Shown piece after piece: positions 1-64,000 of a DNA stretch of 64,000 nt. This stretch comes from Hymenobacter tibetensis (GTDB taxonomy: Bacteria > Bacteroidota > Bacteroidia > Cytophagales > Hymenobacteraceae), in contig NZ_CP094671.1 of NCBI RefSeq assembly GCF_022827545.1, forward strand, positions 61,597 through 125,596. The letters run 5' to 3'. The position numbers and the translations under genes were made by a program. Position 1 is the first letter of the stretch; the number at the start of each line of letters is the position of its first letter. The notes beneath the pieces are model-generated. The model was not told the origin of the DNA. It was given only the letters and a program-made list of their open reading frames with translations, and did not search any database.

Positions 1-1361
1 CCCGTTACGACGGCAGCTCCCGCTTTGTGCGCAACGAGCGCTGGAACGTGTTCCCGGCGGTATCAGTGGGCTGGAACGTGGCGCAGGAAAATTTCTGGAA
101 ATGGGGCGATGCCGTGCAGACGCTAAAATTCAGAGGCTCCTATGGCGAGTTGGGCAACCAGAACACAACCGACTTTTATCCTTTCTACCCCAGAATACCC
201 GTTGGCGTGAACAACGGCTCATGGCTACTCAACGGACAGCAGCCTAACTCAGCTTCTGCACCTGGCCTAGTAAGCTCTTTGCTGACCTGGGAGCGAGTAA
301 CGGACATGAACGTCGGCCTGGATTTGGCCATGCTGAAAAACCGCTTCACGCTGAATTTCGATTACTTCAAGCGCAAGACGTACGACATGGTAGGCCCGGC
401 GCCAGAGCTTCCGGCCACCCTGGGTACCTCAGTACCACGAATCAACAACGCCGACCTGGAGTCGTATGGCTTCGACCTGGAGGCCGGCTGGCGGGACCAA
501 ATCAAAGGGTTCCAGTACGGTGTGCGCGCTGTTCTGTCTGATGTTCAGCAGCAGGTCACCAAATACGCGAACCCAACTGGCAACATCAACACCTTCTTCG
601 AGGGCCAAATAATCGGCGATATCTGGGGTTACACGACAGTCGGTATCGCCAAAACGCAGGAAGAAATGGACGCGCATCTAGAGCAGGTCAACCAGAATGT
701 GGTGGGCAACCGGTGGGTAGCCGGGGACATTATGTATGCTGATCTGAACGGCGACGGCAAGATTGATGCTGGTACCGGCGTGCTGGGCAATACCGGCGAC
801 CGGAAGGTTATCGGCAACACTAACCCGCGCTACCGCTACAGCCTGGACCTGACTGCCAGCTGGAAAGGGTTCGATGCACGTCTGTTCTTGCAAGGCGTAG
901 GTAAGCGCGACTATATGCCCAACGGTCCTTACTTCTGGGGCGCCAGCGGGGGCCTGTACCAGTCGGCCGGTTTTAAGGAGCACCTAGACTTTTTCCGCGA
1001 CGAAACTTCCTCCATGGTGCAAGCGGGAGTAGCCGGAGTAAACCTGGACAGCTACTTCCCCAAGCCCTACTTCAATACCAACAAGAACCAACAGGCCCAG
1101 ACCCGCTACGTTCAGAGTGCGGCCTATATGCGTCTGAAAAACCTGCAGATTGGCTACACCTTGGCTAACCCATTCGTGGCAAAGGCTGGCATTTCGCGCA
1201 TCCGCTTCTTCGTGTCGGGCGAAAACCTGCTCACTTTCACCAAGATGACCAAAATCTTCGACCCGGAAAGCGTGGGGTTAACAGATAGCTTCAACAGCAA
1301 CGACGGCAAAACTTACCCCTTCTCCCAGGTCTACTCCGGCGGATTGAGCGTAACCTTCTAA
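1..1361 (+). CDS. SusC/RagA-family TonB-dependent outer-membrane transporter, C-terminal part
   Basis: This is the 3' part of a SusC-type TonB-dependent transporter, which imports oligosaccharides across the outer membrane with the SusD lipoprotein next to it. The reading frame is open from the window edge and begins RYDGSSRFVRNERW, the motif usually seen in the distal beta-barrel of SusC proteins. The N-terminal signal peptide, carboxypeptidase-like domain and plug lie outside the window. The visible 450 or so residues are rich in alternating aromatic and polar strands and end in LSVTF, a typical outer-membrane barrel C-terminus with a terminal Phe. susD follows 12 bp after the stop, so the two are co-transcribed. 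The family assignment is very secure. The substrate is inferred only from the downstream enzymes. Confidence 0.95.
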   Translation, partial: RYDGSSRFVRNERWNVFPAVSVGWNVAQENFWKWGDAVQTLKFRGSYGELGNQNTTDFYPFYPRIPVGVNNGSWLLNGQQPNSASAPGLVSSLLTWERVTDMNVGLDLAMLKNRFTLNFDYFKRKTYDMVGPAPELPATLGTSVPRINNADLESYGFDLEAGWRDQIKGFQYGVRAVLSDVQQQVTKYANPTGNINTFFEGQIIGDIWGYTTVGIAKTQEEMDAHLEQVNQNVVGNRWVAGDIMYADLNGDGKIDAGTGVLGNTGDRKVIGNTNPRYRYSLDLTASWKGFDARLFLQGVGKRDYMPNGPYFWGASGGLYQSAGFKEHLDFFRDETSSMVQAGVAGVNLDSYFPKPYFNTNKNQQAQTRYVQSAAYMRLKNLQIGYTLANPFVAKAGISRIRFFVSGENLLTFTKMTKIFDPESVGLTDSFNSNDGKTYPFSQVYSGGLSVTF

Positions 1362-1373
1362 TTGATTACAGGA

Positions 1374-3371
1374 ATGAAAAAGAATATTCATACGAAACTG
1401 GCCGGAGCCGTTGTGTTGCTGGCTACGTGGGGATTAGCTGGCTGCAACGATTTCTTGGATCGGGAGCCGCTTTCAGATATTACACCTGACAAGTACTTCA
1501 CCAACGAAACTGATCTGGCTACCTACACGGTGGCTCGATATAGCATGTTTCCTACTCACAGCAACAATTTTGATGTGGGAACCTTCGGCATCGACAACCA
1601 TACCGACAACCAGGCCACCAGTGGCTTCAACAACCGCTGGGTGCCGGGTGAGTTGCGGGTACCACAGTCGGGCGGCAGCTGGGATTTCAGCCGTATCCGG
1701 GAGATGAACTACTACCTCCAGACGGTGGTACCGCGCTGGAAAGAGGGAAGAATAACTGGTTCCGCCCCTAACGTTGGGCACTACGTGGGCGAGGGCTATT
1801 TTCTGCGCGCCTACGAGTATTTCAACCGGGTGCAGGCGCTCGGCGATTTTCCGATTCTTCGTACTGCCCTGGCCGATGAGCGGGAGAATCTGATCGAAGC
1901 CTCCAAGCGCCGGCCGCGCAACGAGGTTGCCCGCTTCATTATTGCCGACCTCGACTCTGCCATTTCGCTGCTGCAAACAGCCCCTCCCAGCGGTAAAAAC
2001 CGCATCTCCAAAAATGCGGCCCTGCTGTTCAAATCGCGGGTTGCGTTGCATGAGGCGACTTGGCTTACGTACCACCGCAACACCGCCCACGTACCCGGCG
2101 GGCCCGGCTGGCCGGGTGCCGGCAAGATTGACGGCTTTACCATTAACCTAGACGCGGAAGTTGACTACTTCCTGACCCAGGCAATGGAGGCGGCGAAGCT
2201 GGCGGCCGATGCGGTGCCATTGGTCAGCAACCTGCGGGAGGACGGCTATAATTCTTCCGCCAACCCCTACTTCGCGATGTTCTCCGACCAGAACATGGAG
2301 AAGTACTCGGAGGTGTTGATGTGGCGCCAGTACGACCCGACTTTTGTGGGCATCAACAACAACGTAAACCACTACCTCAACCAGAACGGCGGCAACACCG
2401 GCTACACCCGGGGGCTAGTGGATAACTTTCTGATGAAGAACGGTCTGCCGATTTACGCTACCGGTTCTGGCTACAAAGGTGACGACGACCTCAGGGCAGT
2501 GAAGCAAGAGCGTGATAATCGCCTGCAACTATTCATGAAGGCACCGGGGGAGCTTCGCCTGACCGACCGCACCAATGGCGATGGTTCGCCCCTTCTGAGT
2601 GGTAACCCCGACATCGTTGGCTTGCAGGAAACGCGTGACGTGACGGGCTACAGTGTGAAAAAAGGACTTTCGTACCAATTCGCTCAGACGGTAGGCAACG
2701 TGGGCACCACGGGCAGCATCGTATTCCGGGGCACAGAGGCCTACCTGAACTACATCGAAGCTTCTTATCTAAAAGAGAAGACCATTAACGCGACGGCAGA
2801 CAGATACTGGCGGGCCATCCGGGAGCGAGCGGGCGTGAACCCTGATTATACTGTTACGGTAGCAGCTACTGTGATAGAGCAGGAAGCTAAAAACGACTTC
2901 GCGGCCTACTCAGCTGGTCGTTTGCTAACCGACCCCATCTTGTATAACATTCGTCGCGAACGTCGCAATGAGCTGATTGCCGAGGGCATGCGCTACTACG
3001 ACCTGAAGCGTTGGCGGGCAATGGACCAATTGAAGGCTACTCCCTATATCATCGAGGGCTTCAAGATTTGGGGACCATTACAGGCTCAGTATGCTCCAAA
3101 CGGCACTTCAGTATTGATTGAGGCAGGTACGCCCGGTAAAACGGCCAATGTGTCGAAAAAATCAGAGAGCCTATACCTGCGTCCTTATCGCATCAACCTG
3201 GCAAATAACAATCTGGTGCGGGAGGGCTACCGCTGGGCTTTCGCGCACTACCTCGACCCAATTGCGACGCAGCACTTTCTGATTACCTCCTCCAACGGTG
3301 ATTTGAATGCCTCCACGATATACCAGAACCCAGGCTGGCCAACGGAGGCTAACGTCGGCGCCCGGGAGTAA
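1374..3371 (+). CDS. SusD/RagB-family glycan-binding surface lipoprotein
   Basis: SusD-type lipoprotein of 665 residues that forms the substrate-binding lid on the SusC barrel. The N-terminus is a lipoprotein signal peptide: a Lys-rich start, a hydrophobic run and the lipobox LAGC with Cys24. The next residues, NDFLDREPLSDIT, match the usual SusD N-terminal consensus. Near the C-terminus is RRERRNELIAEGMRYYDLKR, the highly conserved SusD_RagB signature. A TTG codon lies 12 bp upstream in frame, but the ATG at 1374 gives a correct signal peptide, so it was chosen. The gene sits directly behind susC and ahead of the glycoside hydrolases. The product is cell-surface anchored. Confidence in the family is very high; the glycan specificity cannot be read from the sequence. 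Confidence 0.96.
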   Translation: MKKNIHTKLAGAVVLLATWGLAGCNDFLDREPLSDITPDKYFTNETDLATYTVARYSMFPTHSNNFDVGTFGIDNHTDNQATSGFNNRWVPGELRVPQSGGSWDFSRIREMNYYLQTVVPRWKEGRITGSAPNVGHYVGEGYFLRAYEYFNRVQALGDFPILRTALADERENLIEASKRRPRNEVARFIIADLDSAISLLQTAPPSGKNRISKNAALLFKSRVALHEATWLTYHRNTAHVPGGPGWPGAGKIDGFTINLDAEVDYFLTQAMEAAKLAADAVPLVSNLREDGYNSSANPYFAMFSDQNMEKYSEVLMWRQYDPTFVGINNNVNHYLNQNGGNTGYTRGLVDNFLMKNGLPIYATGSGYKGDDDLRAVKQERDNRLQLFMKAPGELRLTDRTNGDGSPLLSGNPDIVGLQETRDVTGYSVKKGLSYQFAQTVGNVGTTGSIVFRGTEAYLNYIEASYLKEKTINATADRYWRAIRERAGVNPDYTVTVAATVIEQEAKNDFAAYSAGRLLTDPILYNIRRERRNELIAEGMRYYDLKRWRAMDQLKATPYIIEGFKIWGPLQAQYAPNGTSVLIEAGTPGKTANVSKKSESLYLRPYRINLANNNLVREGYRWAFAHYLDPIATQHFLITSSNGDLNASTIYQNPGWPTEANVGARE

Positions 3372-3394
3372 CCTGCGCCGTCTGCTACTCTTAT

Positions 3395-3441
3395 CTATCG
3401 CCGCTCTTTTACCTCTGTATGCGGTGAACGAGCGGCGATAG
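3395..3441. repeat. Perfect 12-bp inverted repeat after susD (mRNA hairpin or attenuator)
   Basis: CTATCGCCGCTC (3395-3406) is perfectly inverted as GAGCGGCGATAG (3430-3441) around a 23-base loop, starting 24 bp after the susD stop. No T-run follows, so it is not a classic Rho-independent terminator. It may stabilise the susCD message or attenuate read-through into the enzyme genes. Confidence 0.55.
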
Positions 3442-3519
3442 ACTTTGCGCCTGGTACCAATCCAAGACTCAGTATTAGGGAAATAAACAAAAAGTGGTTT
3501 CATCCTCTAAGGCCTACAT

Positions 3520-4392
3520 ATGCCACGAACCGGAAGCATGCCGCTGCTATATTTCATCCGAAAGCAGCGGAGCAAACTCAACCTGCTGCCGCTGCTGGTT
3601 GCCACTCTTCTGCTGGGCAACTGCGCCCGCCAGGAATTAGCGCAAACGAGTTCCGTTAACTGGAAGCTGGTATGGGCCGATGAGTTCAATAAAAACGGCA
3701 AGCCCGACCCCGAAAAGTGGGGGTTTGCGTCGCGCAGCTCGCCCGATTGGGCCTGCTACTGCACGGACACACTGGCCACCACGTTCGTGCAAAACGGGGA
3801 GCTGTACCTGCGGGGCATCATCAACCGCGACGCGACCGATTCAGTTAAGTACAAGACGGGCTGCATTCAAACCAAAGGCAAGTTTGCTTTCAAGTACGGC
3901 AAGGTGGAAGTGCGGGCCAAGCTAGGAAAAGGCAAGGGCTCGTGGCCGGCCATCTGGCTGATGCCGCAACAAAACAAGTACGGCTTCTGGCCCCACAGCG
4001 GCGAAATCGACATTATGGAGCAGCTCAACAGCGACTCCATCTTCTACCAGACGCTGCACAGCAACTACATCGACCAACTGAAACAGAAGACCAATCCGGT
4101 GTATTTCAATACCAGCCCTTACCAGGTGGGTGAGTACAACGTCTACGGCCTAGAATGGTATCCCGACCGTCTGGACTTCTTCGTGAACGGGCGCAAAACT
4201 TTTACCTACCCCAAAGTGGTGGGCACAGACCCCACCCAGTGGCCCTACGACCAAGATTTCTACATCATTCTGAACCAAGCCCTGGGAGGGAAGTGGGTGG
4301 GTGAGATTCACGACCAGGATGTGCCGGTGCAAATGGCGGTAGACTGGGTGCGGGTTTATCAGCAAAAAGACCAATTAAGTGCCTCCCGGTAA
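3520..4392 (+). CDS. GH16-family endo-glycanase lipoprotein
   Basis: Glycoside hydrolase family 16 enzyme of 290 residues, an endo-acting beta-glycanase with retaining mechanism. The catalytic motif E-I-D-I-M-E is present, with nucleophile E162, D164 and acid/base E167. The N-terminus carries a lipobox-like LLLGNC, so the enzyme is probably an outer-membrane lipoprotein that cuts the polymer at the cell surface. A second in-frame ATG lies at 3538; both starts keep the signal sequence. GH16 covers laminarinases, agarases, porphyranases and endo-beta-1,4-galactosidases of the mucin O-glycanase type. Given the GH84, GH29, GH2, GH35 and sulfatase neighbours, an endo-beta-galactosidase role is attractive, but that is inference. 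The family call is secure. Confidence 0.92.
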   Translation: MPRTGSMPLLYFIRKQRSKLNLLPLLVATLLLGNCARQELAQTSSVNWKLVWADEFNKNGKPDPEKWGFASRSSPDWACYCTDTLATTFVQNGELYLRGIINRDATDSVKYKTGCIQTKGKFAFKYGKVEVRAKLGKGKGSWPAIWLMPQQNKYGFWPHSGEIDIMEQLNSDSIFYQTLHSNYIDQLKQKTNPVYFNTSPYQVGEYNVYGLEWYPDRLDFFVNGRKTFTYPKVVGTDPTQWPYDQDFYIILNQALGGKWVGEIHDQDVPVQMAVDWVRVYQQKDQLSASR

Positions 4393-4398
4393 GTAGGG

Positions 4399-4441
4399 CG
4401 CTGGGGTAACTACCGGCAGGCAAGCCGCAGCTACCCCAGCG
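4399..4441. repeat. 10-bp inverted repeat between GH16 and sulfatase genes
   Basis: CGCTGGGGTA (4399-4408) is mirrored by TACCCCAGCG (4432-4441) just after the GH16 stop codon. There is no T-tract behind it. It may be an intercistronic mRNA stem-loop similar to the one after susD. Confidence 0.45.
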
Positions 4442-4522
4442 TACTACCTACTATTCGCTTGAGCGAAAGCTCGTGGTTCAGAGCTGTTTTAGGACAGCTC
4501 AGGGCTTAACACAACCTTGCCA

Positions 4523-6067
4523 ATGAAACACCTACTCTTACTTGCTATCTTTTACTTCTGCAGCTGCCACCTCAGCGGGGCGCAGCAGTCGGTGCAAAAA
4601 AAGCCCAACATCATCATTATCGTCTCCGACGATCACGCCTACCAGGCCATCAGTGCCTACGGGCAGGGCCTCATGCAAACGCCCGCCATTGACCGCATTG
4701 CCAAAGAGGGTGTCCGCTTCAACAAAGGCTACGTCACTAACTCGATTTGCGGGCCAAGCCGGGCCGTGCTTCTAACCGGTAAGTACAGCAACAAAAACGG
4801 CTACAAAGACAACGAAACCTCTAGTTTCGATGCCCGCCAGAATTCCTTTGCCAAGGAGCTGCGTAAAGGCGGCTACCAGACCGCCTGGATCGGTAAATAC
4901 CACTTGGGCCACGAGCTGCAAGGCTTCGACCACTGGCAGGTGCTGCCGGAACAAGGCGACTACTACAACCCGGACTTCTTGATGATGGACGGTAGCCGCA
5001 AGCGCATGGAAGGCTACGTGAGCACCATCACCGAGGACCTGGCGGAAAGCTGGCTCGACCAGCGCGACAAGACCAAGCCTTTTTGCCTGGTGATCGGCCA
5101 CAAAGCCACCCACCGCGTGTGGCTGCCCGACACCCAGGACTTCGGCCGGTTCGACAACCAAACCTTCCCGATACCCGCTAGCTTCTACGACACCTACGCC
5201 GGGCGCAAGGCCGCCCAACTGCAGGAAATGTCCATCGACAAGGACATGAAGATGGGCTACGACCTGAAGATGTTCGCCAACTACGACAGCGTGCGCGAAG
5301 GAGCCGTAGCCCGCATGAATGACGCGCAGAAAGCGAAGTTCCGGGCCTACTACGAGCCCATCAAGAAAGACTTAGATAAGCGCCAGCTTACGGGCAAAGC
5401 ACTGGCCGAGTGGAAGTTTCAGCGCTACATGCGCGACTACCTGAGCACGGCCGCCTCGCTGGACCGCAACATCGGGCGCACACTTACTTACCTCGATAAA
5501 AACCAGCTCCAGGACAATACCATCGTCATTTACCTCTCCGACCAGGGCTTTTACCTGGGCGAGCACGGCTGGTTCGATAAGCGCTGGATGTACGAGGAAT
5601 CGTTCCGCACGCCGATGGTGATGCGCTACCCCGGCGTGGTGAAGCCCGGCACCGTGTCCAACAATTTTGTGCTGAACCTCGACATTGCCCCCACCGTGCT
5701 CCAGGCGGCCGGCCTGCCCGTCCCCCCGGACATGCAGGGCGAGTCGATGCTGCCGCTGCTGACGGGCACCAAGGCCAAGGGCCGCGACGCGCTGTACTAC
5801 CACTACTACGAAAACGGCGAGCACGCCGTATCGCCGCAGTTTGGCGTCAGAACCCAGCGCTACAAGCTCATTCGCTTCTATAAGCGGGCGAACGATTGGG
5901 AGCTCTACGACCTGCAAAAGGACCCCCGGGAGATGCGCAACCTCTACGGCCAGAAAGGCTACGAGAAGATAACGGCCGACCTGAAAAAGCAGCTTCGGGG
6001 GCTGATAGACAAGTACGAAGACGACGATGCCCGGCAGCTAATGGCCGAGAAAACCGCCGGTATATAA
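4523..6067 (+). CDS. Arylsulfatase-type (S1) glycan sulfatase
   Basis: Formylglycine-dependent S1-family sulfatase of 514 residues that removes sulfate esters from glycans. The maturation motif C-G-P-S-R (C76, the Cys converted to formylglycine) fits the CxPSR consensus, followed by the usual LLTGK. The metal-binding IIIVSDDHAY near the N-terminus and the C-terminal YLSDQGFYLGEHG are also typical. A signal peptide (MKHLLLLAIFYFCSCHLSG, mature from about AQQ) sends it to the periplasm or surface. The ATG at 4523 was chosen over an in-frame TTG six bases upstream. The segment QGDYYNPDF followed by long insertions resembles N-acetylglucosamine-6-sulfatase-type members (possibly subfamily S1_11); that subfamily call is from memory and tentative. 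It needs a formylglycine-generating enzyme, which is not in this window. Confidence 0.93.
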   Translation: MKHLLLLAIFYFCSCHLSGAQQSVQKKPNIIIIVSDDHAYQAISAYGQGLMQTPAIDRIAKEGVRFNKGYVTNSICGPSRAVLLTGKYSNKNGYKDNETSSFDARQNSFAKELRKGGYQTAWIGKYHLGHELQGFDHWQVLPEQGDYYNPDFLMMDGSRKRMEGYVSTITEDLAESWLDQRDKTKPFCLVIGHKATHRVWLPDTQDFGRFDNQTFPIPASFYDTYAGRKAAQLQEMSIDKDMKMGYDLKMFANYDSVREGAVARMNDAQKAKFRAYYEPIKKDLDKRQLTGKALAEWKFQRYMRDYLSTAASLDRNIGRTLTYLDKNQLQDNTIVIYLSDQGFYLGEHGWFDKRWMYEESFRTPMVMRYPGVVKPGTVSNNFVLNLDIAPTVLQAAGLPVPPDMQGESMLPLLTGTKAKGRDALYYHYYENGEHAVSPQFGVRTQRYKLIRFYKRANDWELYDLQKDPREMRNLYGQKGYEKITADLKKQLRGLIDKYEDDDARQLMAEKTAGI

Positions 6068-6186
6068 GTCCGCCGAGGTGCTACCCCCCCTGTCTAGGGT
6101 AGCGCCAACGCGTTCCTCGCAGGAAGTGCTCACGGCTTTCGAAACCCAGAGAAGCGCCCACAAAGTGCTGCTTTACAAGTAGAGAC

Positions 6187-8715
6187 ATGGATATAAAACA
6201 TAGTCGGAACCTTCTTGCTGGGCTTTTCTTCTCACTCTGTCAGAGCGCAGTCGCCCAGACCGTGTACCCGCTGCCGCACCAGAGCGAGATAGGAGGGGAG
6301 CGTTTTGCCGTGGCAGGTCCTTTCCAGTTGAAGGGGTTGCCCGCCAGCGAAGCTTTCACCCAGCAAGTACTGCAGGAGGTGGCGCCGCGGGGCAGTGGTC
6401 TAGGGCCGCGCCTACAGGTAACGCGACCCGCCAAAGCGGACGCGCGCCTGCAACGTTCAGAAGCCTACAAGCTGCGCCTCACGCCAACTCAGATAACGAT
6501 TGAGGCCTACGATGACCGCTCGGTATTCTATGCCGTGCAAACCCTGCGGCAGCTTGCCCAGCAAGATGCTAGCGGGCGCGTTACGCTGCCCACGGGCACC
6601 ATTAGCGACTTCCCGGACGTGGCGGCCCGCGGCACGGTGGAAGGCTTCTATGGGGAGCCCTGGAGCCACCAAGACCGTCTCGAGCAGCTCCGCTTCTACG
6701 GCAAGCTGAAGCTGAATACCTACATCTACGGCCCCAAGGACGACCCCTACCACACGTCGCCGAACTGGCGCAAGCCTTACCCCGAGGCGGAAGCCCGTCA
6801 ACTGGCCGAGCTGGTCCAGGAGGCCCGGCGCAACAAGGTGGACTTTGTGTGGGCAATTCATCCGGGGCAGGACATTCGCTGGAACCAGGCCGATAGCAGC
6901 GCCATCCTGGCCAAGTTTGGGATGATGTACGACTTGGGCGTCCGCTCGTTTGCCGTGTTCTTCGATGATATTTCCGGCGCCGGCACCGATGCCCGCATGC
7001 AAGCCAAGCTGCTCAACTTCGTGCAGCAGCGGTTTGTCCGGGCCAAGAAAGATGTGGCCCCGCTCATCATGTGCCCCACCGAGTACAACAAGAGCTGGGC
7101 CAACAAAACACCAGGTACCTACCTCGACATTCTGGGCCAGCAGCTGGACCCAGCCATCCGGGTGATGTGGACCGGCAACAAGGTGGTCGACGACATCACC
7201 ACGGAGGGGCTGGAGTGGGTGAACCGCCGAATCCGGCGCCCGGCTTTCGTGTGGTGGAACTTCCCGGTGAGCGACTACGTGCGCGACCACCTGCTCATGG
7301 GCCCGGCCTACGGCCTCGACCCGCAGGCGGCGCCCCACATGTCGGGCTTTGTGTCTAATCCCATGGACAAGGCCGAGGCTTCGAAACCCGCTATTTTCAG
7401 CGTGGCGCTCTACAGCTGGAACATGCAGGCATATAAGCCCGAGCAGGCCTGGGAAGCCGCCAGCCGCTACATAATGCCCGGCGCGGCGGAAGCCTTTCAG
7501 CTTTTCAGTGCTCACAACAGCGACCCCGGCCCCAACGGCCACCGCTACCGCCGCGACGAGTCGGCGGAGTTGCAGTCCTACCTGCGCACCTTTCAGGAAG
7601 CCTACGGCAAGGGACAATACGCCCCCGAGGCGGGCCAGCGTCTCCAGCAGGAATTTCAACGCATAGCCCAGGCCCCTGCCGCAATCAGGCAGCACGGCGG
7701 CAACGCGCGGCTGCTAGAACAATTGGCGCCCTGGTTGCGGCAGTTTGAGCTGCTAGGCCGGGCGGGCCAGCACGCCCTGGCCGTGGCCGAAGCGCGGGCC
7801 GCGGGCAACCCCACCACTACCTGGGCCGCCTACTTGCCCCTGGCGGCTGCCCTCGACAGCATGGCTACCGTAAATGCCACGCTCAACCAGAACCCGCACC
7901 AGCCCGGTGTCAAGACCGGCTCGTTGGTGCTGATGCCCTTCGTGGAGGAAATTCTGGCGCAGTCGGGCGCGTACCTGCTCGGGTACAACCCGGCCCTGGC
8001 CGGTGGCCCCAGCCCGGAAACCAGCACGCCGTACCGCCAAAGCCAGAAGCTGGGCAACCAGCCGCTGCTGCACACCAACCAAGCGCTGGCGTACGCGCCC
8101 ATGCTGGAAGTGGCGTACCTCGATAGCAGCGAGTATCTAGGCTTCAAACCCGCCGCGGCGCTGCAAGTCACGGCCCTGCACTACAATTTGGGCGGCGACA
8201 AACTGCCGGCCTGGGCGGCTTTGGAAGCCTCGCGGGACGGCAACACCTGGGAGCCGCTGACGCCCCCGCAGCCGCGCGGCAAAGGCAGCGTACCCGTTAC
8301 CGACCCGGCCCTGCGCTACGTGCGCTTGCGCAACGCCTCCGGCAAACGGCAAAACTTCCAGCTGAAAGAGCTGCGGCTGCAAGTACAGCCCGCCAAGGGA
8401 GCAGGAGAAGCCGTTTTTGCCTGCGACGGCAGCGTGAGCACCTACCAAGCCCTGACCGAGCAGCAACCAACCGCCGTGGCGCTACCCCAGGCGTTGCAGG
8501 GCGCGGCCCTGGCCGTGCTAGCCAAAACCAACGGCGCCACCCTGACCATCAGCGGCACCCGGAAGGGCCGGCCGCAGATGCTCTACCGCGGCACCGGCGA
8601 CTACATCCAGTTGTCGGCCAAACGGTTGAAAAACGTGTCGGCGCTAACGTTTTCGGTGCGCGGCAGCCAGGCGGCGCGCATCTACGAGCTAATCCGGCAG
8701 CAACCACCTAGTTAA
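6187..8715 (+). CDS. GH84-family beta-N-acetylglucosaminidase
   Basis: GH84 enzyme (842 residues) that releases terminal beta-linked GlcNAc by substrate-assisted catalysis, related to Bacteroides GH84 and eukaryotic O-GlcNAcase. A signal peptide ending in SAVAQ is followed by a GH20b-like N-terminal domain, then the catalytic barrel beginning RGTVEGFYGEPWS. The signature FFDDISGAG supplies the paired catalytic aspartates D260 and D261. A helical region and a C-terminal module of about 250 residues follow, the last part beta-rich and possibly carbohydrate-binding. At 842 residues it is longer than the roughly 740-residue Bacteroides homologue. Its place between sulfatase and fucosidase suggests trimming of GlcNAc after desulfation. 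The family call is very secure. Confidence 0.95.
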   Translation: MDIKHSRNLLAGLFFSLCQSAVAQTVYPLPHQSEIGGERFAVAGPFQLKGLPASEAFTQQVLQEVAPRGSGLGPRLQVTRPAKADARLQRSEAYKLRLTPTQITIEAYDDRSVFYAVQTLRQLAQQDASGRVTLPTGTISDFPDVAARGTVEGFYGEPWSHQDRLEQLRFYGKLKLNTYIYGPKDDPYHTSPNWRKPYPEAEARQLAELVQEARRNKVDFVWAIHPGQDIRWNQADSSAILAKFGMMYDLGVRSFAVFFDDISGAGTDARMQAKLLNFVQQRFVRAKKDVAPLIMCPTEYNKSWANKTPGTYLDILGQQLDPAIRVMWTGNKVVDDITTEGLEWVNRRIRRPAFVWWNFPVSDYVRDHLLMGPAYGLDPQAAPHMSGFVSNPMDKAEASKPAIFSVALYSWNMQAYKPEQAWEAASRYIMPGAAEAFQLFSAHNSDPGPNGHRYRRDESAELQSYLRTFQEAYGKGQYAPEAGQRLQQEFQRIAQAPAAIRQHGGNARLLEQLAPWLRQFELLGRAGQHALAVAEARAAGNPTTTWAAYLPLAAALDSMATVNATLNQNPHQPGVKTGSLVLMPFVEEILAQSGAYLLGYNPALAGGPSPETSTPYRQSQKLGNQPLLHTNQALAYAPMLEVAYLDSSEYLGFKPAAALQVTALHYNLGGDKLPAWAALEASRDGNTWEPLTPPQPRGKGSVPVTDPALRYVRLRNASGKRQNFQLKELRLQVQPAKGAGEAVFACDGSVSTYQALTEQQPTAVALPQALQGAALAVLAKTNGATLTISGTRKGRPQMLYRGTGDYIQLSAKRLKNVSALTFSVRGSQAARIYELIRQQPPS

Positions 8716-8858
8716 AAACTACCTAGGCTGCCTTCCGGGCCTTACGCACAGCACACACCACCATTTCCCTACTCCCCAACAAAGCTTCAACTCGCCAGTG
8801 CCTACTCCTGCAGAGGAAAAGGCGAGGGGCCACGCTTCTTCCACCATCCGTAACCCTT

Positions 8859-10397
8859 ATGAACGTATCCCTGACTCGCTCCTCGGCCACTGCTGGCATC
8901 GCCGGGCTTCTGCTGGCGGCCACTGCCTGCGCGCCGCGCCAAGTGGGCAAAAGCGTTAGCTACGCCGCCATTCCAGCCCAGAGCACCGAGTCCGCCATCG
9001 TCACGCAGGCCGCTCACGTGGTACCTACCCCCCGGCAGCTGCGCTGGCAACAACTCGAGCTGACGGCTTTTTTTCACTTCGGCGTCAACACCTTCACCAA
9101 CAAAGAGTGGGGCACCGGCCAGGAAAGCCCCCAGCTGTTCAACCCCACCCAACTCGACGCCCGCCAGTGGGTGCGCACCGCCAAGGCAGCGGGTATCAAG
9201 CAGGTGATTCTCACGGCCAAGCACCACGACGGCTTCTGCTTGTGGCCTAGCAAATACACCGAGCACTCCGTGAAGGCTAGCCCCTGGAAAGAAGGCCAAG
9301 GAGACGTGGTGAAAGAAGTGGTGGACGCCTGTCGCGCCGAGGGAATCGGGTTCGGGGTGTACCTATCGCCCTGGGATATGAACTCGCCGCTATACGGCAC
9401 CGCGGCCTACAACGACTTCTTTATCAACCAACTGACCGAGCTGCTTTCCAACTACGGCCAGGTGGACGAAGTATGGTTTGACGGGGCCAACGGCGAGGGG
9501 CCGAACGGCAAGAAGCAGGAGTACGACTTCGAGCGCTGGTACGCGCACATCCGCAAGTTGCAGCCCCAGGCCACCATTGCCGTGATGGGCCCCGACGTGC
9601 GCTGGGTGGGCACGGAAACCGGCTACGGCCGCGAAACCGAATGGAGCGTGGTGCCCGCCAACAACCTCGACCAGGCCACCATATCGGCGGGGTCGCAGCA
9701 GGCCATGACCATCAAGCCGCAAGGTGATATGCGTGCCGCCATCGTGGGCGGCCGCGAGCAGTTGAAAAAGGCCAAAGGCTTGGCGTGGTACCCCGCCGAA
9801 ACCGACGTGTCCATCCGGCCCGGCTGGTTCCATCACCCCGCTGAAAACGACAAGGTGAAGACGCCGGAAAAGCTACTGGACATCTATTACAGCTCGGTGG
9901 GGCGCAACAGCGTGCTGCTGCTCAACCTGCCCCCCGATACGCGCGGGCTTGTCCACGAAAGCGACGTGAAAGTTCTGCAAGACTGGAAAGAGCTGCGCGA
10001 CGACACCTTCACGCAAAATCTGGCTGCCGGGGCCCGCGTGCAGGCCCCGGGCAGCCGGAATAGCAAGGCCCTGCTCGACAGCCGCTACGACACCTACTGG
10101 ACCACCGGCGGGTTCGACAGCACGGCCGTGGTGGAACTAGCCTTGCCGCAAAGCCGAACCTTTGACGTGCTGATGCTGCAGGAGAACATTGCCGTGGGCC
10201 AGCGCATCGAAAAGTTTGCCTTGGAAGCCTGGCAGGACGGGCAGTGGCAGCTTGTGACCGAAGGCACCACCGTGGGCTACAAGCGGCTGCTGCGCTTTGC
10301 GCCGGTAACCACCGATAAAGTGCGGCTGCGCATCCTCTCCTCGCGGCTCAACCCCACGCTCTCGGAGCTAGGCCTCTACAAACAACCGGCCGGGTAG
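8859..10397 (+). CDS. GH29-family alpha-L-fucosidase lipoprotein
   Basis: Alpha-L-fucosidase of 512 residues, retaining mechanism. The lipobox-like LLAATAC near residue 24 suggests a lipoprotein. The catalytic domain contains FHFGVNTFTNKEWG, AKHHDGFCLWPS and the nucleophile motif VWFDGANGEG with D208. This motif style matches the GH29-B type, which prefers alpha-1,3/1,4-fucose on branched (Lewis-like) structures. A C-terminal discoidin/F5-8C-like beta-sandwich of about 140 residues follows. Fucose set free here can feed the permease and oxidative fucose operon at 16.9-22.5 kb. Start at ATG 8859 fits the signal sequence. Family confidence is very high; the linkage preference is inferred from the motif style. 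Confidence 0.95.
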   Translation: MNVSLTRSSATAGIAGLLLAATACAPRQVGKSVSYAAIPAQSTESAIVTQAAHVVPTPRQLRWQQLELTAFFHFGVNTFTNKEWGTGQESPQLFNPTQLDARQWVRTAKAAGIKQVILTAKHHDGFCLWPSKYTEHSVKASPWKEGQGDVVKEVVDACRAEGIGFGVYLSPWDMNSPLYGTAAYNDFFINQLTELLSNYGQVDEVWFDGANGEGPNGKKQEYDFERWYAHIRKLQPQATIAVMGPDVRWVGTETGYGRETEWSVVPANNLDQATISAGSQQAMTIKPQGDMRAAIVGGREQLKKAKGLAWYPAETDVSIRPGWFHHPAENDKVKTPEKLLDIYYSSVGRNSVLLLNLPPDTRGLVHESDVKVLQDWKELRDDTFTQNLAAGARVQAPGSRNSKALLDSRYDTYWTTGGFDSTAVVELALPQSRTFDVLMLQENIAVGQRIEKFALEAWQDGQWQLVTEGTTVGYKRLLRFAPVTTDKVRLRILSSRLNPTLSELGLYKQPAG

Positions 10398-10524
10398 CGG
10401 CCCCTGCTGATTGGCCCGGCAGAAAAAATGGTTGTCTGCCGATGTCTGCGGCTCGGGGGTATCTGGGCCGCGGACAAGGCCTAAAAACCATCCCACATAA
10501 TCCTTCCACTTGCTTTCTCCTTTC

Positions 10525-12594
10525 ATGCGACTTCGCAAAATCCTTGTCCTTCTTCTGTTCATCGTCCTGCGCGCCGTCCCGGTTTTTGCGCAGCGCGATA
10601 CCATAGCGCTCAACCGTGACTGGCAGTTCGCCGTGGACAAAAAGGCCGAGGGAATTTCAAGCCAGTGGCAAAAGCAGCCGCTGCCCCAAGCCCGCGTTGT
10701 GCAGGTGCCCCACACCTGGAGCGTGGAGCAGGACAACCAGCGCCACTATGGTTGGGGCTGGTACCAGAAAACGATTGATGCCCCCGCCGCTTGGAAAAGC
10801 CAGAGCGTGGTGCTGGAGTTTGGGGCCGTAAACCACACCGCCTACATCTACCTGAACGGCGAGAAGGTAGGCGAGAACATCGGCGACGGGTTCGATAAGT
10901 TCTACATCGATTTGACCGGCAAACTGAAAACCGGGCAGAAAAACATGCTCACCGTAGCCGTCAACAATGATTACGGCCGCAACAAGGTGCCGTTCGGTAA
11001 CTCTTTCGACTGGCCCAACGACGGAGGCATTATCCGGCCCGTGGCCCTTATCGTGTCGGGCAAGCCGGCCGTGCGCTACCTGCACGCCGAGCCCAAGCTA
11101 GACGTGCGCACCAACGCCGGCACCCTGCAGCTGCGCCTAGGCCTAGACGAAGCCGCGGCCCGCAACCTGACCTTTGCCGTGACCATCACCGAGGAAAATC
11201 AGCCTTCCAAAAAAGTGGTGCTAAAGAAGACCGGCAAAGCCACCTGGAAAAACGGCGAGGCAGTGCTTTTCTACTCCCTGCCCAAGATAAACCCCTGGCA
11301 TTTTGACTTCCCGAACCTTTACCACATCGAGGTGGCAGTACTCAGCGGCCGGAAAGCCGTGGACCGCATCAGTGCCAACACCGGCTTCCGGGAAGTGAAG
11401 TTCGAGGACGGTAAAACCTACCTGAACGGCGAGCGGGTGAAGCTGATGGGCGTGGAATGGACGGCCGGCTCCAACCCCGACTACGGCTTTGCCGAACCAG
11501 TGGCGGAAATCAAGCGCCAGGGCCGCCTGATGAAGGAAGTAAACGCCATTTTCACCCGGCAGCACTTCCAGCAGTCGGATGTATTCTACGAATTCTGCGA
11601 CCGGAACGGAATTCTGGTGCAGCAGGAAGTACCGCTCTGGGGCCCCGAAACGCCCGCCAACGACACCATCCGCACCATTGCCATGCAGCAATTGCAAACC
11701 ATCGTGCGCAACATGTACAACTACCCCAGCATTTTCGCGTGGGGCACGGGCAACGAGCTGCGCGGCCGTAGCGCCGACATGAAGCAGATGATTACGGACC
11801 TGGTGGCCCGGGCGCACGCGCTGGACCCCTCGCGCCACGTGGCCTACGTGAGCAACACCCTCACGCAGGGCTTCTACAACCGCCCCAACTTCACGCCCGA
11901 CGCCGGCAGCCTCGGCGACTACTTGATGATGAACGAGTACGGCGGGAGCTGGTGGGCGCTACCAGTGGGCCAAATCCACAGCTACCTCGACAGCGTGCAC
12001 CTTTCCTACCCCTCCAAGCCGCTCTTTATCTCGGAGTTCGGCCTAGTGGAACCCAACTTCCGGGGCGGCGACGAGCGGCGCATCGAGGACCTGGTGTACC
12101 ACATGGCCATCTACGAGAGCAAGCCTTACATAGAGGGCGCCATTTACTTCGACCTGACCGACTACCGCACCCACTACCCCGGCACCAGCGAGCAAAACAA
12201 GTACCGCCGCCGCGTGCACGGCATCTACGATATGTACGGCAAGCCCAAACCTTCCATGAAAGTGCTGCGCGAGATGTCGTCGCCGCTGGAAGTGCAGCAG
12301 CTGCGCCAGCAAGGAAAAAAAGGCAAGGCCAGCCTGCTCATCTTCGGCAGCGTGGGCCTACCCCAGCACACCGCGAAGGGCTACAAAGTGTACCTCTCCA
12401 GCAAAACCGACAACTGGCAGGCCAGCAAAGCCTACGCGCTGCCGGACATCAAGCCGGGCCAGAAAGTGGAGTTCGAGATTGACGACGAGTTCAACGGGGT
12501 CGGCATCGTTACGGTGGTCCGCCCCAACGGCTACGTGGTCAGCCAGAAATCCTTCTACACCAACAGCCCCGAGCTGCAACCGATGGGCCAATAG
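10525..12594 (+). CDS. GH2-family beta-galactosidase-type glycosidase
   Basis: GH2 enzyme of 689 residues with a cleaved signal peptide (up to PVFAQ). Domain order is the N-terminal sugar-binding jelly roll (NRDWQFAVD, VPHTWSVEQ, HYGWGWYQKT), an immunoglobulin-like domain, the TIM barrel and a short C-terminal domain. The acid/base lies in WGTGNELRG (E411) and the nucleophile in FISEFGL (E504). An in-frame TTG at 10510 would add five residues; the ATG at 10525 gives the better signal peptide. GH2 includes beta-galactosidases, glucuronidases and mannosidases. With a GH35 neighbour and GH84/GH29 enzymes, beta-galactosidase is the best guess, but activity is not proven by the sequence. Confidence 0.92.
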   Translation: MRLRKILVLLLFIVLRAVPVFAQRDTIALNRDWQFAVDKKAEGISSQWQKQPLPQARVVQVPHTWSVEQDNQRHYGWGWYQKTIDAPAAWKSQSVVLEFGAVNHTAYIYLNGEKVGENIGDGFDKFYIDLTGKLKTGQKNMLTVAVNNDYGRNKVPFGNSFDWPNDGGIIRPVALIVSGKPAVRYLHAEPKLDVRTNAGTLQLRLGLDEAAARNLTFAVTITEENQPSKKVVLKKTGKATWKNGEAVLFYSLPKINPWHFDFPNLYHIEVAVLSGRKAVDRISANTGFREVKFEDGKTYLNGERVKLMGVEWTAGSNPDYGFAEPVAEIKRQGRLMKEVNAIFTRQHFQQSDVFYEFCDRNGILVQQEVPLWGPETPANDTIRTIAMQQLQTIVRNMYNYPSIFAWGTGNELRGRSADMKQMITDLVARAHALDPSRHVAYVSNTLTQGFYNRPNFTPDAGSLGDYLMMNEYGGSWWALPVGQIHSYLDSVHLSYPSKPLFISEFGLVEPNFRGGDERRIEDLVYHMAIYESKPYIEGAIYFDLTDYRTHYPGTSEQNKYRRRVHGIYDMYGKPKPSMKVLREMSSPLEVQQLRQQGKKGKASLLIFGSVGLPQHTAKGYKVYLSSKTDNWQASKAYALPDIKPGQKVEFEIDDEFNGVGIVTVVRPNGYVVSQKSFYTNSPELQPMGQ

Positions 12595-12672
12595 GGGCCT
12601 CGCCTAGCCCTGCTATCAGTGGTGGGGCTAGCCATTTCTTCAAAATTTTTTGTTCACGACGTACCCTTCCGC

Positions 12673-14541
12673 ATGTTGAAATTAACGCGCACCTGGTGCC
12701 TGCTAGGGGCACTACTAGCGGCCGGCCTTTCGGCACCAGCACAGCAGAAACACACTTTCGAAATCCAGGACGGGCAGTTCAAGTATGACGGGCAGCCCAC
12801 GCCGATATATTCGGGTGAGATGCACTACGCCCGGGTGCCGCGCCCGTACTGGCGCCACCGCTTGCAGATGATGAAGGCCATGGGCCTCAACACCGTCGCT
12901 ACCTACGTGTTCTGGAACTACCACCACCCATCGCCGGGCGTGTGGGACTTCAGCACCGGCAACCGCAACCTGGCCGAGTTCGTGCGCACGGCGCAGCAGG
13001 AGGGCATGTTCGTGATATTGCGGCCCGGCCCCTACACCTGCGCCGAGTGGGAGTTTGGCGGCTATCCGTGGTGGTTGCAGCAAAACAAAGACTTGGTAAT
13101 CCGGGCGAACAACAAGCCGTTCCTGGATTCCTGCCGGGTATATCTGGGCAAACTGGCGGAACAGGTGCGTAGCCTCCAGGTACGCCAGGGCGGCCCCATT
13201 ATCCTCACCCAGGTGGAGAATGAATTCGGCTCGTACGTGTTGCAGCGGCCTGATATTCCGCTGGCCGAACACCAGCAGTACAATGCGGCCATCCGGAAGC
13301 AACTGGCAGACGTGGGCTTCGAGGGGCCATTCTTCACGTCGGATGCCTCTAATCTGTTCAATGGCGGTAGCACGCCGGGGGCGTTGCCCACGGCCAACGG
13401 CGAAGACGATGTCGCGCGCCTGCGTCAGTCGGTAAACCAATTCCACGACAACAAAGGCCCCTACATGGTGGCCGAATACTACCCTGGCTGGCTTGACCAC
13501 TGGGGTGAGCCATTCGTCCGCGTCACCACGGAGAAGGTGGTAAAGCAAGTGGCAACCTACCTGCAAAACGGGGTGAACTTCAACTTCTACATGGTGCACG
13601 GCGGCACCAACTTCGGTTTCACGGCGGGGGCCAACTACGACAAAAACCACGACATCCAGCCCGATATCACCAGCTACGACTACGACGCCCCCATCAGCGA
13701 GGCCGGGTGGGCTACCCCCAAGTACAAGGCCCTGCGGGAGCTGATGCTCAAGCACGTAAAGTACCCGGTGCCGGCCGTGCCCGCTCCGTTGCCCGTGCTG
13801 TCACTACCCCCCATTGCCATCAGCAAAGCCGTCAGCCTGTTTGACCTGAAGCGCGACGTGAAGCCGGTGCGCAACGACACGCCGCTTACGTTTGAGGCGC
13901 TGGGCCAGGGCCACGGCTACGTGCTGTATAGCCGCAAGTTCAGGCAGGCAGCCAAGGGCAACCTACAGGTGAAGGGCCTGCGCGACTTTGCCACCGTGTA
14001 TGTGAACGGACGGCGCGTGGGCGAGCTAAGCCGCCAGAAAAACACCTACACGCTAGCCGTGGACGTACCGGCAGGAGCCACGCTGGAGCTGCTAGTAGAA
14101 AACATGGGCCGCATCAACTACGGCGCGCTAATCGTGCAGAACACCAAAGGCATCATTGAGCCCGTGCTGCTCAACGACGCCCCCGTTACGGGCAATTGGG
14201 AAATGTACCGCATGCCTTTCGAGCAAGTACCGAACCTAAGCGCTTACCGAGCCGGCAAAAGCCCCGCGGGCCAGCCGACGCTCTACAGCGGCACCTTTAA
14301 GGTGGAGAAGCCCGGCGACGTATTTCTGGATATGCGGGGCTGGGGCAAGGGCCTCGTGTTCGTGAACGGCCAGAGCCTCGGCCGCTTCTGGCGCATCGGG
14401 CCGCAGCAAACGCTGTACCTGCCCGGCAGCTGGCTGCGCCAGGGCCAGAACGAAGTGGTGATACTGGAACAACTGAACGATGCTCCCCAGAAAAGCTTAA
14501 AAACCATCGATAAGCCAATAATAGACGACGTGAGGCTGTAG
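12673..14541 (+). CDS. GH35-family beta-galactosidase
   Basis: GH35 beta-galactosidase of 622 residues that removes terminal beta-linked galactose. The signal peptide ends at LSAPAQQ. The barrel shows YSGEMHYARVPRPYWRHRL, the family signature RPGPYTCAEWEFGGYPWWL (19 residues), VENEFGSY with acid/base E184, and MVAEYYPGW with nucleophile E268. Two C-terminal beta-sandwich domains follow, the last with GWGKGLVFVNGQSLGRFW, usual in the family. The longer in-frame GTG start at 12619 would wreck the signal peptide, so ATG 12673 is used. It lies 78 bp after the GH2 gene and is probably co-transcribed with it. Confidence is very high. Confidence 0.95.
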   Translation: MLKLTRTWCLLGALLAAGLSAPAQQKHTFEIQDGQFKYDGQPTPIYSGEMHYARVPRPYWRHRLQMMKAMGLNTVATYVFWNYHHPSPGVWDFSTGNRNLAEFVRTAQQEGMFVILRPGPYTCAEWEFGGYPWWLQQNKDLVIRANNKPFLDSCRVYLGKLAEQVRSLQVRQGGPIILTQVENEFGSYVLQRPDIPLAEHQQYNAAIRKQLADVGFEGPFFTSDASNLFNGGSTPGALPTANGEDDVARLRQSVNQFHDNKGPYMVAEYYPGWLDHWGEPFVRVTTEKVVKQVATYLQNGVNFNFYMVHGGTNFGFTAGANYDKNHDIQPDITSYDYDAPISEAGWATPKYKALRELMLKHVKYPVPAVPAPLPVLSLPPIAISKAVSLFDLKRDVKPVRNDTPLTFEALGQGHGYVLYSRKFRQAAKGNLQVKGLRDFATVYVNGRRVGELSRQKNTYTLAVDVPAGATLELLVENMGRINYGALIVQNTKGIIEPVLLNDAPVTGNWEMYRMPFEQVPNLSAYRAGKSPAGQPTLYSGTFKVEKPGDVFLDMRGWGKGLVFVNGQSLGRFWRIGPQQTLYLPGSWLRQGQNEVVILEQLNDAPQKSLKTIDKPIIDDVRL

Positions 14542-14681
14542 TAGCCAAGGCAGCGGGGGTGACGCCTGCGCCTCCGCTGTTACCTGCCTCCCTGAACGCA
14601 TGGGCCTAGACGCTTCCTAACGGTATGGGCCACATGGTGATGAGTTCCAATGGTTGTGTTTTGAGGCCTCTCCTTGGTGAA

Positions 14682-14708
14682 AACGAGCGGCGCTTTAAGC
14701 CGCTCGTT
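14682..14708. repeat. 10-bp inverted repeat (hairpin) after the GH35 gene
   Basis: AACGAGCGGC (14682-14691) and GCCGCTCGTT (14699-14708) pair around a 7-base loop in the gap between GH35 and the mutarotase. No T-run follows it. It shares the GAGCGGC core of the hairpin after susD, which suggests a recurrent intercistronic RNA element in this locus. Confidence 0.45.
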
Positions 14709-14770
14709 GCGGAAACAAATGACGACTAACAAGCCGGTTTCATTACTTCCACTTATCCCCTTCTACCAGT

Positions 14771-15142
14771 ATGGAATACCCTGAGGCTAGTTACCCACCG
14801 CAATTCAAAAGGTATTGCAAGACGCTGACCCTACAAGATGATGCAGTGCTGATCGAGCAGTACAAGCAAGCCCACGCACCCGATGTTGTGTGGCCGGTTA
14901 TCAACCAAGGGTTGCGCGAAGTGGGGGTGTTAAAGATGGAAATCTACCTGACGGGCCGTCAACTTTTCATGATCATGGATACCGTAGTGGATTTCAATCA
15001 TGATCAGGCAATGGCAACCCTGGCAACCATGCCCTACCAAGCGGAATGGGAAGCCTACGTCTCGCAATTCCAAGTTTCTGCAACCGAGAGCACGGCGGCG
15101 GAAAAATGGCAGCTGGTAGAACGCATATACACGCTGGATTAG
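14771..15142 (+). CDS. RhaM-family sugar mutarotase, likely L-fucose mutarotase
   Basis: A 123-residue cytoplasmic protein of the L-rhamnose/L-fucose mutarotase family (former DUF718), which interconverts the alpha and beta anomers of 6-deoxy sugars. Visible family features are the N-terminal KRYCKTLTLQDD, the HAPDVVWPVINQGLREVGV segment (active-site His plus WP), a central MEIYLTGRQLFMIMDT strand pair, and a C-terminal WEAYVSQF. The usual length is 104-115 residues, so this one is nearly standard. It lies between the glycosidases and the second GH16 gene. With a fucosidase upstream and a fucose permease/dehydrogenase operon nearby, L-fucose is the expected substrate. Rhamnose is the alternative; no rhamnose genes other than a broken GH78 are in the window. 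Confidence 0.78.
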   Translation: MEYPEASYPPQFKRYCKTLTLQDDAVLIEQYKQAHAPDVVWPVINQGLREVGVLKMEIYLTGRQLFMIMDTVVDFNHDQAMATLATMPYQAEWEAYVSQFQVSATESTAAEKWQLVERIYTLD

Positions 15143-15263
15143 GGCGGTCGACTCCCTGTCTGTGCAATCGATTTCCGATCGGCGGGCGGGGTCGTCCCAA
15201 AAGTTCACTTAAGACAAGTACTAGTGCCTTTCAATCAAATATCCACTCCCAAACCCCACTATC

Positions 15264-16496
15264 ATGAGTAAAAGAAATTTAATGATTGCCTGTTCGTCTT
15301 TGCTGTTCGCTTGTTCGAAACCAGAGATGGAACCATCGATCAATGATCAGCCAACGCCACCAACCACTGCTACCACTGCTGATGCCGTTACAGGTGCCTG
15401 GCGACTGGTGTTTGCCGACGAATTCAATTCTACTGGCGGTTTTGACGCCAGCAAATGGGTGTATTGCCCCCGGCAAACCTCGGCCTGGAACAAATACCTT
15501 ACCTCTTCCCCTAACTACGTTTCCCAGGATGGCGCTAACCTGGTGCTGAAAATGGACAATGCCGTTATCAGCGGCGACAATGTGCCGTACCATTCTGGCG
15601 GCGTGCAAACGGCTACCAAATTCAATTTGCGGTACGGAAAAGTGGAAGTCCGGGCCAAGTTCAAGAAAGGGCAGGGGTCCTGGCCAGCCATCTGGATGAT
15701 GCCGGAAACGTCTTCGTATGGCGGCTGGCCCAACAGCGGGGAGATTGACATTATGGAGCACGTCAACTACGAAAACGTTATTTATAACACCATTCATAAT
15801 GGCGCCGTAACCGGCCCCGGGGGAGGGAGCACGGCATCTCGTGCCACCGCGTATAATTCCACCGACTATAACCTGTATGGCATGGTCTGGACCCCTTCGG
15901 CTATTGAGTTTTACGTGAACAATGTTCTCACGTATACTTACTCCAAAGCCGCTGGGGCCACCTCCGCGCAGTGGCCGTTCGACAAGCCCTTCTACCTAAT
16001 CCTGAACCAGGCTGGCGGAGCCGGGTGGCCTGGTCCGATTACTAATGCCGACCTGCCGTTCAACATGCAGGTGGACTGGGTACGAGTATACAAGCAAGAA
16101 GAACTGGTTAACCCCGGTCTGGAGTCGGCTACGCTTGCACCGTGGGTGGCTGGACCAACAACTTCGGTAGTAACCACCAATGCCCGAACCGGGGCTAAAG
16201 CCATTGCGCTGCAAGGAGGAACCACCACGCTGGAGCAGACCGTAACCGGATTGCTTCCTAACACGACGTACACATTTGGGGGCTTTGGGAAGGTAGCGGC
16301 CGCTGGCACAAGTGCCATACTGGGCGTAAAAGGATATGGTGGAACGCCGGTAGACAGTCAAATCACCGGCACCAGCTACCAGCAGGCTTCGGTTACCTTT
16401 ACCACCGGGGCGAGCAATACGTCGGCTACGGTGTATTATTACAAGCCCGCCACCGGTACCGTGTACGGCGATGATTTCTATTTGAACAAGCAATAA
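15264..16496 (+). CDS. GH16-family endo-glycanase with C-terminal carbohydrate-binding module
   Basis: Second GH16 enzyme, 410 residues. The lipobox LLFAC near residue 17 marks a lipoprotein, followed by a Pro/Thr-rich linker and the GH16 domain (residues about 45-275). The catalytic motif GEIDIMEHV gives E160, D162 and E165. Residues about 280-410 form a CBM4/9-like beta-sandwich (NPGLESATLAPWV, ALQGGTTTLEQTV, YGDDFYLNK). The GH16 domain is clearly related to the one at 3520, with the same SWPAIWMMP and QVDWVRVYKQ framework, so the two are paralogues. Two GH16 enzymes in one locus suggest attack on different backbone regions or chain lengths. A strong terminator follows about 100 bp after the stop, closing the locus. 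Confidence 0.92.
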   Translation: MSKRNLMIACSSLLFACSKPEMEPSINDQPTPPTTATTADAVTGAWRLVFADEFNSTGGFDASKWVYCPRQTSAWNKYLTSSPNYVSQDGANLVLKMDNAVISGDNVPYHSGGVQTATKFNLRYGKVEVRAKFKKGQGSWPAIWMMPETSSYGGWPNSGEIDIMEHVNYENVIYNTIHNGAVTGPGGGSTASRATAYNSTDYNLYGMVWTPSAIEFYVNNVLTYTYSKAAGATSAQWPFDKPFYLILNQAGGAGWPGPITNADLPFNMQVDWVRVYKQEELVNPGLESATLAPWVAGPTTSVVTTNARTGAKAIALQGGTTTLEQTVTGLLPNTTYTFGGFGKVAAAGTSAILGVKGYGGTPVDSQITGTSYQQASVTFTTGASNTSATVYYYKPATGTVYGDDFYLNKQ

Positions 16497-16593
16497 CCAG
16501 GGCTTACTCTACGCTACCTTCTACCCCAAGCTAGGTGTTGGCAGGTCTAGGAGATAGGCGGGATGCTGCAACGTAGCGCAGCCTCTTTACGTG

Positions 16594-16621
16594 AAAGGCC
16601 CCGCATAAGCGGGGCCTTTTT
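16594..16621 (+). terminator. Rho-independent terminator closing the glycan locus
   Basis: AAAGGCCCCGC, a 4-base ATAA loop, then GCGGGGCC followed by TTTTT form a GC-rich hairpin with a U-tract. It ends the + strand glycosidase transcription unit. The converging fucose operon also ends in this 381-bp gap (16497-16877). A further 8-bp inverted repeat, CCCGACCT/AGGTCGGG at 16715-16736, may serve that operon, although it lacks a T-run. Nothing else was seen in the gap. Confidence 0.88.
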
Positions 16622-16877
16622 GCTGCTTCATATAGCCGGTAACCGCCTAGCAGCGGGTCGGATGCCAGTACCTCGCTAACCGAAAGTAGCTTCACTTGCT
16701 TGCGGCGGTGAGCACCCGACCTACAGAAAGGTCGGGCTGCTGCTAGAAACTGGAATTTGTATCGTACCGCTGAAGCCAAACACCCGCTTGGGTGGTGGCG
16801 GAATTAGAGGTAGCAGTACCAGCCCAACACAATGGCTACGCACGGCTGCGCCGGCTAAAGTTTCCGCGGCAACCCTA

Positions 16878-18131
16878 TCAGTGCGCGGTTGCCAGCTCCA
16901 GTTTTTTAACCTGGTTGTTGCGGAGTGCAAAGCCTAGCACCACCAGGAAGCAGCTTGCTGGCACCAAGTAAGCCATCTGCATGGTGCTGGCGTCGGACAC
17001 GCGGCCCATCACCACCGGCAACACCGCCCCGCCTACAATAGCCATGATGAGCAGGGCCGACCCATCCTTGGTGTGGCCGCCCAGTCCCCGGATACTGAGC
17101 GAAAAGATGGTTGGAAACATGATGGACATGAAAAACTCCACCGCCATCAGTGCATACACCGCGCCGGGGCCGTGGAGCGACACCGCCAGCAGCAGCAGCC
17201 CCACATTGAGTGAACAGTAAAGCGCCAGCAACTTGGGGGGAGCTATGTAGCGCATCAGCACCGTGCCAATAAAACGCCCCGCCATAAACCCGAACAGTGC
17301 CCCGGCCAGATATTGGGCCGCCAGTTTTTCGCCCATGCCGGCCACATTGCCCGCAAAGCGAATAAAGAAACTGCTTACGCACACTTGCGCTCCCACGTAA
17401 AAAAACTGCGCCACCACTCCAAATACCAAATTTGAGTGCTGCCATAGTCTGGTGTTGGTGCGGGTAGAAGTTGCTTCCTCGTTGAGAGCGGGCAGCGGGG
17501 TGCGCCACAGGAGCAGGGCTACTAGCAGTACTCCCCCGCCAATGAGCAGATAGGGACCCTGCACGGCGGCGGCCTCGTGATTGAGGTAGGCGGCGAAGGT
17601 AGCGGGCGCCATAGCCGCTTGCTGCACGGCCGTTAGGCTTCGACCGGAGAGGATGAACATGCCACCTAGTAATGGAGCCAGCGTAGCCGCTAAGCCGTTA
17701 AACGACTGCGCAAAATTCAACCGCTGGGTGGCCTCACCAGGGTTGCCCAGGCCGATGATGTACGGGTTGGCGGCCGTTTCCAAAAACGTGAGGCCACTGG
17801 CAATTATAAACAGCGCGCCCAGAAAAAAGGAGTAGGAGCGCATAGCCGCCGCCGGATAAAACAACAGTGCGCCTCCCGCAAACAGCCCTAGCCCCAGTAG
17901 CATGCCACCCTTGTAGCCGTAGCGCTTTATAAATTGCCCAGCGGGCAAGGCCAGCAGGAAATAAGCCAGGTAAGAAGCTGAATCGATCAGCGCTGACTGC
18001 GCATCCGTGAGTTGGCAAGCTTTCTTGAGGTGCGGAATCAAAATCGGGTTCAGGTTCAGCGCAAAGCCCCAAAGAAAAAACAAGCAGGTGATAAGTCCCA
18101 CGGCAAACGTGGTGGTACGGGCAGCAGTCAT
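16878..18131 (-). CDS. fucP: FucP-family L-fucose/proton symporter (MFS)
   Basis: Major facilitator permease of 417 residues with about 12 hydrophobic segments, located in the inner membrane. The start GLITCLFFLWGFALNLNPIL and the following HLKKACQLTDAQSALIDSA are close to the FucP/GluP subfamily consensus, and FLETAANPYIIGLG is its usual TM4 motif. It is the last gene of the minus-strand fucose operon, 142 bp behind the first dehydrogenase gene. Fucose freed by the GH29 enzyme would enter here. FucP relatives also move glucose, galactose or N-acetylglucosamine; the operon partners favour fucose. Confidence 0.88.
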   Translation of the reverse strand: MTAARTTTFAVGLITCLFFLWGFALNLNPILIPHLKKACQLTDAQSALIDSASYLAYFLLALPAGQFIKRYGYKGGMLLGLGLFAGGALLFYPAAAMRSYSFFLGALFIIASGLTFLETAANPYIIGLGNPGEATQRLNFAQSFNGLAATLAPLLGGMFILSGRSLTAVQQAAMAPATFAAYLNHEAAAVQGPYLLIGGGVLLVALLLWRTPLPALNEEATSTRTNTRLWQHSNLVFGVVAQFFYVGAQVCVSSFFIRFAGNVAGMGEKLAAQYLAGALFGFMAGRFIGTVLMRYIAPPKLLALYCSLNVGLLLLAVSLHGPGAVYALMAVEFFMSIMFPTIFSLSIRGLGGHTKDGSALLIMAIVGGAVLPVVMGRVSDASTMQMAYLVPASCFLVVLGFALRNNQVKKLELATAH

Positions 18132-18273
18132 GGATGGGATAAAGAAGGGTAGAGCGAGGAAATCAAGAAGGAAGGGAAGGCAGTCCTACATAAATACCAG
18201 TGGCGTGAAAGCCAGGTATCTGGCCAGTTTTGGTGGTAGTACAAGAAGGCACTGCCTGTGCCACAGCCACGGA

Positions 18274-19065
18274 TTAGTTCGCGTTTGCTAGCGCTCGGTC
18301 GAGGTGCACGTAGCCGCCGTCCACGTGCACTAATTGGCCGGTGGTGTGGCTGGCGCGCGCCGACAGCAGGAATGCCACCGTGCTGCCAATTTCCTCGGCG
18401 GTCGTCATCCGGCCACCGAGCGGGATACGGGCCATAATCTCTTGCAACGCTTGCGCGGGGTGGGGCAGGGTCTCGATCCAGGTTTCGTATTGTGGCGTCC
18501 AGCACTCGGCCACTACCACGGCGTTCACCCGAATGCCGTACTTGAGCAGCTCCACGGCCCATTCGCGGGTGAGAGCGTTGCGAGCGCCGTTGGCGGCGGC
18601 GTAGGCCGAGGTATTGCCCTGGCCGGTTTCAGCAGTTTTAGAGGTGATGTTGACGATGGCACCACCCGATTTTTTCAGTTCAGGTAGGGCGTGGTGCGCC
18701 ATCAGGTAGTAGTGTACCATGCTCTGGTGCAGGCTGTGCATAAACCGTAGGTAATCGCCGTGTTCCAAACCTACGCCATCGTTTACGCCGGCATTATTCA
18801 CCAGGCCCTCGATGCGCCCAAACTGGCTGATAACTGTTTGTACTGCTTGCTGGCAAGCTTGTGGGTCCGATAGCTCGGTCACAACCTGCCCAGCCTGGTA
18901 TCCTTCCGCTTCCAAGGCAGCCACGGTGCGGGCATTGTCAGCGGCATCCCGGCCCACAATCACCGGGATGGCCCCCTCGGCGGCTAGCACCCGGCAGATG
19001 CCCGCCCCGATGCCCCGGGCTCCCCCCGTGACGATAATTACTTGGTTGGTGAGCTGCAAATCCAT
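18274..19065 (-). CDS. SDR-family dehydrogenase, likely L-fucose dehydrogenase, with YxxxN in place of YxxxK
   Basis: Classical short-chain dehydrogenase of 263 residues. The cofactor motif TGGARGIGAG is at the N-terminus and NNAGVND follows. The likely reaction is oxidation of L-fucose to L-fuconolactone, the first step of the non-phosphorylating fucose pathway. The segment SAYAAANGARNALTREWAVE aligns with the catalytic YxxxK helix of L-fucose dehydrogenases, but the Lys is Asn here (AAC on the coding strand). The catalytic Tyr and upstream Ser (NITSKTAETG) are kept. It may be a subfamily variation or an altered mechanism. It lies 21 bp from the FAH gene, clearly one operon. Fucose as the substrate is inferred from the operon. 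Confidence 0.8.
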   Translation of the reverse strand: MDLQLTNQVIIVTGGARGIGAGICRVLAAEGAIPVIVGRDAADNARTVAALEAEGYQAGQVVTELSDPQACQQAVQTVISQFGRIEGLVNNAGVNDGVGLEHGDYLRFMHSLHQSMVHYYLMAHHALPELKKSGGAIVNITSKTAETGQGNTSAYAAANGARNALTREWAVELLKYGIRVNAVVVAECWTPQYETWIETLPHPAQALQEIMARIPLGGRMTTAEEIGSTVAFLLSARASHTTGQLVHVDGGYVHLDRALANAN

Positions 19066-19086
19066 AGTCGTTCCGTTACGCAGGCG

Positions 19087-19944
19087 CTAGCTTGCCGCGT
19101 ATGCCTGCACCGCTTGCCGGGCGCTACCCAAGCCGTCAATACCTAGTTCCACCGCATCCCCGGACTTCAAGTACACGGGCGGGTTGAAACCCAAACCCAC
19201 TCCGGCCGGCGTGCCTGTGGAGATGATGTCGCCCGGCAGCAGGGTCATGAACTGGCTGATGTAGGAAATCAGAAAAGGAACCCGGAAAATAAGGTTGGCC
19301 GTGGTGCCGTCCTGCATAAGCTGTCCGTTCACTTTCAGCCACAAGCGCAGATCGTTGACATCGCCCAGCTCGTCGGGCGTGACCAGCCAGGGGCCCAGGG
19401 GGGCGAAAGTGTCGCAGCCCTTGCCCTTGTCCCAGGTGCCGCCGCGCTCCAGCTGAAATTCGCGCTCCGACACGTCATTGTGCAGGGTATAACCGGCAAT
19501 GTAGGCGGGCGCCTCGGCCTCCGTCACGTACGAGGCCTTTTTGCCAATCACCACGGCCAGTTCCACTTCCCAATCGGTTTTCACCGAGTTGCGGGGAATA
19601 ACAATGGCGTCGTTCGGGCCAACCAACGCGGTGGTGGACTTCAGAAAGATAATGGGCTCGGTAGGGGGAGTAGCGTTGGTTTCGCGGGCATGATCAGCAT
19701 AATTGAGTCCAATGCAGATGATTTTTGAGGGCCGAGCCACGGGTGGCCCCAGCCGCTCGTGCGGGGCCAGCAGAGGCAAGGTATTCGCGTTGGCTTGCAC
19801 GAAATCGGCAAGACAAGCCAGGCCGTCGTTGGCAAAAAATGCTTCGTCGTAGTCGTGCCCAAACGTGGGAAGACCATAGGCTTGCGTGCCAAGCAAAATG
19901 CCGGGCTGTTCGTGGCCCGGCGGGCCGTAGCGGAGGAGTTTCAT
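19087..19944 (-). CDS. FAH-family hydrolase, likely 2,4-diketo-3-deoxy-L-fuconate hydrolase
   Basis: Fumarylacetoacetate-hydrolase family protein of 285 residues. It has the usual N-terminal MKLLRYGPPGHEQPGIL and CIGLNYADHARETN. The metal-binding pattern TDWEVELAVVIGKK (E-x-E) followed by HNDVSERE (Asp) is intact, as is the C-terminal GDIISTGTPAGVGLGFNPP. In the oxidative fucose pathway this family cleaves 2,4-diketo-3-deoxy-L-fuconate to pyruvate and L-lactate. It lies 24 bp after the second SDR gene and 21 bp before the first. Family is certain; the substrate is inferred from the neighbours. Confidence 0.87.
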   Translation of the reverse strand: MKLLRYGPPGHEQPGILLGTQAYGLPTFGHDYDEAFFANDGLACLADFVQANANTLPLLAPHERLGPPVARPSKIICIGLNYADHARETNATPPTEPIIFLKSTTALVGPNDAIVIPRNSVKTDWEVELAVVIGKKASYVTEAEAPAYIAGYTLHNDVSEREFQLERGGTWDKGKGCDTFAPLGPWLVTPDELGDVNDLRLWLKVNGQLMQDGTTANLIFRVPFLISYISQFMTLLPGDIISTGTPAGVGLGFNPPVYLKSGDAVELGIDGLGSARQAVQAYAAS

Positions 19945-19968
19945 AGGAAGGGGAGTAGGAGCGAGGGG

Positions 19969-20733
19969 TTAGTTGTTCAGGGTAATAAAGCCCCCATCCA
20001 AGGGGTAGTCGCAACCCGTCACGAAGCCGGCCTCCGCCGAGCAGAGGTACAAGGCCAAGGCAGCCACTTCGTCCGGGGTACCCATGCGGCCAATCGGTTG
20101 GCTACGGGCCAGCTGCGCGAACATCTCTTCTTCCTGCCCGGCGTAGGCGCGGGCCAGGAAGCCGTCGACGAACGGGGTATGCACCCGCGCCGGCGAGATG
20201 CTGTTGCAGCGAATACCGTCGGCCAGATAGTCCCGAGCCACCGACAGCGTCATGGCGTGCACCGCGCCTTTGCTCATGGAGTATGCAAACCGATTGGTGA
20301 TGCCCACGTGGGCCGCGATGGACGCCATGTTCACAATGGCTCCGCCGCCCTTAGCTTTGAGCAGCGGAATAGCAGCAAACAGGCAGTTGTAAACACCGCG
20401 TACGTTCACCCGGTACACGCGCTCGAAATCAGCTTCCGCCGTGCTTTCTACGTTGCCCACGTGGGCAATGCCGGCATTGTTAACCAATATATCCAACGGC
20501 CCAATGTGCTGAAAAGCGGCCAGCACTTCGGCCCGTTCACTTACATCGGCGGCGTGGACGTGCGCCGTGCCCCCGGCCGCGATGATGGTGGCCACTGTCG
20601 CCTGACCAGCGGCCTCGTCGTGCTCTAAGATGTGGACCACGGCCCCCTGCCGGGCGAATACTTGCGCAATAGCCCGGCCAATGCCGCTGCCGCCGCCGGT
20701 GACAACGGCCGTTTTAGTTGCTAAGGAAAACAT
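19969..20733 (-). CDS. SDR-family dehydrogenase, likely 2-keto-3-deoxy-L-fuconate dehydrogenase
   Basis: Short-chain dehydrogenase of 254 residues. It has TGGGSGIGRAIA (cofactor), NNAGIAHVG, the catalytic Ser in NMASIAAHVG, an intact YSMSK, and the C-terminal GCDYPLDGGF. The likely step is NAD-dependent oxidation of 2-keto-3-deoxy-L-fuconate to the 2,4-diketo acid, which is the substrate of the next gene's hydrolase. The open frame runs upstream to 20829 into the dehydratase gene, but the Met at 20733 sits right before the Rossmann fold and is the sensible start. Family confidence is high, the exact step moderate. Confidence 0.84.
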   Translation of the reverse strand: MFSLATKTAVVTGGGSGIGRAIAQVFARQGAVVHILEHDEAAGQATVATIIAAGGTAHVHAADVSERAEVLAAFQHIGPLDILVNNAGIAHVGNVESTAEADFERVYRVNVRGVYNCLFAAIPLLKAKGGGAIVNMASIAAHVGITNRFAYSMSKGAVHAMTLSVARDYLADGIRCNSISPARVHTPFVDGFLARAYAGQEEEMFAQLARSQPIGRMGTPDEVAALALYLCSAEAGFVTGCDYPLDGGFITLNN

Positions 20734-20791
20734 ATGGGTGGGAATGAGTGAGCGGATATGGTGCCCGCACTGGCGGCGCGCCAGCGCGTGG

Positions 20792-22468
20792 TTACAGATT
20801 GACGTCGCGCTGCCAGGGAATGAAATCATCTTGCCCGAGCAATTCGGCCTTGGTTTGGTAGCGGCCCGAAGCCAGCCCTACCAACCAGTGCAAGAGACGC
20901 TCCCCGTTTTCGGCAATGGTTTCACCGCCCGCCACGATGGGGCCGGCATCAAAATCTATAAGGTCCGGCATCCGCGTAGCCAAGCGCGTGTTGGTTGCAA
21001 TCTTCACCGTGGGGGTGATAGGGTTGCCCGTGGGCGTGCCCAGGCCTGTCGTAAAAAGAATGAGGGTGGCTCCCGAGGCGGCCATCCCCGTGGTGGCCAG
21101 CACGTCGTTGCCGGGGGTGCAGAGCAGGTGCAGGCCGGGGCGCACCGCTTTTTCGGTGTAGTCGAGCACTCCGGCTATGGGTGCGTAGCCACCCTTTTTG
21201 GCGGCTCCTGCCGACTTGATGGCATCCGTAATGAGGCCATCTTTGATGTTGCCCGGCGACGGGTTCATGTCGAAGCCAGCCCCCACGGCCGCGGCCTGCG
21301 CCGCGTAACTTTCCAGTAGTTGCACGAATCGCTGCGCATCCCGTTCCTCGGTGCAGCGGTTGATCAGCTCCTGCTCCACCCCGCACAGCTCCGGGAATTC
21401 AGCCAGCAGCGTAGTACCACCCAGCGTAACCAGCACATCCGACAAGTGCCCTACGGCCGGGTTGGCCGAAATTCCCGAAAAACCGTCGGAGCCGCCGCAT
21501 TTTAAGCCGATGTTCAGCTTGGCTAGGGGGACGGGCTGGCGGGTTTGCAGGTTAAGCTGCACCAGCCCCTGAAAAGTTTGCTTGATGGCCGCCGTCAGCA
21601 GCTCGGTTTCAGTGCCGTAAGTTTGATGGTTGAAGTACAATACCGGTCGGTCGAAAGTGGGCGAGCGGGCCGTAATAGCCGCTTGCAACATGCTTAACTG
21701 CGATTTCTGGCAGCCTAAACTCAGCACTGTCACGCCCCCTACGTTGGCATTGGTGATAAAGCCCGCCAGCAGATCACACAACCGCTGCGCGTCGGCAGCA
21801 GTGCCTCCGCAGCCCATCTCGTGGGTTAGAAACTTGATGCCATCGACGTTGGGAAACAAGAGGGAGCGGTCGATCGGCAACTCAGCGTCCGCAATTAAGT
21901 CCACCTTATCCAGATGGCCGGCGCGGTAGCTGTCGACTAATTGTTGCACCTGCTGGCGGTAGCGGTCCGTTTTGCCGTAACCCAGGGCCTGCTCGAAGGC
22001 ATCCTGCAGCATGCGGATGTTGCGGTTTTCGCAAAATACCAGCGGCACCACCAGCCAGTAGTTGCGCGTACCCACGCTGCCATCCGTACGAGGGTAGCCT
22101 TGAAACGTGGTAGTTTGCCAGGCGCTTACGTCCGGCGGCTGCCAAGTCCAGGCTTGGCGGCTATGCAAGCCGTAGGCTTCTGCCTCGTGCAACACATTGG
22201 TGGTCGTAATGACTTCGCCCAGGGCAATAGGCTTGGTGGCCTTGCCTACCCGCACCCCGTACATGCGCACCGGCTCCCCAATGGCCAGCGCCTCGGTCGT
22301 GACTTTGTGCTTGGCTTGCACGGGCTTCGGTAACGTAATGGCTTGGCCCTGATGCAGCAGCGTAGTGCCCGCCGGCAGGTCCCGCAACGCGACCAGCACA
22401 TTGTCATCTGGATGAATCTGGAGGTAGGTATGTAAGGGCGGTATCTCGGTCATTGGGGGCGAGCTCAT
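20792..22468 (-). CDS. UxaA-family (altronate dehydratase-like) sugar acid dehydratase, likely L-fuconate dehydratase
   Basis: Sugar-acid dehydratase of about 558 residues with an N-terminal SAF-like domain (IHPDDNVLVALRDLPAG) and the large UxaA/GarD catalytic domain (GYPRTDGSVGTRNYW, HEMGCGGTAADAQRLC, GLKCGGSDGFSGISANPAVG). Conserved Cys residues in these motifs are those expected to hold the metal site. In the Campylobacter fucose operon, proteins of this family stand where an L-fuconate dehydratase is needed, and the same role is inferred here. The frame is open back to 22612, but that extension is low-complexity. The Met at 22468 or 22453 is the likely start. It is the first gene of the minus-strand operon and faces the AraC regulator. 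Confidence 0.86.
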   Translation of the reverse strand: MSSPPMTEIPPLHTYLQIHPDDNVLVALRDLPAGTTLLHQGQAITLPKPVQAKHKVTTEALAIGEPVRMYGVRVGKATKPIALGEVITTTNVLHEAEAYGLHSRQAWTWQPPDVSAWQTTTFQGYPRTDGSVGTRNYWLVVPLVFCENRNIRMLQDAFEQALGYGKTDRYRQQVQQLVDSYRAGHLDKVDLIADAELPIDRSLLFPNVDGIKFLTHEMGCGGTAADAQRLCDLLAGFITNANVGGVTVLSLGCQKSQLSMLQAAITARSPTFDRPVLYFNHQTYGTETELLTAAIKQTFQGLVQLNLQTRQPVPLAKLNIGLKCGGSDGFSGISANPAVGHLSDVLVTLGGTTLLAEFPELCGVEQELINRCTEERDAQRFVQLLESYAAQAAAVGAGFDMNPSPGNIKDGLITDAIKSAGAAKKGGYAPIAGVLDYTEKAVRPGLHLLCTPGNDVLATTGMAASGATLILFTTGLGTPTGNPITPTVKIATNTRLATRMPDLIDFDAGPIVAGGETIAENGERLLHWLVGLASGRYQTKAELLGQDDFIPWQRDVNL

Positions 22469-22761
22469 GGCAGGGACCAGAGTGGGGAATGAAAAGGAGG
22501 AAGCGAACAACGCGCTGGTGGAGCAACCACTGGATTTAACCTGGCCACCAGCAGGAACCATTGAACTGCCTGACATGGCCTGAACCGTAACCGGAGCAGA
22601 GAGAAAAGCCAAGCAATCAAACTGGCCCTGGAACCCAGGAACAGATGAGAGTTCAAAATAACGGCGGTGGCTACAAGGGAAATGAAGGACTGTTGGCCAC
22701 TTTTACCACTATCTTGGCTGTTCAGCGGTCTACTTTCCCGCAAATCAGCCAATCCAACGGT
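22469..22761. promoter_or_regulatory. Divergent control region between fucose operon and AraC regulator
   Basis: These 293 bp separate two divergently read transcription units, the fucose operon (minus) and an AraC regulator (plus). The promoters and the regulator's binding sites should lie here. No palindrome or clear TTTG/TAnnTTTG pair could be fixed by eye. Open frames on both strands enter it but look like chance extensions. Confidence 0.4.
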
Positions 22762-23640
22762 ATGAAGCCGCAGCTCCTGAAAATTTCGCTGCCCTCCGAA
22801 TGTTCATTCAGTATTCGGCAAGACGTGGTGCCGCACTTCTATAACCGCTGGCATTACCATGCCGAAGTTGAGCTGGTTCACATTCAGCAGGGCCACGGCA
22901 CGCAATTCGTGGGTGACAGTATTCAACGCTTTGCGCCGGGTGATGTGCTGCTAATAGGGGCCAACCTGCCGCACTACTGGCGCTGTGACGCCGAGTATTT
23001 TGCGTCACAGTCGGGATTGCAGGCCCAAGCCACGGTGGTGCACTTCCTGCCCGACTTCTGGGGCACGGCCCTGCTGGACCTGCCCGAAAGCCGGGCGTTG
23101 AGTTACCTGCTGGAGCAGGCGCGGCGGGGAATCCGGCTGCACGGTCCGGTTCGCGACGCCGTTCGGCGTCTCCTGGCGCGGCTGTTGACCGCCACCGGCG
23201 TGGCCCGCCTAGTGCTGCTGCTCCGAATTCTGACGCTGGTTGCCGCCGAGGAGGTGGAATTGCTGGCTTCCAGCCCCCATTCCGCTCCGGGTAACGAAGC
23301 CGATACCGAGCGCATCAACCGAATTTATGCGTACTCACTCGCTCATTTTCAGCAAGCTGTTCCGCTAACTGACATAGCGGCCGTGGCCAACTTAAGCGTT
23401 CATTCGTTTTGCCGTTATTTTAAGGCCCATACCCGTAAGTCCTACTCCCGGTTTTTGCTGGAGCTGCGGGTGCGTCACGCTTGCCAGCTTTTGCACGGCG
23501 GATCGTTAAGCATCGCCCAGGTGTGCTATGAAAGTGGATTCAACCAGTTTTCAAGCTTCAATAAATACTTCAAGCAAATTACTGGTATGGCGCCGTTGTA
23601 CTACCGGCAAACAGTGCAGCGTGGCGCGGCAACTATTTGA
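22762..23640 (+). CDS. AraC-family transcriptional regulator, probably of the fucose operon
   Basis: AraC-type activator of 292 residues. The N-terminal half is a cupin ligand-binding domain (HFYNRWHYHAEVELVHIQQG, FAPGDVLLIGANLPHYW). The C-terminal half has two helix-turn-helix motifs (LTDIAAVANLSVHSFCRYFK and SIAQVCYESGFNQFSSFNKYF) and the closing GMAPLYYRQ. The frame is open to 22645, but the Met at 22762 begins the conserved domain. It is divergent from the fucose operon, the usual arrangement for a pathway-specific regulator that senses a sugar or sugar acid. The inducer is unknown. Confidence 0.9.
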   Translation: MKPQLLKISLPSECSFSIRQDVVPHFYNRWHYHAEVELVHIQQGHGTQFVGDSIQRFAPGDVLLIGANLPHYWRCDAEYFASQSGLQAQATVVHFLPDFWGTALLDLPESRALSYLLEQARRGIRLHGPVRDAVRRLLARLLTATGVARLVLLLRILTLVAAEEVELLASSPHSAPGNEADTERINRIYAYSLAHFQQAVPLTDIAAVANLSVHSFCRYFKAHTRKSYSRFLLELRVRHACQLLHGGSLSIAQVCYESGFNQFSSFNKYFKQITGMAPLYYRQTVQRGAATI

Positions 23641-24051
23641 GGCGGGTAAGGCTAAGCAAAACGGTTTTCAGTGTCACAAGGAAGACGTGCAAGACAGGAA
23701 CCATTTTGCAGCAATGAGAATAGGGGCGTGGCTATTTTATCTTAGGACCACATATTAGATGAAATCTAGCTCCCCATTGGGAATGAGAAACTAGATTTCT
23801 GACGAAATTTTAGAAAACAATTTTATTTAAAGTGTAAGATGTGTTCAGTTTCATTTGTAAAACAATTCTGAGCCTCTCACTTAACATATTTGCCAATTAA
23901 TTTTAATAAAGATACAGCCACTTTAAAATAAAAAGCAGTGCCTCAATCTCATAATTAGCGTTTTTAGAAAGCTAGCAAAGTTTCTATTAATTTTTTTCAG
24001 TGTTTATAACTGTCAAAACAAGTCTTAAGAAGAAGTTTGTATCATAGCATT
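23641..24051. other. AT-rich intergenic stretch, no gene seen
   Basis: This 411-bp gap is far more AT-rich than the flanking catabolic genes and has only short, unconvincing frames. It separates the AraC regulator from a small XRE/membrane-protein pair reading toward it. No terminator or repeat was recognised. Confidence 0.5.
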
Positions 24052-24252
24052 TTAGTCTCCTACTTCTATTATGAATATATCTTCAACTTTTTTATTAAAG
24101 AACTTGGCTATTTTGATGGCTAGGGTAGTTGAGGGGATGTACTTGCCATTTTCGATAGTATTGATAGCTTGGCGGGATACGCCAACTTGCTCGCCTAATT
24201 GCGCTTGTGTTATGTTCGAAATAGCTCGTTCTACTCGAATGGTATTTTTCAC
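24052..24252 (-). CDS. Small XRE-family helix-turn-helix regulator
   Basis: A 66-residue DNA-binding protein that is little more than one XRE helix-turn-helix (RVERAISNITQAQLGEQVGVSRQ, ending with FFNKKVEDIF). It resembles the short regulators paired with membrane proteins across Bacteroidota and Firmicutes. It starts one base after the stop of the upstream membrane protein gene, so the two are translationally close and co-transcribed. Base composition is AT-rich compared with the flanking operons. It probably represses its own unit; its targets cannot be read from the sequence. Confidence 0.88.
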   Translation of the reverse strand: MKNTIRVERAISNITQAQLGEQVGVSRQAINTIENGKYIPSTTLAIKIAKFFNKKVEDIFIIEVGD

Positions 24253-24253
24253 G

Positions 24254-24751
24254 CTATTTGCTTAATTGTTTTTCTGAATTCAATTTACTTTTGAAAAATA
24301 CAATATAGCTGTAACGTAAAATATATAATATCCAAAAACCTCCTGCGCTTAATGTTACTGAACTAGGTATCATGCTTTCGATTGCTACACCCTCGGCGAA
24401 TAAGAAATAAATGCAAGCAAGAAAAGTTAGAATTATCTGTATTGTGGAAGCAAACTGCAATGATTCAAGTCGTACACGATAAATAAACTCATCCTTTTCT
24501 TTAGAGAAAAAGAAGAACATGAAGCCGCAGACAGTAATTCCTAATGAAACATACGCCAATAAAGTGTTGGCCTGCCAGAACTCTGAGGGGTAAGGATACG
24601 ACCCGTCTGCCCAAGCTTTAGTTGGCTCGATGACTCGATAAACATTGATAAGTCCTCCTGAAGTAGCAATGCATACTCCTAGAGGGCCTATTAGCAACAT
24701 CCACAAGCCTGGCACTTTAAATCCTGTAGGAAGCAAGAGTTTGTTTTCCAT
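24254..24751 (-). CDS. Four-helix integral membrane protein paired with XRE regulator
   Basis: Protein of 165 residues with four predicted membrane spans, roughly residues 15-37, 64-83, 100-122 and 130-153. They are separated by short loops; the first loop contains TKAWADGSYPYPSEFWQ. No enzyme motif is visible. It precedes the XRE gene by one base in the same operon. Similar membrane protein/XRE pairs are common in Bacteroidota, but their role is not known to me. Its AT-rich codon use differs from the sugar genes on both sides. Confidence 0.75.
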   Translation of the reverse strand: MENKLLLPTGFKVPGLWMLLIGPLGVCIATSGGLINVYRVIEPTKAWADGSYPYPSEFWQANTLLAYVSLGITVCGFMFFFFSKEKDEFIYRVRLESLQFASTIQIILTFLACIYFLFAEGVAIESMIPSSVTLSAGGFWILYILRYSYIVFFKSKLNSEKQLSK

Positions 24752-25548
24752 AAGAGCTTTTTTTCATAAAAGTAATGTTAGCCTTACTATAAGTCAAGCA
24801 AACATGACAAAATGGTGTGAATAATTCTTGCTGTTGCCCATCTAACATGTAGAGTATTCTTTTCACTAATGTCTGTAAGAGTTCCAATCATACGTTGAAG
24901 GGAAAGGATCTCATTACAGTCACACTAACTCAACGCAAACGCTTGTCTAGGTTTCATAATGATACTTAAACAGAATATAAAATTCTGAAAGTGAATTGGT
25001 TAATGCATTAAATACAATCTGCACTACCTAGCTAAAGCACGGGATAGGTTATAAACCAATTCTTCTTTCATACTCTCCTGGCAAGAATGTGTACTTGGGA
25101 AAACTTGTTGTCAGCAGAAAACTGAGCCCTTTAGCGTCCCAAGGGCTGTCCTCAGCAGCCAGTTAGGGCAGGCAGCTATGCGGTGCAGTGCACAAGACAG
25201 ATAGAGGTGCTGCAAGGGGACCAGAGGGGAAAAGCAAACTCAAACGTTTGCGTCATGAAATCGGAGTTGCGAGAGATTGGCAAGCAGGAATAACTATTAC
25301 ATTTAAACCAGATTTAATTATGGTGTTTACGAACACGCATTGTATTTGCTTTTCATTCTTGGTTCTCCAGTAGATACAACACTAAGGAATAAGGACGGCA
25401 TAGGGTACCTAGTTCCTTCCACTTTTCTAAAGGGCATTCCCGCAAGCTCTGCGGAGCTTCCGGTTTAGAACTGAGTTTCATGTACTAGAAAATTGCCTTG
25501 CGTCTTCAACTGTCCTGCTAGATTTAGTAGACATCCTTTTCTTCTCAG
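24752..25548. other. Long AT-rich intergenic region upstream of LacI regulator
   Basis: About 800 bp without a convincing gene. A 61-codon frame at 25188-25373 lacks any recognisable feature and was not called. The region contains two LacI-operator-like palindromes (around 24936 and 25241) and a short hairpin AAGCTC/GAGCTT at 25444-25459. It probably holds promoter and operator sequence for the LacI gene at 25549. Confidence 0.45.
25241..25250. promoter_or_regulatory. Candidate LacI-type operator
   Basis: CAAACGTTTG is a perfect 10-bp palindrome with the central CG typical of LacI/GalR-family operators. It lies about 300 bp upstream of a LacI-family gene. A weaker relative, CAAACGCTTG, lies at 24936-24945. 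Autoregulation is an inference. Confidence 0.4.
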
Positions 25549-26595
25549 ATGTTACCCAAGCCAACCACTCTTAAGGAACTTGCCAACCTGCTGGGAATCT
25601 CCATTTCCACGGTTTCCCGGGCGCTGAACGATCACCCCAGCATTGGGAGCGCCACGGTGCAGAAAGTGAAAAAATTGGCTGCGGACTTGCACTATGAGCC
25701 CAATCAGACCGCCGTTTCCTTTCAGAAAGGCAAGACGTTCACCATTGGGGTGATCCTGCCGGAGTTATCAGAGGCTTTTTTTTCTTCGGCCATCACGGCT
25801 ATTGAAGAAGCAGCCTACAAACAGAATTACACGGTTTTGCTGGCGCAGTCGCACGATGATGAGTTGAAGGAAAAACAGGTAGTAGAGAAAATGCGGCACC
25901 ACCGGGTGGATGGGCTGTTGGTATCGGTGGCGAAGACAACTTCCTCTTTCGAGCATTTCGACCGATTGCGTCAGAGCAATATACCGGTTGTGTTTTTTGA
26001 TCGGATTCCACCTTTGCCCAATATCCATTACGTGGCCTGTGATCTGATAAAAGGCACTACGGAGGCGGTAAATTACCTTCTGAAGAAAGGTCACCGCACG
26101 ATAGGCATGATCAACGGCCCCGCCACCCTGTGCGCCAGCAGTGAAAGGCGGGAGGGATACATCAAGGCGATGATGAAGAGCAAGCTCAAATATGACCCAT
26201 CACTTGTCGTGGAGTGCGACCTGAGTGAGAAGGGCACCCAATCGGCCCTGGAATTGCTGCTCGCCAACAAAAGGAATGTCTCGGCCATTGTCACCTTCAA
26301 CGACTACATCTGGATTTACGCGCTTCATCACGCCAAATGTCTGCAGTTAGACATCTGCAACACCGTGGAGTTTGTCAGTTATGCCAACCTGCCCCTAGTT
26401 GCTTACATGGACCACACTCCCTCAGCCTCGGTGGAGCAATTTCCCCTGCAGCAAGGGCAGAAAGCCACTGAAATTCTGTTGGATCTGCTTCGCCAGAAAA
26501 GCCGCAGTTCAGACCACCAACAGGCATTCTATCATGTAACCATAGACTCGAAGCTGGTAGAAGGACAACCTAAACCGGCTCAAATCCCTTGCTAG
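25549..26595 (+). CDS. LacI-family transcriptional regulator
   Basis: LacI/GalR-type regulator of 348 residues. The N-terminal DNA-binding domain reads TTLKELANLLGISISTVSRA, with the usual hinge helix, followed by a periplasmic-binding-protein-like effector domain (FTIGVILPELSEAFFSSAIT, VDGLLVSVAKTT, PVVFFDRIPP). It precedes the nucleotidyltransferase-kinase operon by about 190 bp on the same strand, so that operon is its likely target. The effector is probably a sugar or sugar phosphate derived from the imported glycan. Family assignment is certain; target and effector are inferred. Confidence 0.92.
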   Translation: MLPKPTTLKELANLLGISISTVSRALNDHPSIGSATVQKVKKLAADLHYEPNQTAVSFQKGKTFTIGVILPELSEAFFSSAITAIEEAAYKQNYTVLLAQSHDDELKEKQVVEKMRHHRVDGLLVSVAKTTSSFEHFDRLRQSNIPVVFFDRIPPLPNIHYVACDLIKGTTEAVNYLLKKGHRTIGMINGPATLCASSERREGYIKAMMKSKLKYDPSLVVECDLSEKGTQSALELLLANKRNVSAIVTFNDYIWIYALHHAKCLQLDICNTVEFVSYANLPLVAYMDHTPSASVEQFPLQQGQKATEILLDLLRQKSRSSDHQQAFYHVTIDSKLVEGQPKPAQIPC

Positions 26596-26788
26596 GCTAT
26601 GGACTTAGCTGTCTGTCAGCCTGGCCCGGCGACGGGCAACGCTAGTGCCCTTGCCAAGGCCATAATAGCAACGAAGTAACGCACGATTTCTGTAGGCGCA
26701 GACCACTGCTAATTCTTTAGCGGCTGGCATTCCATTTTCGCTTGCAAAGCGCGTGGTCAACACAACGCGTTTCACTTACTCTTAACTC

Positions 26789-27712
26789 ATGCTTACTAAA
26801 CCCACTTTGTTGGTCTTGGCCGCTGGTATGGCTACTCGCTATGGGAGCTTAAAGCAACTGGATAGCTTCGGCCCCAACGGGGAGACCATCATCGACTACT
26901 CGGTATACGATGCCAGGCGAGCAGGATTCGGGAAAATAGTATTTGTCATCAGAGCGTCGATGCAGGCGGAATTTCAAGCAATCCTGCGCCGCCTTCCCGC
27001 CAATCTTGAAGTTGTCACCCTCAACCAAGAGTTGGATTTGCTGCCCCCAACCTATCTGGTGCCAGTGAACCGGAGCAAACCATGGGGCACCGGACATGCC
27101 GTGTGGGTGGCCGCCGCTGCAATCAACGAACCTTTTGCCGTCGTAAACGGTGACGATTTCTACGGCTTCCAGTCCTTTAAGCTAGCAGCTGATTTTCTCA
27201 GGGATACTCCTGCAGAGACGGACTACGGCTTGGTGGGGTTTAAACTAGAGAACACGCTCTCCGAGCACGGGGCCGTATCAAGAGGCGAGTGCCAAACGAA
27301 CCCCCAAGGGTATTTGCAGTCCTTGACGGAACAACCTCACATTGTGCGAACTGATGATGGAATAGCAGTCTTGAATCCCGACGCTGCGCCCAGAATGCTA
27401 ACGGGCCAGGAGTTGGTTTCCATGAACCTATTAGCGCTCAAGCCCGCTTTTTTTTCTCACGTCGATCAAGAGCTAAAGGAATTCCTACGCACCAGTGGGA
27501 CTGACCCCAACGCCGAGTTTTACCTGCCATTAGTAATAGACAAGATGGTGAAAGCTAACCGGGCGCGGGTAAAGGTGCTGGAAACCCCGGAGAAATGGTT
27601 TGGTGTCACCTACCCCGCCGACAAACCAGCGGTAGTGCAAAACATCCAGCGCCTGGTGCATGAAAGCGCATATCCCAACCCCTTGTTTACGGCTTTCAAT
27701 CCTATTTTATGA
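26789..27712 (+). CDS. Sugar-phosphate nucleotidyltransferase
   Basis: Nucleotidyltransferase of 307 residues in the NTP_transferase fold. The signature LVLAAGMATRYGSLKQLDSF is the nucleotide-binding loop with its conserved G and R. NGDDFYGFQSF carries the metal-binding Asp, and GTGHAVWVAAAAI is the base/sugar pocket. It activates a sugar 1-phosphate to an NDP-sugar. Its stop overlaps the start of the downstream kinase by 4 bp, which implies translational coupling and consecutive reactions: the kinase makes the 1-phosphate and this enzyme the NDP-sugar. With GH84 and GH109 enzymes nearby, GlcNAc/GalNAc 1-phosphate is the plausible substrate. That specificity is inferred. Confidence 0.85.
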   Translation: MLTKPTLLVLAAGMATRYGSLKQLDSFGPNGETIIDYSVYDARRAGFGKIVFVIRASMQAEFQAILRRLPANLEVVTLNQELDLLPPTYLVPVNRSKPWGTGHAVWVAAAAINEPFAVVNGDDFYGFQSFKLAADFLRDTPAETDYGLVGFKLENTLSEHGAVSRGECQTNPQGYLQSLTEQPHIVRTDDGIAVLNPDAAPRMLTGQELVSMNLLALKPAFFSHVDQELKEFLRTSGTDPNAEFYLPLVIDKMVKANRARVKVLETPEKWFGVTYPADKPAVVQNIQRLVHESAYPNPLFTAFNPIL

Positions 27713-28851
27713 ACGCATCGCTCCCTCTCGTTCAGGTATTGACAGACGTTTTGCCCTCCTTCCGCGTGCAGGGAAAAGTGGAAAAAGTAATGCCTTTCGG
27801 TTCCGGGCACATCCACGACACGTTTTACGTGGAAACCCAGGCCGCAACCTCTCCAAACTACTTGCTGCAACGCGTCAATCACCACGTGTTCAAAGATGTG
27901 CCGGCGGTGATGGCAAACATTCACTTGGTCACCAGCCACCTCAAACACATCCTGGCGACGGAGCCCGGTGCCGACCCGGAAAAAGAGGTGCTCACGCTAA
28001 TATCCACGTACCAAGACCAACACTTCTTTCAGGACCACCAAGGAAATTTCTGGCGGCTTTACCTCTTTCTGGAAAACACCCGCAGTTATGACTTGGTGCG
28101 CACCAGGCAGCAAGCCTACGAGGGCGGCCGGGCTTATGGGCGATTCCAGGCACTATTAACGGGGCTGCCGGTAGATCTACTGCACGAGACTATTCCGGCT
28201 TTTCACAACGTCCAAAGCAGACTGCTGCTCTTTCAGACGGCTTTAAACACAGACGCCGTAGGTAGAGTCAGGTGCGTAGCAGAAGAAATAGCCTTTGTAC
28301 GCGAACGAGCGACGTCCATGAGTCGCCTCCTGCACCTGGGGCAGCAGCAGCAACTCCCTGTCCGAATCACGCACAATGATACCAAGTTCAACAACGTGCT
28401 GCTCGACGCAGCAGACAGGGCGCAATGCGTGATTGATTTGGATACCGTTATGCCTGGTTTGGTAGCCTACGACTTTGGGGATGCTGTCCGCACCATCGTG
28501 AATGCTGCTGCAGAAGACGAAAAGGACTTGAACAAGATCAGCGTGAACGTAGAGCTCTTCGAAGGCTTCACCACAGGGTATTTGCAGGAAACCAACAAGT
28601 TTTTGACTAACAACGAGTTAAACACGCTCATCCTAGGTGTTACGCTGCTGCCGTTCCTGATGGGGTTGCGTTTCTTAACCGATTACCTGGACGGAGACCA
28701 CTACTACAAAATAGGATTCCAAGATCATAACCTGCAACGGGCCCGGGCGCAGTTCCGGTTGGTGCAAAAACTAGAGGAAAAACAGCAACTCCTGCAAAAT
28801 CTGATTCAAGAGATAGCCGCTGCCTGCCATTCCCGAGCGCTCCAGAAGTGA
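27709..28851 (+). CDS. APH-fold sugar kinase, likely N-acetylhexosamine 1-kinase-like
   Basis: Kinase of 380 residues in the aminoglycoside-phosphotransferase fold. The catalytic loop HNDTKFNNVLLD (H222, D224) and the metal-binding IDLDTVMPGLVAYDFGD are intact. The N-terminal GSGHIHDTFYVE is the nucleotide loop of the NahK-like group. Such enzymes phosphorylate GlcNAc or GalNAc at C1 in the lacto-N-biose/galacto-N-biose salvage route. It overlaps the nucleotidyltransferase by 4 bp and is followed after 4 bp by a CBM9-like gene, so the three form a tight operon. HexNAc specificity is an inference from relatives and context. Confidence 0.8.
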   Translation: MNASLPLVQVLTDVLPSFRVQGKVEKVMPFGSGHIHDTFYVETQAATSPNYLLQRVNHHVFKDVPAVMANIHLVTSHLKHILATEPGADPEKEVLTLISTYQDQHFFQDHQGNFWRLYLFLENTRSYDLVRTRQQAYEGGRAYGRFQALLTGLPVDLLHETIPAFHNVQSRLLLFQTALNTDAVGRVRCVAEEIAFVRERATSMSRLLHLGQQQQLPVRITHNDTKFNNVLLDAADRAQCVIDLDTVMPGLVAYDFGDAVRTIVNAAAEDEKDLNKISVNVELFEGFTTGYLQETNKFLTNNELNTLILGVTLLPFLMGLRFLTDYLDGDHYYKIGFQDHNLQRARAQFRLVQKLEEKQQLLQNLIQEIAAACHSRALQK

Positions 28852-28855
28852 ATCT

Positions 28856-29488
28856 ATGAAGACCCTACACATTCAGGCTATTTCGGAGCCGTCAAAAGTA
28901 CAAACTTTTGCCGCCCTCACTCACACCCTGGATGCGCTTCCACGCCATCCCCTTCGTGAAATGCTTTGGTTTAGTGACGGTATTAAACCAGTGGTAGCGT
29001 TTGCCATGGGATATGCTCATAACTGCATCTACTTGAAATTCTACGTCCAAGAGCCGCAAATTCAGGCTAAATACCGGCAAACAAATGGGCCAGTGTACAA
29101 AGACAGTTGCGTGGAGCTGTTTATTGCCTTCAACAATGAGGCAACTTATTATAACCTGGAATTCAACTGCCTGGGAACCGGCTTAGTGGGTTTTGGCGAA
29201 AACCGCCACAAACGTCGGCTGCTGCCCGGAAGTACGGTAGAGAGGATAAAGACCTGGGCTTCTTTGACCGTTGACGGTCAAGCAACTTGGGAATTGACCC
29301 TGGCTATACCCGCGGCTATCTTTTCTGCGCACCACCTTTCAACTTTCGAAGGTCTGCGGGCCCGGGCCAACTTCTACAAGGGCGGGGAGGAGTTGCCTAT
29401 TCCTCATTACCTAGCCTGGAATGCAATTCAAGCGCAACAACCCGATTTTCACCGACCGGAATTCTTTGGGGAGTTGCAGTTTGCTTGA
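28856..29488 (+). CDS. CBM9-like carbohydrate-binding protein without signal peptide
   Basis: Protein of 210 residues resembling the carbohydrate-binding family 9-like domain (DUF1083-type): VYKDSCVELFIAF, YYNLEFNCLGTGLVGFGENR, WELTLAIPAAIF and the terminal HRPEFFGELQF are its usual strands. No signal peptide is visible, although this fold is normally secreted or attached to secreted enzymes. It starts 4 bp after the kinase stop and is surely in the same operon. It may bind the sugar being phosphorylated or have a role not connected with polysaccharide. The fold is likely; the function is open. Confidence 0.7.
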   Translation: MKTLHIQAISEPSKVQTFAALTHTLDALPRHPLREMLWFSDGIKPVVAFAMGYAHNCIYLKFYVQEPQIQAKYRQTNGPVYKDSCVELFIAFNNEATYYNLEFNCLGTGLVGFGENRHKRRLLPGSTVERIKTWASLTVDGQATWELTLAIPAAIFSAHHLSTFEGLRARANFYKGGEELPIPHYLAWNAIQAQQPDFHRPEFFGELQFA

Positions 29489-29701
29489 CCCTGCACCGAA
29501 GCATAACGGCAGCACACGGCCAGGGCCGCCTCCTAACGGCTTGGGGAACTTGTCTTGCTGGCCTCTTGCCAAGGCTTCTCTGCCTTGGAGCTGCCTTGTC
29601 ATATGCCTTCCGCCCACCAAGCCATCCCCTTGCTCAATGATTGCCACCGACTGAGCTACCCCAACGCACGAATCCAAACCCATAAGTTGCGCAAACCGAC
29701 A

Positions 29702-31138
29702 ATGAACCAGAATCGCAGAGACTTTTTGAAGATTTCCGGGGTGGCCGGCCTAGGTTTTGCGGGTTCCGGCCTGCTTGCTGGCTGCGCCACGACCGAACAG
29801 CAACCCCGGGTAGCCCAGGTAGCAAACCAGGTTAAGCGCAAGTACACACAACGCTTCAACATGAGCGGGTATAGCGCCCCCAGGCTAGATAAAGTAAGGA
29901 TAGCGTGCGTGGGCTTGGGCATGCGGGGTCCCGGGGCAGTTTCCCGCTTGAGCTGCATTGAAGGCGTGGAAATCAAAGCGCTCTGCGACCTTGTCCCCGA
30001 GCGGGCCGAGAAGGTGAAGCAGGCCCTCAAAGAGCAGGGAACGGCCCACGACCCCGTGCTTTATTCCGGCAAGCCCGACTCCTGGAAGGCCATGTTTGAT
30101 CGAGATGATATTGATCTAGTTTACATAACCACTCCCTGGAGTTTGCACGCTCCGCAGGCGCTGTACGCCATGGAACACGGCAAGCATGCCGCCGTAGAGG
30201 TTCCAGCCGCCACGACTATCGAACAGTGCTGGCAATTGGTGGAGACGTCGGAGCGCACCAAAAAGCATTGTATGATGCTGGAGAACTGCTGCTACGACTT
30301 CTTTGAGCTCTTAACCTTGAACATGGCCCGCCAAGGCTACTTCGGGGAGATTGTACACGCGGAGGGCGCTTACATCCACGGTTTGCTGGATTTGAACCTC
30401 GACAAAGCGAAAGGCTACCAAGACATGTGGCGCCTGAAAGAGAACATGACCCGTAACGGCAATCTCTATCCTACGCACGGCCTGGGTCCTATCTGCCAGC
30501 TGTTGAATGTGAACCGGGGCGACGCCATGGATTATCTCACGTCGGTGCAAACCAAGGACTTTCAGATGTTCGAAGAAGTTAAAAGGCGCGCCGCTACAGA
30601 TTCCTTCTACAGCCAATTTGCTCGCGACACCTACCGCGGCAACATGAACACCACCACGATTTGCACCAAGAAAGGCAAGACCATGATGGTTCAGCATGAC
30701 GTAACCACGCCCCGGCCTTATTCCAGGATTCACCTAGTGAGCGGCACTAAGGGCTGTGCCAGCAAATACCCGGTTAAAAAAATAGCGGCCGGGCATAGCT
30801 GGGTTTCAGAAGAAGAGCTTACAAAGCTAGAGGCACAGTATACCCCAGATATTGTAAAGCGAATCGGGGAGATGGCCAAAACGATTGGGGGCCACGGGGG
30901 CATGGATTTTATGATGGACTGGCGTTTGATTGATTGCCTGCGCAATGGCTTGCCCCTAGATCAGGACGTGTACGATGCGGCTTCGTGGAGTTCAGTGGGG
31001 CCGCTCAGTGAGTGGTCGGTAGCCAATCGCTCTAACTCAATCGATGTACCGGATTTCACCGCTGGCGCTTGGCAAACCAATGCGCCCGTTACCCTGACGT
31101 TGGCCGGGGGCGGGACGACCAACGTTATCAGCAAATAG
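29702..31138 (+). CDS. GH109-type (Gfo/Idh/MocA) alpha-N-acetylgalactosaminidase
   Basis: Protein of 478 residues with a Tat-type signal (NRRDFLK) and a lipobox LLAGC (Cys28), so exported folded with its cofactor. A Rossmann domain begins KVRIACVGLGMRGPGAVSRL, followed by a substrate domain with TPWSLHAPQALYAMEHGKH, AVEVPAATTIEQCW, LENCCYDF and NGNLYPTHGLGPICQLLNVN. These are the landmarks of GH109, whose members use bound NAD+ to cleave alpha-linked GalNAc, as in the core of mucin O-glycans or blood group A. The upstream in-frame extension to 29555 lacks a signal and is rejected. A plain Gfo/Idh/MocA oxidoreductase is the alternative. Confidence 0.82.
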   Translation: MNQNRRDFLKISGVAGLGFAGSGLLAGCATTEQQPRVAQVANQVKRKYTQRFNMSGYSAPRLDKVRIACVGLGMRGPGAVSRLSCIEGVEIKALCDLVPERAEKVKQALKEQGTAHDPVLYSGKPDSWKAMFDRDDIDLVYITTPWSLHAPQALYAMEHGKHAAVEVPAATTIEQCWQLVETSERTKKHCMMLENCCYDFFELLTLNMARQGYFGEIVHAEGAYIHGLLDLNLDKAKGYQDMWRLKENMTRNGNLYPTHGLGPICQLLNVNRGDAMDYLTSVQTKDFQMFEEVKRRAATDSFYSQFARDTYRGNMNTTTICTKKGKTMMVQHDVTTPRPYSRIHLVSGTKGCASKYPVKKIAAGHSWVSEEELTKLEAQYTPDIVKRIGEMAKTIGGHGGMDFMMDWRLIDCLRNGLPLDQDVYDAASWSSVGPLSEWSVANRSNSIDVPDFTAGAWQTNAPVTLTLAGGGTTNVISK

Positions 31139-31409
31139 CCCAGTCGAAAAAGGCGTGCTGTACATTCAGCTTGCCCCGCACGAGCCCGTAAGGCTGGCTT
31201 AATTTCAAGGTTGCAGTTAAACCAGGAAACACGGCTATCGATTCTCGAAGCAGCCGTGGATTCGCAAAAGGTGCAAAACAACGCACAAAAAGGCCGGACA
31301 TAGCTGCTCTTCTGCGGAGAAGAAGGTTTCCTGTTAAATGGATTCACCTCTTCCTCTGAGGCCAGGAGTAGTGTACCGTTACGGTTGAAATATTAAGTAT
31401 TGGTCAAGC

Positions 31410-31415
31410 AAGGAG
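31410..31415 (+). promoter_or_regulatory. Strong Shine-Dalgarno sequence deciding a GTG start
   Basis: AAGGAG lies 3 bp ahead of the GTG codon at 31419. Good Shine-Dalgarno sequences are rare elsewhere in this window, and no ATG suits the conserved LacI N-terminus, so this site supports the GTG start. Confidence 0.6.
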
Positions 31416-31418
31416 AAA

Positions 31419-32489
31419 GTGGATAGAGCCGCGAGAATCAAGGATATTGCCCTGCAAGCACAGGTTTCAGTGGGCACTGTGGACCGGGTGCTCCATAGCC
31501 GAGGAAGGGTAGCAGATGAGGTGCGTTTGCGTATTCTCAAAATCACGAAAGACCTTGATTACAAGCCCAATCTTTCGGCTCGCGCGCTAGCCACTGATAA
31601 AACCTATCGCATCGCGGCCCTTATTCCTGACCCGGCTGTAGATGCCTATTGGCAAGCACCACAAGATGGCGTAGAGAAAGCAGGAGCCGAGTTAGCCCAC
31701 TACGGGGTGATCATCACTCAGTTCACTTTCGATCCTTTCAATCATAATTCCTTCTCCGCACTGGCGCAGCAGGTATCCTCCTCTGAATATGACGGCATTC
31801 TAGTTGCTCCCATTTTTCCCCAGCATTCTTTAAGCTATTTCAAGAAGTGGAAACGAGCCGGTATTCCCTTCGTCCTCTTCCACACGCAAATACCCGATTT
31901 CGAGCCCCTTGTGTACATAGGCCAAGACTCTTATCAAAGCGGTCTTCTGGCCGGAAAAATCCTGCACTTTGGCAACCAGGAGGCGGGCAGCATGGTCGTG
32001 GCTCATATCGGGGAAAGCAGCCAGAGTTCTTCTCACTTGTTGCACAGGGAGCAAGGATTCAGGGACTATTTCACTCGGAATAATCTAGTAAATCGCTACC
32101 CAATACAAGCACTATCTTTTCAACCTTCTTCCCCTGCCCCCGTTACCGAGCAGCTCAGGGAAATGTTTGAAAGCACCCCAGGATTGACTGGCATTTTCGT
32201 TACCACTTCCAAGGCGTATGTGGTGGCGGACTATTTACAGCAGAATCCCGGACCTAAGATCAATCTTATTGGGTACGACCTGATAGAAAGCAACCTTCGT
32301 TGTCTGGAAACAGGTAGCATACAGTTCCTGATAAACCAAAATCCCAAAGGCCAAGGGTACTGGGGTATTCATGCTCTGGCTGATCACCTGGTTTTTCACA
32401 AAAAGAATAAACCCACCAAATATTTGCCCTTGGATGTTATTACCAGAGAGAATTTACAGTACTACATGGAATGTCTTGTCTTTAAATAA
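31419..32489 (+). CDS. LacI-type regulator with sugar-binding-protein-like effector domain
   Basis: Regulator of 356 residues starting at GTG. The helix-turn-helix reads RIKDIALQAQVSVGTVDRVL, with VGTVDR in place of the common VSTVSR; this form is found in a Bacteroidota subgroup fused to a periplasmic-binding-protein-like domain. The effector domain follows (YRIAALIPDPAVDAYW, YDGILVAPIFPQ, LVYIGQDSYQSG, INLIGYDLIESN). It lies 280 bp after the GH109 gene on the same strand. It is the second LacI-family protein flanking the HexNAc module, so the module may have two inputs. Target genes and ligand are inferred from position only. Confidence 0.9.
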   Translation: MDRAARIKDIALQAQVSVGTVDRVLHSRGRVADEVRLRILKITKDLDYKPNLSARALATDKTYRIAALIPDPAVDAYWQAPQDGVEKAGAELAHYGVIITQFTFDPFNHNSFSALAQQVSSSEYDGILVAPIFPQHSLSYFKKWKRAGIPFVLFHTQIPDFEPLVYIGQDSYQSGLLAGKILHFGNQEAGSMVVAHIGESSQSSSHLLHREQGFRDYFTRNNLVNRYPIQALSFQPSSPAPVTEQLREMFESTPGLTGIFVTTSKAYVVADYLQQNPGPKINLIGYDLIESNLRCLETGSIQFLINQNPKGQGYWGIHALADHLVFHKKNKPTKYLPLDVITRENLQYYMECLVFK

Positions 32490-32517
32490 GTCGACTGTTT
32501 TCACATTTAAAACTGTT

Positions 32518-32829
32518 CTAATGCAAGAGCAGAGCATATTCAGGATAACCCGATAACGACGGCCAGCTACGGCAAAAGTAGTTTGCCCGGGCTGTTGGTA
32601 TGCCAACTTGCACTATCATTCCTCTAGCAGACCATTCAACGACAACGGTGCCCCTGGGTTCACTATCCACAAGCGCACCCAGCAGATCCAGATGATTTCC
32701 TGGCTGGAACTCTACGAACTCAACTGCACCCATTTGCTCTTTTAAGTGAAGTGGCCTAACGAGCACAAGCGAATGCCTGTTTCCGGGAAGAAGTTGATAG
32801 GCCGCTCTGTAGAAAATAGTACGCTCCAC
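32518..32829 (-). CDS. Possible hypothetical protein in the gap after LacI
   Basis: A 103-codon frame with no gene on the other strand. The central part (LVLVRPLHLKEQMGAVEF, LLGALVDSEPRGTVVVEW) reads like a real small globular protein, but no family was recognised. Its start lies against a perfect inverted repeat, so the true 5' end may be lost. It could also be a chance frame within the 560-bp gap between the LacI gene and the next protein. Confidence 0.3.
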   Translation of the reverse strand: MERTIFYRAAYQLLPGNRHSLVLVRPLHLKEQMGAVEFVEFQPGNHLDLLGALVDSEPRGTVVVEWSARGMIVQVGIPTARANYFCRSWPSLSGYPEYALLLH

Positions 32830-32848
32830 CCGGCACCGGGTGGAGCGT
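32821..32848. repeat. Perfect 13-bp inverted repeat with 2-bp spacer
   Basis: ACGCTCCACCCGG and CCGGGTGGAGCGT are separated by only CA. No T-run follows on the plus strand; on the minus strand a TATTTTCT stretch follows, so it could end a minus-strand transcript. It stands at the border between the sugar genes and the accessory region, and may instead be a protein- or recombinase-binding site. Confidence 0.5.
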
Positions 32849-33053
32849 GGTTGTTACCCTAGATGCACTCGCACCGGCAAACACCTCTTGTTACCCCGGA
32901 AGAGCAGAATACCGCGACTGCTGTAAGTACTAAAGTATAGTTGAATATTACAGTATATTTAATACTGGTTAGCCCGATAGAGTCCCCCAACGAGTCGCAC
33001 AGGGCTTGTTGGTAAATGCGCCGCCTAATTACTTGGTTCTCAAACTTTAACTC

Positions 33054-34688
33054 ATGTCCCAGGATGATTCTTTGCCTAGCATTTATCTAGGCGAACTGGA
33101 TATTCCCGCGTCATTGGATTGGCTTTATCTCTTCGGGGATACGCTCGCCTTGTTCAACTTCGCTGGAGCCTTGGTACGCCCGGGCGGGATCAACGGTTTT
33201 GCCTTGGATCGGTCCATTGGCCAATGGGTGCTATGCGATGCCGAGCGTGTTGACTTAAACGGGTTTACCCCAGAGAAAGCGGTCACGCAATTCCATGACT
33301 TTACCGGAGAGCACCTAGAGGTAGTGGTAGCTGGTTATGCCCGCAAAGCCTACCAACTCTTGGAGCCTACTTATCCGGGCTTTACGGATCGCTTACTGGC
33401 CCAACTATTGATTGCACCCGTCCCTGACGTACCAAAGCCAAGGGCTCAGATACTCGACTTGAACCGTGTTTTGCAAGCGTATGGAGCGTCCCTCGTCTTA
33501 AAAGATAACTCCTTACTTGCGGAAGATAACCAGCCGCCGCAGCTCGTTTTTACGGCCCCAGTCGTACCGGTATCCCGGCCAACGGACACGGAACTCGTGC
33601 TTACCTCTGTGACTTTATTTGTCGCCCAGTTGAATATAACGCCGTGGCTGCTTCACGTGGTTGCCTGTGATCCAGATCACGAAATAGCCCAGCTCTTAGG
33701 GGCTATAGCCCGTCACGAGTTAGCCGAGCCCGCTTGGGGTGGGGTGCTGGCCAAGTTGTTGGGGAGCCACCGCAAACGAGACAAATTGCTGGACCGCCTA
33801 ATTGTGCAGCCCTTTCCGCTCAGCATACTGCTTAGCCTGCTGGGAGGCATCTATACCCACCCGGAAAATCCCGAAGATATTTATGCCGAGCTCCCCGTCT
33901 TCCGAATTTTACGCGCTTGCTTAGACGAAAACAAAGTTGGACACCCCTCACCGCAGGCCCGAGAAACGTTGCTTGCGGGGATCATTGATGGCTTGGAACA
34001 GTTGGCCATCGCGGCCGATCAGTCACCCCAGGTACTCGCCTCCTTGCGGTTTGCACAGTCGGCTCAAGTAGTGTTACAATTACTGCTGGAGCAAGTAGGG
34101 CCACCGCTGGCCGAAGCATGGTTTTCGCGGGTGGAAGCCCAAGAACAGCGGTATAGCTGGCGTACCCTCGCTGCGGACCATGAACTGGACCAACGGACTG
34201 TGTGGTACTTTGCCAACTACACGGGCTCTGCCGCCTTGGCCGTCAAGCAACACAGCCAACAGTTGGAGCTCTTGTTCGAGCAAAGCAAGATCACCAACCA
34301 CCTATGGACGGCCGTCTGGCGCGTGCTCAATCAACTGCGCAAGGCGCTGCGACTCTGCTATGCACTAATCCAGCAACAGCCCCTGATCGCTACCGCTGAA
34401 GGCGCGCAGAAGTGGATGCTGCCGCTGCAGCACCTGCTTGCACATTATCAACAGCTCTTGAAAGAGCTCGTGGCCATGATTGAACGCAGCTCGCAATCCC
34501 CGCAGGGCCTGTCGCACTGGGCCACGCTCATCTTGTCTCCGGAAGGAAATGAGGAAGCAGAAGGGCAGCTTATGCAGGAGCTACTGGGGTGCATGCAGGT
34601 GTACGAGGCGCTCGAATCCCAAGGCTATGGGCCAGTGGCTATCCAGCAGTTGGGTAAGCTAATCGCTACCATGCCCGAGGCCGCCTAG
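33054..34688 (+). CDS. Uncharacterised 544-residue cytoplasmic protein
   Basis: Not recognised. There is no signal peptide or membrane segment. The N-terminal 180 residues are mixed alpha/beta (GELDIPASLDWLYLFGDTL, FTGEHLEVVVAGYARK). The rest is mainly helical with many Leu and Gln residues (residues about 270-540), for example QHSQQLELLFEQ and MLPLQHLLAHYQQLLKEL, which could form helical repeats or a coiled coil. The N-terminal half has the flavour of phage- or toxin-related hypothetical proteins, but no motif supports this. It is the first plus-strand gene of the accessory region. Codon use looks normal for a real gene and the frame is uninterrupted. Confidence 0.72.
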   Translation: MSQDDSLPSIYLGELDIPASLDWLYLFGDTLALFNFAGALVRPGGINGFALDRSIGQWVLCDAERVDLNGFTPEKAVTQFHDFTGEHLEVVVAGYARKAYQLLEPTYPGFTDRLLAQLLIAPVPDVPKPRAQILDLNRVLQAYGASLVLKDNSLLAEDNQPPQLVFTAPVVPVSRPTDTELVLTSVTLFVAQLNITPWLLHVVACDPDHEIAQLLGAIARHELAEPAWGGVLAKLLGSHRKRDKLLDRLIVQPFPLSILLSLLGGIYTHPENPEDIYAELPVFRILRACLDENKVGHPSPQARETLLAGIIDGLEQLAIAADQSPQVLASLRFAQSAQVVLQLLLEQVGPPLAEAWFSRVEAQEQRYSWRTLAADHELDQRTVWYFANYTGSAALAVKQHSQQLELLFEQSKITNHLWTAVWRVLNQLRKALRLCYALIQQQPLIATAEGAQKWMLPLQHLLAHYQQLLKELVAMIERSSQSPQGLSHWATLILSPEGNEEAEGQLMQELLGCMQVYEALESQGYGPVAIQQLGKLIATMPEAA

Positions 34689-34992
34689 ACGCATTGTGAA
34701 ACCACGAGGGCAGAACAGGCAACAGGGAGGTAGAGGCTCCTGGAGACAAGCCGAATTTTCTCCTGATCAGATAAGGGGTTCTTGCTGCAAATGGTGGACG
34801 GCCTCCGCTAGACTAGAAAGCTAGGTTCACAAAGGCACAAGCCTTTTCGTTACGGGTCCTACTTTTTAGCCCTAATTTCTTGGTGATAAATTGACACATT
34901 ACTATTTCAACCACTAGGCTCTAAAACCTATGAGATTCTGGGCCTTCCTTATGTCCTGTTTCTGTCCGTCTCTACTGACCACCTCAGTTCGT
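34689..34992. other. Intergenic stretch, no gene seen
   Basis: These 304 bp between two convergent hypothetical genes hold no frame of note and no clear terminator. Nothing further was recognised. Confidence 0.4.
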
Positions 34993-35583
34993 CTATGGCA
35001 GTCTAACCACGTCCAAATTCATGGTTTCTATGCTATTGACCACACTAAAAGAGGCTTGGTCATTGCGGACAAATAAGAACTCGTAGCCGCAGTGCCTGCG
35101 CTCGATGTCCACGTTTTTTGTATCACAGAAGCCTACAATTACAACTTGGTATTGGCCTTGGGCCAGCTCTATCTCCTCACTTACTAAGAATTCGCTAGCA
35201 GCAGTGTAGTCAATGTCCTGTGAATGGGCACTTGTATGAAGATACTCATCAGCATTCCAATTCAGAATAAGCCAGATGTCAGATACAATTAGTCGGCCAC
35301 TTTGTATTTGTATTACAAATGGGGGCGTAGTAAATAAAATCCATTCTGCCGGGACTGTAGCTCTATCCGCCATAGTAATAAGGACCCGGTAATCCCAAGC
35401 TGGTATGCTATACACTGGCAATAAACAGCCTGCTGAAATAGCTTCATTGCCTAAATTTGGGTCGTCGATCAAGGCCTGGAGTATATTAGGCAAAACCACC
35501 TTGTGAGCTACTACAAAATTCTGCAGGACTACTGGATCAAAAGCAACAAGACCGGGTGTTTGCGTCATTATTTTCAATTCCAT
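34993..35583 (-). CDS. Hypothetical protein, possible immunity-type
   Basis: Protein of 196 residues, or 191 if the second Met at 35568 is used. No signal peptide. The sequence is acidic with several beta-strand-like blocks (YRVLITMADRATVPAEW, SGRLIVSDIWLILNWN, QYQVVIVGFCDTKNVDIERR). No family was recognised. It is read on the same strand as the HEAT-repeat and Imm11-like proteins upstream and the wrecked Rhs core, so it may be another orphan immunity gene. That is only a guess from position. Confidence 0.6.
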   Translation of the reverse strand: MELKIMTQTPGLVAFDPVVLQNFVVAHKVVLPNILQALIDDPNLGNEAISAGCLLPVYSIPAWDYRVLITMADRATVPAEWILFTTPPFVIQIQSGRLIVSDIWLILNWNADEYLHTSAHSQDIDYTAASEFLVSEEIELAQGQYQVVIVGFCDTKNVDIERRHCGYEFLFVRNDQASFSVVNSIETMNLDVVRLP

Positions 35584-35938
35584 TTATTCTGCTATTTAAA
35601 TACAGTACGTGGTTGATTTTTTACCAAGGTCCACATCGAATTCCTCCCATTCATGCAGAGGCTTGTTGCCGTCCCATACCCAGTATGGTGACCTTATTAT
35701 TTATGTATCGTTACAGATATCTATCAAAGACCTCTTTGCGATAAGCGCATAATAAGGCATCAATACGAATTGTCAAACAATATATTTTATATTACAATAG
35801 TATTGTTCATAATTTCACCGATAGCCCTCACCTATAAAGTCAAAAAATGAGCACTCATCCGATTGAAGCCATTATCAAGGCAATACCAAAAATCGCACAT
35901 TACCTTTATTTAAACTTTTACTTAATTTATATGTCATA
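35584..35938. other. AT-rich gap between two minus-strand genes
   Basis: This 355-bp gap is strongly AT-rich. A plus-strand frame beginning at 35847 runs into the HEAT-repeat gene and is a shadow of it. Nothing else was seen. Confidence 0.4.
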
Positions 35939-36424
35939 TTATTTTATAATTAACCTACACCCAATAGCTTTGCCAAACTCTTTATCATTGCGCAACTTTT
36001 CTACTATTTCATTAAACAAGTTTCCGCATTTTAAATTTTTCAATGCATCAAATGCGTTCCACCTCATATCAAGGTCTTCGTCTTCATTCAATAAAATGTC
36101 TTTTGCTAAGTTCAATAATTTTTCGTCTTTGAAATTCTTCAAGGCTATCACAGCATAATTTCGCAAGTTGCAATCACCCTCTTTAATAATAATATTATAA
36201 ATATTACTAATTACCCTATTAACATATATCTGCGGAGGTTCAGTTACTTCTATTATCCGTAGTACTTCGATTCGTTCTAAATCATCTGCGGATTCATTGA
36301 TCATGATGTTGATTAAGAAGGGCCATTTACCCTCATCCTCCACAAACTCAAGCTCCCTTATAATCTGAACTCTGTCAGATGAAGTGTCTTCATACGTTTC
36401 GAGCAACTTTTTCAGATCGGACAT
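35939..36424 (-). CDS. HEAT-repeat protein, likely Rhs-associated immunity protein
   Basis: Acidic, all-helical protein of 161 residues made of HEAT/Armadillo-like repeats (WPFLINIMINESADDLERIE, LRNYAVIALKNFKDEKLLN, MRWNAFDALKNLKCGNLFNE). It begins MSDLKKLLETYED immediately downstream of a degraded Rhs core: in the core's frame the sequence runs AAKLKSCKRVN then MSD. HEAT-repeat proteins often serve as antidotes to polymorphic toxins. The AT-rich composition contrasts with the GC-rich Rhs remnant, as expected for a swapped toxin/immunity tip. The toxin domain itself appears to be lost. The fold is fairly sure; the immunity role is inferred. Confidence 0.72.
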   Translation of the reverse strand: MSDLKKLLETYEDTSSDRVQIIRELEFVEDEGKWPFLINIMINESADDLERIEVLRIIEVTEPPQIYVNRVISNIYNIIIKEGDCNLRNYAVIALKNFKDEKLLNLAKDILLNEDEDLDMRWNAFDALKNLKCGNLFNEIVEKLRNDKEFGKAIGCRLIIK

Positions 36425-36429
36425 ATTTA

Positions 36430-36710
36430 CGCGTTTACAGGATTTGAGCTTAGCCGCGGGAGCAAAGCTGTCCTCCTCGAAGAGCTAGGTGAGGAACTGC
36501 CCAGCGCTGTCGGCCTGCGGGCCCACTTCCAGTTCGTGCCACTCGTGCAGGTGCGCCGGCCTAGTGCGTCGTAGGTGAACATGACGGTCTGGCTATCGTG
36601 TCGGGTGACGCTCGTCAGTTGCCCGGCCCCTTCCTAGGCGTAGCGCCATGCTAGCTTATGGTTTTTGGCTAGCAGGGTGGACTACCGCTGGCGTAGAGTT
36701 AACACGACTC
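36430..36710 (-). pseudogene. Degraded Rhs-repeat core fragment
   Basis: Translation of the minus strand gives TLLAKNHKLAWRYA, a stop, then EGAGQLTSVTRHDSQTVMF, TYDALGRR, a frame slip, LHEWHELEVGPQADSAGQFL, a stop, and LFEEDSFAPAAKL. These are hallmark pieces of RHS/YD-repeat proteins and of the conserved end of the core just before the toxin tip. At least two stop codons and one frameshift make it non-functional. The tail runs straight into the HEAT-repeat gene start at 36424, so the variable toxin tip has been deleted. It was too broken to be seen as an open frame. Confidence 0.78.
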
Positions 36711-36757
36711 GCTGCTTCTGTTAACATAACGCGCTTAGGCAGGCACATGGGGTTATG

Positions 36758-37411
36758 TTACCATGGATTGTCAAATGCCGTCACATATTGCTCTGGTGAA
36801 AGCATGGTAACTGCATAAAACTTATCTGTAATTTCTTCTTTTAAATCTTCGCTTAATAAGAGCGACTTGCCATAAGTTATTTTTTCTGAAAAGAAAGCCT
36901 GCTGCTTTGTGTTGTTTGCTATTCTTATGTCCTTATATAAGTAGTGGTTGCGTAAAGTGCTTGACTCAACTCTAGTGTCACTGATAAAATCTAGAAGCTT
37001 GTCATCGAATCTAGCGATTCTAATGACAAAATATTCTTTCATGCTGATGACATTTCCTTTGGTATTAATGACAGATGCCTTCGCAACTTCATAACCTTCT
37101 TTGGCACCGTGCTTCTGTAAAAAAGTCAACAGGCTTTTTGATATAATTTTATGATTTACATCTAGTGAGAAGAAATCAAACACTACCTCCTTGTGCTTCT
37201 TAACGACGACGAATAAGTGGTCAGGAAATTTCAACTCTTTACTAGGTGGCGGAAAGGGCATTAACTGGTGGTTATAGTCGAGCCATGGTGCATCGGCTCC
37301 ATGCATCGGCTTCTTAGAGTTGAAGTCGTCCGTGTAGGTTACATCTCCTCTGTCTGGAACACCTTTGGGCTGTTCAGCAGGCTGGTTGTACCAAATTAGT
37401 ACTTTATTCAT
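36758..37411 (-). CDS. Imm11/Imm43-like predicted immunity protein
   Basis: Protein of 217 residues, AT-rich, without signal peptide. The layout resembles the DUF1629/Imm11-type immunity families: an N-terminal strand-rich part, then SKSLLTFLQKHGAKEGYEVA with EYFVIRIARFDDKLLDFISD, and a C-terminal QQAFFSEKITYGKSLLLSED followed by LKEEITDKFYAVTMLSPEQY. It lies directly upstream (same strand) of the broken Rhs core, which fits a further toxin/immunity remnant. A 9-bp inverted repeat, TAACATAAC/GTTATGTTA, covers its stop codon (36722-36760) and may end its transcript. The family call is tentative. Confidence 0.62.
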   Translation of the reverse strand: MNKVLIWYNQPAEQPKGVPDRGDVTYTDDFNSKKPMHGADAPWLDYNHQLMPFPPPSKELKFPDHLFVVVKKHKEVVFDFFSLDVNHKIISKSLLTFLQKHGAKEGYEVAKASVINTKGNVISMKEYFVIRIARFDDKLLDFISDTRVESSTLRNHYLYKDIRIANNTKQQAFFSEKITYGKSLLLSEDLKEEITDKFYAVTMLSPEQYVTAFDNPW

Positions 37412-37727
37412 TTGACAAAAATCTAGTACCAGTTAATTAGGTTATTCTAGGGCATCCAGTGCCAGCGGTTCTCGTGTTGAGTTGCGCATGTAAGTTTGTC
37501 TGCACCATGGAGGATGGGCTTAAGAAGTAGGCGACAAAGTATAAACGAACGATAACTATAATGCGGGTCTTGGATATTTTAGAAACGGGAGGTTAGCAAC
37601 ACGTAAAATCAGTTTGCCTCCTCTAAACCACCGTTTCGTTGAGCTGTCATTCTGGGGATTTCCCAAGTTTATTTTGCTGGCACTCTGCACGTCGTTGGTG
37701 CACTTGCCGCTGATGGCGCACGTCAAT
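37412..37727. other. Intergenic stretch with no convincing gene
   Basis: This 316-bp gap contains a 67-codon minus frame (37556-37759) that overlaps the neighbouring gene and has no recognisable features. Nothing else was seen. Confidence 0.4.
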
Positions 37728-38114
37728 TTACGGGCGTAAGTCGCGTGCTTGCAGGCCATGCAAGTATGAGCCGGCTTCGATTAGCAGCTCCTCTATGCGG
37801 GCTTTGATTTCGGAGAAGGGCCGCCCGTTGACCAAATGCCGCTTTGCTACCCGCCTCCCACTACCCGTCGCCACATTCTGCCACGCCAAGGCATAGAAGT
37901 GCCACTGGCTCGAATCAACCGCCATCTTCCCAAAGTCAGGCTGGATGATAACGGCCAGATTACAGCCGTCCTGTTGCCAATCGATACGCCGTTCCTCAAA
38001 ACCCAAGTGGCCCGGACCACCGGGCCAGTGATTTTCGCGGTCTCGGGTCAACACGGTGTGCTGCGCGGCCGCGAATTGTTGCAGTCGTTCGTCTATCTGG
38101 GTAAAAACACTCAT
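37728..38114 (-). CDS. Conserved-looking hypothetical protein
   Basis: Protein of 128 residues with an N-terminal amphipathic helix (FTQIDERLQQFAAAQ), a charged centre (RDRENHWPGGPGH, EERRIDWQQDGCNLAVIIQP) and a C-terminal helix (FSEIKARIEELLIEAGSYL). No signal or membrane segment. No family was recognised, but the sequence looks like a real, compact alpha/beta protein. It is GC-rich, unlike the immunity-like genes next to it. It could be another small accessory protein of the Rhs debris; there is no direct support. Confidence 0.6.
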   Translation of the reverse strand: MSVFTQIDERLQQFAAAQHTVLTRDRENHWPGGPGHLGFEERRIDWQQDGCNLAVIIQPDFGKMAVDSSQWHFYALAWQNVATGSGRRVAKRHLVNGRPFSEIKARIEELLIEAGSYLHGLQARDLRP

Positions 38115-38203
38115 CAGTGCAGCAAGTAACAGTCGAGATAACCATTAAACCGGAGTTTGGACCCTAGATATAAGGTCCATCGCCACCAGGGAGCAATAGT
38201 GGG

Positions 38204-38539
38204 TCATCGGGACGTACGGGTAAAATCGGATTTGATGAAGGTGAAACAGGCTCTGAGAAAGGTAAAAATGGTCTTGTTCGACAGCAGCACCCCCCAATAC
38301 AGCAACACAATTACTCTGCGATTGTAATGCCAGTTCTTGTGATCGAGCAACCAGAGGCACAGCAACTCGCCCGCAACAAAGGGGAGTAGCACCAGCAGCG
38401 GCAAGGCTTTAAAGTACACCCCGAGCGCTTGCCGCAAGCTAGTCAATGGACTCACAAAGCGGTTCAACCAGGCGAACCCGCGGGTGTGGGACCAGTAGGG
38501 GTAGAGCAGGGCCACGGCCACATGAATCAGATATGCCAT
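38204..38539 (-). CDS. Possible small membrane protein
   Basis: A frame of 111 codons from the Met at 38539 (the frame is open to 38599). It has three hydrophobic stretches (IHVAVALLYPYW, LPLLVLLPFVAGELLCLWLL, VIVLLYWGVLLSNKTIFTFL) and a basic C-terminus, which suggests a small inner-membrane protein. No family recognised and no operon partner. The gene lies between the immunity-like genes and the plus-strand recombinase. Confidence 0.4.
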   Translation of the reverse strand: MAYLIHVAVALLYPYWSHTRGFAWLNRFVSPLTSLRQALGVYFKALPLLVLLPFVAGELLCLWLLDHKNWHYNRRVIVLLYWGVLLSNKTIFTFLRACFTFIKSDFTRTSR

Positions 38540-38692
38540 GCGCAGGCGAGCCAATGCGGGAAGGTTTGCCACACTGCGGGCTAAAGAAGAAGATACCAAA
38601 AACGGCGCGCCCGTGTAGCAAACCGAGCGAATACTTACTTCTCGGATCCGAGTTAGTGTCTACACTGACCTTGGACACCTTCCAGTAGGTCG

Positions 38693-38722
38693 TTTGTAAA
38701 CTGTCCAACCTGCTTATCTTTA
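38693..38722 (+). promoter_or_regulatory. Bacteroidota-type promoter of the serine recombinase
   Basis: TTTG (38693-38696) and TATCTTTA (38715-38722) are separated by 18 bp, matching the Bacteroidota -33/-7 consensus (TTTG and TAnnTTTG). The recombinase ATG is 34 bp further on. A GTGTC/GACAC inverted pair at 38656-38678 just upstream may be an operator or a recombination subsite. Confidence 0.55.
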
Positions 38723-38756
38723 GGGCAGCTACCTTCTCCCCAACTGCCCCTCCCGC

Positions 38757-39419
38757 ATGCCCTGCGTTGCCTACTACCGCGTCAGCACGCTCCAGCAAGG
38801 GAAGAGTGGACTCGGGCTGGCCGCCCAGCAGCAGCTGGTGCGCAGCTTTGTGAAGGAGGAAGCCGTGTTGGGGGAGTTCGTCGAAGTGGAGAGCGGGAAG
38901 AAGGCCACGCGCCCGCAGTTACGGGCGGCCGTGCAGCTAGCCAAGAGCCAGGGGGCCGTGCTGGTGATTGCGAAGCTGGATCGACTCTCGCGCAATGTGG
39001 CCTTCATTGCTTCCTTGATGGAGTCGGGGGTGGAGTTTGTGGCCTGTGATCAGCCCCAGGCTAACAAGTTCACCTTGCACATCTTCGCCGCGCTAGCCGA
39101 GCAGGAGCGCGACATGATCAGCGAGCGCACCCGCCGAGCTTTGCAGGTGCTCAAGACGCAGGGTAAGCAGTTAGGGACGCCGGCCAACCTGACGACGGCG
39201 GTGCAGGCCCAGGGCCTGGCGGTCCGGCAGCAGAATGCCCGCACCCACGAGGCCAACCGGCAGGCCACGGCCTTAATCGTGGCGCGTCGGGCGCAAGGGT
39301 TGGGTTACAATCAGATTGCGCAGGAACTGGAGGAGTTGGGCTTTCGCACCCGTCGTGGCTGCCAGTTTACCCATAAGCAAGTCCAGCGCTTGGCCCAACG
39401 GGCGGCAGAGCAGGCGTAA
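38757..39419 (+). CDS. Serine recombinase (resolvase/invertase family)
   Basis: Site-specific serine recombinase of 220 residues. The catalytic serine is S10 in AYYRVST. Conserved landmarks are ATRPQLRAAVQLAK, VIAKLDRLSRNVAFI, the long helix EQERDMISERTRRALQVLK, and a C-terminal helix-turn-helix (GLGYNQIAQELEELGFRTRR). It resolves, inverts or transposes DNA between short sites. It is a clear relative of the recombinase at 57417 and the broken copy at 62157 (shared GVEF/HVRF, FTLHI and RTRRG motifs). No partner transposase lies next to it. Whether it is a phage, plasmid or element recombinase cannot be told from its sequence. Confidence 0.93.
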   Translation: MPCVAYYRVSTLQQGKSGLGLAAQQQLVRSFVKEEAVLGEFVEVESGKKATRPQLRAAVQLAKSQGAVLVIAKLDRLSRNVAFIASLMESGVEFVACDQPQANKFTLHIFAALAEQERDMISERTRRALQVLKTQGKQLGTPANLTTAVQAQGLAVRQQNARTHEANRQATALIVARRAQGLGYNQIAQELEELGFRTRRGCQFTHKQVQRLAQRAAEQA

Positions 39420-39666
39420 ACAAGAACCCGTTGTGCCGCCAGAGGAAAGTGGACTTAGGCGGTAGGTGCCTCGACATCATGGAAGGGGGTGACCGCTTTT
39501 CTTTCAATCGAGACAAGAGGGTAGTCCCGTTCTGGGGCCTATCCCGCTACTTCGGGTGCGGGCTGTTTAGCTGGTCGGTAGCGCCATCGGCTGAGGCCAG
39601 TTTGCCTCGACCGCCAACTATCGATGGCCGCTCGCGGTTCAGGCTCTGTACTCTTTGCTCTCTGCT

Positions 39667-40560
39667 ATGCCGCTCCCTTCGCTTTCGCCGCTGGTGCCCG
39701 CCCTGCCACTTCCCGTATTGGCCGCGCCAGGGCTGCGCGTGCTCGACCTGGGTACGGCGGCCGGGCAGCAGGGGCTTGCCCCCGGTTTCAGCCGGCGGCC
39801 CTACTACTCGGTGACGCTGCTGCACGGAGCGTATGCGCTAGACTTTGAGGACGGGGAGAAACCGGCCACCGACCACACGCTGCTGCTGACCAGCCCCAAA
39901 ATGCCCTTCGGCTACCGGGCCACGGCCGGCGAGCAGGTGGGGGTGAGCTGCGTATTTCCGGAGACGTTTCTGACCCTGAAGAACTGCGGCTACCAGCCCG
40001 TTAACTTCCCAGCCTACCAGCCGGGCCAGCAGTGGATTTATGCCTTGAGCCCGGCGCAGGCGGCCCCGTATAGCGCCCTCTTCGCCAAGCTGGCGGCCGA
40101 GGAGCGGACTGGCGGCGCGTTCAGCGAGAACCTGCTGCGCACCTACCTGCTGGAGCTGCTCTTCACGGCGCACCGCCTGACCCCGACCGATACCTTCGGC
40201 CGGACCAATAGCACTGCCGAGGTCGTGGCCTGCGCGTTTGTCCGGCTGTTGGAGGCACAATTCCCGATTGAGTCGCCGCACGCCCCGCTGCGGCTCAAGA
40301 CCGTGCGCGATTTTGCCGGCGAGCTGGCCCTGCACCCCAACTACCTCAACCGCCAGGTGAAGGCCGTGAAAGGCCGCACGGTCAGCAGCCTGCTCGCCGC
40401 CCGGCTCGTGCGCGAGGCCCAGACGTTGCTGCGGCTTACCGACTGGCACATTGCCCAGATTGCCGGGGCACTGGGATTTGAGGAGCCGTCGCACTTCAAC
40501 CTCTTCTTCAAGAAGCATGTGTATTGTTCGCCTACCGACTACCGCAAGCAGGCCGGCTAA
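39667..40560 (+). CDS. AraC-family transcriptional regulator
   Basis: AraC-type regulator of 297 residues. The N-terminal half is a beta-rich sensor domain (YSVTLLHGAYALDFEDGEKP, GVSCVFPETFLTL). The C-terminal half has the two helix-turn-helix motifs: VRDFAGELALHPNYLNRQVK and HIAQIAGALGFEEPSHFNLF, with the closing CSPTDYRKQAG. The chosen ATG at 39667 is 12 bp inside a longer TTG frame. It is followed 101 bp later by an SDR gene on the same strand, an arrangement often seen when such a regulator controls a small oxidoreductase. Confidence 0.9.
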   Translation: MPLPSLSPLVPALPLPVLAAPGLRVLDLGTAAGQQGLAPGFSRRPYYSVTLLHGAYALDFEDGEKPATDHTLLLTSPKMPFGYRATAGEQVGVSCVFPETFLTLKNCGYQPVNFPAYQPGQQWIYALSPAQAAPYSALFAKLAAEERTGGAFSENLLRTYLLELLFTAHRLTPTDTFGRTNSTAEVVACAFVRLLEAQFPIESPHAPLRLKTVRDFAGELALHPNYLNRQVKAVKGRTVSSLLAARLVREAQTLLRLTDWHIAQIAGALGFEEPSHFNLFFKKHVYCSPTDYRKQAG

Positions 40561-40661
40561 ACCCAGGTTTGATTTGCGTAAGGATTGGTGCTATCGGCGC
40601 TAGCCGCTGCCTGGCTGCCCGGCCCACCTTTGCAGGACCATTTTATCTTCTGCAACTCCTC

Positions 40662-41390
40662 ATGAAAGTAGCCCTCGTAACCGGTGCCAACAAAGGCATC
40701 GGCTTGGAAACGGCGCGCCAGCTGGCGCAACACCAGATACACGTGCTGCTCGGAGCCCGTGACGCCGTCAGCGGCCAGGCCGCCGCGGCGGCCCTGCACG
40801 CCCAAGGGCTGGCCGTCACCTTTATCCAACTCGACATCAGCCAGGAAGCCGACATTGCGGCGGCCACGGCCCACATCCAGCAGACCTATGGCCGGCTCGA
40901 TATCCTGGTTAACAATGCCGCTGTGTTCCTCGATGGCGAGTGGTACGGCAACAACGTGGAAACCGTGCCGCCGCAAGTGCTGCGCGACACGTTCGACATC
41001 AACTACTTCGGTACGGTGGCCCTGACCCAGGCGCTGCTGCCGCTGCTCAAGGCCAGCGAGGCGGGCCGCATCGTCAATGTGAGCAGCATCTCCGGCTCGC
41101 TGGGCATTCACCTTGATACCGCGCACTGGTTCTACCAGATGAAGCCCTACGCCTACAGCGCGTCCAAGACGGCCCTAAACCAGTTTACCATCTTCCTGGC
41201 CCAGGCCTTGCAAAACACGGCCGTGAAGGTCAACGCCACCAATCCGGGCTGGGTGCAAACGGCCATTGGCTCAGACCAGGCGCCGCTAACCCCGGCCGAG
41301 GGCGCCCGCTCCAGCGTGGCGCTGGCCCTGCTGCCGGCCGATGGACCCTCGGGCACCTTCACCGAGGCCGGCGAAACGCTGCCCTGGTAG
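40662..41390 (+). CDS. SDR-family oxidoreductase
   Basis: Short-chain dehydrogenase/reductase of 242 residues. It has TGANKGIGLETARQL (NADP-type cofactor loop), NNAAVF, the catalytic Ser in NVSSISGSLG, and the YSASK motif in PYAYSASKTALNQF. The insert before the Tyr (LDTAHWFYQMKP) and the length are similar to carbonyl-reductase-like SDRs. The start at 40662 was preferred to an upstream extension overlapping the AraC gene. It is probably regulated by the adjacent AraC protein. The substrate is unknown. Confidence 0.9.
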   Translation: MKVALVTGANKGIGLETARQLAQHQIHVLLGARDAVSGQAAAAALHAQGLAVTFIQLDISQEADIAAATAHIQQTYGRLDILVNNAAVFLDGEWYGNNVETVPPQVLRDTFDINYFGTVALTQALLPLLKASEAGRIVNVSSISGSLGIHLDTAHWFYQMKPYAYSASKTALNQFTIFLAQALQNTAVKVNATNPGWVQTAIGSDQAPLTPAEGARSSVALALLPADGPSGTFTEAGETLPW

Positions 41391-41570
41391 GTAGCGGCCA
41401 CTAGTAGCGTGGTTACCTGGTTTCCTCGGGCCCCGCTGCGTGGTCGGTGAGGCCCGGTTTTCCTTACGCCGGCCCAAAATCGTGTCGTCACAGGTTGCAG
41501 AAAGGCTCTTTTCCCAAGCGGCGCAAACCAGCAGTAGGGTAAACGCTGCTCCACCATTCGTACTGGAAAC

Positions 41571-42296
41571 ATGAAGCTGTATATATTTGAGCTAGGCCGG
41601 TTTATTTATCCAGGTATGCCCCAGCCATTGCCGGTGCCCGGGTACCTGATTCAGACCGATGCCGGTCAAAATATCCTGGTAGATACCGGGTTTCCGGAGA
41701 AATTTATTCGCCACCCACCCGCTCCTGAGCCCGCCGAGATGGCCATGCGCCCCGGTGAGTACATTGTCGACCAGCTAGCCGCTATCGGGCTTACGCCGGA
41801 CGACATCGACATCCTGGTGGTCAGTCACTTAGATATTGACCACGCCGGAAACCTGCTTCCCTTCTCAAAGGCCGACATACTGTTGCAACAGCAGCAGTAT
41901 GCCGCAGCGAAGGCGGGCCATCCTCGCTTTACTGCTACGCAGGAGCAGTGGGACCATCCCCGGATTCGGTTTAGGTTGCTGGCGGGCGATGTAAAAATAG
42001 CCGAGGGGGTTGAGCTGATTGCCAGCAGTGGCCACGTACCCGGCCACCAGTCGGTGCTGCTTCACCTGCCCCACACCGGTCCGGTGCTGCTGACCGTGGA
42101 TGCCATCCTGAATGCCACGATGACCGATGCCGCCACCCGAATGGTCGACGTGTCGGCTGATAACGACGCAGAGGCCAGGGACAGCACCCGGAAGCTGATG
42201 GCCTTAGCCCAACGGGAGGAAGCCAAGCTGGTGCTGTTTGGCCATGACAGCGCCCAATGGGCGGGCGTGAAAAAGGCTCCTGATTTTTACAGCTAA
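41571..42296 (+). CDS. Metallo-beta-lactamase-fold lactonase-like hydrolase (N-acyl homoserine lactonase family)
   Basis: Protein of 241 residues with the metallo-beta-lactamase fold and the layout of AiiA-type quorum-quenching lactonases (VPGYLIQTDAGQNILVDTGF, SHLDIDHAGNLLPF, SGHVPGHQSVLLHL, and a C-terminal LFGHD). The metal motif reads HLDIDH, where classic lactonases have HxHxDH. The first and last His and the second Asp are kept, but the second His is Asp. This may change metal binding or define a relative with another substrate. No signal peptide, so it is intracellular. It lies 180 bp after the SDR on the same strand. The family is secure, the substrate is not. Confidence 0.82.
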   Translation: MKLYIFELGRFIYPGMPQPLPVPGYLIQTDAGQNILVDTGFPEKFIRHPPAPEPAEMAMRPGEYIVDQLAAIGLTPDDIDILVVSHLDIDHAGNLLPFSKADILLQQQQYAAAKAGHPRFTATQEQWDHPRIRFRLLAGDVKIAEGVELIASSGHVPGHQSVLLHLPHTGPVLLTVDAILNATMTDAATRMVDVSADNDAEARDSTRKLMALAQREEAKLVLFGHDSAQWAGVKKAPDFYS

Positions 42297-42484
42297 GCAG
42301 CGTTGCTTGCTTGCTTACTTGCAGGTAGACGAACCTGGAGGGCTTCCACTACCCGCCCTGACGCCCGGGCTACGTGGCCTTTGAGCGCTCCAGGAGGTTG
42401 CGCCGCCACTTGGCTAGTCCGGTGCAGCAAGCCACCGAAGCAAAGTCCGCGTAGTTTTCATTTCACCCAGACAAAACGAAATCC

Positions 42485-42883
42485 ATGTTCGCTACCCCCC
42501 TCGAAGTCGCCGAAACCTTCTTTGCCCACTGGCAGGCCAACCGCGTAGAAGAGGCCCTCGCCCTACTCGCGGCCGATGTCGTTTACCACAATTTTCCTAC
42601 CCCCGACCTTATCGGCCGCGAGGCGGTCCTGAAGTTCCATGTCGACGCCGGTATCGGCACGGCCTTGCGGGCGAACTGGGAAGTCGTGCATCTCGCCGCC
42701 ACTGGCAACGTGGTACTCAACGAGCGGATTGATAATTTCCAGCACGCTAATGGCTTCACCCTCACAGTACCGGTCATGGGTACGCTCACCATCGAGGAGG
42801 GTGCCATCACCGTCTGGCGCGACTATTTCGACTCGGCCCACGCGGCGCAGCAACAGGCAGAACTGCTGCGCTCCCTCGCGTAG
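42485..42883 (+). CDS. Limonene-1,2-epoxide hydrolase-like / SnoaL-like protein
   Basis: Protein of 132 residues with the cystatin-like alpha+beta fold. The pattern VVYHNFPTPDLIGREAV, VVLNERIDNF and VMGTLTIEEGAITVWRDYFD matches the limonene-epoxide-hydrolase family, in which an Asp-Arg-Asp triad activates water. Arg and Asp of NERID and the Asp of WRDYFD could supply it. The family also contains ketosteroid-isomerase-like and SnoaL-like proteins, so the reaction is open. It is the last plus-strand gene of this small cluster, followed by a strong terminator at 42975. Confidence 0.78.
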   Translation: MFATPLEVAETFFAHWQANRVEEALALLAADVVYHNFPTPDLIGREAVLKFHVDAGIGTALRANWEVVHLAATGNVVLNERIDNFQHANGFTLTVPVMGTLTIEEGAITVWRDYFDSAHAAQQQAELLRSLA

Positions 42884-42974
42884 TCCACGCGTGAGCGTTA
42901 CCGTGCCCGGCCTGGTTGGCGCTGGAATCCGGGGTGCGGGGTGCGCCGCCGCGAGGAAAAGCAGGTTAAGCAAC

Positions 42975-43023
42975 CAGCGGGATGTGCCAGAGCTTATTTC
43001 TGGCGCATCCCGCTGCTGTTTTA
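42975..43023 (+). terminator. Strong terminator-like hairpin after the epoxide-hydrolase-like gene
   Basis: A 17-bp arm at 42975-42991 (CAGCGGGATGTGCCAGA) pairs with 42999-43015 (TCTGGCGCATCCCGCTG), with a single T-G wobble and a 7-base loop. CTGTTTTAC follows directly. It would end the plus-strand cluster that begins with the AraC gene. Confidence 0.75.
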
Positions 43024-43101
43024 CAGCTTTGCGCTATGCGTTGTTGCTGCGTGCGGTTTGATGATTTACTGTGCTGGGTTCTGCTACCGGGCCGGACCAC
43101 G

Positions 43102-43488
43102 TCAGTGTCTAGCGGCACCGGACTGCCTTAGCTGCTCGCGCTGTTTTTTGGGCAGGCTGGCTAGCACCAAATCGTAGGAGCCCTGCACCAGGTCCAGAAG
43201 TAGGGCATCGGGTAGGTCGTCGTTGAAGGCGACGCTAAGCCAGTATTTGGGGCTCATGTTGAAGGGGTTCCCCGCCGCCTGGTAACGCTCTTTGAGCTCT
43301 GCAATACGTTCGGGCGTGCTTTTCAGGGAGCATTTATCGAACTTGTCGAGGTCGAAATAGCAGAATATTTTCCCACCGATGTAGAAGGCCAAAATATCGC
43401 GGGCATTAGGAAAAAACCCAGCAAAGGGCGTTTTCTCTTCCGTAAAGGGCAGCGCGAGGCAGCAGGCTCTGAATTGTTCGATGTCCAT
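43102..43488 (-). CDS. MmcQ/YjbR-family DNA-binding-like protein
   Basis: Protein of 128 residues of the MmcQ/YjbR family. It shows the N-terminal EQFRACCLALPFTEEKTPF, then AFYIGGKIFCYFDLDKFDKC, and the C-terminal region beginning SPKYWLSVAFNDDLPD, ending LVLASLPKKQ. The fold is a CyaY-like alpha/beta domain with an inferred DNA-binding role, widespread and usually single-gene. It faces the upstream plus-strand cluster, converging on the hairpin at 42975. Confidence in the family is high; its biology is poorly known. Confidence 0.88.
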   Translation of the reverse strand: MDIEQFRACCLALPFTEEKTPFAGFFPNARDILAFYIGGKIFCYFDLDKFDKCSLKSTPERIAELKERYQAAGNPFNMSPKYWLSVAFNDDLPDALLLDLVQGSYDLVLASLPKKQREQLRQSGAARH

Positions 43489-43670
43489 ACAAGAGCGCTA
43501 TTCGTGGCAGCCTTCTGCTTTGTTGCGCTGGCCGGTAGCGTGGCGCTTGTCGGAAGGTGTTTTTATATCGGTCACCTCGTCGGGGATAGCACGAGAGTTG
43601 GCACAAGAATACAATGGTCTATTCATGGCTAGCGCTTTAGGATGCCTTATCGGAAAGGTCGAAAAGGACC

Positions 43671-43910
43671 TTTCAACAGCAGCTACAGCGAGAGGTAACG
43701 CCTGAGTATCCGCTTGATGGAATTACGGTCCTACCGATCAGTAAAAATGGCGGGACGGATGAGGTGCTGTATCAAGTACCTAACCAGCGCTTTGCCGTTG
43801 TTCATCTAGTCTGAACCCGCCGAGGCGACTGCACCTACGCACGAACTGATTTCTTCGAGAATTGGATTGCCTTTGTCACGCAACGGATGGAGCCCGATAA
43901 TCTGGCGTAG
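43671..43910 (+). pseudogene. Broken conserved hypothetical gene (TGA in place of a Trp codon)
   Basis: The plus-strand frame from 43671 reads FQQLQREVTPEYPLDGITVL, then PISKNGGTDEVLYQVPNQRF and AVVHLV, a TGA stop at 43812-43814, and continues in the same frame as TRRGDCTYARTDFFENWIAF to a stop at 43908. The segment AVVHL followed by Trp is a common theme of small conserved bacterial proteins, so the TGA is best explained as a mutated TGG. The 5' end is also unclear, with an in-frame stop at 43638. The remnant is in a gap otherwise free of genes (43489-43992). Confidence 0.6.
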
Positions 43911-43992
43911 GAATCGTAGTGCTTTGATAGCCTTCCTTTGTTTGCACTTTAGAATTTAGCGCAGCAGCATCTTGAAATAATTTCTAAACATA

Positions 43993-44448
43993 ATGCTGGT
44001 TCTCGGATTAGCTAACGAACTGATGAGGTCTCTAGCAGATATAATTAACAGCAGTGGCGATTCACTACTTGAAACGTACGCCTATGCCAACGGCTTCCTA
44101 ACCGTGAAGCTCGCCTTATGCGAAACCGAGCAGAAAGTCGAGTTGGCGATGCCCACGGAGCACTTGTCCTTTGATGGTTTCTCCTTAGCGAAGAAAGAAG
44201 ATCTCTACCGAACGTGCCGGATTGTAATCCAAGACTTGTCGCAAGTGCTATCGGTCGCCAACGGGGTGTATGTACCGGCTCCTGACTTCGGCAAGCTGAT
44301 GCAGCAAGCAAAGGCCAACTATAACCTGGCGTATGGAAAAAAGGCGTCCCACTGGAAGTATCTCTTCTCCTTGATTGGGTATGGCCACCTCGTATCGTGC
44401 TTGTTAGCTGACCTAGAGGCGGTTTCGATAGTGGAATTGGCCGAATAA
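43993..44448 (+). CDS. Hypothetical protein
   Basis: Protein of 151 residues, no signal peptide or membrane span. It has a helical start (LANELMRSLADIINSSGD), a strand-rich centre (YANGFLTVKLALCETEQKVE), and a C-terminal region with KASHWKYLFSLIGYGHLVSC. No family was recognised; it looks like a globular cytoplasmic protein, perhaps an immunity-type protein given the region. It lies 82 bp after a pseudogene on the same strand. The start at ATG 43993 has no close competitor. Confidence 0.6.
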   Translation: MLVLGLANELMRSLADIINSSGDSLLETYAYANGFLTVKLALCETEQKVELAMPTEHLSFDGFSLAKKEDLYRTCRIVIQDLSQVLSVANGVYVPAPDFGKLMQQAKANYNLAYGKKASHWKYLFSLIGYGHLVSCLLADLEAVSIVELAE

Positions 44449-44518
44449 GCTCGTCTAAAAGACCACACTCGTCGTGCACAAGAACGAGGTGCGTTGCTAA
44501 TGGAGACCTGCGAAAAGG

Positions 44519-44737
44519 CTACGTTCCAGATGGGTCCAGGGGGTGAAAGGCCATAAAGAAGAACCCAAGAATGGCCACCAACAGTCCAAAGCCGACAAGC
44601 AACGCAAGCCCTAGTAGAAGTGCTTGCCCACTAGTCCAACCAGAGTGTCGGTATAGGCGATAGTACAGCCCCAGGCTCGCCAGCACATAGAGCCCGATCG
44701 GCGTAACAAAGAAGAAGAGAAAGTCTCGTTCCAGCAT
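44519..44737 (-). CDS. Small two-span membrane protein
   Basis: A 72-residue protein dominated by two hydrophobic stretches (FLFFFVTPIGLYVLASLGLY and ALLLGLALLVGFGLLVAILG) joined by a short basic loop (YRLYRHSGW). Such a size and layout is normal for small inner-membrane proteins of unknown role. No partner gene is nearby on the same strand within 200 bp. Probably real because of the continuous membrane pattern. Confidence 0.6.
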   Translation of the reverse strand: MLERDFLFFFVTPIGLYVLASLGLYYRLYRHSGWTSGQALLLGLALLVGFGLLVAILGFFFMAFHPLDPSGT

Positions 44738-44952
44738 CTACTGCGTGAGTCAGGAGAGTGTTCCTCGGTAAGGTGCTCCTCCCCGGCTCCAGGTTTCTTG
44801 AAAGTGCTAGATTAATTCACACCTGTAGGTTTTACTTTGCTTTTGGCATTTAACAGTAGACCGTTTGGAAAACGTGACGGAACTCTATTACCTCTCCTAA
44901 CTGTCAGTTTACTGTCTGTTAATGAGTGCCCTGCAGACTACCAGTTGCTCAA

Positions 44953-45696
44953 CTACCTGCTCTCAGGTTTGAATACTTGATTAGGCAAGGCCTGTAAATA
45001 GTCCGTCTCGTACTGCATGCTCGCTTTCGCTAACGCCAGGTTGGTGTGGCGCCCATCAATGGTTTGATAGTTCAACCGAACGAAGCCATAGTCTGGATGG
45101 TAAAACAGGTCTAAACTAGACTGGCCAGCGGGAGAATGGGCGTGGGCCCGAACAACCCAGCACGGGAGCCTACCACCTGGGGTCTGAATGGTTTGTTGCC
45201 CCACGACGTGATAGTGGCTTTGCACCAGGATATTGCCTTGCCACGTACCCCATCGCGGATTCCCCCACTGACTACCTACGGTGAGCTCCCACGTCCACTG
45301 CTCCCCCTTGGTCACGGGCAATTTAATGTAGGGATAGGGACTGAGTTGCAAGATCGAGTAGGATCCACCCCGGGGCGGGTGACTCCACAACATCGTATCA
45401 TTCTCAATGACGCCCGAATGGTCAGCCGGTCCAGAATGCCCATCATAGCTAAAGCCGATGTTGATTTGCGTCGTAACGGGGTCATAGGTCCCCGGTTTAA
45501 AATCGCCATAGCTCGTGATCATAAGGGTATCCAAGCCCACCGCCTGCTGGCGGTCATGGGTGACGGTATAGATCAGCTGGCGACCCTTTCGGAAGATTTT
45601 TTCGGGCGGTTGGAGTGGCCGTGAGGGTGACTGGCAAGCGGCGAGCACGAGGGAAGCCCCGCAAATTTGTAGGATAGAGAGGTAAAGCACTCGCAT
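44953..45696 (-). CDS. Uncharacterised lipoprotein
   Basis: Lipoprotein of 247 residues. The chosen Met at 45696 gives a short basic start, a hydrophobic core and the lipobox VLAAC; a Met five residues upstream is possible. The mature part is beta-rich (RQLIYTVTHDRQQAVGLD, GEQWTWELTVGSQWGN, GRLPCWVVRAHAHSPAG, YHPDYGFVRLNYQTIDG), reminiscent of periplasmic beta-sandwich proteins. The C-terminal part from the Trp-rich strands resembles DUF3108-like proteins, but I cannot confirm the family. It is a single gene, likely anchored in a membrane and facing the periplasm or surface. Confidence 0.75.
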   Translation of the reverse strand: MRVLYLSILQICGASLVLAACQSPSRPLQPPEKIFRKGRQLIYTVTHDRQQAVGLDTLMITSYGDFKPGTYDPVTTQINIGFSYDGHSGPADHSGVIENDTMLWSHPPRGGSYSILQLSPYPYIKLPVTKGEQWTWELTVGSQWGNPRWGTWQGNILVQSHYHVVGQQTIQTPGGRLPCWVVRAHAHSPAGQSSLDLFYHPDYGFVRLNYQTIDGRHTNLALAKASMQYETDYLQALPNQVFKPESR

Positions 45697-45914
45697 AAAT
45701 AGACTGAACAAGGGATAAACGAAAACGATCTATTACGGAAAAGTAATACTCTAACTATACTAGCTTGGCAAACAAAATTTATGATTTGCTCAAGGCAAGT
45801 CCGAGAACACTTATTATGTTAATGACTGAAAGGTAGAAAGCTCTGCCATTGCTCAATATCCTGCAGTCTGTGTTTTGGCTATTTTAACTACGTCTTTCAA
45901 CCCTTTTCTCTTCT

Positions 45915-46487
45915 ATGGACCTGTCTCACTTCCTTGAGTGCTTACATCGAGTTATTCATTGGACCAGACAACGTGCTCTGGCAAGTGAAGAGATTGGAAA
46001 CTACGGAACGCTGTTCCGGCAATTCAATCCAATGGTAGATGATCGACCATTGTACACACTGGATCAAGGCTATGCCACGTGGAATGTAGATCCCTATAAC
46101 GTGACGTATTTTGCCCAAGCCCTCCACTTGGCCCTCCAGCAGCGAACCCAACTCATGGGCCAGCTAATCGCTCCCATCACTGATCTTTCAAGTTTGGGAC
46201 GTGTCTTATGCTTCTCAACCCTGCTCACCACGCATGACGGCATCGCGATTGCCGAGAGCAATTGCTTTGTTGATGAAAGCGATGTGCCACCGATTGACAC
46301 ATGGTTTTATCTGGAGAACCATTTCTTAGACGTAGAGCGGCCGACGTTGTTTTGCTGGATTCCTAAGCCGTTCGAGTACCTGATAGAAGTGGCTATGCGG
46401 GTAGAAATGATGGGAAGCTATAAGTGGTTAGACACAGTAGCACCGCGATTCTACGCGCAGCTCCTATTGAGGCTACTCAACACATAA
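45915..46487 (+). CDS. Hypothetical protein
   Basis: Protein of 190 residues, helical at the start (LSHFLECLHRVIHWTRQRAL), with a central strand-rich stretch (LGRVLCFSTLLTTHDGIAIA, TWFYLENHF) and a C-terminal helix. No signal peptide. No family recognised. It is followed after 250 bp by the IS110 transposase gene on the same strand and may have been moved with it or interrupted by it. The frame is intact. Confidence 0.55.
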   Translation: MDLSHFLECLHRVIHWTRQRALASEEIGNYGTLFRQFNPMVDDRPLYTLDQGYATWNVDPYNVTYFAQALHLALQQRTQLMGQLIAPITDLSSLGRVLCFSTLLTTHDGIAIAESNCFVDESDVPPIDTWFYLENHFLDVERPTLFCWIPKPFEYLIEVAMRVEMMGSYKWLDTVAPRFYAQLLLRLLNT

Positions 46488-46559
46488 CCATTCTTGCACC
46501 TGTCTGATAAGTACCGATTATCCTATGTTCGTCCACCGGCCGTAAAGATGGCTACTGAG

Positions 46560-46735
46560 AAGGAAAAGGGAGGAGTAAGATTCGTCTTTTATGGGGCCAC
46601 CACGAGCCCGTTTAACATGACAATCCCCTTCCTTTTCTAGGACTACTTTGGACAGTTCCGTGAGGCCTGAGAGCCTGTATTAGGATAGTGAAAGATCTCC
46701 TTTTTCGTTTCCTTTTCATCCTTACTCTTGCTGGT
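46560..46735 (+). ncRNA. Candidate IS110 left end with bridge-RNA-like sequence
   Basis: The 175 bp ahead of the IS110 transposase are non-coding. IS110-family elements are known to encode a structured bridge RNA in the left end, which guides target choice. The stretch contains the hairpin-forming GGGGC-CACCACGA-GCCC at 46593-46610 and a second possible hairpin (GGCCTGAGAGCC near 46662). Related sequence, ACGAGCCCGTT-ACATG, recurs at 52960, away from any transposase. The boundary and RNA identity are inferred from the family and the position. Confidence 0.45.
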
Positions 46736-47725
46736 ATGACTGCTCTTTCTCTCCCCGTTGTCGGCATTGACGTGAGCAAGGCCACGCTGGCCGTGTGTTA
46801 TCATCCCACCGACCAGCAAGTCAAGCACCTGGAAGTCAGCAACAGCAAAGCGGGCTTTCAGCAACTGGTCAAGGCTTGCGGTACAAGCTGTCTGTTTGTG
46901 ATGGAGGCCACCGGTACCTACAATTTGGCCTTAGCCTACTACCTGCATGAGCACGGTGGGCAAGTAGCGGTGCTGAACCCCTTGGTCATCCGACGCTTCA
47001 TTCAGCTGCATTTGAGCAAAGGCAAGAGTGACCGCAAAGATGCGCAATGGCTGCTACGCTATGGCCAACAGCAAGCCGTGAAGACGTGGCAACCGGAAGA
47101 AGCGGTGTTGGTCGAGTGTCGGCAACTCGAGCAAGTCACCGAGCAGCTCCTGAAGCAGAAAACCATGGTCAGCAACTCGTTGGAAGCCCTACAGCGCCAG
47201 CCTTGTGTGAGCACGTTAGCTGTAAAACGGCTACAGCAAATCTTAAAGGCTCTCACCCAGCAAGTAGAGGCGGTGGAAGCCGAACTGCTGACGCTGTTAG
47301 AACAACGCTTTGCCTCGGAAATGACCCTGTTGTGCTCGATTCCGGGCATCGGCCGCAAGACGGCCGGCCTGCTGCTTTTGTTCGCCAGCGGCTTTACGCG
47401 CCTCGATAATTACCGTCAGTTGATTGCCATGGCGGGCTTGTCGCCGCGCGAGCACACCTCCGGCACGAGCATCCGGGGCAAAGTGCGCATCACCAAGACG
47501 GGCGGGGGCTTGATCCGGAGCAAGCTGTTTATGTGTAGCTTCTCGGCCAAGAAAAAGAATGCCGCGTGTCAGGCCCTTTTTGATCGACTCGTGGCCAAAG
47601 GCAAGAAATAGAAGGTAGCCCTGATTGCGGTCTGTAACAAGCTCCTGAAGCAAGCCTTTGCTATTGTCAAATCCGGCGTGCCGTATCAAGTCGATTTTTC
47701 CTCAAAACTTGTCCTCAATCCTTGA
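46736..47725 (+). mobile_element. IS110-family transposase gene interrupted by an amber codon
   Basis: The transposase starts at ATG 46736 (MTALSLPVVGIDVSKATL) with the DEDD RuvC-like domain: GIDVSK supplies the first Asp, FVMEATGTYN the Glu, and SDRKDAQWLL the later Asp. The C-terminal Transposase_20-type domain begins CSIPGIGRKTAGLLL and carries the nucleophile-candidate Ser in REHTSGTSIRG. The frame stops with TAG at 47609-47611 after 291 residues, but in the same frame the sequence continues KVALIAVCNKLLKQAFAIVK for 37 more codons to TGA 47723-47725, matching the normal end of this family. The copy is thus probably inactive, unless the amber is read through. IS110 elements have no long terminal inverted repeats, so outer borders are uncertain. 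Confidence 0.85.
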
Positions 47726-47743
47726 CTTTCAACACAGTTCGTG

Positions 47744-48004
47744 TTAACCTACCTTCTTTGCGGATAGAGGACGCCACCGCCGAAGTAGCCATAAGCTAGT
47801 TGCGCTACCGAATGCTAGAAGAAATACGGCCTTATATTGTTGAATAGCCGCGCATAAATCGCGTCCACTCACCAGAGAAGCACACTCCGATAGGTGGTCC
47901 GTTTCGTACTTTAAACTCACCATCGTACTCAGTACCCCGAAGCTCATTACGAAGGCCGTTAGGTACAGCAGTACGATCAGCCATTTTATCCAAGGAGAAT
48001 TCAT
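47744..48004 (-). CDS. Small membrane protein, paralogue A
   Basis: An 86-residue protein with two membrane spans (WLIVLLYLTAFVMSFG and FLLAFGSATSLWLLRRW) around a conserved loop, LKYETDHLSECASLVSGRDL followed by CAAIQQYK. It is nearly the same as the product of 54003-54263; for example both have SGRDLCAAIQQYK and SATSLWLLR. The two genes are in opposite orientation. No family recognised. The Cys pair in the loop might form a disulfide. Duplication of an unknown membrane protein within 6 kb marks this region as rearranged. Confidence 0.72.
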   Translation of the reverse strand: MNSPWIKWLIVLLYLTAFVMSFGVLSTMVSLKYETDHLSECASLVSGRDLCAAIQQYKAVFLLAFGSATSLWLLRRWRPLSAKKVG

Positions 48005-48095
48005 CTACAAAAAGCAAGCGTAGGTTACGGCGTCAACTAGAGCGATGCTTAAGGCAAAGTATGCTGTACTTATACTGTGTAGACTGTCATCGCAA

Positions 48096-48371
48096 GTGGT
48101 GCCCACGGGTTAGCGCATTAAGGTAAAAGCAGGTGTTCGAAATACCTACCAAGAAATGTCTCTGTAAAACCGCGTTTTCGGGGGCGTAAGACAGGGTACC
48201 AAAAGTGTTCGGATTAGGGATGTGGCTGTTGCAGAACCCTATCTCTATTCTGGTAAAGCGCTATTAAAGTCCTCATTCGCTGGACTCAGTGGCTTTATAC
48301 AGCCTTTGTGGCCTGATGGATCAACTCTTACTACCCATCCGGTTGCATGTTGGGAGTTTTGCAACAACCAC
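48096..48371. repeat. Long diverged inverted repeat, left copy (79-bp module plus 150-bp TIR element)
   Basis: This segment is the inverted, diverged counterpart of 52064-52340. It has a shared leader (GTGGTGCCCACG), the 79-bp module 48133-48211, 10 bp, and a 150-bp element at 48222-48371 with imperfect terminal repeats (GTGGCTGTTGCAGAAC at the left; GTTTTGCAACAACCAC at the right). Both copies keep identical spacing throughout. Between the two lie five hypothetical genes. There is no transposase, so it looks like a MITE-type element pair. Confidence 0.72.
48133..48211 (-). repeat. 79-bp terminator-like module, copy A
   Basis: Bounded by two direct GTGTTCG 7-mers whose outer edges are 79 bp apart. 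The centre reads AAAACCGCGTTTT, the core of a degenerate hairpin; the T-rich flank lies on the minus-strand side. Copies B (52224-52302) and C (51472-51550) have the same length and layout. Confidence 0.6.
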
Positions 48372-48475
48372 TAAAGATTATGTTCAATAGAACTAGATGC
48401 CTGGAAGTGTTCACGCTATTTCTGGAAAGGACAACAGACTGCTGTTTGCACCTCAGAAGGGCTGCTTTCGGCTTC

Positions 48476-48910
48476 TTAACTCCAATCAAACCAGACCACT
48501 AACCGCTGGTGCTTCCCGGCCTCATCAAGCGTCTTCATTAAGCTCGAGAGCAAGCCCCAGCCGTAAGAACTTCCATCCAAGATCGCAGCAGGATATGCTT
48601 GCCAATCAATAGTAGCCATCTCCTCATAGCAGAGGAAAGTAAAGCCCCAGACAGAAGTAGTAGCAGATGCCTCGCGCGCCGCCTGCGCTGTCAGCTCTCC
48701 TGGATTAGTGGGTAGCCCCCGACGATGGGCTAGTGGGACCCATTTGGTGGAAATCTCGTCCTTCGCTTCCCCAAATAGAATGCTACACTCATCCCCGGTG
48801 TTCAGACTTAGGCTCGACAGGTTGATACAGGACTGCCAGGCATAGTCCTGCGTTAACATCTCTTCGTCCAGACTCGATAGTTCCAGGAATCCGCAAACGT
48901 ATATACCCAT
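48476..48910 (-). CDS. Hypothetical protein
   Basis: Protein of 144 residues (MGIYVCGFLELSSLDEEML...). It has an acidic, strand-rich centre (CINLSSLSLNTGDECSIL, WVPLAHRRGLPTNPGELT), and a C-terminal half with Trp-rich blocks (WGFTFLCYEEMATIDWQAYP, WGLLSSLMKTLDEAGKHQRL). No signal peptide. It is the second gene of a pair with the protein at 48961 (50-bp gap), probably co-transcribed. Family not recognised. Position inside the 277-bp inverted repeats marks it as possible cargo. Confidence 0.6.
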   Translation of the reverse strand: MGIYVCGFLELSSLDEEMLTQDYAWQSCINLSSLSLNTGDECSILFGEAKDEISTKWVPLAHRRGLPTNPGELTAQAAREASATTSVWGFTFLCYEEMATIDWQAYPAAILDGSSYGWGLLSSLMKTLDEAGKHQRLVVWFDWS

Positions 48911-48960
48911 AGGCTTTGGTTGTGTTCTTTTGTCCCCCGTGTGCGCAGGAAGACACGACC

Positions 48961-49395
48961 TTAGTAACTCTTAAGAGTACTACTTCCTCGGTCGCCAGTA
49001 GTGGGGAAAACAGGGACCTGAAACCAATCTTGCTGCCAGCTTTGCCGGGCCATTGCTTCCAACTCTTCCCACTGCGCTGGGCTCGCGCTATACTGCAACG
49101 CCTCCCACAGGCCTTCGAGGGCGGCCAAGGCAACAATGGTGGGGTTCGTGTCCACATCCGTACCGACAATATCAACTACTACTATGCGGTAAGTCTGGGA
49201 ATTCGAGAGGCAGTGAAGGGCGTACGCTAGGCCAGCAATGGCCCCGTTTTTCCAGTCGTCGTAGCCTCCGTACTCAGACTCCCACTGCATGTGAATCTGG
49301 GTTGGGCACGCACTCTGCTCCCAGAGCAATTTCACTCTCGCCGCGCAAATCAACCCCTGCCGTTGTCGTAAATACCGGCCTTCCGTTACGTTCAT
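48961..49395 (-). CDS. Hypothetical protein
   Basis: Protein of 144 residues from the Met at 49395 (or 147 from 49404). It contains WESEYGGYDDWKNGAIAGLA, a central VVVDIVGTDVDTNPTIVALA and a C-terminal acidic/Trp-rich part (AQWEELEAMARQSWQQDW). No signal peptide or known family. It lies upstream of, and on the same strand as, the 48476 gene. The pair resembles a small operon of unknown function enclosed by inverted repeats. Confidence 0.6.
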   Translation of the reverse strand: MNVTEGRYLRQRQGLICAARVKLLWEQSACPTQIHMQWESEYGGYDDWKNGAIAGLAYALHCLSNSQTYRIVVVDIVGTDVDTNPTIVALAALEGLWEALQYSASPAQWEELEAMARQSWQQDWFQVPVFPTTGDRGSSTLKSY

Positions 49396-49404
49396 GCTGC
49401 GCAA

Positions 49405-49712
49405 AGAGAAAGGAGTTTGGTCTGAATGGTACTTCTTGGGTGACTACATAGTTCTGCAATGTCCGATACGTCGTTTTATGTAAAGTAAAGAATAGTAAAA
49501 GCAATTTCTGTGGGGCAGCAACGGCTTTTCTAAGCGTAGGTGAAGGGCCTTACTCGTGGTAAGGCGACCCGGGTACCGGCTAGCGCCAGCCCTGAAACAG
49601 AAAGCCAAGCGGTGGGCAGGGCGCGTGTAGCCAGCCGCGCTCCTACCGTCGGATAGCATCAGCCGACGCGGACCGGGTTAGTTATATATATCTGTCCTTT
49701 ACTTTGCAGTGT
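49405..49712. other. Divergent gap between two hypothetical operons
   Basis: About 300 bp separate a minus-strand pair from a plus-strand gene, so two promoters should lie here. TTTACTTTGCAG at about 49698-49709 resembles the -7 element, but it nearly touches the ATG at 49713. No other feature was seen. Confidence 0.4.
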
Positions 49713-50672
49713 ATGCTCAAACCGATTCCTCCTGTACGGTATCAAACGCTCGTAGCCCGGGAATGGGTCGCTCAGCAATTAGGGCTTCCCTATCAGGCTG
49801 AGAGGCAAGATTGGCCGTGGGAAGTAGCAGAGATAGCCGGGTTCGAAGCCTACTTTCAGCTCTATGCCCATGTGGGGGAGGATGAGCGCATCGTCCTCCT
49901 GGAAATGATCTTGGAAGCTGCTTCCAATGGGGGCACCACACGGGCTCAACTACAGGCACTCTGGCCGCGAATTGAAGCCCTGTTAACTCAGAACGCGGAC
50001 TTACATGCCACGACCGCGCAGTACTGGTGTAGCTGGGAGGTCAAGGAACCGGACATAGACGAACAAGCCTTTGCCATCTCGCCCTACCTGCGGGCGTGGT
50101 GGCGAGCGCACTATGTGATGCCCCCCGATTCCGACGCCCCCTTTTACCGAATTGAATGCACGGGCGAGAAAGTAGCGGTTAGCTTTGATGAGATGCATGC
50201 CCTGCGCAAAGATATTCTGCTCTACTTCGACGATAATGCGGAGGAAACCACCAGCATCTTGCTCGCCGATCGACAGTACACGCTGCCGTACTGGAAGTAC
50301 CTCTCGGTGGCCTTTACGCAGGAATGGGCCGAATCCGCCCGCTATCAAAAGCTCGTTGTAGAAGGCTGTCTGGCGTTACTCCATGCCATCGCCTTGGACT
50401 TGTTAGATGAACCTTTCGGCCGGATTACGAAGGAATGGCAAGGAGAGTCGGTCGAGCGGTTGCTGTTGTACCTGAGGCAGTATAACCCACTCTCCGAGAA
50501 GCTGGCCATCGCCCAACGTCATCTCGTACGCACCTTCTCCTTCATTGTGCAACTGACGCCGACTGATCTGGATGAGAGCAACTTCTTAAAAGGGTTTGAC
50601 CGCTCAATTGCCGCAATCTGGTTCAAAGAGCAGATGGTACAAGCCTACTTTACGGGGCGGTTGACGACCTAA
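49713..50672 (+). CDS. Uncharacterised cytoplasmic protein
   Basis: Protein of 319 residues. It has a basic N-terminus (KPIPPVRYQTLVAREWVAQQ), a helical first half with acidic stretches, YWCSWEVKEPDIDEQAFAIS near the centre, and a helical second half (QKLVVEGCLALLHAIALDLL, SVERLLLYLRQYN). There is no signal peptide or membrane span. No family recognised. The ATG at 49713 is used; a TTG 9 bp upstream is in frame. It sits between the inverted repeats at 48.1 and 52.3 kb, and the next gene on its strand is a lipoprotein. Confidence 0.65.
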   Translation: MLKPIPPVRYQTLVAREWVAQQLGLPYQAERQDWPWEVAEIAGFEAYFQLYAHVGEDERIVLLEMILEAASNGGTTRAQLQALWPRIEALLTQNADLHATTAQYWCSWEVKEPDIDEQAFAISPYLRAWWRAHYVMPPDSDAPFYRIECTGEKVAVSFDEMHALRKDILLYFDDNAEETTSILLADRQYTLPYWKYLSVAFTQEWAESARYQKLVVEGCLALLHAIALDLLDEPFGRITKEWQGESVERLLLYLRQYNPLSEKLAIAQRHLVRTFSFIVQLTPTDLDESNFLKGFDRSIAAIWFKEQMVQAYFTGRLTT

Positions 50673-50809
50673 GGTTGGCTGGAGTCGTTGCTACCCTCCT
50701 GTTCAGACGGAATGCATTAGCGCGAGCGCTTCGGCCCATGCGTACGGCTTACGTTTTATAGGACGGAAAATGTTTTAACTAGTTCTCTACTCAAATTAAA
50801 ATAATTCAC

Positions 50810-51325
50810 ATGAAATTACACATAATAACGCTATCATTTATCTGCATTATAGTAAGTGCTACGAGTTGTGAAAACAGACGCAAATTAACAGTTGAAGAAC
50901 AAGTAGATGTTGAAAAGAGATATAATAAAACGCAAGAAGCAGTTTCATCCTGGATTCTAAATCATGCACTTTATCCTAAAAGTTATGAGGCGTTATCATT
51001 TAGTGAGTATTCCGAACCTTTCATTATGGAAAATAATGAAAAAATACCAAAAACACAATGCTATAGGATAAAACACATTCACCATATCTTAGATACGGAC
51101 AGTAGTGAAGCTACCTACATTGGCTACTTTACGTTGGATTACAAGTATCGCGTTACGATGGTAGAAACTCTGAAAACGGGTGCTGTTGGTGGAATGTCTT
51201 TGTCTGATATCAAAGAGTGGACAGATAAATATGGCAAACCATTAAGTGAGGGGGATAGCTCTTTGTATAAAGAGAAGCAGCAGGAGGCAAAAGAAGAATT
51301 AATTCATACTTTAAAAAGTATGTAG
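50810..51325 (+). CDS. Small AT-rich lipoprotein
   Basis: Lipoprotein of 171 residues. A basic start, hydrophobic core and the lipobox SATSC are followed by charged, helical sequence (ENRRKLTVEEQVDVEKRYNK), aromatic blocks (HALYPKSYEALSFSEY) and a charged C-terminal helix (YKEKQQEAKEELIHTLK). It is markedly more AT-rich than neighbours, a sign of a different origin. A strong terminator lies 100 bp downstream. The family is not recognised. Confidence 0.68.
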   Translation: MKLHIITLSFICIIVSATSCENRRKLTVEEQVDVEKRYNKTQEAVSSWILNHALYPKSYEALSFSEYSEPFIMENNEKIPKTQCYRIKHIHHILDTDSSEATYIGYFTLDYKYRVTMVETLKTGAVGGMSLSDIKEWTDKYGKPLSEGDSSLYKEKQQEAKEELIHTLKSM

Positions 51326-51424
51326 TTTATAAAATTACCAAAGCAAATTAATGGCGGAATAACCTGCTGCAATATTATACTTCACGAGTAAGGATTTGTT
51401 AAAAAATTACGGCTGCAATATACA

Positions 51425-51454
51425 AGAAACGCCACCCTATTTGGGGCGTTTTCT
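51425..51454 (+). terminator. Terminator after the AT-rich lipoprotein gene
   Basis: AGAAACGCC (51425-51433) pairs with GGCGTTTTCT (51445-51454) around an 11-base loop, with one bulged T. It lies 99 bp after the lipoprotein stop and just before the solo 79-bp module. Confidence 0.6.
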
Positions 51455-51471
51455 AATGCAGGAACCGAAAT

Positions 51472-51550
51472 GCGTGTCCAAAAAAGGGGTGTAAGAAGGC
51501 CTCCAAAAAGCTGCGTTTTTAGAGCCGCTAGGTGGGGTGATAAGCGTGTC
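51472..51550 (-). repeat. 79-bp terminator-like module, copy C (solo)
   Basis: GCGTGTCC (51472) and GCGTGTCC (51544) are direct repeats whose 13-bp extensions match (GCGTGTCCAAAAA at each end). The centre AAAAAGCTGCGTTTTT is flanked by imperfect GC-rich arms, GGCCTCC and AGAGCC. Length and layout equal copies A and B, but the 150-bp TIR element is absent. Confidence 0.55.
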
Positions 51551-51633
51551 CAAAAACCGAACGGATTTTGGGCATTCTATCGAAAGCGTCTATGTTTGCT
51601 TGCTCCCAACTCAACACCCGCGCTCGCCTCTCC

Positions 51634-52002
51634 ATGACCATATATCTTTCTCCTTTGGAGCTAGTTGCCCGGGTTCATCTGGGCAAAGAAGTGGAACAGT
51701 GGCTAGGCGCGGTGCAACAGGAAGGACAGCCCATTTTACAGTGGCTCTGCCTTTACCAAGAGGAGCCGCACCAGTACGCCGTCACCTATATCGAGTCCTA
51801 TGATGAAGGGGACGAAGAATGGCAGGATGTGGCCAGCTTCTCTCAGGTAGAGCCGGAGGAGAGCCCCAGACAACTCTTCCCTTCCGTTGAGCAAGCGCTG
51901 GCCTTTGCCAGGCAAACCTACGGGGCCGCGCCGGATCGGTTTGTGGCCAGCGGCATGATCGCCGCCGAGTACGCCACCTATTGGCGCAGCAAACAGCCTT
52001 GA
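51634..52002 (+). CDS. Small hypothetical protein
   Basis: Protein of 122 residues from the ATG at 51634 (the frame is open from 51568). Central region ILQWLCLYQEEPHQYAVTYI is strand-rich; the C-terminus contains LFPSVEQALAFARQTYGAAP and AAEYATYWRSK. It is acidic overall. No family recognised; size and composition recall small immunity-type proteins. It ends 62 bp before the TIR element at 52064 and lies inside the inverted repeat pair. Confidence 0.55.
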   Translation: MTIYLSPLELVARVHLGKEVEQWLGAVQQEGQPILQWLCLYQEEPHQYAVTYIESYDEGDEEWQDVASFSQVEPEESPRQLFPSVEQALAFARQTYGAAPDRFVASGMIAAEYATYWRSKQP

Positions 52003-52063
52003 AGCTTCGCCAGAACAGACCCTGCTGAGTCAATACTCTAAAAAGAGCGTTCCGAAAAGATCG

Positions 52064-52340
52064 GTGGCTGTTGCAGAACTCCCAGCAGTGGATGGAATGG
52101 CTAGCAACAGCGAGTAAAGCAGGCTAAAAAGTCTGTTTAGCGCTATTATCCGCGGTGTGCCAAGGCTCGTATATACCTTCACCACAATATAGATGGTGTT
52201 CTGCAACAGCCACATCGCTATTTCGAACACTTTTGGCACCCCTACTAATGCCCCTGAAAACGCGGTTTTTCAAGGGCATTTTTTAATAGGTAATCCGAAC
52301 ACCGGCTTTTACCTTGTTTAGCTTAACAAGGCAGCACCAC
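52064..52340. repeat. Long diverged inverted repeat, right copy (150-bp TIR element plus 79-bp module)
   Basis: The 150-bp element (52064-52213) has terminal repeats GTGGCTGTTGCAGAAC and GTTCTGCAACAGCCAC and is flanked on each side by ATCG, a possible 4-bp target duplication. After 10 bp follows the 79-bp module (52224-52302) and a shared leader (GCTTTTACCTT ... CACCAC). All parts match 48096-48371 in opposite orientation with identical spacing of the module and the element. Confidence 0.74.
52224..52302 (+). terminator. 79-bp module, copy B, containing a Rho-independent terminator
   Basis: CGAACAC 7-mers bound the unit at both ends. Inside, on the plus strand, TGCCCCTGAAAA and TTTTTCAAGGGCA form a long stem around a CGCG centre, followed by TTTTTT. 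This is a good Rho-independent terminator, 62 bp before the next lipoprotein gene, and best read as ending transcription from the left. Confidence 0.65.
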
Positions 52341-52363
52341 AATGCCCTATCCAATTAACGAGT

Positions 52364-52852
52364 ATGCGTCTGTTCTATGCGTTGAGTACAGTCGTACTAG
52401 TTGGGTGCGACTTTCATCCCTTCATTGATGGAGTCCCTGGCTACAGTCGCTCGGTGGAGGAGTCTAAAACAAGAAACGTATTCTTGACGACGTATCGCCC
52501 GTCGCCGACCAGCTTTACCGTTAAAGGAAACGTATTTCACATCCAAACTGCGTGGGTGGAAAGAGGATGGACCCATACCGGCTGGCTCTATTCCAATACC
52601 AAAGTGGATGCCGGATTTTACGCCGACAGCTACAATTTTATTGCGGAAGTGTCGGAGCCCAGCGATAGCTTAGCCGACATTCACTTGCAAAAGTCTGACA
52701 ACAAAAATATTCATTTAGGAACGTCCTATAGCCAGCTTTTCACGAGTGGCTCACTCCCGCTTCCGGATACGCTTAGTTATGACTTAGTGGATGGCATGTC
52801 CGGCCATGACAATACCTATCTCGGCCTGCGTCTTACATTTATCAAGCAGTAA
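52364..52852 (+). CDS. Uncharacterised lipoprotein
   Basis: Protein of 162 residues with a short signal and a lipobox-like VLVGC near residue 15. The mature part is rich in beta-strands with many aromatic and polar residues (FTVKGNVFHIQTAWVERGWT, YNFIAEVSEPSDSLADIHL, NTYLGLRLTFIK), like a small beta-sandwich. No family recognised. It follows a terminator-containing repeat whose outer flank is shared with the upstream region of the membrane protein gene at 47744, so the two genes may share a transplanted promoter. Confidence 0.62.
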   Translation: MRLFYALSTVVLVGCDFHPFIDGVPGYSRSVEESKTRNVFLTTYRPSPTSFTVKGNVFHIQTAWVERGWTHTGWLYSNTKVDAGFYADSYNFIAEVSEPSDSLADIHLQKSDNKNIHLGTSYSQLFTSGSLPLPDTLSYDLVDGMSGHDNTYLGLRLTFIKQ

Positions 52853-53179
52853 GGCAGACGCGTTTACCAAAGTCTGTTCTCGTTGAATGCAGGCAGGGGA
52901 GATGTGACAAAGGCCTTAGTTGTTGTAGAGGTCACCCTGCTCCCCAAGAGTGGGAGCCTACGAGCCCGTTGACATGCTGCTTAAATCCCTCACATCGGCT
53001 TTTAAAAGTCGTTATGGGGGATGTAATCGTTTTAAGGACTCTTTATCATACCCTATTTAAAAAACGGGACTGCTTATACTTGAATCACTATTTCAGCATA
53101 CCATAACTCAAGAGGAAGTGGGAGGAGTTATCTTATCTTGCGTCACCACGAGGGTTAGCTCCCACTGCTTTCTTGTCGA
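52853..53179 (+). other. Gap with IS110-left-end-like fragments
   Basis: Two pieces resemble the sequence just ahead of the IS110 transposase. ACGAGCCCGTTGACATG at 52960 parallels ACGAGCCCGTTTAACATG at 46602. A second block at 53117-53166 has GGGAGGAGTTA, CACCACGAG and an AGTGGGAG/CTCCCACT inverted repeat; the 46571 block also has GGAGGAGTAA and CACCACGAG. No transposase is present, so these look like solo ends or scars. Confidence 0.45.
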
Positions 53180-53947
53180 ATGTTATTCCTGCTTCAAGCC
53201 CCACGGCGTCTGTTTTTGTTGCTTGCTGCCCTTTGGCTGGCCACCACTTCGACAGTCGTTGCCCAGTCAGTTAAACCGCTCCCTACGGCTTCCGAACTGC
53301 AGAAAAACTTGGCGATCATTGCCGCCAGTACAGAAGGAGAAAGCGAGGAAATTGACCGCTTGCTGGAGACCACGACGCGTCAACTAGTGACGTATTTGGG
53401 CACCTATGACGTAACAGATGCGGCAGCCAAAGACTTAGGGCTCGACTTGACAGTGGGCCCCAACGAGGACGCCCGCTTGAAGGTGTACACCTTTTCCTAT
53501 TCTTCTGGCGGCACCCGCGGCACGATCCATCGCCCCGTATTACAATGGAAAAATGCAGCCAGTAAGGTATTTGCTTATGCGCTCCATGAAGAGTGTTTCT
53601 TCAATGAGATCCACAAGCTAGCGATGCCGGGTCGATCACTTTACCTGTTACTAGGCGGCGAAAAAGGCGACAGTCAGTGTTTTGCCTCCCAAGCACTGGT
53701 CGTTGAGGTAAAAGGCAATTATATGTTGCTCCCTAACTCGGCTTTCGGCACAAACTCGTCCTTGCTCTTGTGCAACACGGAAATGGCTTATGAGGCAAGC
53801 AAGCAATCGCTCAGGATCACCTTCGCCGATCGCAAGTTGATTATTGATGATTTGAACCGCTTGACGCAGAGCGGTTATCGACGCAAACCTGGGGTAAAGC
53901 ACTTGGCACTTCAATTCCGGAACGGACGCTTTATGCAACAGCCGTAG
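53180..53947 (+). CDS. Secreted protein of unknown function
   Basis: Protein of 255 residues with a cleavable signal peptide (a basic start, a Leu-rich core, ending about TVVAQ). The mature part begins helical (KPLPTASELQKNLAIIAAST, EEIDRLLETTTRQLVTYL), then becomes strand-rich (LKVYTFSYSSGGTRGTIHR, PVLQWKNAASKVFAYAL) with a Cys pair. No catalytic motif seen. It probably acts in the periplasm or outside the cell. It is 56 bp ahead of the small membrane protein paralogue, so they may be co-transcribed. Confidence 0.7.
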   Translation: MLFLLQAPRRLFLLLAALWLATTSTVVAQSVKPLPTASELQKNLAIIAASTEGESEEIDRLLETTTRQLVTYLGTYDVTDAAAKDLGLDLTVGPNEDARLKVYTFSYSSGGTRGTIHRPVLQWKNAASKVFAYALHEECFFNEIHKLAMPGRSLYLLLGGEKGDSQCFASQALVVEVKGNYMLLPNSAFGTNSSLLLCNTEMAYEASKQSLRITFADRKLIIDDLNRLTQSGYRRKPGVKHLALQFRNGRFMQQP

Positions 53948-54002
53948 ACAAGCAGGCAATAGACAGTACCGTACCCAGCGCTTCCTTTTTTCCTCTTTGT
54001 TA

Positions 54003-54263
54003 ATGGCTTCTCGCTGGCTACCATGGCTGATCGTATTGTTGTACCTAACAGCCTTCGTGACGAGCTTTGGTACATTAAATACGATGTTGAGTTTGAAATA
54101 TGAAGCCGACCCCGTATCAGACTGTATTTCCTTAGTGAGTGGGCGCGATTTATGCGCGGCTATTCAGCAATACAAGGCCGCAGCGCTTCTCTCATTCGTC
54201 AGCGCGACTAGTTTGTGGCTGCTTCGGCTGTGGCGTCTTTCCTCAGCAAAGAAGCCTGTTTAA
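54003..54263 (+). CDS. Small membrane protein, paralogue B
   Basis: An 86-residue protein with two spans (WLIVLLYLTAFVTSFG and ALLSFVSATSLWLLRLW) and the loop LKYEADPVSDCISLVSGRDL followed by CAAIQQYK. It is a close paralogue of the product at 47744-48004, in inverted orientation, and both are exactly 86 residues when the ATG here (54003) is used instead of an upstream TTG. Function unknown. The preserved loop suggests it is not simply decaying. Confidence 0.72.
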   Translation: MASRWLPWLIVLLYLTAFVTSFGTLNTMLSLKYEADPVSDCISLVSGRDLCAAIQQYKAAALLSFVSATSLWLLRLWRLSSAKKPV

Positions 54264-54312
54264 CATAAAAAAGACTTATCGGACGAGTTCAATTATCCTT
54301 TTCTGACTACGT

Positions 54313-54741
54313 ATGGGTCCTATAATTACCTGGGAGGAGCTACAACTCTTGGACGAAGCCGACAACTCCCGGTCAGCGTTTGCGCCTTACACAGAGAACG
54401 AGTTGCAGAAGTTGTTGCAACAAGCACAGGACCCGCAGCGCTTGCTATTGCTGGCTGAGTTGCTGGTGGCGGCCGTGACGGATTGGCCCTTCTATCACCT
54501 AAAGCAACCTGCTGACCTAGTGGCGGCCCTGCAGCAGGAACTAGGCGACCCGCTTACCGCCGAGCGGCTCCGGCTACACGCCACCGGGCTGCGGCAGACG
54601 GATCGGTGGAAAGTAGAGGCCCTCCGCTCCCTGTTGCTGGTGCTCGAACACGCACCTGGCTACCTAGTGGAGCCGCCCCTCACGTTGCCGCGGATACTAG
54701 CGCAGCTAACCCCACACTGGCGAGCCGCGCTGCCGTCATAA
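54313..54741 (+). CDS. Hypothetical helical protein
   Basis: Protein of 142 residues, almost entirely helical and Leu-rich (NELQKLLQQAQDPQRLLLLA, ELLVAAVTDWPFYHLKQPAD, VEALRSLLLVLEHAPGYLVE). No signal peptide. The pattern could be a helical-repeat immunity or adaptor protein; none is proven. It is 49 bp after paralogue B and 10 bp before a lipoprotein, so the genes are likely one operon. No family recognised. Confidence 0.62.
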   Translation: MGPIITWEELQLLDEADNSRSAFAPYTENELQKLLQQAQDPQRLLLLAELLVAAVTDWPFYHLKQPADLVAALQQELGDPLTAERLRLHATGLRQTDRWKVEALRSLLLVLEHAPGYLVEPPLTLPRILAQLTPHWRAALPS

Positions 54742-54751
54742 CTGTAAGGTC

Positions 54752-55291
54752 ATGTCCCGACTTTCCTCTTTCGCTTTGGTATCAAGTACCCTCGCCTTAC
54801 TTGCCTGTGAGGGGAAACCTACGCCTGTAGAGTCCGCCTTCCGCTCTCCCATTCCTTCAAAAGAGGTGTACCACGTCTTGCAACAGTTTCTGGCCGCCGA
54901 TACCCTCAACCAGGCTCCTAAATTTCACGTGGCATACCTTCGGCAAGATACGCTGGCGGGCAATCTATCGATTTACCTGCTGGATATGTACAATTCGAAT
55001 GGCGATATCAAAACCTTGCCTTTGACCACCTGGCAAGTGGAGCAGAAAATTATCTTTGTTTTTACGGGTTTAGAAGCGGTCGCAACCGGAGGTGACACTA
55101 CCTACCATCATCTAATCCGCGAAACCGAAGCGGCGAATAGGGGCAAAATATGGTCGCCAGCGTTTCGGTGTTGGCGCCTAGATGTCCGAGACAAGAAAGT
55201 GATTCACCTGGATAAGCAGGTGTCGTTTTCTTCTTCTTCCTATCCTTTCCTTCGGTTGGCCCCTCCACCACCGCCGCCAACACTTCACTAA
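54752..55291 (+). CDS. Uncharacterised lipoprotein
   Basis: Lipoprotein of 179 residues with lipobox LALLAC. The mature part has SKEVYHVLQQFLAADTLNQA, a strand-rich centre (KFHVAYLRQDTLAGNLSIYL, LPLTTWQVEQKIIFVFTGLE) and a Pro-rich tail of eight prolines (LAPPPPPPTLH). No family recognised. It follows the helical protein by 10 bp and the ATG is unambiguous. The proline run may be a linker that ends at the surface. Confidence 0.66.
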   Translation: MSRLSSFALVSSTLALLACEGKPTPVESAFRSPIPSKEVYHVLQQFLAADTLNQAPKFHVAYLRQDTLAGNLSIYLLDMYNSNGDIKTLPLTTWQVEQKIIFVFTGLEAVATGGDTTYHHLIRETEAANRGKIWSPAFRCWRLDVRDKKVIHLDKQVSFSSSSYPFLRLAPPPPPPTLH

Positions 55292-55516
55292 CCTATCGTG
55301 CTACAAACAAGCTACCGACTCGTTGAGTAGACACGTGTCTTTGCATAATTCGTGTTTGCTCCTGTAAGCAATTAGAAGTACGCATCTGAGTTTTATCTCT
55401 TAACATATTACTTGTTATAAGCGCGATCTTAGAATAGTGGTAGTTTTTGCCCCTGCTGCCCCTATCCCTTGATTGCGGTACTTTAGCGTGATAGCCCCAA
55501 AATATATGCTCTCGAC

Positions 55517-56485
55517 ATGAAGATTATCCTATTAGTATTTCTAGTTTTTTCCAGCCTACTAATCCAAGCGCAAAACCCAAGCAGTACCCAGACAGATAGC
55601 TCAACTATTGAGAGCAAAATATACCCGGGGGGCAGAGAAGTAAAGGAAACTGTAACTAAAAGGGACTTAGTTTATTATCGTTTTTATAGAAATAACACGC
55701 CGCAGGTCACATCAACGGCCACTTACAACAAATCAGGAAGGTCGATCGGCGTATCAAAAGAATACGATGATGATGGTAAGCTCTTGTATTCCATTGATCA
55801 TGACCACGGCTCTTGGAATGTGGCAAATAAGAGCGCCTATCCGTTTTATAGTGTGCAACAGCAGATGAAACGCAAGGCTGATGAATTGATAGCAGCTACG
55901 TATGGGCGAGAGTTTTTGAAAAACCACGTCATCTGGAGTGTAGATGGTTCTTACATATATAACCAAGCTGAATCTGGAAATTGGAGCGATAGCTTCTCCT
56001 CAAAACCAACAAAATTTCTTTTTAGATACGATGTCAAACTGGACAAGACCCATGTTTATAAAGAATTGATACAGTTTGAATTAGATCAAACAGGAAAATT
56101 TATTCCAAACGAGTTTGAGGCCGTTTCCGGCTTTGAGAAACTAGCTCAAGTTCCAGCACAAGGGTTCAACCTGTCCTATAAAGCGGCTATTGAAGCAACT
56201 AAGCAGAAAAGTGGCATCCGGAATCAGCCGCTGCAAGGCTTTTTAAAATGGGAGAGCCTTAAGAAGCCAAGCTTCTATAATGGGCACTTCCGCTTTTATG
56301 TGCCTATCAAAACGGGGTCGGTTGAAAACCTCAATCCTAAAGGCCGTTCTAGTGTAACAGACCAGTTCGATGTCTATTCCTTCAATCCTTGGACTGGCGC
56401 ATTCATCGAAAAGAAGAAGATGAAGGCAGTAAGGTCTTGGGAAGAAAATAGTGGAAGTAGCACTGGCCTAATGCCTACTGAATAA
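55517..56485 (+). CDS. Secreted protein of unknown function
   Basis: Protein of 322 residues with a cleaved signal peptide (KIILLVFLVFSSLLIQAQ). The mature N-terminus (YPGGREVKETVTKRDLVYYR, FYRNNTPQVTSTATYNKSG, SKEYDDDGKLLYSIDHDHGS) resembles MORN/toxin-associated beta-hairpin repeats. Then comes a mixed alpha/beta region (VYKELIQFELDQTGKF) and a lysine-rich end. No enzyme motif seen. It could be a periplasmic or surface protein. It is AT-richer than the glycan locus. Confidence 0.65.
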   Translation: MKIILLVFLVFSSLLIQAQNPSSTQTDSSTIESKIYPGGREVKETVTKRDLVYYRFYRNNTPQVTSTATYNKSGRSIGVSKEYDDDGKLLYSIDHDHGSWNVANKSAYPFYSVQQQMKRKADELIAATYGREFLKNHVIWSVDGSYIYNQAESGNWSDSFSSKPTKFLFRYDVKLDKTHVYKELIQFELDQTGKFIPNEFEAVSGFEKLAQVPAQGFNLSYKAAIEATKQKSGIRNQPLQGFLKWESLKKPSFYNGHFRFYVPIKTGSVENLNPKGRSSVTDQFDVYSFNPWTGAFIEKKKMKAVRSWEENSGSSTGLMPTE

Positions 56486-56908
56486 GCAGTGACTAGCTAG
56501 ACCACCTCGGCTGTGCTACTGCCCGGCCTAGTGGATGTGCTGCTGGGTCACTTAATGGTGCTCGAGCAACCGCTCCAGTGGCTGGACGGTTGTTAAAGAG
56601 TCAATTAGGAGACGTTATGAGCCAATTGTCATTTTACAAACGGTCCTATTAAAGTGTCCAATGAACACATCCTTCCTCTCCACGCAGGCTATACCAGACT
56701 TGATCTAGTCGGTCACATAGCAGACAGCGGACCGTATTGTACTAGGCGCAGCCGCTTACGAAATGTCCAGAAGACAGCTTAAGTCAGGAATGCCCAGTTT
56801 GCTTCTTGTATCATTACTTGAACACCTATTTATATAATTGAACTTTGTTTTTTTATCGCACGGACGCAACCCTTTACCCTCTCCCACATTCTGGGGCGCT
56901 GTGATTGT
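56486..56908. other. Intergenic stretch with no gene seen
   Basis: A 423-bp gap between two plus-strand protein genes. Only short frames occur. A GC-rich start gives way to AT-rich sequence near the next gene, possibly a junction. No repeat or terminator was found. Confidence 0.4.
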
Positions 56909-57349
56909 ATGAAGCCTGCTCTGCTATTCCTGCTGTTGGAGGCTCTTCTCGCTGGTTGTAGCCAGACGGACACATTACGTACGTCGACGCCTTGTGCCGG
57001 AAAGCCGGAGTTAGTCTATCTCTATGTTGATAACAACAGTATGACCGATACACTCGCTCCCGTGTCCTTTCGCATTGACGACTCCATTTATGTAGAGGGG
57101 AACGTCTCTCTGAATCGTAGCAGCGAGGAGCAGTTATACAAGACCATCATCCTCTGCCGGGGACCGCATCATATCGCTGTCGCCTTTGGCCGCTATCAAC
57201 GGGACACGACACTCCGCATCGAGGATACCGTATCGCTTGGCGTCGCGATGGACTACAACCCCCATTGGCCGGCTGAATTCAATGGGACTGTGATTTGGCT
57301 GCTTAATCGGGACGGCGGCAGATCTAGGAAGCGATCTAGTAGCCAATGA
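56909..57349 (+). CDS. Uncharacterised lipoprotein
   Basis: Lipoprotein of 146 residues with a lipobox LLAGC near residue 17. The mature part is beta-rich (ELVYLYVDNNSMTDTLAPVS, SIYVEGNVSLNRSSEEQLYK, IIAVAFGRYQRDTT-like strands) with a basic tail (RDGGRSRKRSSSQ). No family recognised. It stands alone before a converging serine recombinase gene and is likely a surface or periplasmic protein of unknown role. Confidence 0.65.
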   Translation: MKPALLFLLLEALLAGCSQTDTLRTSTPCAGKPELVYLYVDNNSMTDTLAPVSFRIDDSIYVEGNVSLNRSSEEQLYKTIILCRGPHHIAVAFGRYQRDTTLRIEDTVSLGVAMDYNPHWPAEFNGTVIWLLNRDGGRSRKRSSSQ

Positions 57350-57416
57350 TCCCGTCACGAAGAGAGCGCCTGTAGTCTGTACGGTACAAGCAACTGGTGC
57401 AGATCAGGTGATTTCT

Positions 57417-58094
57417 CTACGCTACAGTTGCCGGTTTGTCCAAGCAGGGGAGCAAGCGCTTGACGCCCATGGGATGAAAGGCCTTCCCCCGTCGCGTCCG
57501 ATACCCCGACTCATTGAGCCGAGCGGCAATTTCTCGCAAGCTCACCCCCGTCGCGCGCAATAGGATGGCTAGCTGCTTGGCCTGCCGGTTGTGGAGATTG
57601 GTTTGCGCATTGTGCCGTAGCGACACCCACGACTTCTCTCGCGCTGCTGCTGTTAAATTAGCGGGGGTGCCTAGTTGAAAACCCCTCGCCTTCTTGGCGG
57701 CGAGCGCATCCTTCGTACGTGTAGAAATGGCCGTGGCCTCCTTCTGCGCCACTGCTGCTAAGATGTGCAGGGTAAACTCATCGGCTGCTGGTAAGTCTAC
57801 CGCTTTAAACCGTACGTGACTTTCCATGAGCGTGGCAAGAAAGGCCACGTTTCGCGCCAGGCGGTCGAGCTTGGCCACGAGTAGCACAGCTCCCTCCTGC
57901 TTAGCGCGGCTGATGGCCGCCTGTAGCTGGGGCCGGGCATTTTTGCGGCCACTCTCGATTTCGACGAACTCGGCCACGATGCCCCCTTCATTGCCTACAA
58001 AATTCCGCACGGCCGCTTGCTGCGCTTCGAGCCCCAAACCCGATTGTCCTTGGCGGGCGGTACTCACGCGGAAGTAGGCGACATAATGGATCAT
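57417..58094 (-). CDS. Serine recombinase (resolvase/invertase family)
   Basis: Recombinase of 225 residues; the Met at 58094 directly precedes the catalytic domain (HYVAYFRVST, with S11). It shows the family blocks SGRKNARPQLQAAISRAK, LLVAKLDRLARNVAFLATL, the helix TAISTRTKDALAAKKARGF and a C-terminal helix-turn-helix (GVSLREIAARLNESGYRTRR). It is closely related to the broken copy at 62157 and more distantly to the one at 38757. It lies next to a tyrosine recombinase on the same strand, with a methyltransferase scrap between. Recombination sites are unknown. Confidence 0.93.
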   Translation of the reverse strand: MIHYVAYFRVSTARQGQSGLGLEAQQAAVRNFVGNEGGIVAEFVEIESGRKNARPQLQAAISRAKQEGAVLLVAKLDRLARNVAFLATLMESHVRFKAVDLPAADEFTLHILAAVAQKEATAISTRTKDALAAKKARGFQLGTPANLTAAAREKSWVSLRHNAQTNLHNRQAKQLAILLRATGVSLREIAARLNESGYRTRRGKAFHPMGVKRLLPCLDKPATVA

Positions 58095-58156
58095 ACACCC
58101 TAATAGAAGAGGAAAGTGGTGCAATATACGCTGGTGTCACATTGGTTAAACGTCCC

Positions 58157-58300
58157 TCAAGAAATGATACGCTTACCGAACAAGTAGTCACGGCTTGTAG
58201 GGCACCCATCCCGAAAGGTGAAGCCGGCGCAGAAGAGGCTGACTTCGGCAAATCCCGCTTCCCGCAGTAGTTCCTCGGTCGGCCAAGTAAGATGGCGCTA
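58157..58300 (-). pseudogene. C-terminal scrap of a SAM-dependent methyltransferase
   Basis: The minus strand encodes WPTEELLREAGFAEVSLF, then CAGFTFRDGCPTSRDYLFGK to a TGA at 58157. The pattern W-x-x-E-E-L-L-x-E-A-G-F-x-E-V-x-L-F is the common end of class I methyltransferases. A stop lies just upstream of the Trp (codons GCY then stop then RHLTW). Only this tail is left, trapped between two recombinase genes. Confidence 0.45.
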
Positions 58301-58327
58301 ATAGCAGCCGAGGGAGTCGCCGCTTAT

Positions 58328-59338
58328 TTAGAAGCCTAGTTTCTTGCCCGCGTTATGCTGCAGCACGTTATCGACGCGGGTATAGCGGCGGATCATATCG
58401 GCGGTTTTATGCTTGGTTTGATTCATCACCTCACTGTCGTCGGCGCCCGCGAGCTTGGCAATCGTCACGAAGGAGGCCCGCAAGGAGTGAGCGGTATACT
58501 TTTCGCCTTTCTTATTGGAGCCGAGGTAGCGGTGTACCAACAAGTTGAGCCGGTCCGTGCTGAGTCGACGCTTACTGAGCCGCTGCCCTTTGTAAAAGGA
58601 TACAAACAAGGGACCGTGGCTGCGACCTTGCTCGGCCAGAAATTGCAGCCAATCCAACAGGGCCCGCACGGGACAGGTCCGGCGGTCGGGCGCGTAGAAC
58701 ACGGCTTTCTCCTCGGCGGCCCCGCTCTGATTGGTTTTGCTACGCGGCAATTCGATGATCAGGCCCTCGTCAACCTGGTGGATATGTTCGATGTTGAGAT
58801 TAGCTAGTTCTTCCCGGCGAAAGGCGCCCGCCAGCCCGATAAACAACAGGGCTTTGTCGCGCAGACCATCCGGGCGCGTGGTATCCATATCACCGATCAC
58901 GCGTTTGAAATAGGCCATGGTAAAAGCCGGGGCCTGTTTCTGCTTGCTGCCGATAACCCGTCCGATGCCTTCCAGCTGCGTTTTGACCGTTTCATCCCGC
59001 GTGGGGCTGGGATGGCCGCTAAGTTGGTGGGCCTTCATGATGGCTGCTTTGGCCCGTTGGATGGTGGAGAGTTTGCGGCCGGCTTCGGCCAGAAAGGTTA
59101 AATAAGCGCCCAATGTTTTGGCGTCGGCCGGCAAGGCCACGGTGGCGTGCTCCGCGCACCAGCGCTTGAAGCGGTTCCAGTCGCCGGCGTATCCTTCCTT
59201 CGTATTAGCAGCCCCATCCAGGCCGACCCGGATAAAGTTGATGGTACCCTCGGCGTAGCTGTCAATGCTCAGCGCTTGACCAACCGCTTCGCTTGGTTGA
59301 CTCTTGACTGGTAACTGCTCCATAAGGTAAGCTTCCAT
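58328..59338 (-). CDS. Tyrosine recombinase / integrase
   Basis: Phage-integrase-type recombinase of 336 residues. An N-terminal SAM-like DNA-binding domain (residues about 25-130) is followed by the catalytic domain with R174 in GAFRREELANL, HSLRASF (H284, R287), H310 and the nucleophile Y319 in RRYTRVDN; the catalytic Lys may be in the PRSKTN beta-turn. The set of active-site residues is complete, so it is probably active. A perfect 15-bp inverted repeat lies 77 bp upstream and could be its core site. It is transcribed toward the serine recombinase, and both point away from the right-hand part of the window. Confidence 0.93.
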   Translation of the reverse strand: MEAYLMEQLPVKSQPSEAVGQALSIDSYAEGTINFIRVGLDGAANTKEGYAGDWNRFKRWCAEHATVALPADAKTLGAYLTFLAEAGRKLSTIQRAKAAIMKAHQLSGHPSPTRDETVKTQLEGIGRVIGSKQKQAPAFTMAYFKRVIGDMDTTRPDGLRDKALLFIGLAGAFRREELANLNIEHIHQVDEGLIIELPRSKTNQSGAAEEKAVFYAPDRRTCPVRALLDWLQFLAEQGRSHGPLFVSFYKGQRLSKRRLSTDRLNLLVHRYLGSNKKGEKYTAHSLRASFVTIAKLAGADDSEVMNQTKHKTADMIRRYTRVDNVLQHNAGKKLGF

Positions 59339-59414
59339 AAAAGGGCTGGTTCAAACAACGACTGCTAAGGACGCTTGCACAGTGTAAGCGGGTCCGATAA
59401 AATGAAGGTAGTAG

Positions 59415-59449
59415 ATTAGGACGGATAAGGAAGGCTTATCCGTCCTAAT
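59415..59449. repeat. Perfect 15-bp inverted repeat, loxP-like, upstream of the integrase
   Basis: ATTAGGACGGATAAG (59415-59429) and CTTATCCGTCCTAAT (59435-59449) face each other over a 5-bp GAAGG spacer. No U-run follows, which argues against a terminator. The layout, about 13-15-bp arms around a short asymmetric spacer, is like the core site of a tyrosine recombinase. It could also be an operator for the integrase promoter. Confidence 0.6.
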
Positions 59450-59787
59450 TACGGAAAAAGTCAATAAAAAATAATATTGTACAATAATCTTGATTTTGCC
59501 ACAAAATCACTAGGGAAAAGTCAAATAATAGGTTGATCACACTGAACGCAGTTGATTTTTTTATATGCGGCTTTCTATATATTATTTGCTATTATAGAAT
59601 GACGCACTGTGTGCCAAACTAAGAACTCGTTAATGCGACCCACTGCTTTCAGTCAAAGGGTGAAATGGCGCCTCTCAGAGGTTACATTACAGGTAGCACC
59701 GTTCTTATAATGTAACTTTTATACAGAAACGAAATAATGCCAACCTAATACAGAAGAATCAGTTTAGTTGGTAGAAGCCACCCTCTG
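59450..59787. other. AT-rich gap upstream of the integrase
   Basis: No gene is seen in these 338 bp. The sequence is AT-rich and may include the integrase promoter or attachment arm sites. Nothing more definite was recognised. Confidence 0.4.
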
Positions 59788-60024
59788 TTAGCTAGGCTGA
59801 AGACCGGGGTTTATAACGGGGTTACCGCTTCTTCCTGCGACGCCACAGCCAATAACTGTCATAGTCGAGACGGCTGGCCCGACCGCGATGCCAACATTGT
59901 ACCCGCTTCCACTTTTGCCGCTCCACGACTCGTAGCTACAGCCCGTTATGAGGGTTGCCATGACGAGGCTAATTAAGAACAAGCGGTGGGCCGACCCAAA
60001 AGCTAACAAGGAACGCACAGACAA
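59788..60024 (-). CDS. Possible small Gly-rich lipoprotein
   Basis: A 78-residue frame with a lipobox-like LITGC near residue 29 and a Gly/Ser-rich mature part (SGKSGSGYNVGIAVGPAVST, VIGCGVAGRSGNP). It overlaps the last 22 bp of the upstream gene in another frame, which suggests translational coupling, but it could be a chance frame. No family recognised. Confidence 0.4.
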   Translation of the reverse strand: MSVRSLLAFGSAHRLFLISLVMATLITGCSYESWSGKSGSGYNVGIAVGPAVSTMTVIGCGVAGRSGNPVINPGLQPS

Positions 60025-60254
60025 CTGGGCCGTAACGCGTTCTTCTTGGGGCGTCCGGAGCCTTTGCCAGTACCGGCGCTCTTGGGCTGACGCTTCTTTT
60101 TAGCAGGCGTGTAGCCTGACTCCAGCATCTGGCTGATCTCGCCCAATAGTACCTCGACCTGATTCATATTCTTGCGTACCCGCTGCAGCAGAGTTTGGTT
60201 GGTTTCGGCATTCTGAAGCAATTCTTGCAGCTTGGAAAGGTCGAGATTGGCCAT
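60003..60254 (-). CDS. Small coiled-coil protein with AT-hook-like basic tail
   Basis: A protein of 83 residues from the Met at 60254; the longer frame upstream looks like non-coding sequence. The first 50 residues are helical and likely coiled-coil (LQELLQNAETNQTLLQRVRK, NMNQVEVLLGEISQMLES). The tail is basic, AKKKRQPKSAGTGKGSGRPK, with an AT-hook-like GRPKK. Such a layout suggests a nucleoid- or DNA-binding accessory protein. No partner gene is clear. The family is not recognised. Confidence 0.6.
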   Translation of the reverse strand: MANLDLSKLQELLQNAETNQTLLQRVRKNMNQVEVLLGEISQMLESGYTPAKKKRQPKSAGTGKGSGRPKKNALRPSCLCVPC

Positions 60255-60580
60255 GAAATAATGGGGTGTGATTACTCTGAAGAAATAGAATAAGATAAAG
60301 TTGCCAAGATAGTGAAGCACAATCAGTAATGAGGTAGGCTTTCTAATTCAGGTTTATTATGACCAAGATGTAAAAAGCGGTGTCTACTTGTGAAGCTTAG
60401 CATCACTACTTAATACGGCGCTCAAGAAATGATACATTTCTTTGAGGCTGGCAACGGGTTTATAGCTGAGTAGAGAAAGAAGCTTGGAATACTAGAGAGA
60501 ATAGATAGCGGTTAGTGAGGTTTTCCGCTTCCCGGAACTGCAAAAAAACACAGCTAAAGGGCAACTAATGAGTTAGCTTA
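60255..60580. other. Gap without a convincing gene
   Basis: These 326 bp lie between two minus-strand genes. Only short frames occur. It may contain the promoter of the coiled-coil gene. Confidence 0.4.
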
Positions 60581-61888
60581 TTAAAACATCCAATAGTACC
60601 CTATCAGCTGCCCTGTAACAATAGCGCGCGGGGGTAATGGCCCCCTGTTCTTATTGAATTGTTCAACCCATTTCTGCTGGATCTTGTCTGGTTTGGGTTT
60701 CAAGCTGTAACGTACCCTCTTCGTTTTAAGGCCACGATTATCAGGGGAAATGTGTTCGGGGAAATGAGATAAAATAAATATGTCTTTCAAAACTAATGTT
60801 TTGGTAACAAAATAATCATGGTTTATACCTGAAATACGTATGGGTGGGAAGATTTTGATACCAAGGAGGCGTACAGCTTGTGTTTTAATGAGGTAATCAT
60901 TACAAGCTGATGTTGCATCAACTGTTTCGATGGGAGGTTTGATGAATACGCCATTAGCTGTTCCGCCAAGACGCACTGCATTGTTTGTGACTTCTAGCTC
61001 TGATGTTTTAATTGCTCGGTCCTTTCCTGAAACATATATTGTTACATTTAACTCAGCCTTTATCAATTCTTGTGAAAGGTCATCTCGAAATTCAGCTAAA
61101 TCAATATCAGGCGCGGCTAGAATTATTTCCTTTATTTTAGAAAATCGGCCGGTTTTGCCCTCAATTATGCTGTCTTTTATAAGGTTTTTAAGTGCGCTAG
61201 TTAAGACAAGTGTGCCCATGCTGTGCGCTACAATAAAAAGCTTTTTGACTCGGGCCGTGTCTAACACTTGCGCTAAGTAATTTTCAAGGTACTTGGCACT
61301 CCTCCTAGCCGCAGTGGCATCAGCGACATAAGGGGGAATTTTTACTTTTTGTTCTAAATATGCATATGTCAAATACTCTTTATCCCATGTGTTTGATGGC
61401 CAACTATATAATAAGGTAGTACCCATATAATCTATATTATAAGTCAACTGGGCAGCACGCTTCACGGCGTCATTGAAAGAATTGTTGAAGCCGTGAACAA
61501 ATAGCAAGGCAGTACCTTCATTATTGCTGCTTGCAGCGCGCAGGTCTCGAAAGAATTCTAAACTGTCTTGTCGGTTAATACCTAAAATTTCTGAATTACC
61601 CTCTGTATAAACTCCACGTATCGCTTGCCGGCGCGTTCCTAGAGCCTTTGCTGGTCCGTCAGTAATCAGCACTTTGGCTGTTCCGTAGTACGGCTTACCC
61701 GTTCCATTGAAGTCACCTCCATAATGGCTGGAACTACCAGGCTCGATAGTCCTATCAGTAGCGTAGTGGACAGTTATAAATCGGCCTTTACTATGCTTAT
61801 CGATGACCATTAACTTGCTATCAATGCAAGAAGTGAGAAGCAACAAGAGGAAAAATATTAATGCATGTGCGTATATTAGTGGTCGCAT
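60581..61888 (-). CDS. DUF900-family alpha/beta hydrolase lipoprotein
   Basis: Protein of 435 residues from the Met at 61888 (a longer frame to 62044 adds nonsense-like sequence). A lipobox LLLTSC places it at a membrane. The alpha/beta-hydrolase core has FVHGFNNSFNDAVKRAAQLT, the DUF900-type LLYSWPSNTW and the nucleophile elbow VAHSMGTLVLTSAL (G-x-S-x-G with Ser). An Asp (LAAPDIDLAEF) and a likely His complete the triad. Bacterial members of this group are little studied esterase/lipase-like proteins. It is AT-rich for this organism and stands alone, which suggests a transferred gene. Confidence 0.82.
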   Translation of the reverse strand: MRPLIYAHALIFFLLLLLTSCIDSKLMVIDKHSKGRFITVHYATDRTIEPGSSSHYGGDFNGTGKPYYGTAKVLITDGPAKALGTRRQAIRGVYTEGNSEILGINRQDSLEFFRDLRAASSNNEGTALLFVHGFNNSFNDAVKRAAQLTYNIDYMGTTLLYSWPSNTWDKEYLTYAYLEQKVKIPPYVADATAARRSAKYLENYLAQVLDTARVKKLFIVAHSMGTLVLTSALKNLIKDSIIEGKTGRFSKIKEIILAAPDIDLAEFRDDLSQELIKAELNVTIYVSGKDRAIKTSELEVTNNAVRLGGTANGVFIKPPIETVDATSACNDYLIKTQAVRLLGIKIFPPIRISGINHDYFVTKTLVLKDIFILSHFPEHISPDNRGLKTKRVRYSLKPKPDKIQQKWVEQFNKNRGPLPPRAIVTGQLIGYYWMF

Positions 61889-62058
61889 GGTAGGAAGGGA
61901 GTGAGCGTACACAATAAGTATTAACAATATATGATATATATTGCAATAAATTATAGTAATTATAATTAAAGTTATAAAACTACAGTTACCAATTCTTATA
62001 GAGAACTTCAAACACCAGCTTTTTGGGCTGCTGATGTGCCGCACAGTTACAGGGGCCG

Positions 62059-62119
62059 ATATGAAAGCGCTGAAAACGACCTTAAACTTGCCAGCAGAGC
62101 GGTCATTGAGCTTTCATAT
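62059..62119. repeat. 10-bp inverted repeat ahead of the broken recombinase
   Basis: ATATGAAAGC (62059-62068) is inverted as GCTTTCATAT (62110-62119) with 41 bp between. It lies 38 bp before the start of the resolvase remnant and could be a leftover recombination subsite. Confidence 0.35.
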
Positions 62120-62156
62120 GGGGGCACGAACAAGGTAGTGCCATGACACCTCCTCA

Positions 62157-62541
62157 ATGAATGAGTTTGCCATTCACGTACTGGTTTCTGTGGCCATGAA
62201 AGAAGCGAAAGCCATTTCCACCCGGACGAAAGAATCGCTGGCGGCCAAGAAGGCGCGGGGCTTTATGCTAAGCAACCCCGAGAACTTTACTGATACCCCC
62301 CCTGGCCATTGTATGGGCGGTGTTAAAGCAGAATGCGCTGGAGGCAGTGGCCAATAAGCAGGCGCGGCGATTAGCCACCCTTCTGAGGCGGAATGGGATG
62401 ACGTTGATGGCCATTGCCGCCGAACTTAACTCCCATGGCTACCGCATGCGGCGAGGGAAGGCGTTTCATAAAACCCCTGTGCTACGGCTGTTACGTGGAC
62501 GTATTCTGCTCCGGGCTAACGTCTCATCAAATCCTCCACAG
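62157..62541 (+). pseudogene. Truncated, frameshifted serine recombinase
   Basis: Frame 1 begins NEFAIHVLVSVAMKEAKAIS and goes on TRTKESLAAKKARGFMLSNP, matching the middle of the recombinase at 57417 (EFTLHILAAVAQKEATAIS, TRTKDALAAKKARGFQLGTP). The reading then shifts to another frame, LKQNALEAVANKQARRLATL then GMTLMAIAAELNSHGYRMRR, which matches that protein's C-terminus. The N-terminal catalytic part with the serine is missing. It is a dead relative of the intact copy 4 kb to the left, and cuts into a broken rhamnosidase gene. Confidence 0.85.
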
Positions 62542-63187
62542 TAGCCTCTAATCGTGGCAGCACCGTCACGTCGAGGGGATTGTACTTCACGCCCTTGGTG
62601 TAGTCGATAGGGCTAGGCGCGGGCGCCTAATCGCACACGCTGCCCGTTTAGGTACAGCTCGTACAGCCTCAGTCCGATAATAGAGGATGTGGCCTACGTC
62701 ACCAACTTCGTGGCCTTAAACTCCTTGCGAAACTACCGCGCTGACAGCTGCGCATGCGACTCCTGCTTGTCCCAAGCAAAGACGTGGTCAAGTCCAATCC
62801 AGCAACCTTTTCAGTCGAGGTAGATGAGCAGGACCACGCCCCAACGAGCGGCGTGCTCCATCCTGATTTGCCCTAGCTGGTCTAGGTCCGCATCTTCTAG
62901 TAGTAGCGGGCGCGGCTGCGTAGCTGCGCTCCCCGTAGGCCACCAGCCTCGACTGCCCACCGCTGACCTTGCCCGAATTCCACAAGTCGCCCTCGGCGGC
63001 GGCTAGCTTCTCGGGCGTCGAAGCCACTAGCAGTTAATAGGCGGTTTGCTCTAGGCTGCACGGGGCAGTGGCGTCGATTCCCTCCGGATTGGTCAGCATT
63101 TGTAGCGTATGTGCGCCAGCTACATGGCGGTCGGCGCCGCAGGCTGGTCGCCGTACCCATCAGCAATAGAAGCAGGAAAGAAAGCAA
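62542..63187 (-). pseudogene. Degraded N-terminus of a GH78-type alpha-L-rhamnosidase
   Basis: On the minus strand pieces in changing frames read as the N-terminal part of a GH78 rhamnosidase. They are a signal-like MLSFLLLLLMGTATS, HTLQMLTNPEGIDATAP, LLVASTPEKLAAAEGDLWNS then GKVSGGQSRLVAYG, LRSRARYY, FRKEFKATKL and LYELYLNGQR, then DYTKGVKYNPLDVTVLP. At least three frame slips and several stops are present, and the catalytic domain is missing where the recombinase remnant begins. The intact gene would have served plant- or bacterial-rhamnoside use, unlike the fucose/HexNAc theme here. The identification rests on order and motif similarity. Confidence 0.62.
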
Positions 63188-63397
63188 GTGCTTTCAGTTT
63201 ATAAACCAAGGCTTTCCCCTTCCGGCTCCCGTGCCGGCTGCGCGAGAAAACCGCCGTTTGCAGGCCTAGGTCATGGGAATTGAGCGGGCGCGCAATTATC
63301 ACCCCAAAGTCTAACTTTTTTGCTTCCTTTTATTCTAGGATGTTGGCACGAATCTTCACGATTTGCGCAAGGTGACGGGAGGACGGTGGAATGGGGA

Positions 63398-64000
63398 CTA
63401 ACTTCTTGACCGAGTCTTTATTTCAAGATTTTCCCACAAGGTTTTATTGTCTTTCTCTCTCTTGAAAGCTTTTACACTTCTTTGAATATAATCTCTAAAT
63501 TCATCTGTCGACATTTTATTATGACGAGCATCATAAGTAGATGAGTCCAAGTTATATGGCGAACGTTTGTTAAAAATAACAAAAGAACCTCTAAACCACC
63601 TAGTTACATTTCTTGCGTGTTGCGGAATATCATAGCCCATATCCCTATAATCGTATCGATTAGCAGCTAATTCATACCTGTCGTATTGTCCAGGATTGAG
63701 TTCAGAAACTTCTTCGTGATCCCTGTCTTTATCACTATAAGGTTCACCATCGTCTTCTAATTCTCTACCATCTTCTAATTGCTCACCATTTTCTATTTCA
63801 TCTTCATCATTGGATTCAGTTGAATAAGGTTTAAGTTCATCAAGTTCTAAGCGAAAATAATTCCATGCCGGGTCGTATCCAAAAGATTCAAAAACAAGTC
63901 TTTTAGGCTTAATTATATCTACCAACTGAAAGTCTAGCTCAATACATCCTTCCTCAATCGATAGCTTTGCATCTTCTAAATCCAACCCCCCACCATTCGG
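63398..64000 (-). CDS. Hypothetical acidic protein, partial at its 5' end
   Basis: Protein read from the window edge toward 63398; the visible frame starts with PNGGGLDLEDAKLSIEEG and has no Met before the conserved-looking LDFQLVDIIKPKRLVFESFG, so the true start is probably outside the window. Middle residues are a low-complexity acidic stretch (STESNDEDEIENGEQLEDGR). The C-terminal part, HARNVTRWFRGSFVIFNKRS and STDEFRDYIQRSVKAFKREK, looks globular and basic. AT-rich; no family recognised. Confidence 0.55.
   Translation of the reverse strand, partial: PNGGGLDLEDAKLSIEEGCIELDFQLVDIIKPKRLVFESFGYDPAWNYFRLELDELKPYSTESNDEDEIENGEQLEDGRELEDDGEPYSDKDRDHEEVSELNPGQYDRYELAANRYDYRDMGYDIPQHARNVTRWFRGSFVIFNKRSPYNLDSSTYDARHNKMSTDEFRDYIQRSVKAFKREKDNKTLWENLEIKTRSRS

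Follow-up and report, generated by a model that had tools for sequence, protein, structure and literature searches.

Which glycan would a run of surface-transport and glycosidase genes serve in Hymenobacter tibetensis, and what does it mean that such a trait, known above all from work on gut bacteria and seldom seen in the mostly environmental genus Hymenobacter, lies there on a plasmid? We analysed a stretch of 64,000 nucleotides (the window; feature coordinates below are window positions) of contig C3, a closed 125.6 kb circular plasmid carrying Rep3 and ParA genes and separate from the chromosome-sized contig C1; when the ends of C3 are joined, a kinase frame spanning the junction aligns unbroken over 480 of 500 residues. 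Open reading frames in combination with Pfam searches placed a single + strand run at positions 1-16496, from the 3′ part of a SusC gene to a second GH16 gene, in which an adjoining SusC/SusD pair is accompanied by co-directional CAZymes, the arrangement of a PUL. The first-pass annotation had recognised SusC/D, two GH16 genes, a CxPSR sulfatase, GH84, GH29, GH2 and GH35 in one run on one strand, and the families stand as it named them, although a rhaM-type mutarotase at 14771-15142 had been overlooked.

3..1361, + strand: SusC-type TonB receptor, 3′ part (PF00593 barrel; 76% to the Hymenobacter sp. NBH84 plasmid); the whole gene, C3:59544-62957, starts upstream of the window
1362..3371, + strand: SusD-type surface protein (PF07980, PF14322; 81% to NBH84)
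3520..4392, + strand: GH16_1, predicted endo-beta-galactosidase of O-glycanase type (EIDIME, tree, PDB 6t2r)
4517..6067, + strand: S1 sulfatase, predicted S1_11 exo GlcNAc-6-O-sulfatase (CGPSR, PDB scores)
6187..8715, + strand: predicted GH84 beta-N-acetylglucosaminidase (PF07555, 411 bits; FFDDIS)
8859..10397, + strand: GH29 alpha-L-fucosidase, predicted alpha-1,3/4 type, with F5/8 C domain (PF01120, PF00754)
10510..12594, + strand: GH2 exo-glycosidase, predicted beta-galactosidase (PF02837, PF00703, PF02836)
12619..14541, + strand: predicted GH35 beta-galactosidase (PF01301, 344 bits)
14771..15142, + strand: rhaM-family deoxy-sugar mutarotase, predicted for L-fucose (PF05336, 82 bits)
15264..16496, + strand: GH16_2, predicted endo-acting, O-glycanase side, with C-terminal domain (PF00722, tree)

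This is not a chance grouping, because the seven genes from SusC to GH2 recur in the same order, with insertions and at 76-88% protein identity, on a plasmid of Hymenobacter sp. NBH84, and the GH84 family is found in only 3 of 120 genomes of the genus. The first-pass annotation had read the surroundings as Hymenobacter or a relative, and plasmid relatives bear out the genus. NBH84 is a soil strain. Collinearity with its plasmid (NZ_CP043645.1) extends to 19 genes, from an MFS gene at C3:37453 to GH2, at 66-88% identity, on a replicon that has a different replication protein from C3 and is typed as non-mobilizable. The comparison covered 149 of the 190 kb of the NBH84 plasmid at E<=1e-30, within which GH35, rhaM, the fucose genes and GH109 had no match. 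The NBH84 island carries in addition GH27, PNGase F, another SusC/D pair, sulfatases and GH20s, and the GH20 that lies close to its sialidase has no more than 43% identity and is differently placed.

Upstream of the window the plasmid encodes a sialidase, a sialate O-acetylesterase, NanA-like and NanM-like proteins, AGE, GH20s and NagB, as well as an FGE-type sulfatase activator and a second sulfatase. Downstream of the PUL run lie fucose catabolism genes followed by a GH109 cluster. What the first-pass annotation described did not extend to the plasmid, to the sialic-acid half or to the pathway for fucose.

16878..18131, - strand: FucP L-fucose permease (TIGR00885, 357 bits, cut-off 280)
18274..19065, - strand: L-fucose dehydrogenase (NF052481, 400 bits, cut-off 300)
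19087..19944, - strand: FAH-family hydrolase, predicted from its place in the route as 2,4-diketo-3-deoxyfuconate hydrolase (PF01557, 248 bits)
19969..20829, - strand: SDR dehydrogenase, likewise predicted as 2-keto-3-deoxyfuconate dehydrogenase (PF13561)
20792..22612, - strand: altronate/galactarate dehydratase family, predicted fuconate dehydratase (PF20629, PF04295; TIGR03248 279 bits, under its cut-off of 731)
22645..23640, + strand: AraC-type regulator (PF12833)
25549..26595, + strand: LacI-type regulator of the GH109 cluster (PF00356, PF00532)
26789..27712, + strand: nucleotidyltransferase (PF12804, PF00483)
27709..28851, + strand: APH-fold kinase, predicted N-acetylhexosamine 1-kinase, the sugar being putative (PF01636; no NCBIfam match)
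28856..29488, + strand: CBM9-like protein (PF16011, 198 bits)
29555..31138, + strand: GH109-type, predicted alpha-N-acetylgalactosaminidase (PF21252, 142 bits; PF01408; in NCBIfam, weak oxidoreductase matches only)

The sulfatase has the Cys-type motif C-x-P-S-R as CGPSR and is nearest in sequence to the GlcNAc-6-sulfatases BT3177 and BT4656 (PDB 7p24, 546 bits over 482 residues; 5g2v, 491 bits); 7P24 is BT3177, of S1_11 (PMC10154620), and we predict the same family and activity here. As described in PMC10154612, a relative works exo on 6S-GlcNAc, while about half of S1_11, mostly aquatic, is without the N-acetyl pocket and can accept L-galactose. The plasmid FGE-type protein contains GGSFMCNASYC, with two cysteines, and is likely the maturation partner of the plasmid sulfatases. 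In gut anaerobes sulfatases are matured by another maturase than FGE; the match to B. thetaiotaomicron BT3177 is strong in sequence, whereas the likely route of maturation differs. Among the exo-acting enzymes, GH29 scored 453 bits against the alpha-1,3/4-fucosidases 3mo4/3ues and 82 bits against 2wvv-like fucosidases, its top PDB match being 4zrx, which bears no activity name; its nearest characterised relatives are thus alpha-1,3/4-fucosidases, the group named GH29-B. GH84 reached 813 bits against NF041654, under that model's cut-off of 1000, and we assume its Asp-Asp pair in FFDDIS to be functional. GH35 matched 6eon (459 bits) and 3d3a (458 bits), and GH2 gave weak and mixed PDB matches to galactosidase and glucuronidase.

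Both GH16 proteins carry the catalytic E-x-D-x-x-E motif as EIDIME. The proposal that they are lipoproteins is plausible by eye from a Cys after a hydrophobic stretch, although the Cys context is no textbook lipobox. In our tree both group with the O-glycanases 6T2R, 6T2O and 6T2S, with four solved glucanases opposite (split 100/99), and a second tree gave the same grouping at 100/96; Amuc_0724 (6T2N) and Amuc_0875, which PMC7419316 assigns to another branch, lay outside both trees. Four of the six chromosomal GH16 proteins of the same genome (chr_L011, L012, L013 and L016) sit with the glucanases, and the remaining two, whose branches in the 100/96 tree were very long, were left out of the 100/99 tree. 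The closest solved relative of GH16_1 is BACCAC_03717 (6T2R), its top PDB match by sequence and by fold, with the other solved O-glycanases at ranks 11, 13, 14 and 27 by fold, under several glucanases. GH16_2 gave a near tie between O-glycanase and glucanase (6t2r 145 bits, next 137) and branches together with Pedobacter-type proteins as a subclade of its own; PF02018 is present in many of its relatives. According to PMC7419316, nine GH16 O-glycanases act on polyLacNAc and keratan sulfate, Amuc_0724 is active on laminarin and BACCAC_03717 very weakly so. The characterised BACCAC_03717, BF4060 and BACCAC_02680 come from gut bacteria (PMC7419316), whereas GH16_1 and GH16_2 are plasmid-borne in an environmental-type genus. 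Clade membership is no proof of specificity, since the O-glycanase side also takes in uncharacterised enzymes, one of which adjoins GH3 in a Bacteroides locus with no sulfatase in the stretch seen; at distant GH16_1 loci, many on short contigs, an S1_11 relative was in reach in 2 of 40.

That the GH16 enzymes are ordinary laminarinases within a mixed beta-glucan PUL would fit their strong fold similarity to glucanases and GH16 subfamily 3, which O-glycanases have in common with many laminarinases (PMC7419316), but this is highly improbable given the tree split, the absence of GH3 and GH17 among the ten proteins Pfam-scanned, and the residue preceding TxH, which in a post hoc comparison is Q/H/N in all 32 rows from the O-glycanase side and in none of the 19 from the glucanase side. 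A place among laminarinases or agarases, which the first-pass annotation had named as speaking against its substrate, was not found for either enzyme. A non-animal source, such as complex N-glycans of plants bearing Lewis a antennae, or a polysaccharide with GlcNAc from bacteria or algae, is also unlikely: the environmental genus and the soil relative would suit it, as would plant N-glycans with beta-1,3-Gal and alpha-1,4-Fuc (PMC9522356) as substrates for GH29, GH35 and GH20 and the action of aquatic S1_11 on L-galactose (PMC10154612), yet sialidase, O-acetylesterase, NanA-like and NanM-like genes lie within the same conserved island, and sialic acid is described for mammalian and not plant N-glycans in the sections of PMC9522356 drawn on here.

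Within the family Hymenobacteraceae, GH16_1 occurs in 13 and the S1_11 sulfatase in 21 of 204 genomes, and 12 of the 13 with GH16_1 have both on one contig, no more than 6 kb apart; the set, which the first-pass annotation described from gut Bacteroides, is thus not confined there. Thirteen fetched loci from Pontibacter, Rufibacter and a third genus of the family contained SusC2/D2 (11), GH16_1 (12), S1_11 (12) and GH29 (10), and in G165 the PUL is chromosomal, because the locus is on a 4.98 Mb contig. PNGase F and GH27 were present in 11 of the 13 loci, whereas the NBH84 PNGase F as query found no relative in the H. tibetensis genome and none on C3, the latter in a search in which it picked up 11 of the 13 loci. 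Because Pontibacter and Rufibacter relatives usually carry the PUL with PNGase F, N-glycans are a serious ancestral target. Complex N-glycans (LacNAc antennae, or N-linked keratan sulfate) may be the main target still, the plasmid holding a trimmed N-glycan PUL of the family from which PNGase F was lost, a reading to which we give slightly less than even chances; PNGase F in the NBH84 island and the compatible sialidase and LacNAc enzymes speak for it, the lack here of any relative of that PNGase F and a GH109 better suited to O-glycans or blood group A against it. A main target of mucin-type O-glycan or keratan sulfate, with N-glycan use confined to relatives, is tenable if somewhat doubtful: the O-glycanase-type GH16, an S1_11 as in mucin PULs, GH109 and the lack of an NBH84-type PNGase F favour it, but PNGase F accompanies the core PUL in most of its nearest relatives, and an unsystematic search identified neither a mucin protease nor a 3-O-sulfatase. 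The substrate class proposed at the outset is upheld by the GH16 tree and by the GlcNAc-6-sulfatase and alpha-1,3/4-fucosidase matches, while mucin-type O-glycan does not clearly stand out as the best target within it, because the PUL of relatives is linked to PNGase F.

A substrate class of sulfated, fucosylated and sialylated Gal-GlcNAc chains is thus well supported at the level of sequence, and the locus is probably part of a plasmid catabolic island for animal-type glycoprotein LacNAc chains that are sialylated, fucosylated and 6-sulfated. We infer activities, cellular locations and the sequence of steps as follows. Sialidase and O-acetylesterase would strip the caps first, one or both GH16 enzymes at the cell surface would cleave within the LacNAc chain at Gal-beta-1,4-GlcNAc, and SusC/D would take up the fragments. 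In the periplasm, GH29 would remove alpha-1,3/4-fucose, S1_11 the 6-sulfate of terminal GlcNAc, GH2/GH35 galactose, GH84/GH20 GlcNAc and GH109 alpha-GalNAc, the sulfatases having been activated by the FGE-type enzyme. Fucose would enter via FucP for breakdown by the dehydrogenase route, sialic acid would pass through NanA and AGE, and GlcNAc through a kinase and NagB. The trimming logic of GH29, GH2 and GH20 is like that of the gut Bacteroides N-glycan pathways described in PMC9522356, but those are PNGase-led, whereas here no PNGase of that kind was found and an O-glycanase-type GH16 and S1_11 are encoded.

We tentatively suggest that about 63 kb of the 125.6 kb make up a transferable animal-glycoprotein diet replicon, which would take sialylated, sulfated and fucosylated LacNAc glycans to central metabolism by a largely self-sufficient aerobic route that includes a sulfatase activator of its own and a non-phosphorylative pathway for fucose; the module would have left a Pontibacter-type chromosome and come to lie, in different Hymenobacter strains, on plasmids with dissimilar backbones. 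Such a system may supply enzymes from aerobic bacteria for glycan analysis, namely a predicted O-glycanase, a predicted 6S-GlcNAc sulfatase and, in relatives, PNGase. The combination of O-glycanase-type GH16 and GlcNAc-6-sulfatase is treated as a trait of the gut mucosa in the literature cited here as far as it was drawn on. Its conservation in Pontibacter, Rufibacter and Hymenobacter plasmids suggests that non-gut bacteria harvest animal glycoproteins too, and that the gene set predates or extends beyond the gut niche and can be carried on plasmids.

Analysis of ORFs together with Pfam bore out the one-strand run claimed for the polysaccharide utilization locus (PUL, window 1-16496), all genes lying on the + strand in the order SusC 3′ part, SusD, GH16_1, sulfatase, GH84, GH29, GH2, GH35, a rhaM-family ORF and GH16_2. 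The genes named by the first-pass annotation were all recovered, although Pfam revealed the rhaM-family ORF it had overlooked. Intact motifs were present in GH16_1 and GH16_2 (EIDIME), the sulfatase (CGPSR) and GH84 (FFDDIS). An ARAGORN tRNA-Arg(tcg) call within the GH84 gene (window 7752-7824, -) is probably spurious, because Rfam gave no over-threshold match there.

The source genome comprises 6.33 Mb in 7 contigs, and the window (bases 61597-125596 of the 125,596 bp contig C3) covers only part of a system that extends upstream on the same contig.

Genes upstream of the window (start or range on C3)
29222, ROK regulator
30588, NagB with PIG-L domain
32657, ROK kinase
33487, GH20
35941, NagP-like MFS, below the NagP cut-off
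37453, MFS
38740, GH20, best stretch 109/348 profile positions
40758, sialate O-acetylesterase domain protein
42535, NanM-type epimerase
43668, NanA-like lyase, below NanA cut-offs
44799-49677, SusD/SusC
49847, GntR/FCD regulator
50563, sialidase, RIP and four Asp boxes
51888, AGE, over the NCBIfam cut-off
53231, FGE-family protein, GGSFMCNASYC
54600, second sulfatase, CAPSR
57640, ROK regulator

The nearest PDB rows to the sialidase were the bacterial sialidases 1w8n and 1eur (143 bits), and to the second sulfatase 9s8a. Further upstream lies a PKD-domain protein (C3:11235-12710, -; L009:9235-10710 in the fetched locus), whose C-terminal part gave zero Pfam matches at E 0.1 and contains FYEFGRNFW, degenerate and metallopeptidase-looking by eye.

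Downstream of the PUL, the window encodes FucP and L-fucose dehydrogenase, each over cut-off, alongside a FAH hydrolase, an SDR and an altronate-dehydratase-family protein (Pfam). This set fits a putative non-phosphorylative fucose pathway, with no lactonase found among the genes. LacI, nucleotidyltransferase, APH-fold kinase, CBM9-like and GH109-type genes follow; this cluster is tied to the same substrate because in a family relative (G181:C1:3421860-3433636; loci L117, L118) GH109 and nucleotidyltransferase genes adjoin sialidase, GH20, arylsulfatase and S1_11. Two resolvase-like genes were seen by eye well 3′ of the PUL (window 38757-39419, +; 57417-58124, -).

C3 is a plasmid carrying Rep3 and ParA, beside the chromosome-sized contig C1 of 5,736,710 bp. 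Its ends share no exact overlap; once joined, they give an unbroken kinase frame aligning in one piece over 480/500 residues (44%) to a Pseudoalteromonas plasmid kinase, and the circle therefore closes there. GC content is 58.7% in the PUL, 59.2% in the upstream sialic-acid island, 50.8% and 51.1% in two measured backbone parts and 53.8-62.2% across six chromosomal samples.

The single near match to the PUL in the plasmid collection was NZ_CP043645.1 from soil Hymenobacter sp. NBH84, with 19 collinear genes at 66-88% identity (MFS, sialate O-acetylesterase, NanM, NanA, SusD, SusC, FCD, sialidase, AGE, FGE, sulfatase, ROK, SusC2, SusD2, GH16_1, S1_11, GH84, GH29, GH2), interrupted by insertions which, unlike C3, include GH27 and PNGase F. 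The C3 Rep shares 81.5% identity with that of another NBH84 plasmid, NZ_CP043649.1, to which 20 kb around it matches over only ~105 bases of DNA; the nearest partners thus differ for island and replication gene.

Plasmid-located genes account for the only GH29 match in the genome, two of four GH20, two of six sulfatases, two of eight GH16 and one of four BNR_2 matches (three over cut-off). A stronger BNR_2 (sialidase-like) match lies on the chromosome (G000:C1:1258749-1259570), so neither sialidase-like nor sulfatase genes are exclusive to the plasmid.

Of the 120 genomes searched in the genus, none but the source genome has the sialidase at E up to 1e-60 or the sulfatase at E up to 1e-150, three have GH84, and seven have GH16_1 at E up to 1e-40; the six others share 36-39% identity, and all three placed in the tree fell with glucanases. 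At family level, 21 of 204 genomes have the sulfatase and 13 have GH16_1 at E up to 1e-80; each of these 13 also encodes the sulfatase, within 6 kb of GH16_1 on one contig in all except G130. At 13 fetched loci (12 with GH16_1, plus G181, picked for its sulfatase), relatives at ≥50% identity were counted for PNGase F and GH27 (11 each), SusC2 and SusD2 (11 each), GH29 (10), GH84 (7), GH2 (3), GH33 (2) and GH109 (1). S1_11 relatives were in reach at 2/40 more distant GH16_1 loci from named genomes.

The PUL sulfatase best matched 7p24 (BT3177, S1_11; 546 bits), ahead of 5g2v (491 bits). PMC10154612 describes exo action on 6S-GlcNAc for the S1_11 enzymes BT1628 and BT3177, and about half of S1_11, mostly aquatic, as lacking the N-acetyl pocket and able to accept L-galactose. 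Because of this latter half, the specificity of our putative 6S-GlcNAc S1_11 enzyme is not certain. GH29 matched 4zrx (530 bits) and alpha-1,3/4-fucosidases (453 bits), GH35 matched beta-galactosidases, and GH2 matches were unspecific. The O-glycanase-side GH16 clade may hold other activities, since a member on Bacteroides finegoldii plasmid 45 (locus L119) adjoins GH3 and SusC/D pairs in a stretch where sulfatase annotation is absent.

Judged from gene content, it is quite probable that an endo-galactosidase would cut LacNAc chains at the cell surface and that exo-enzymes would trim these sialylated, fucosylated, 6-sulfated chains, with uptake and catabolic routes encoded by the same plasmid. 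As to the source of the chains, the relatives of the PUL argue for N-glycans, but the NBH84 PNGase F had no relative on C3 or elsewhere in the source genome, the same query recovering 11/11 expected control loci. This missing PNGase and the presence of GH109 argue instead for O-glycans in the source strain, against the direction in which the relatives point; the chains may derive from N-glycans, mucin or keratan sulfate. For such LacNAc degradation, the enzyme kinds are already known and it is the setting that is new.
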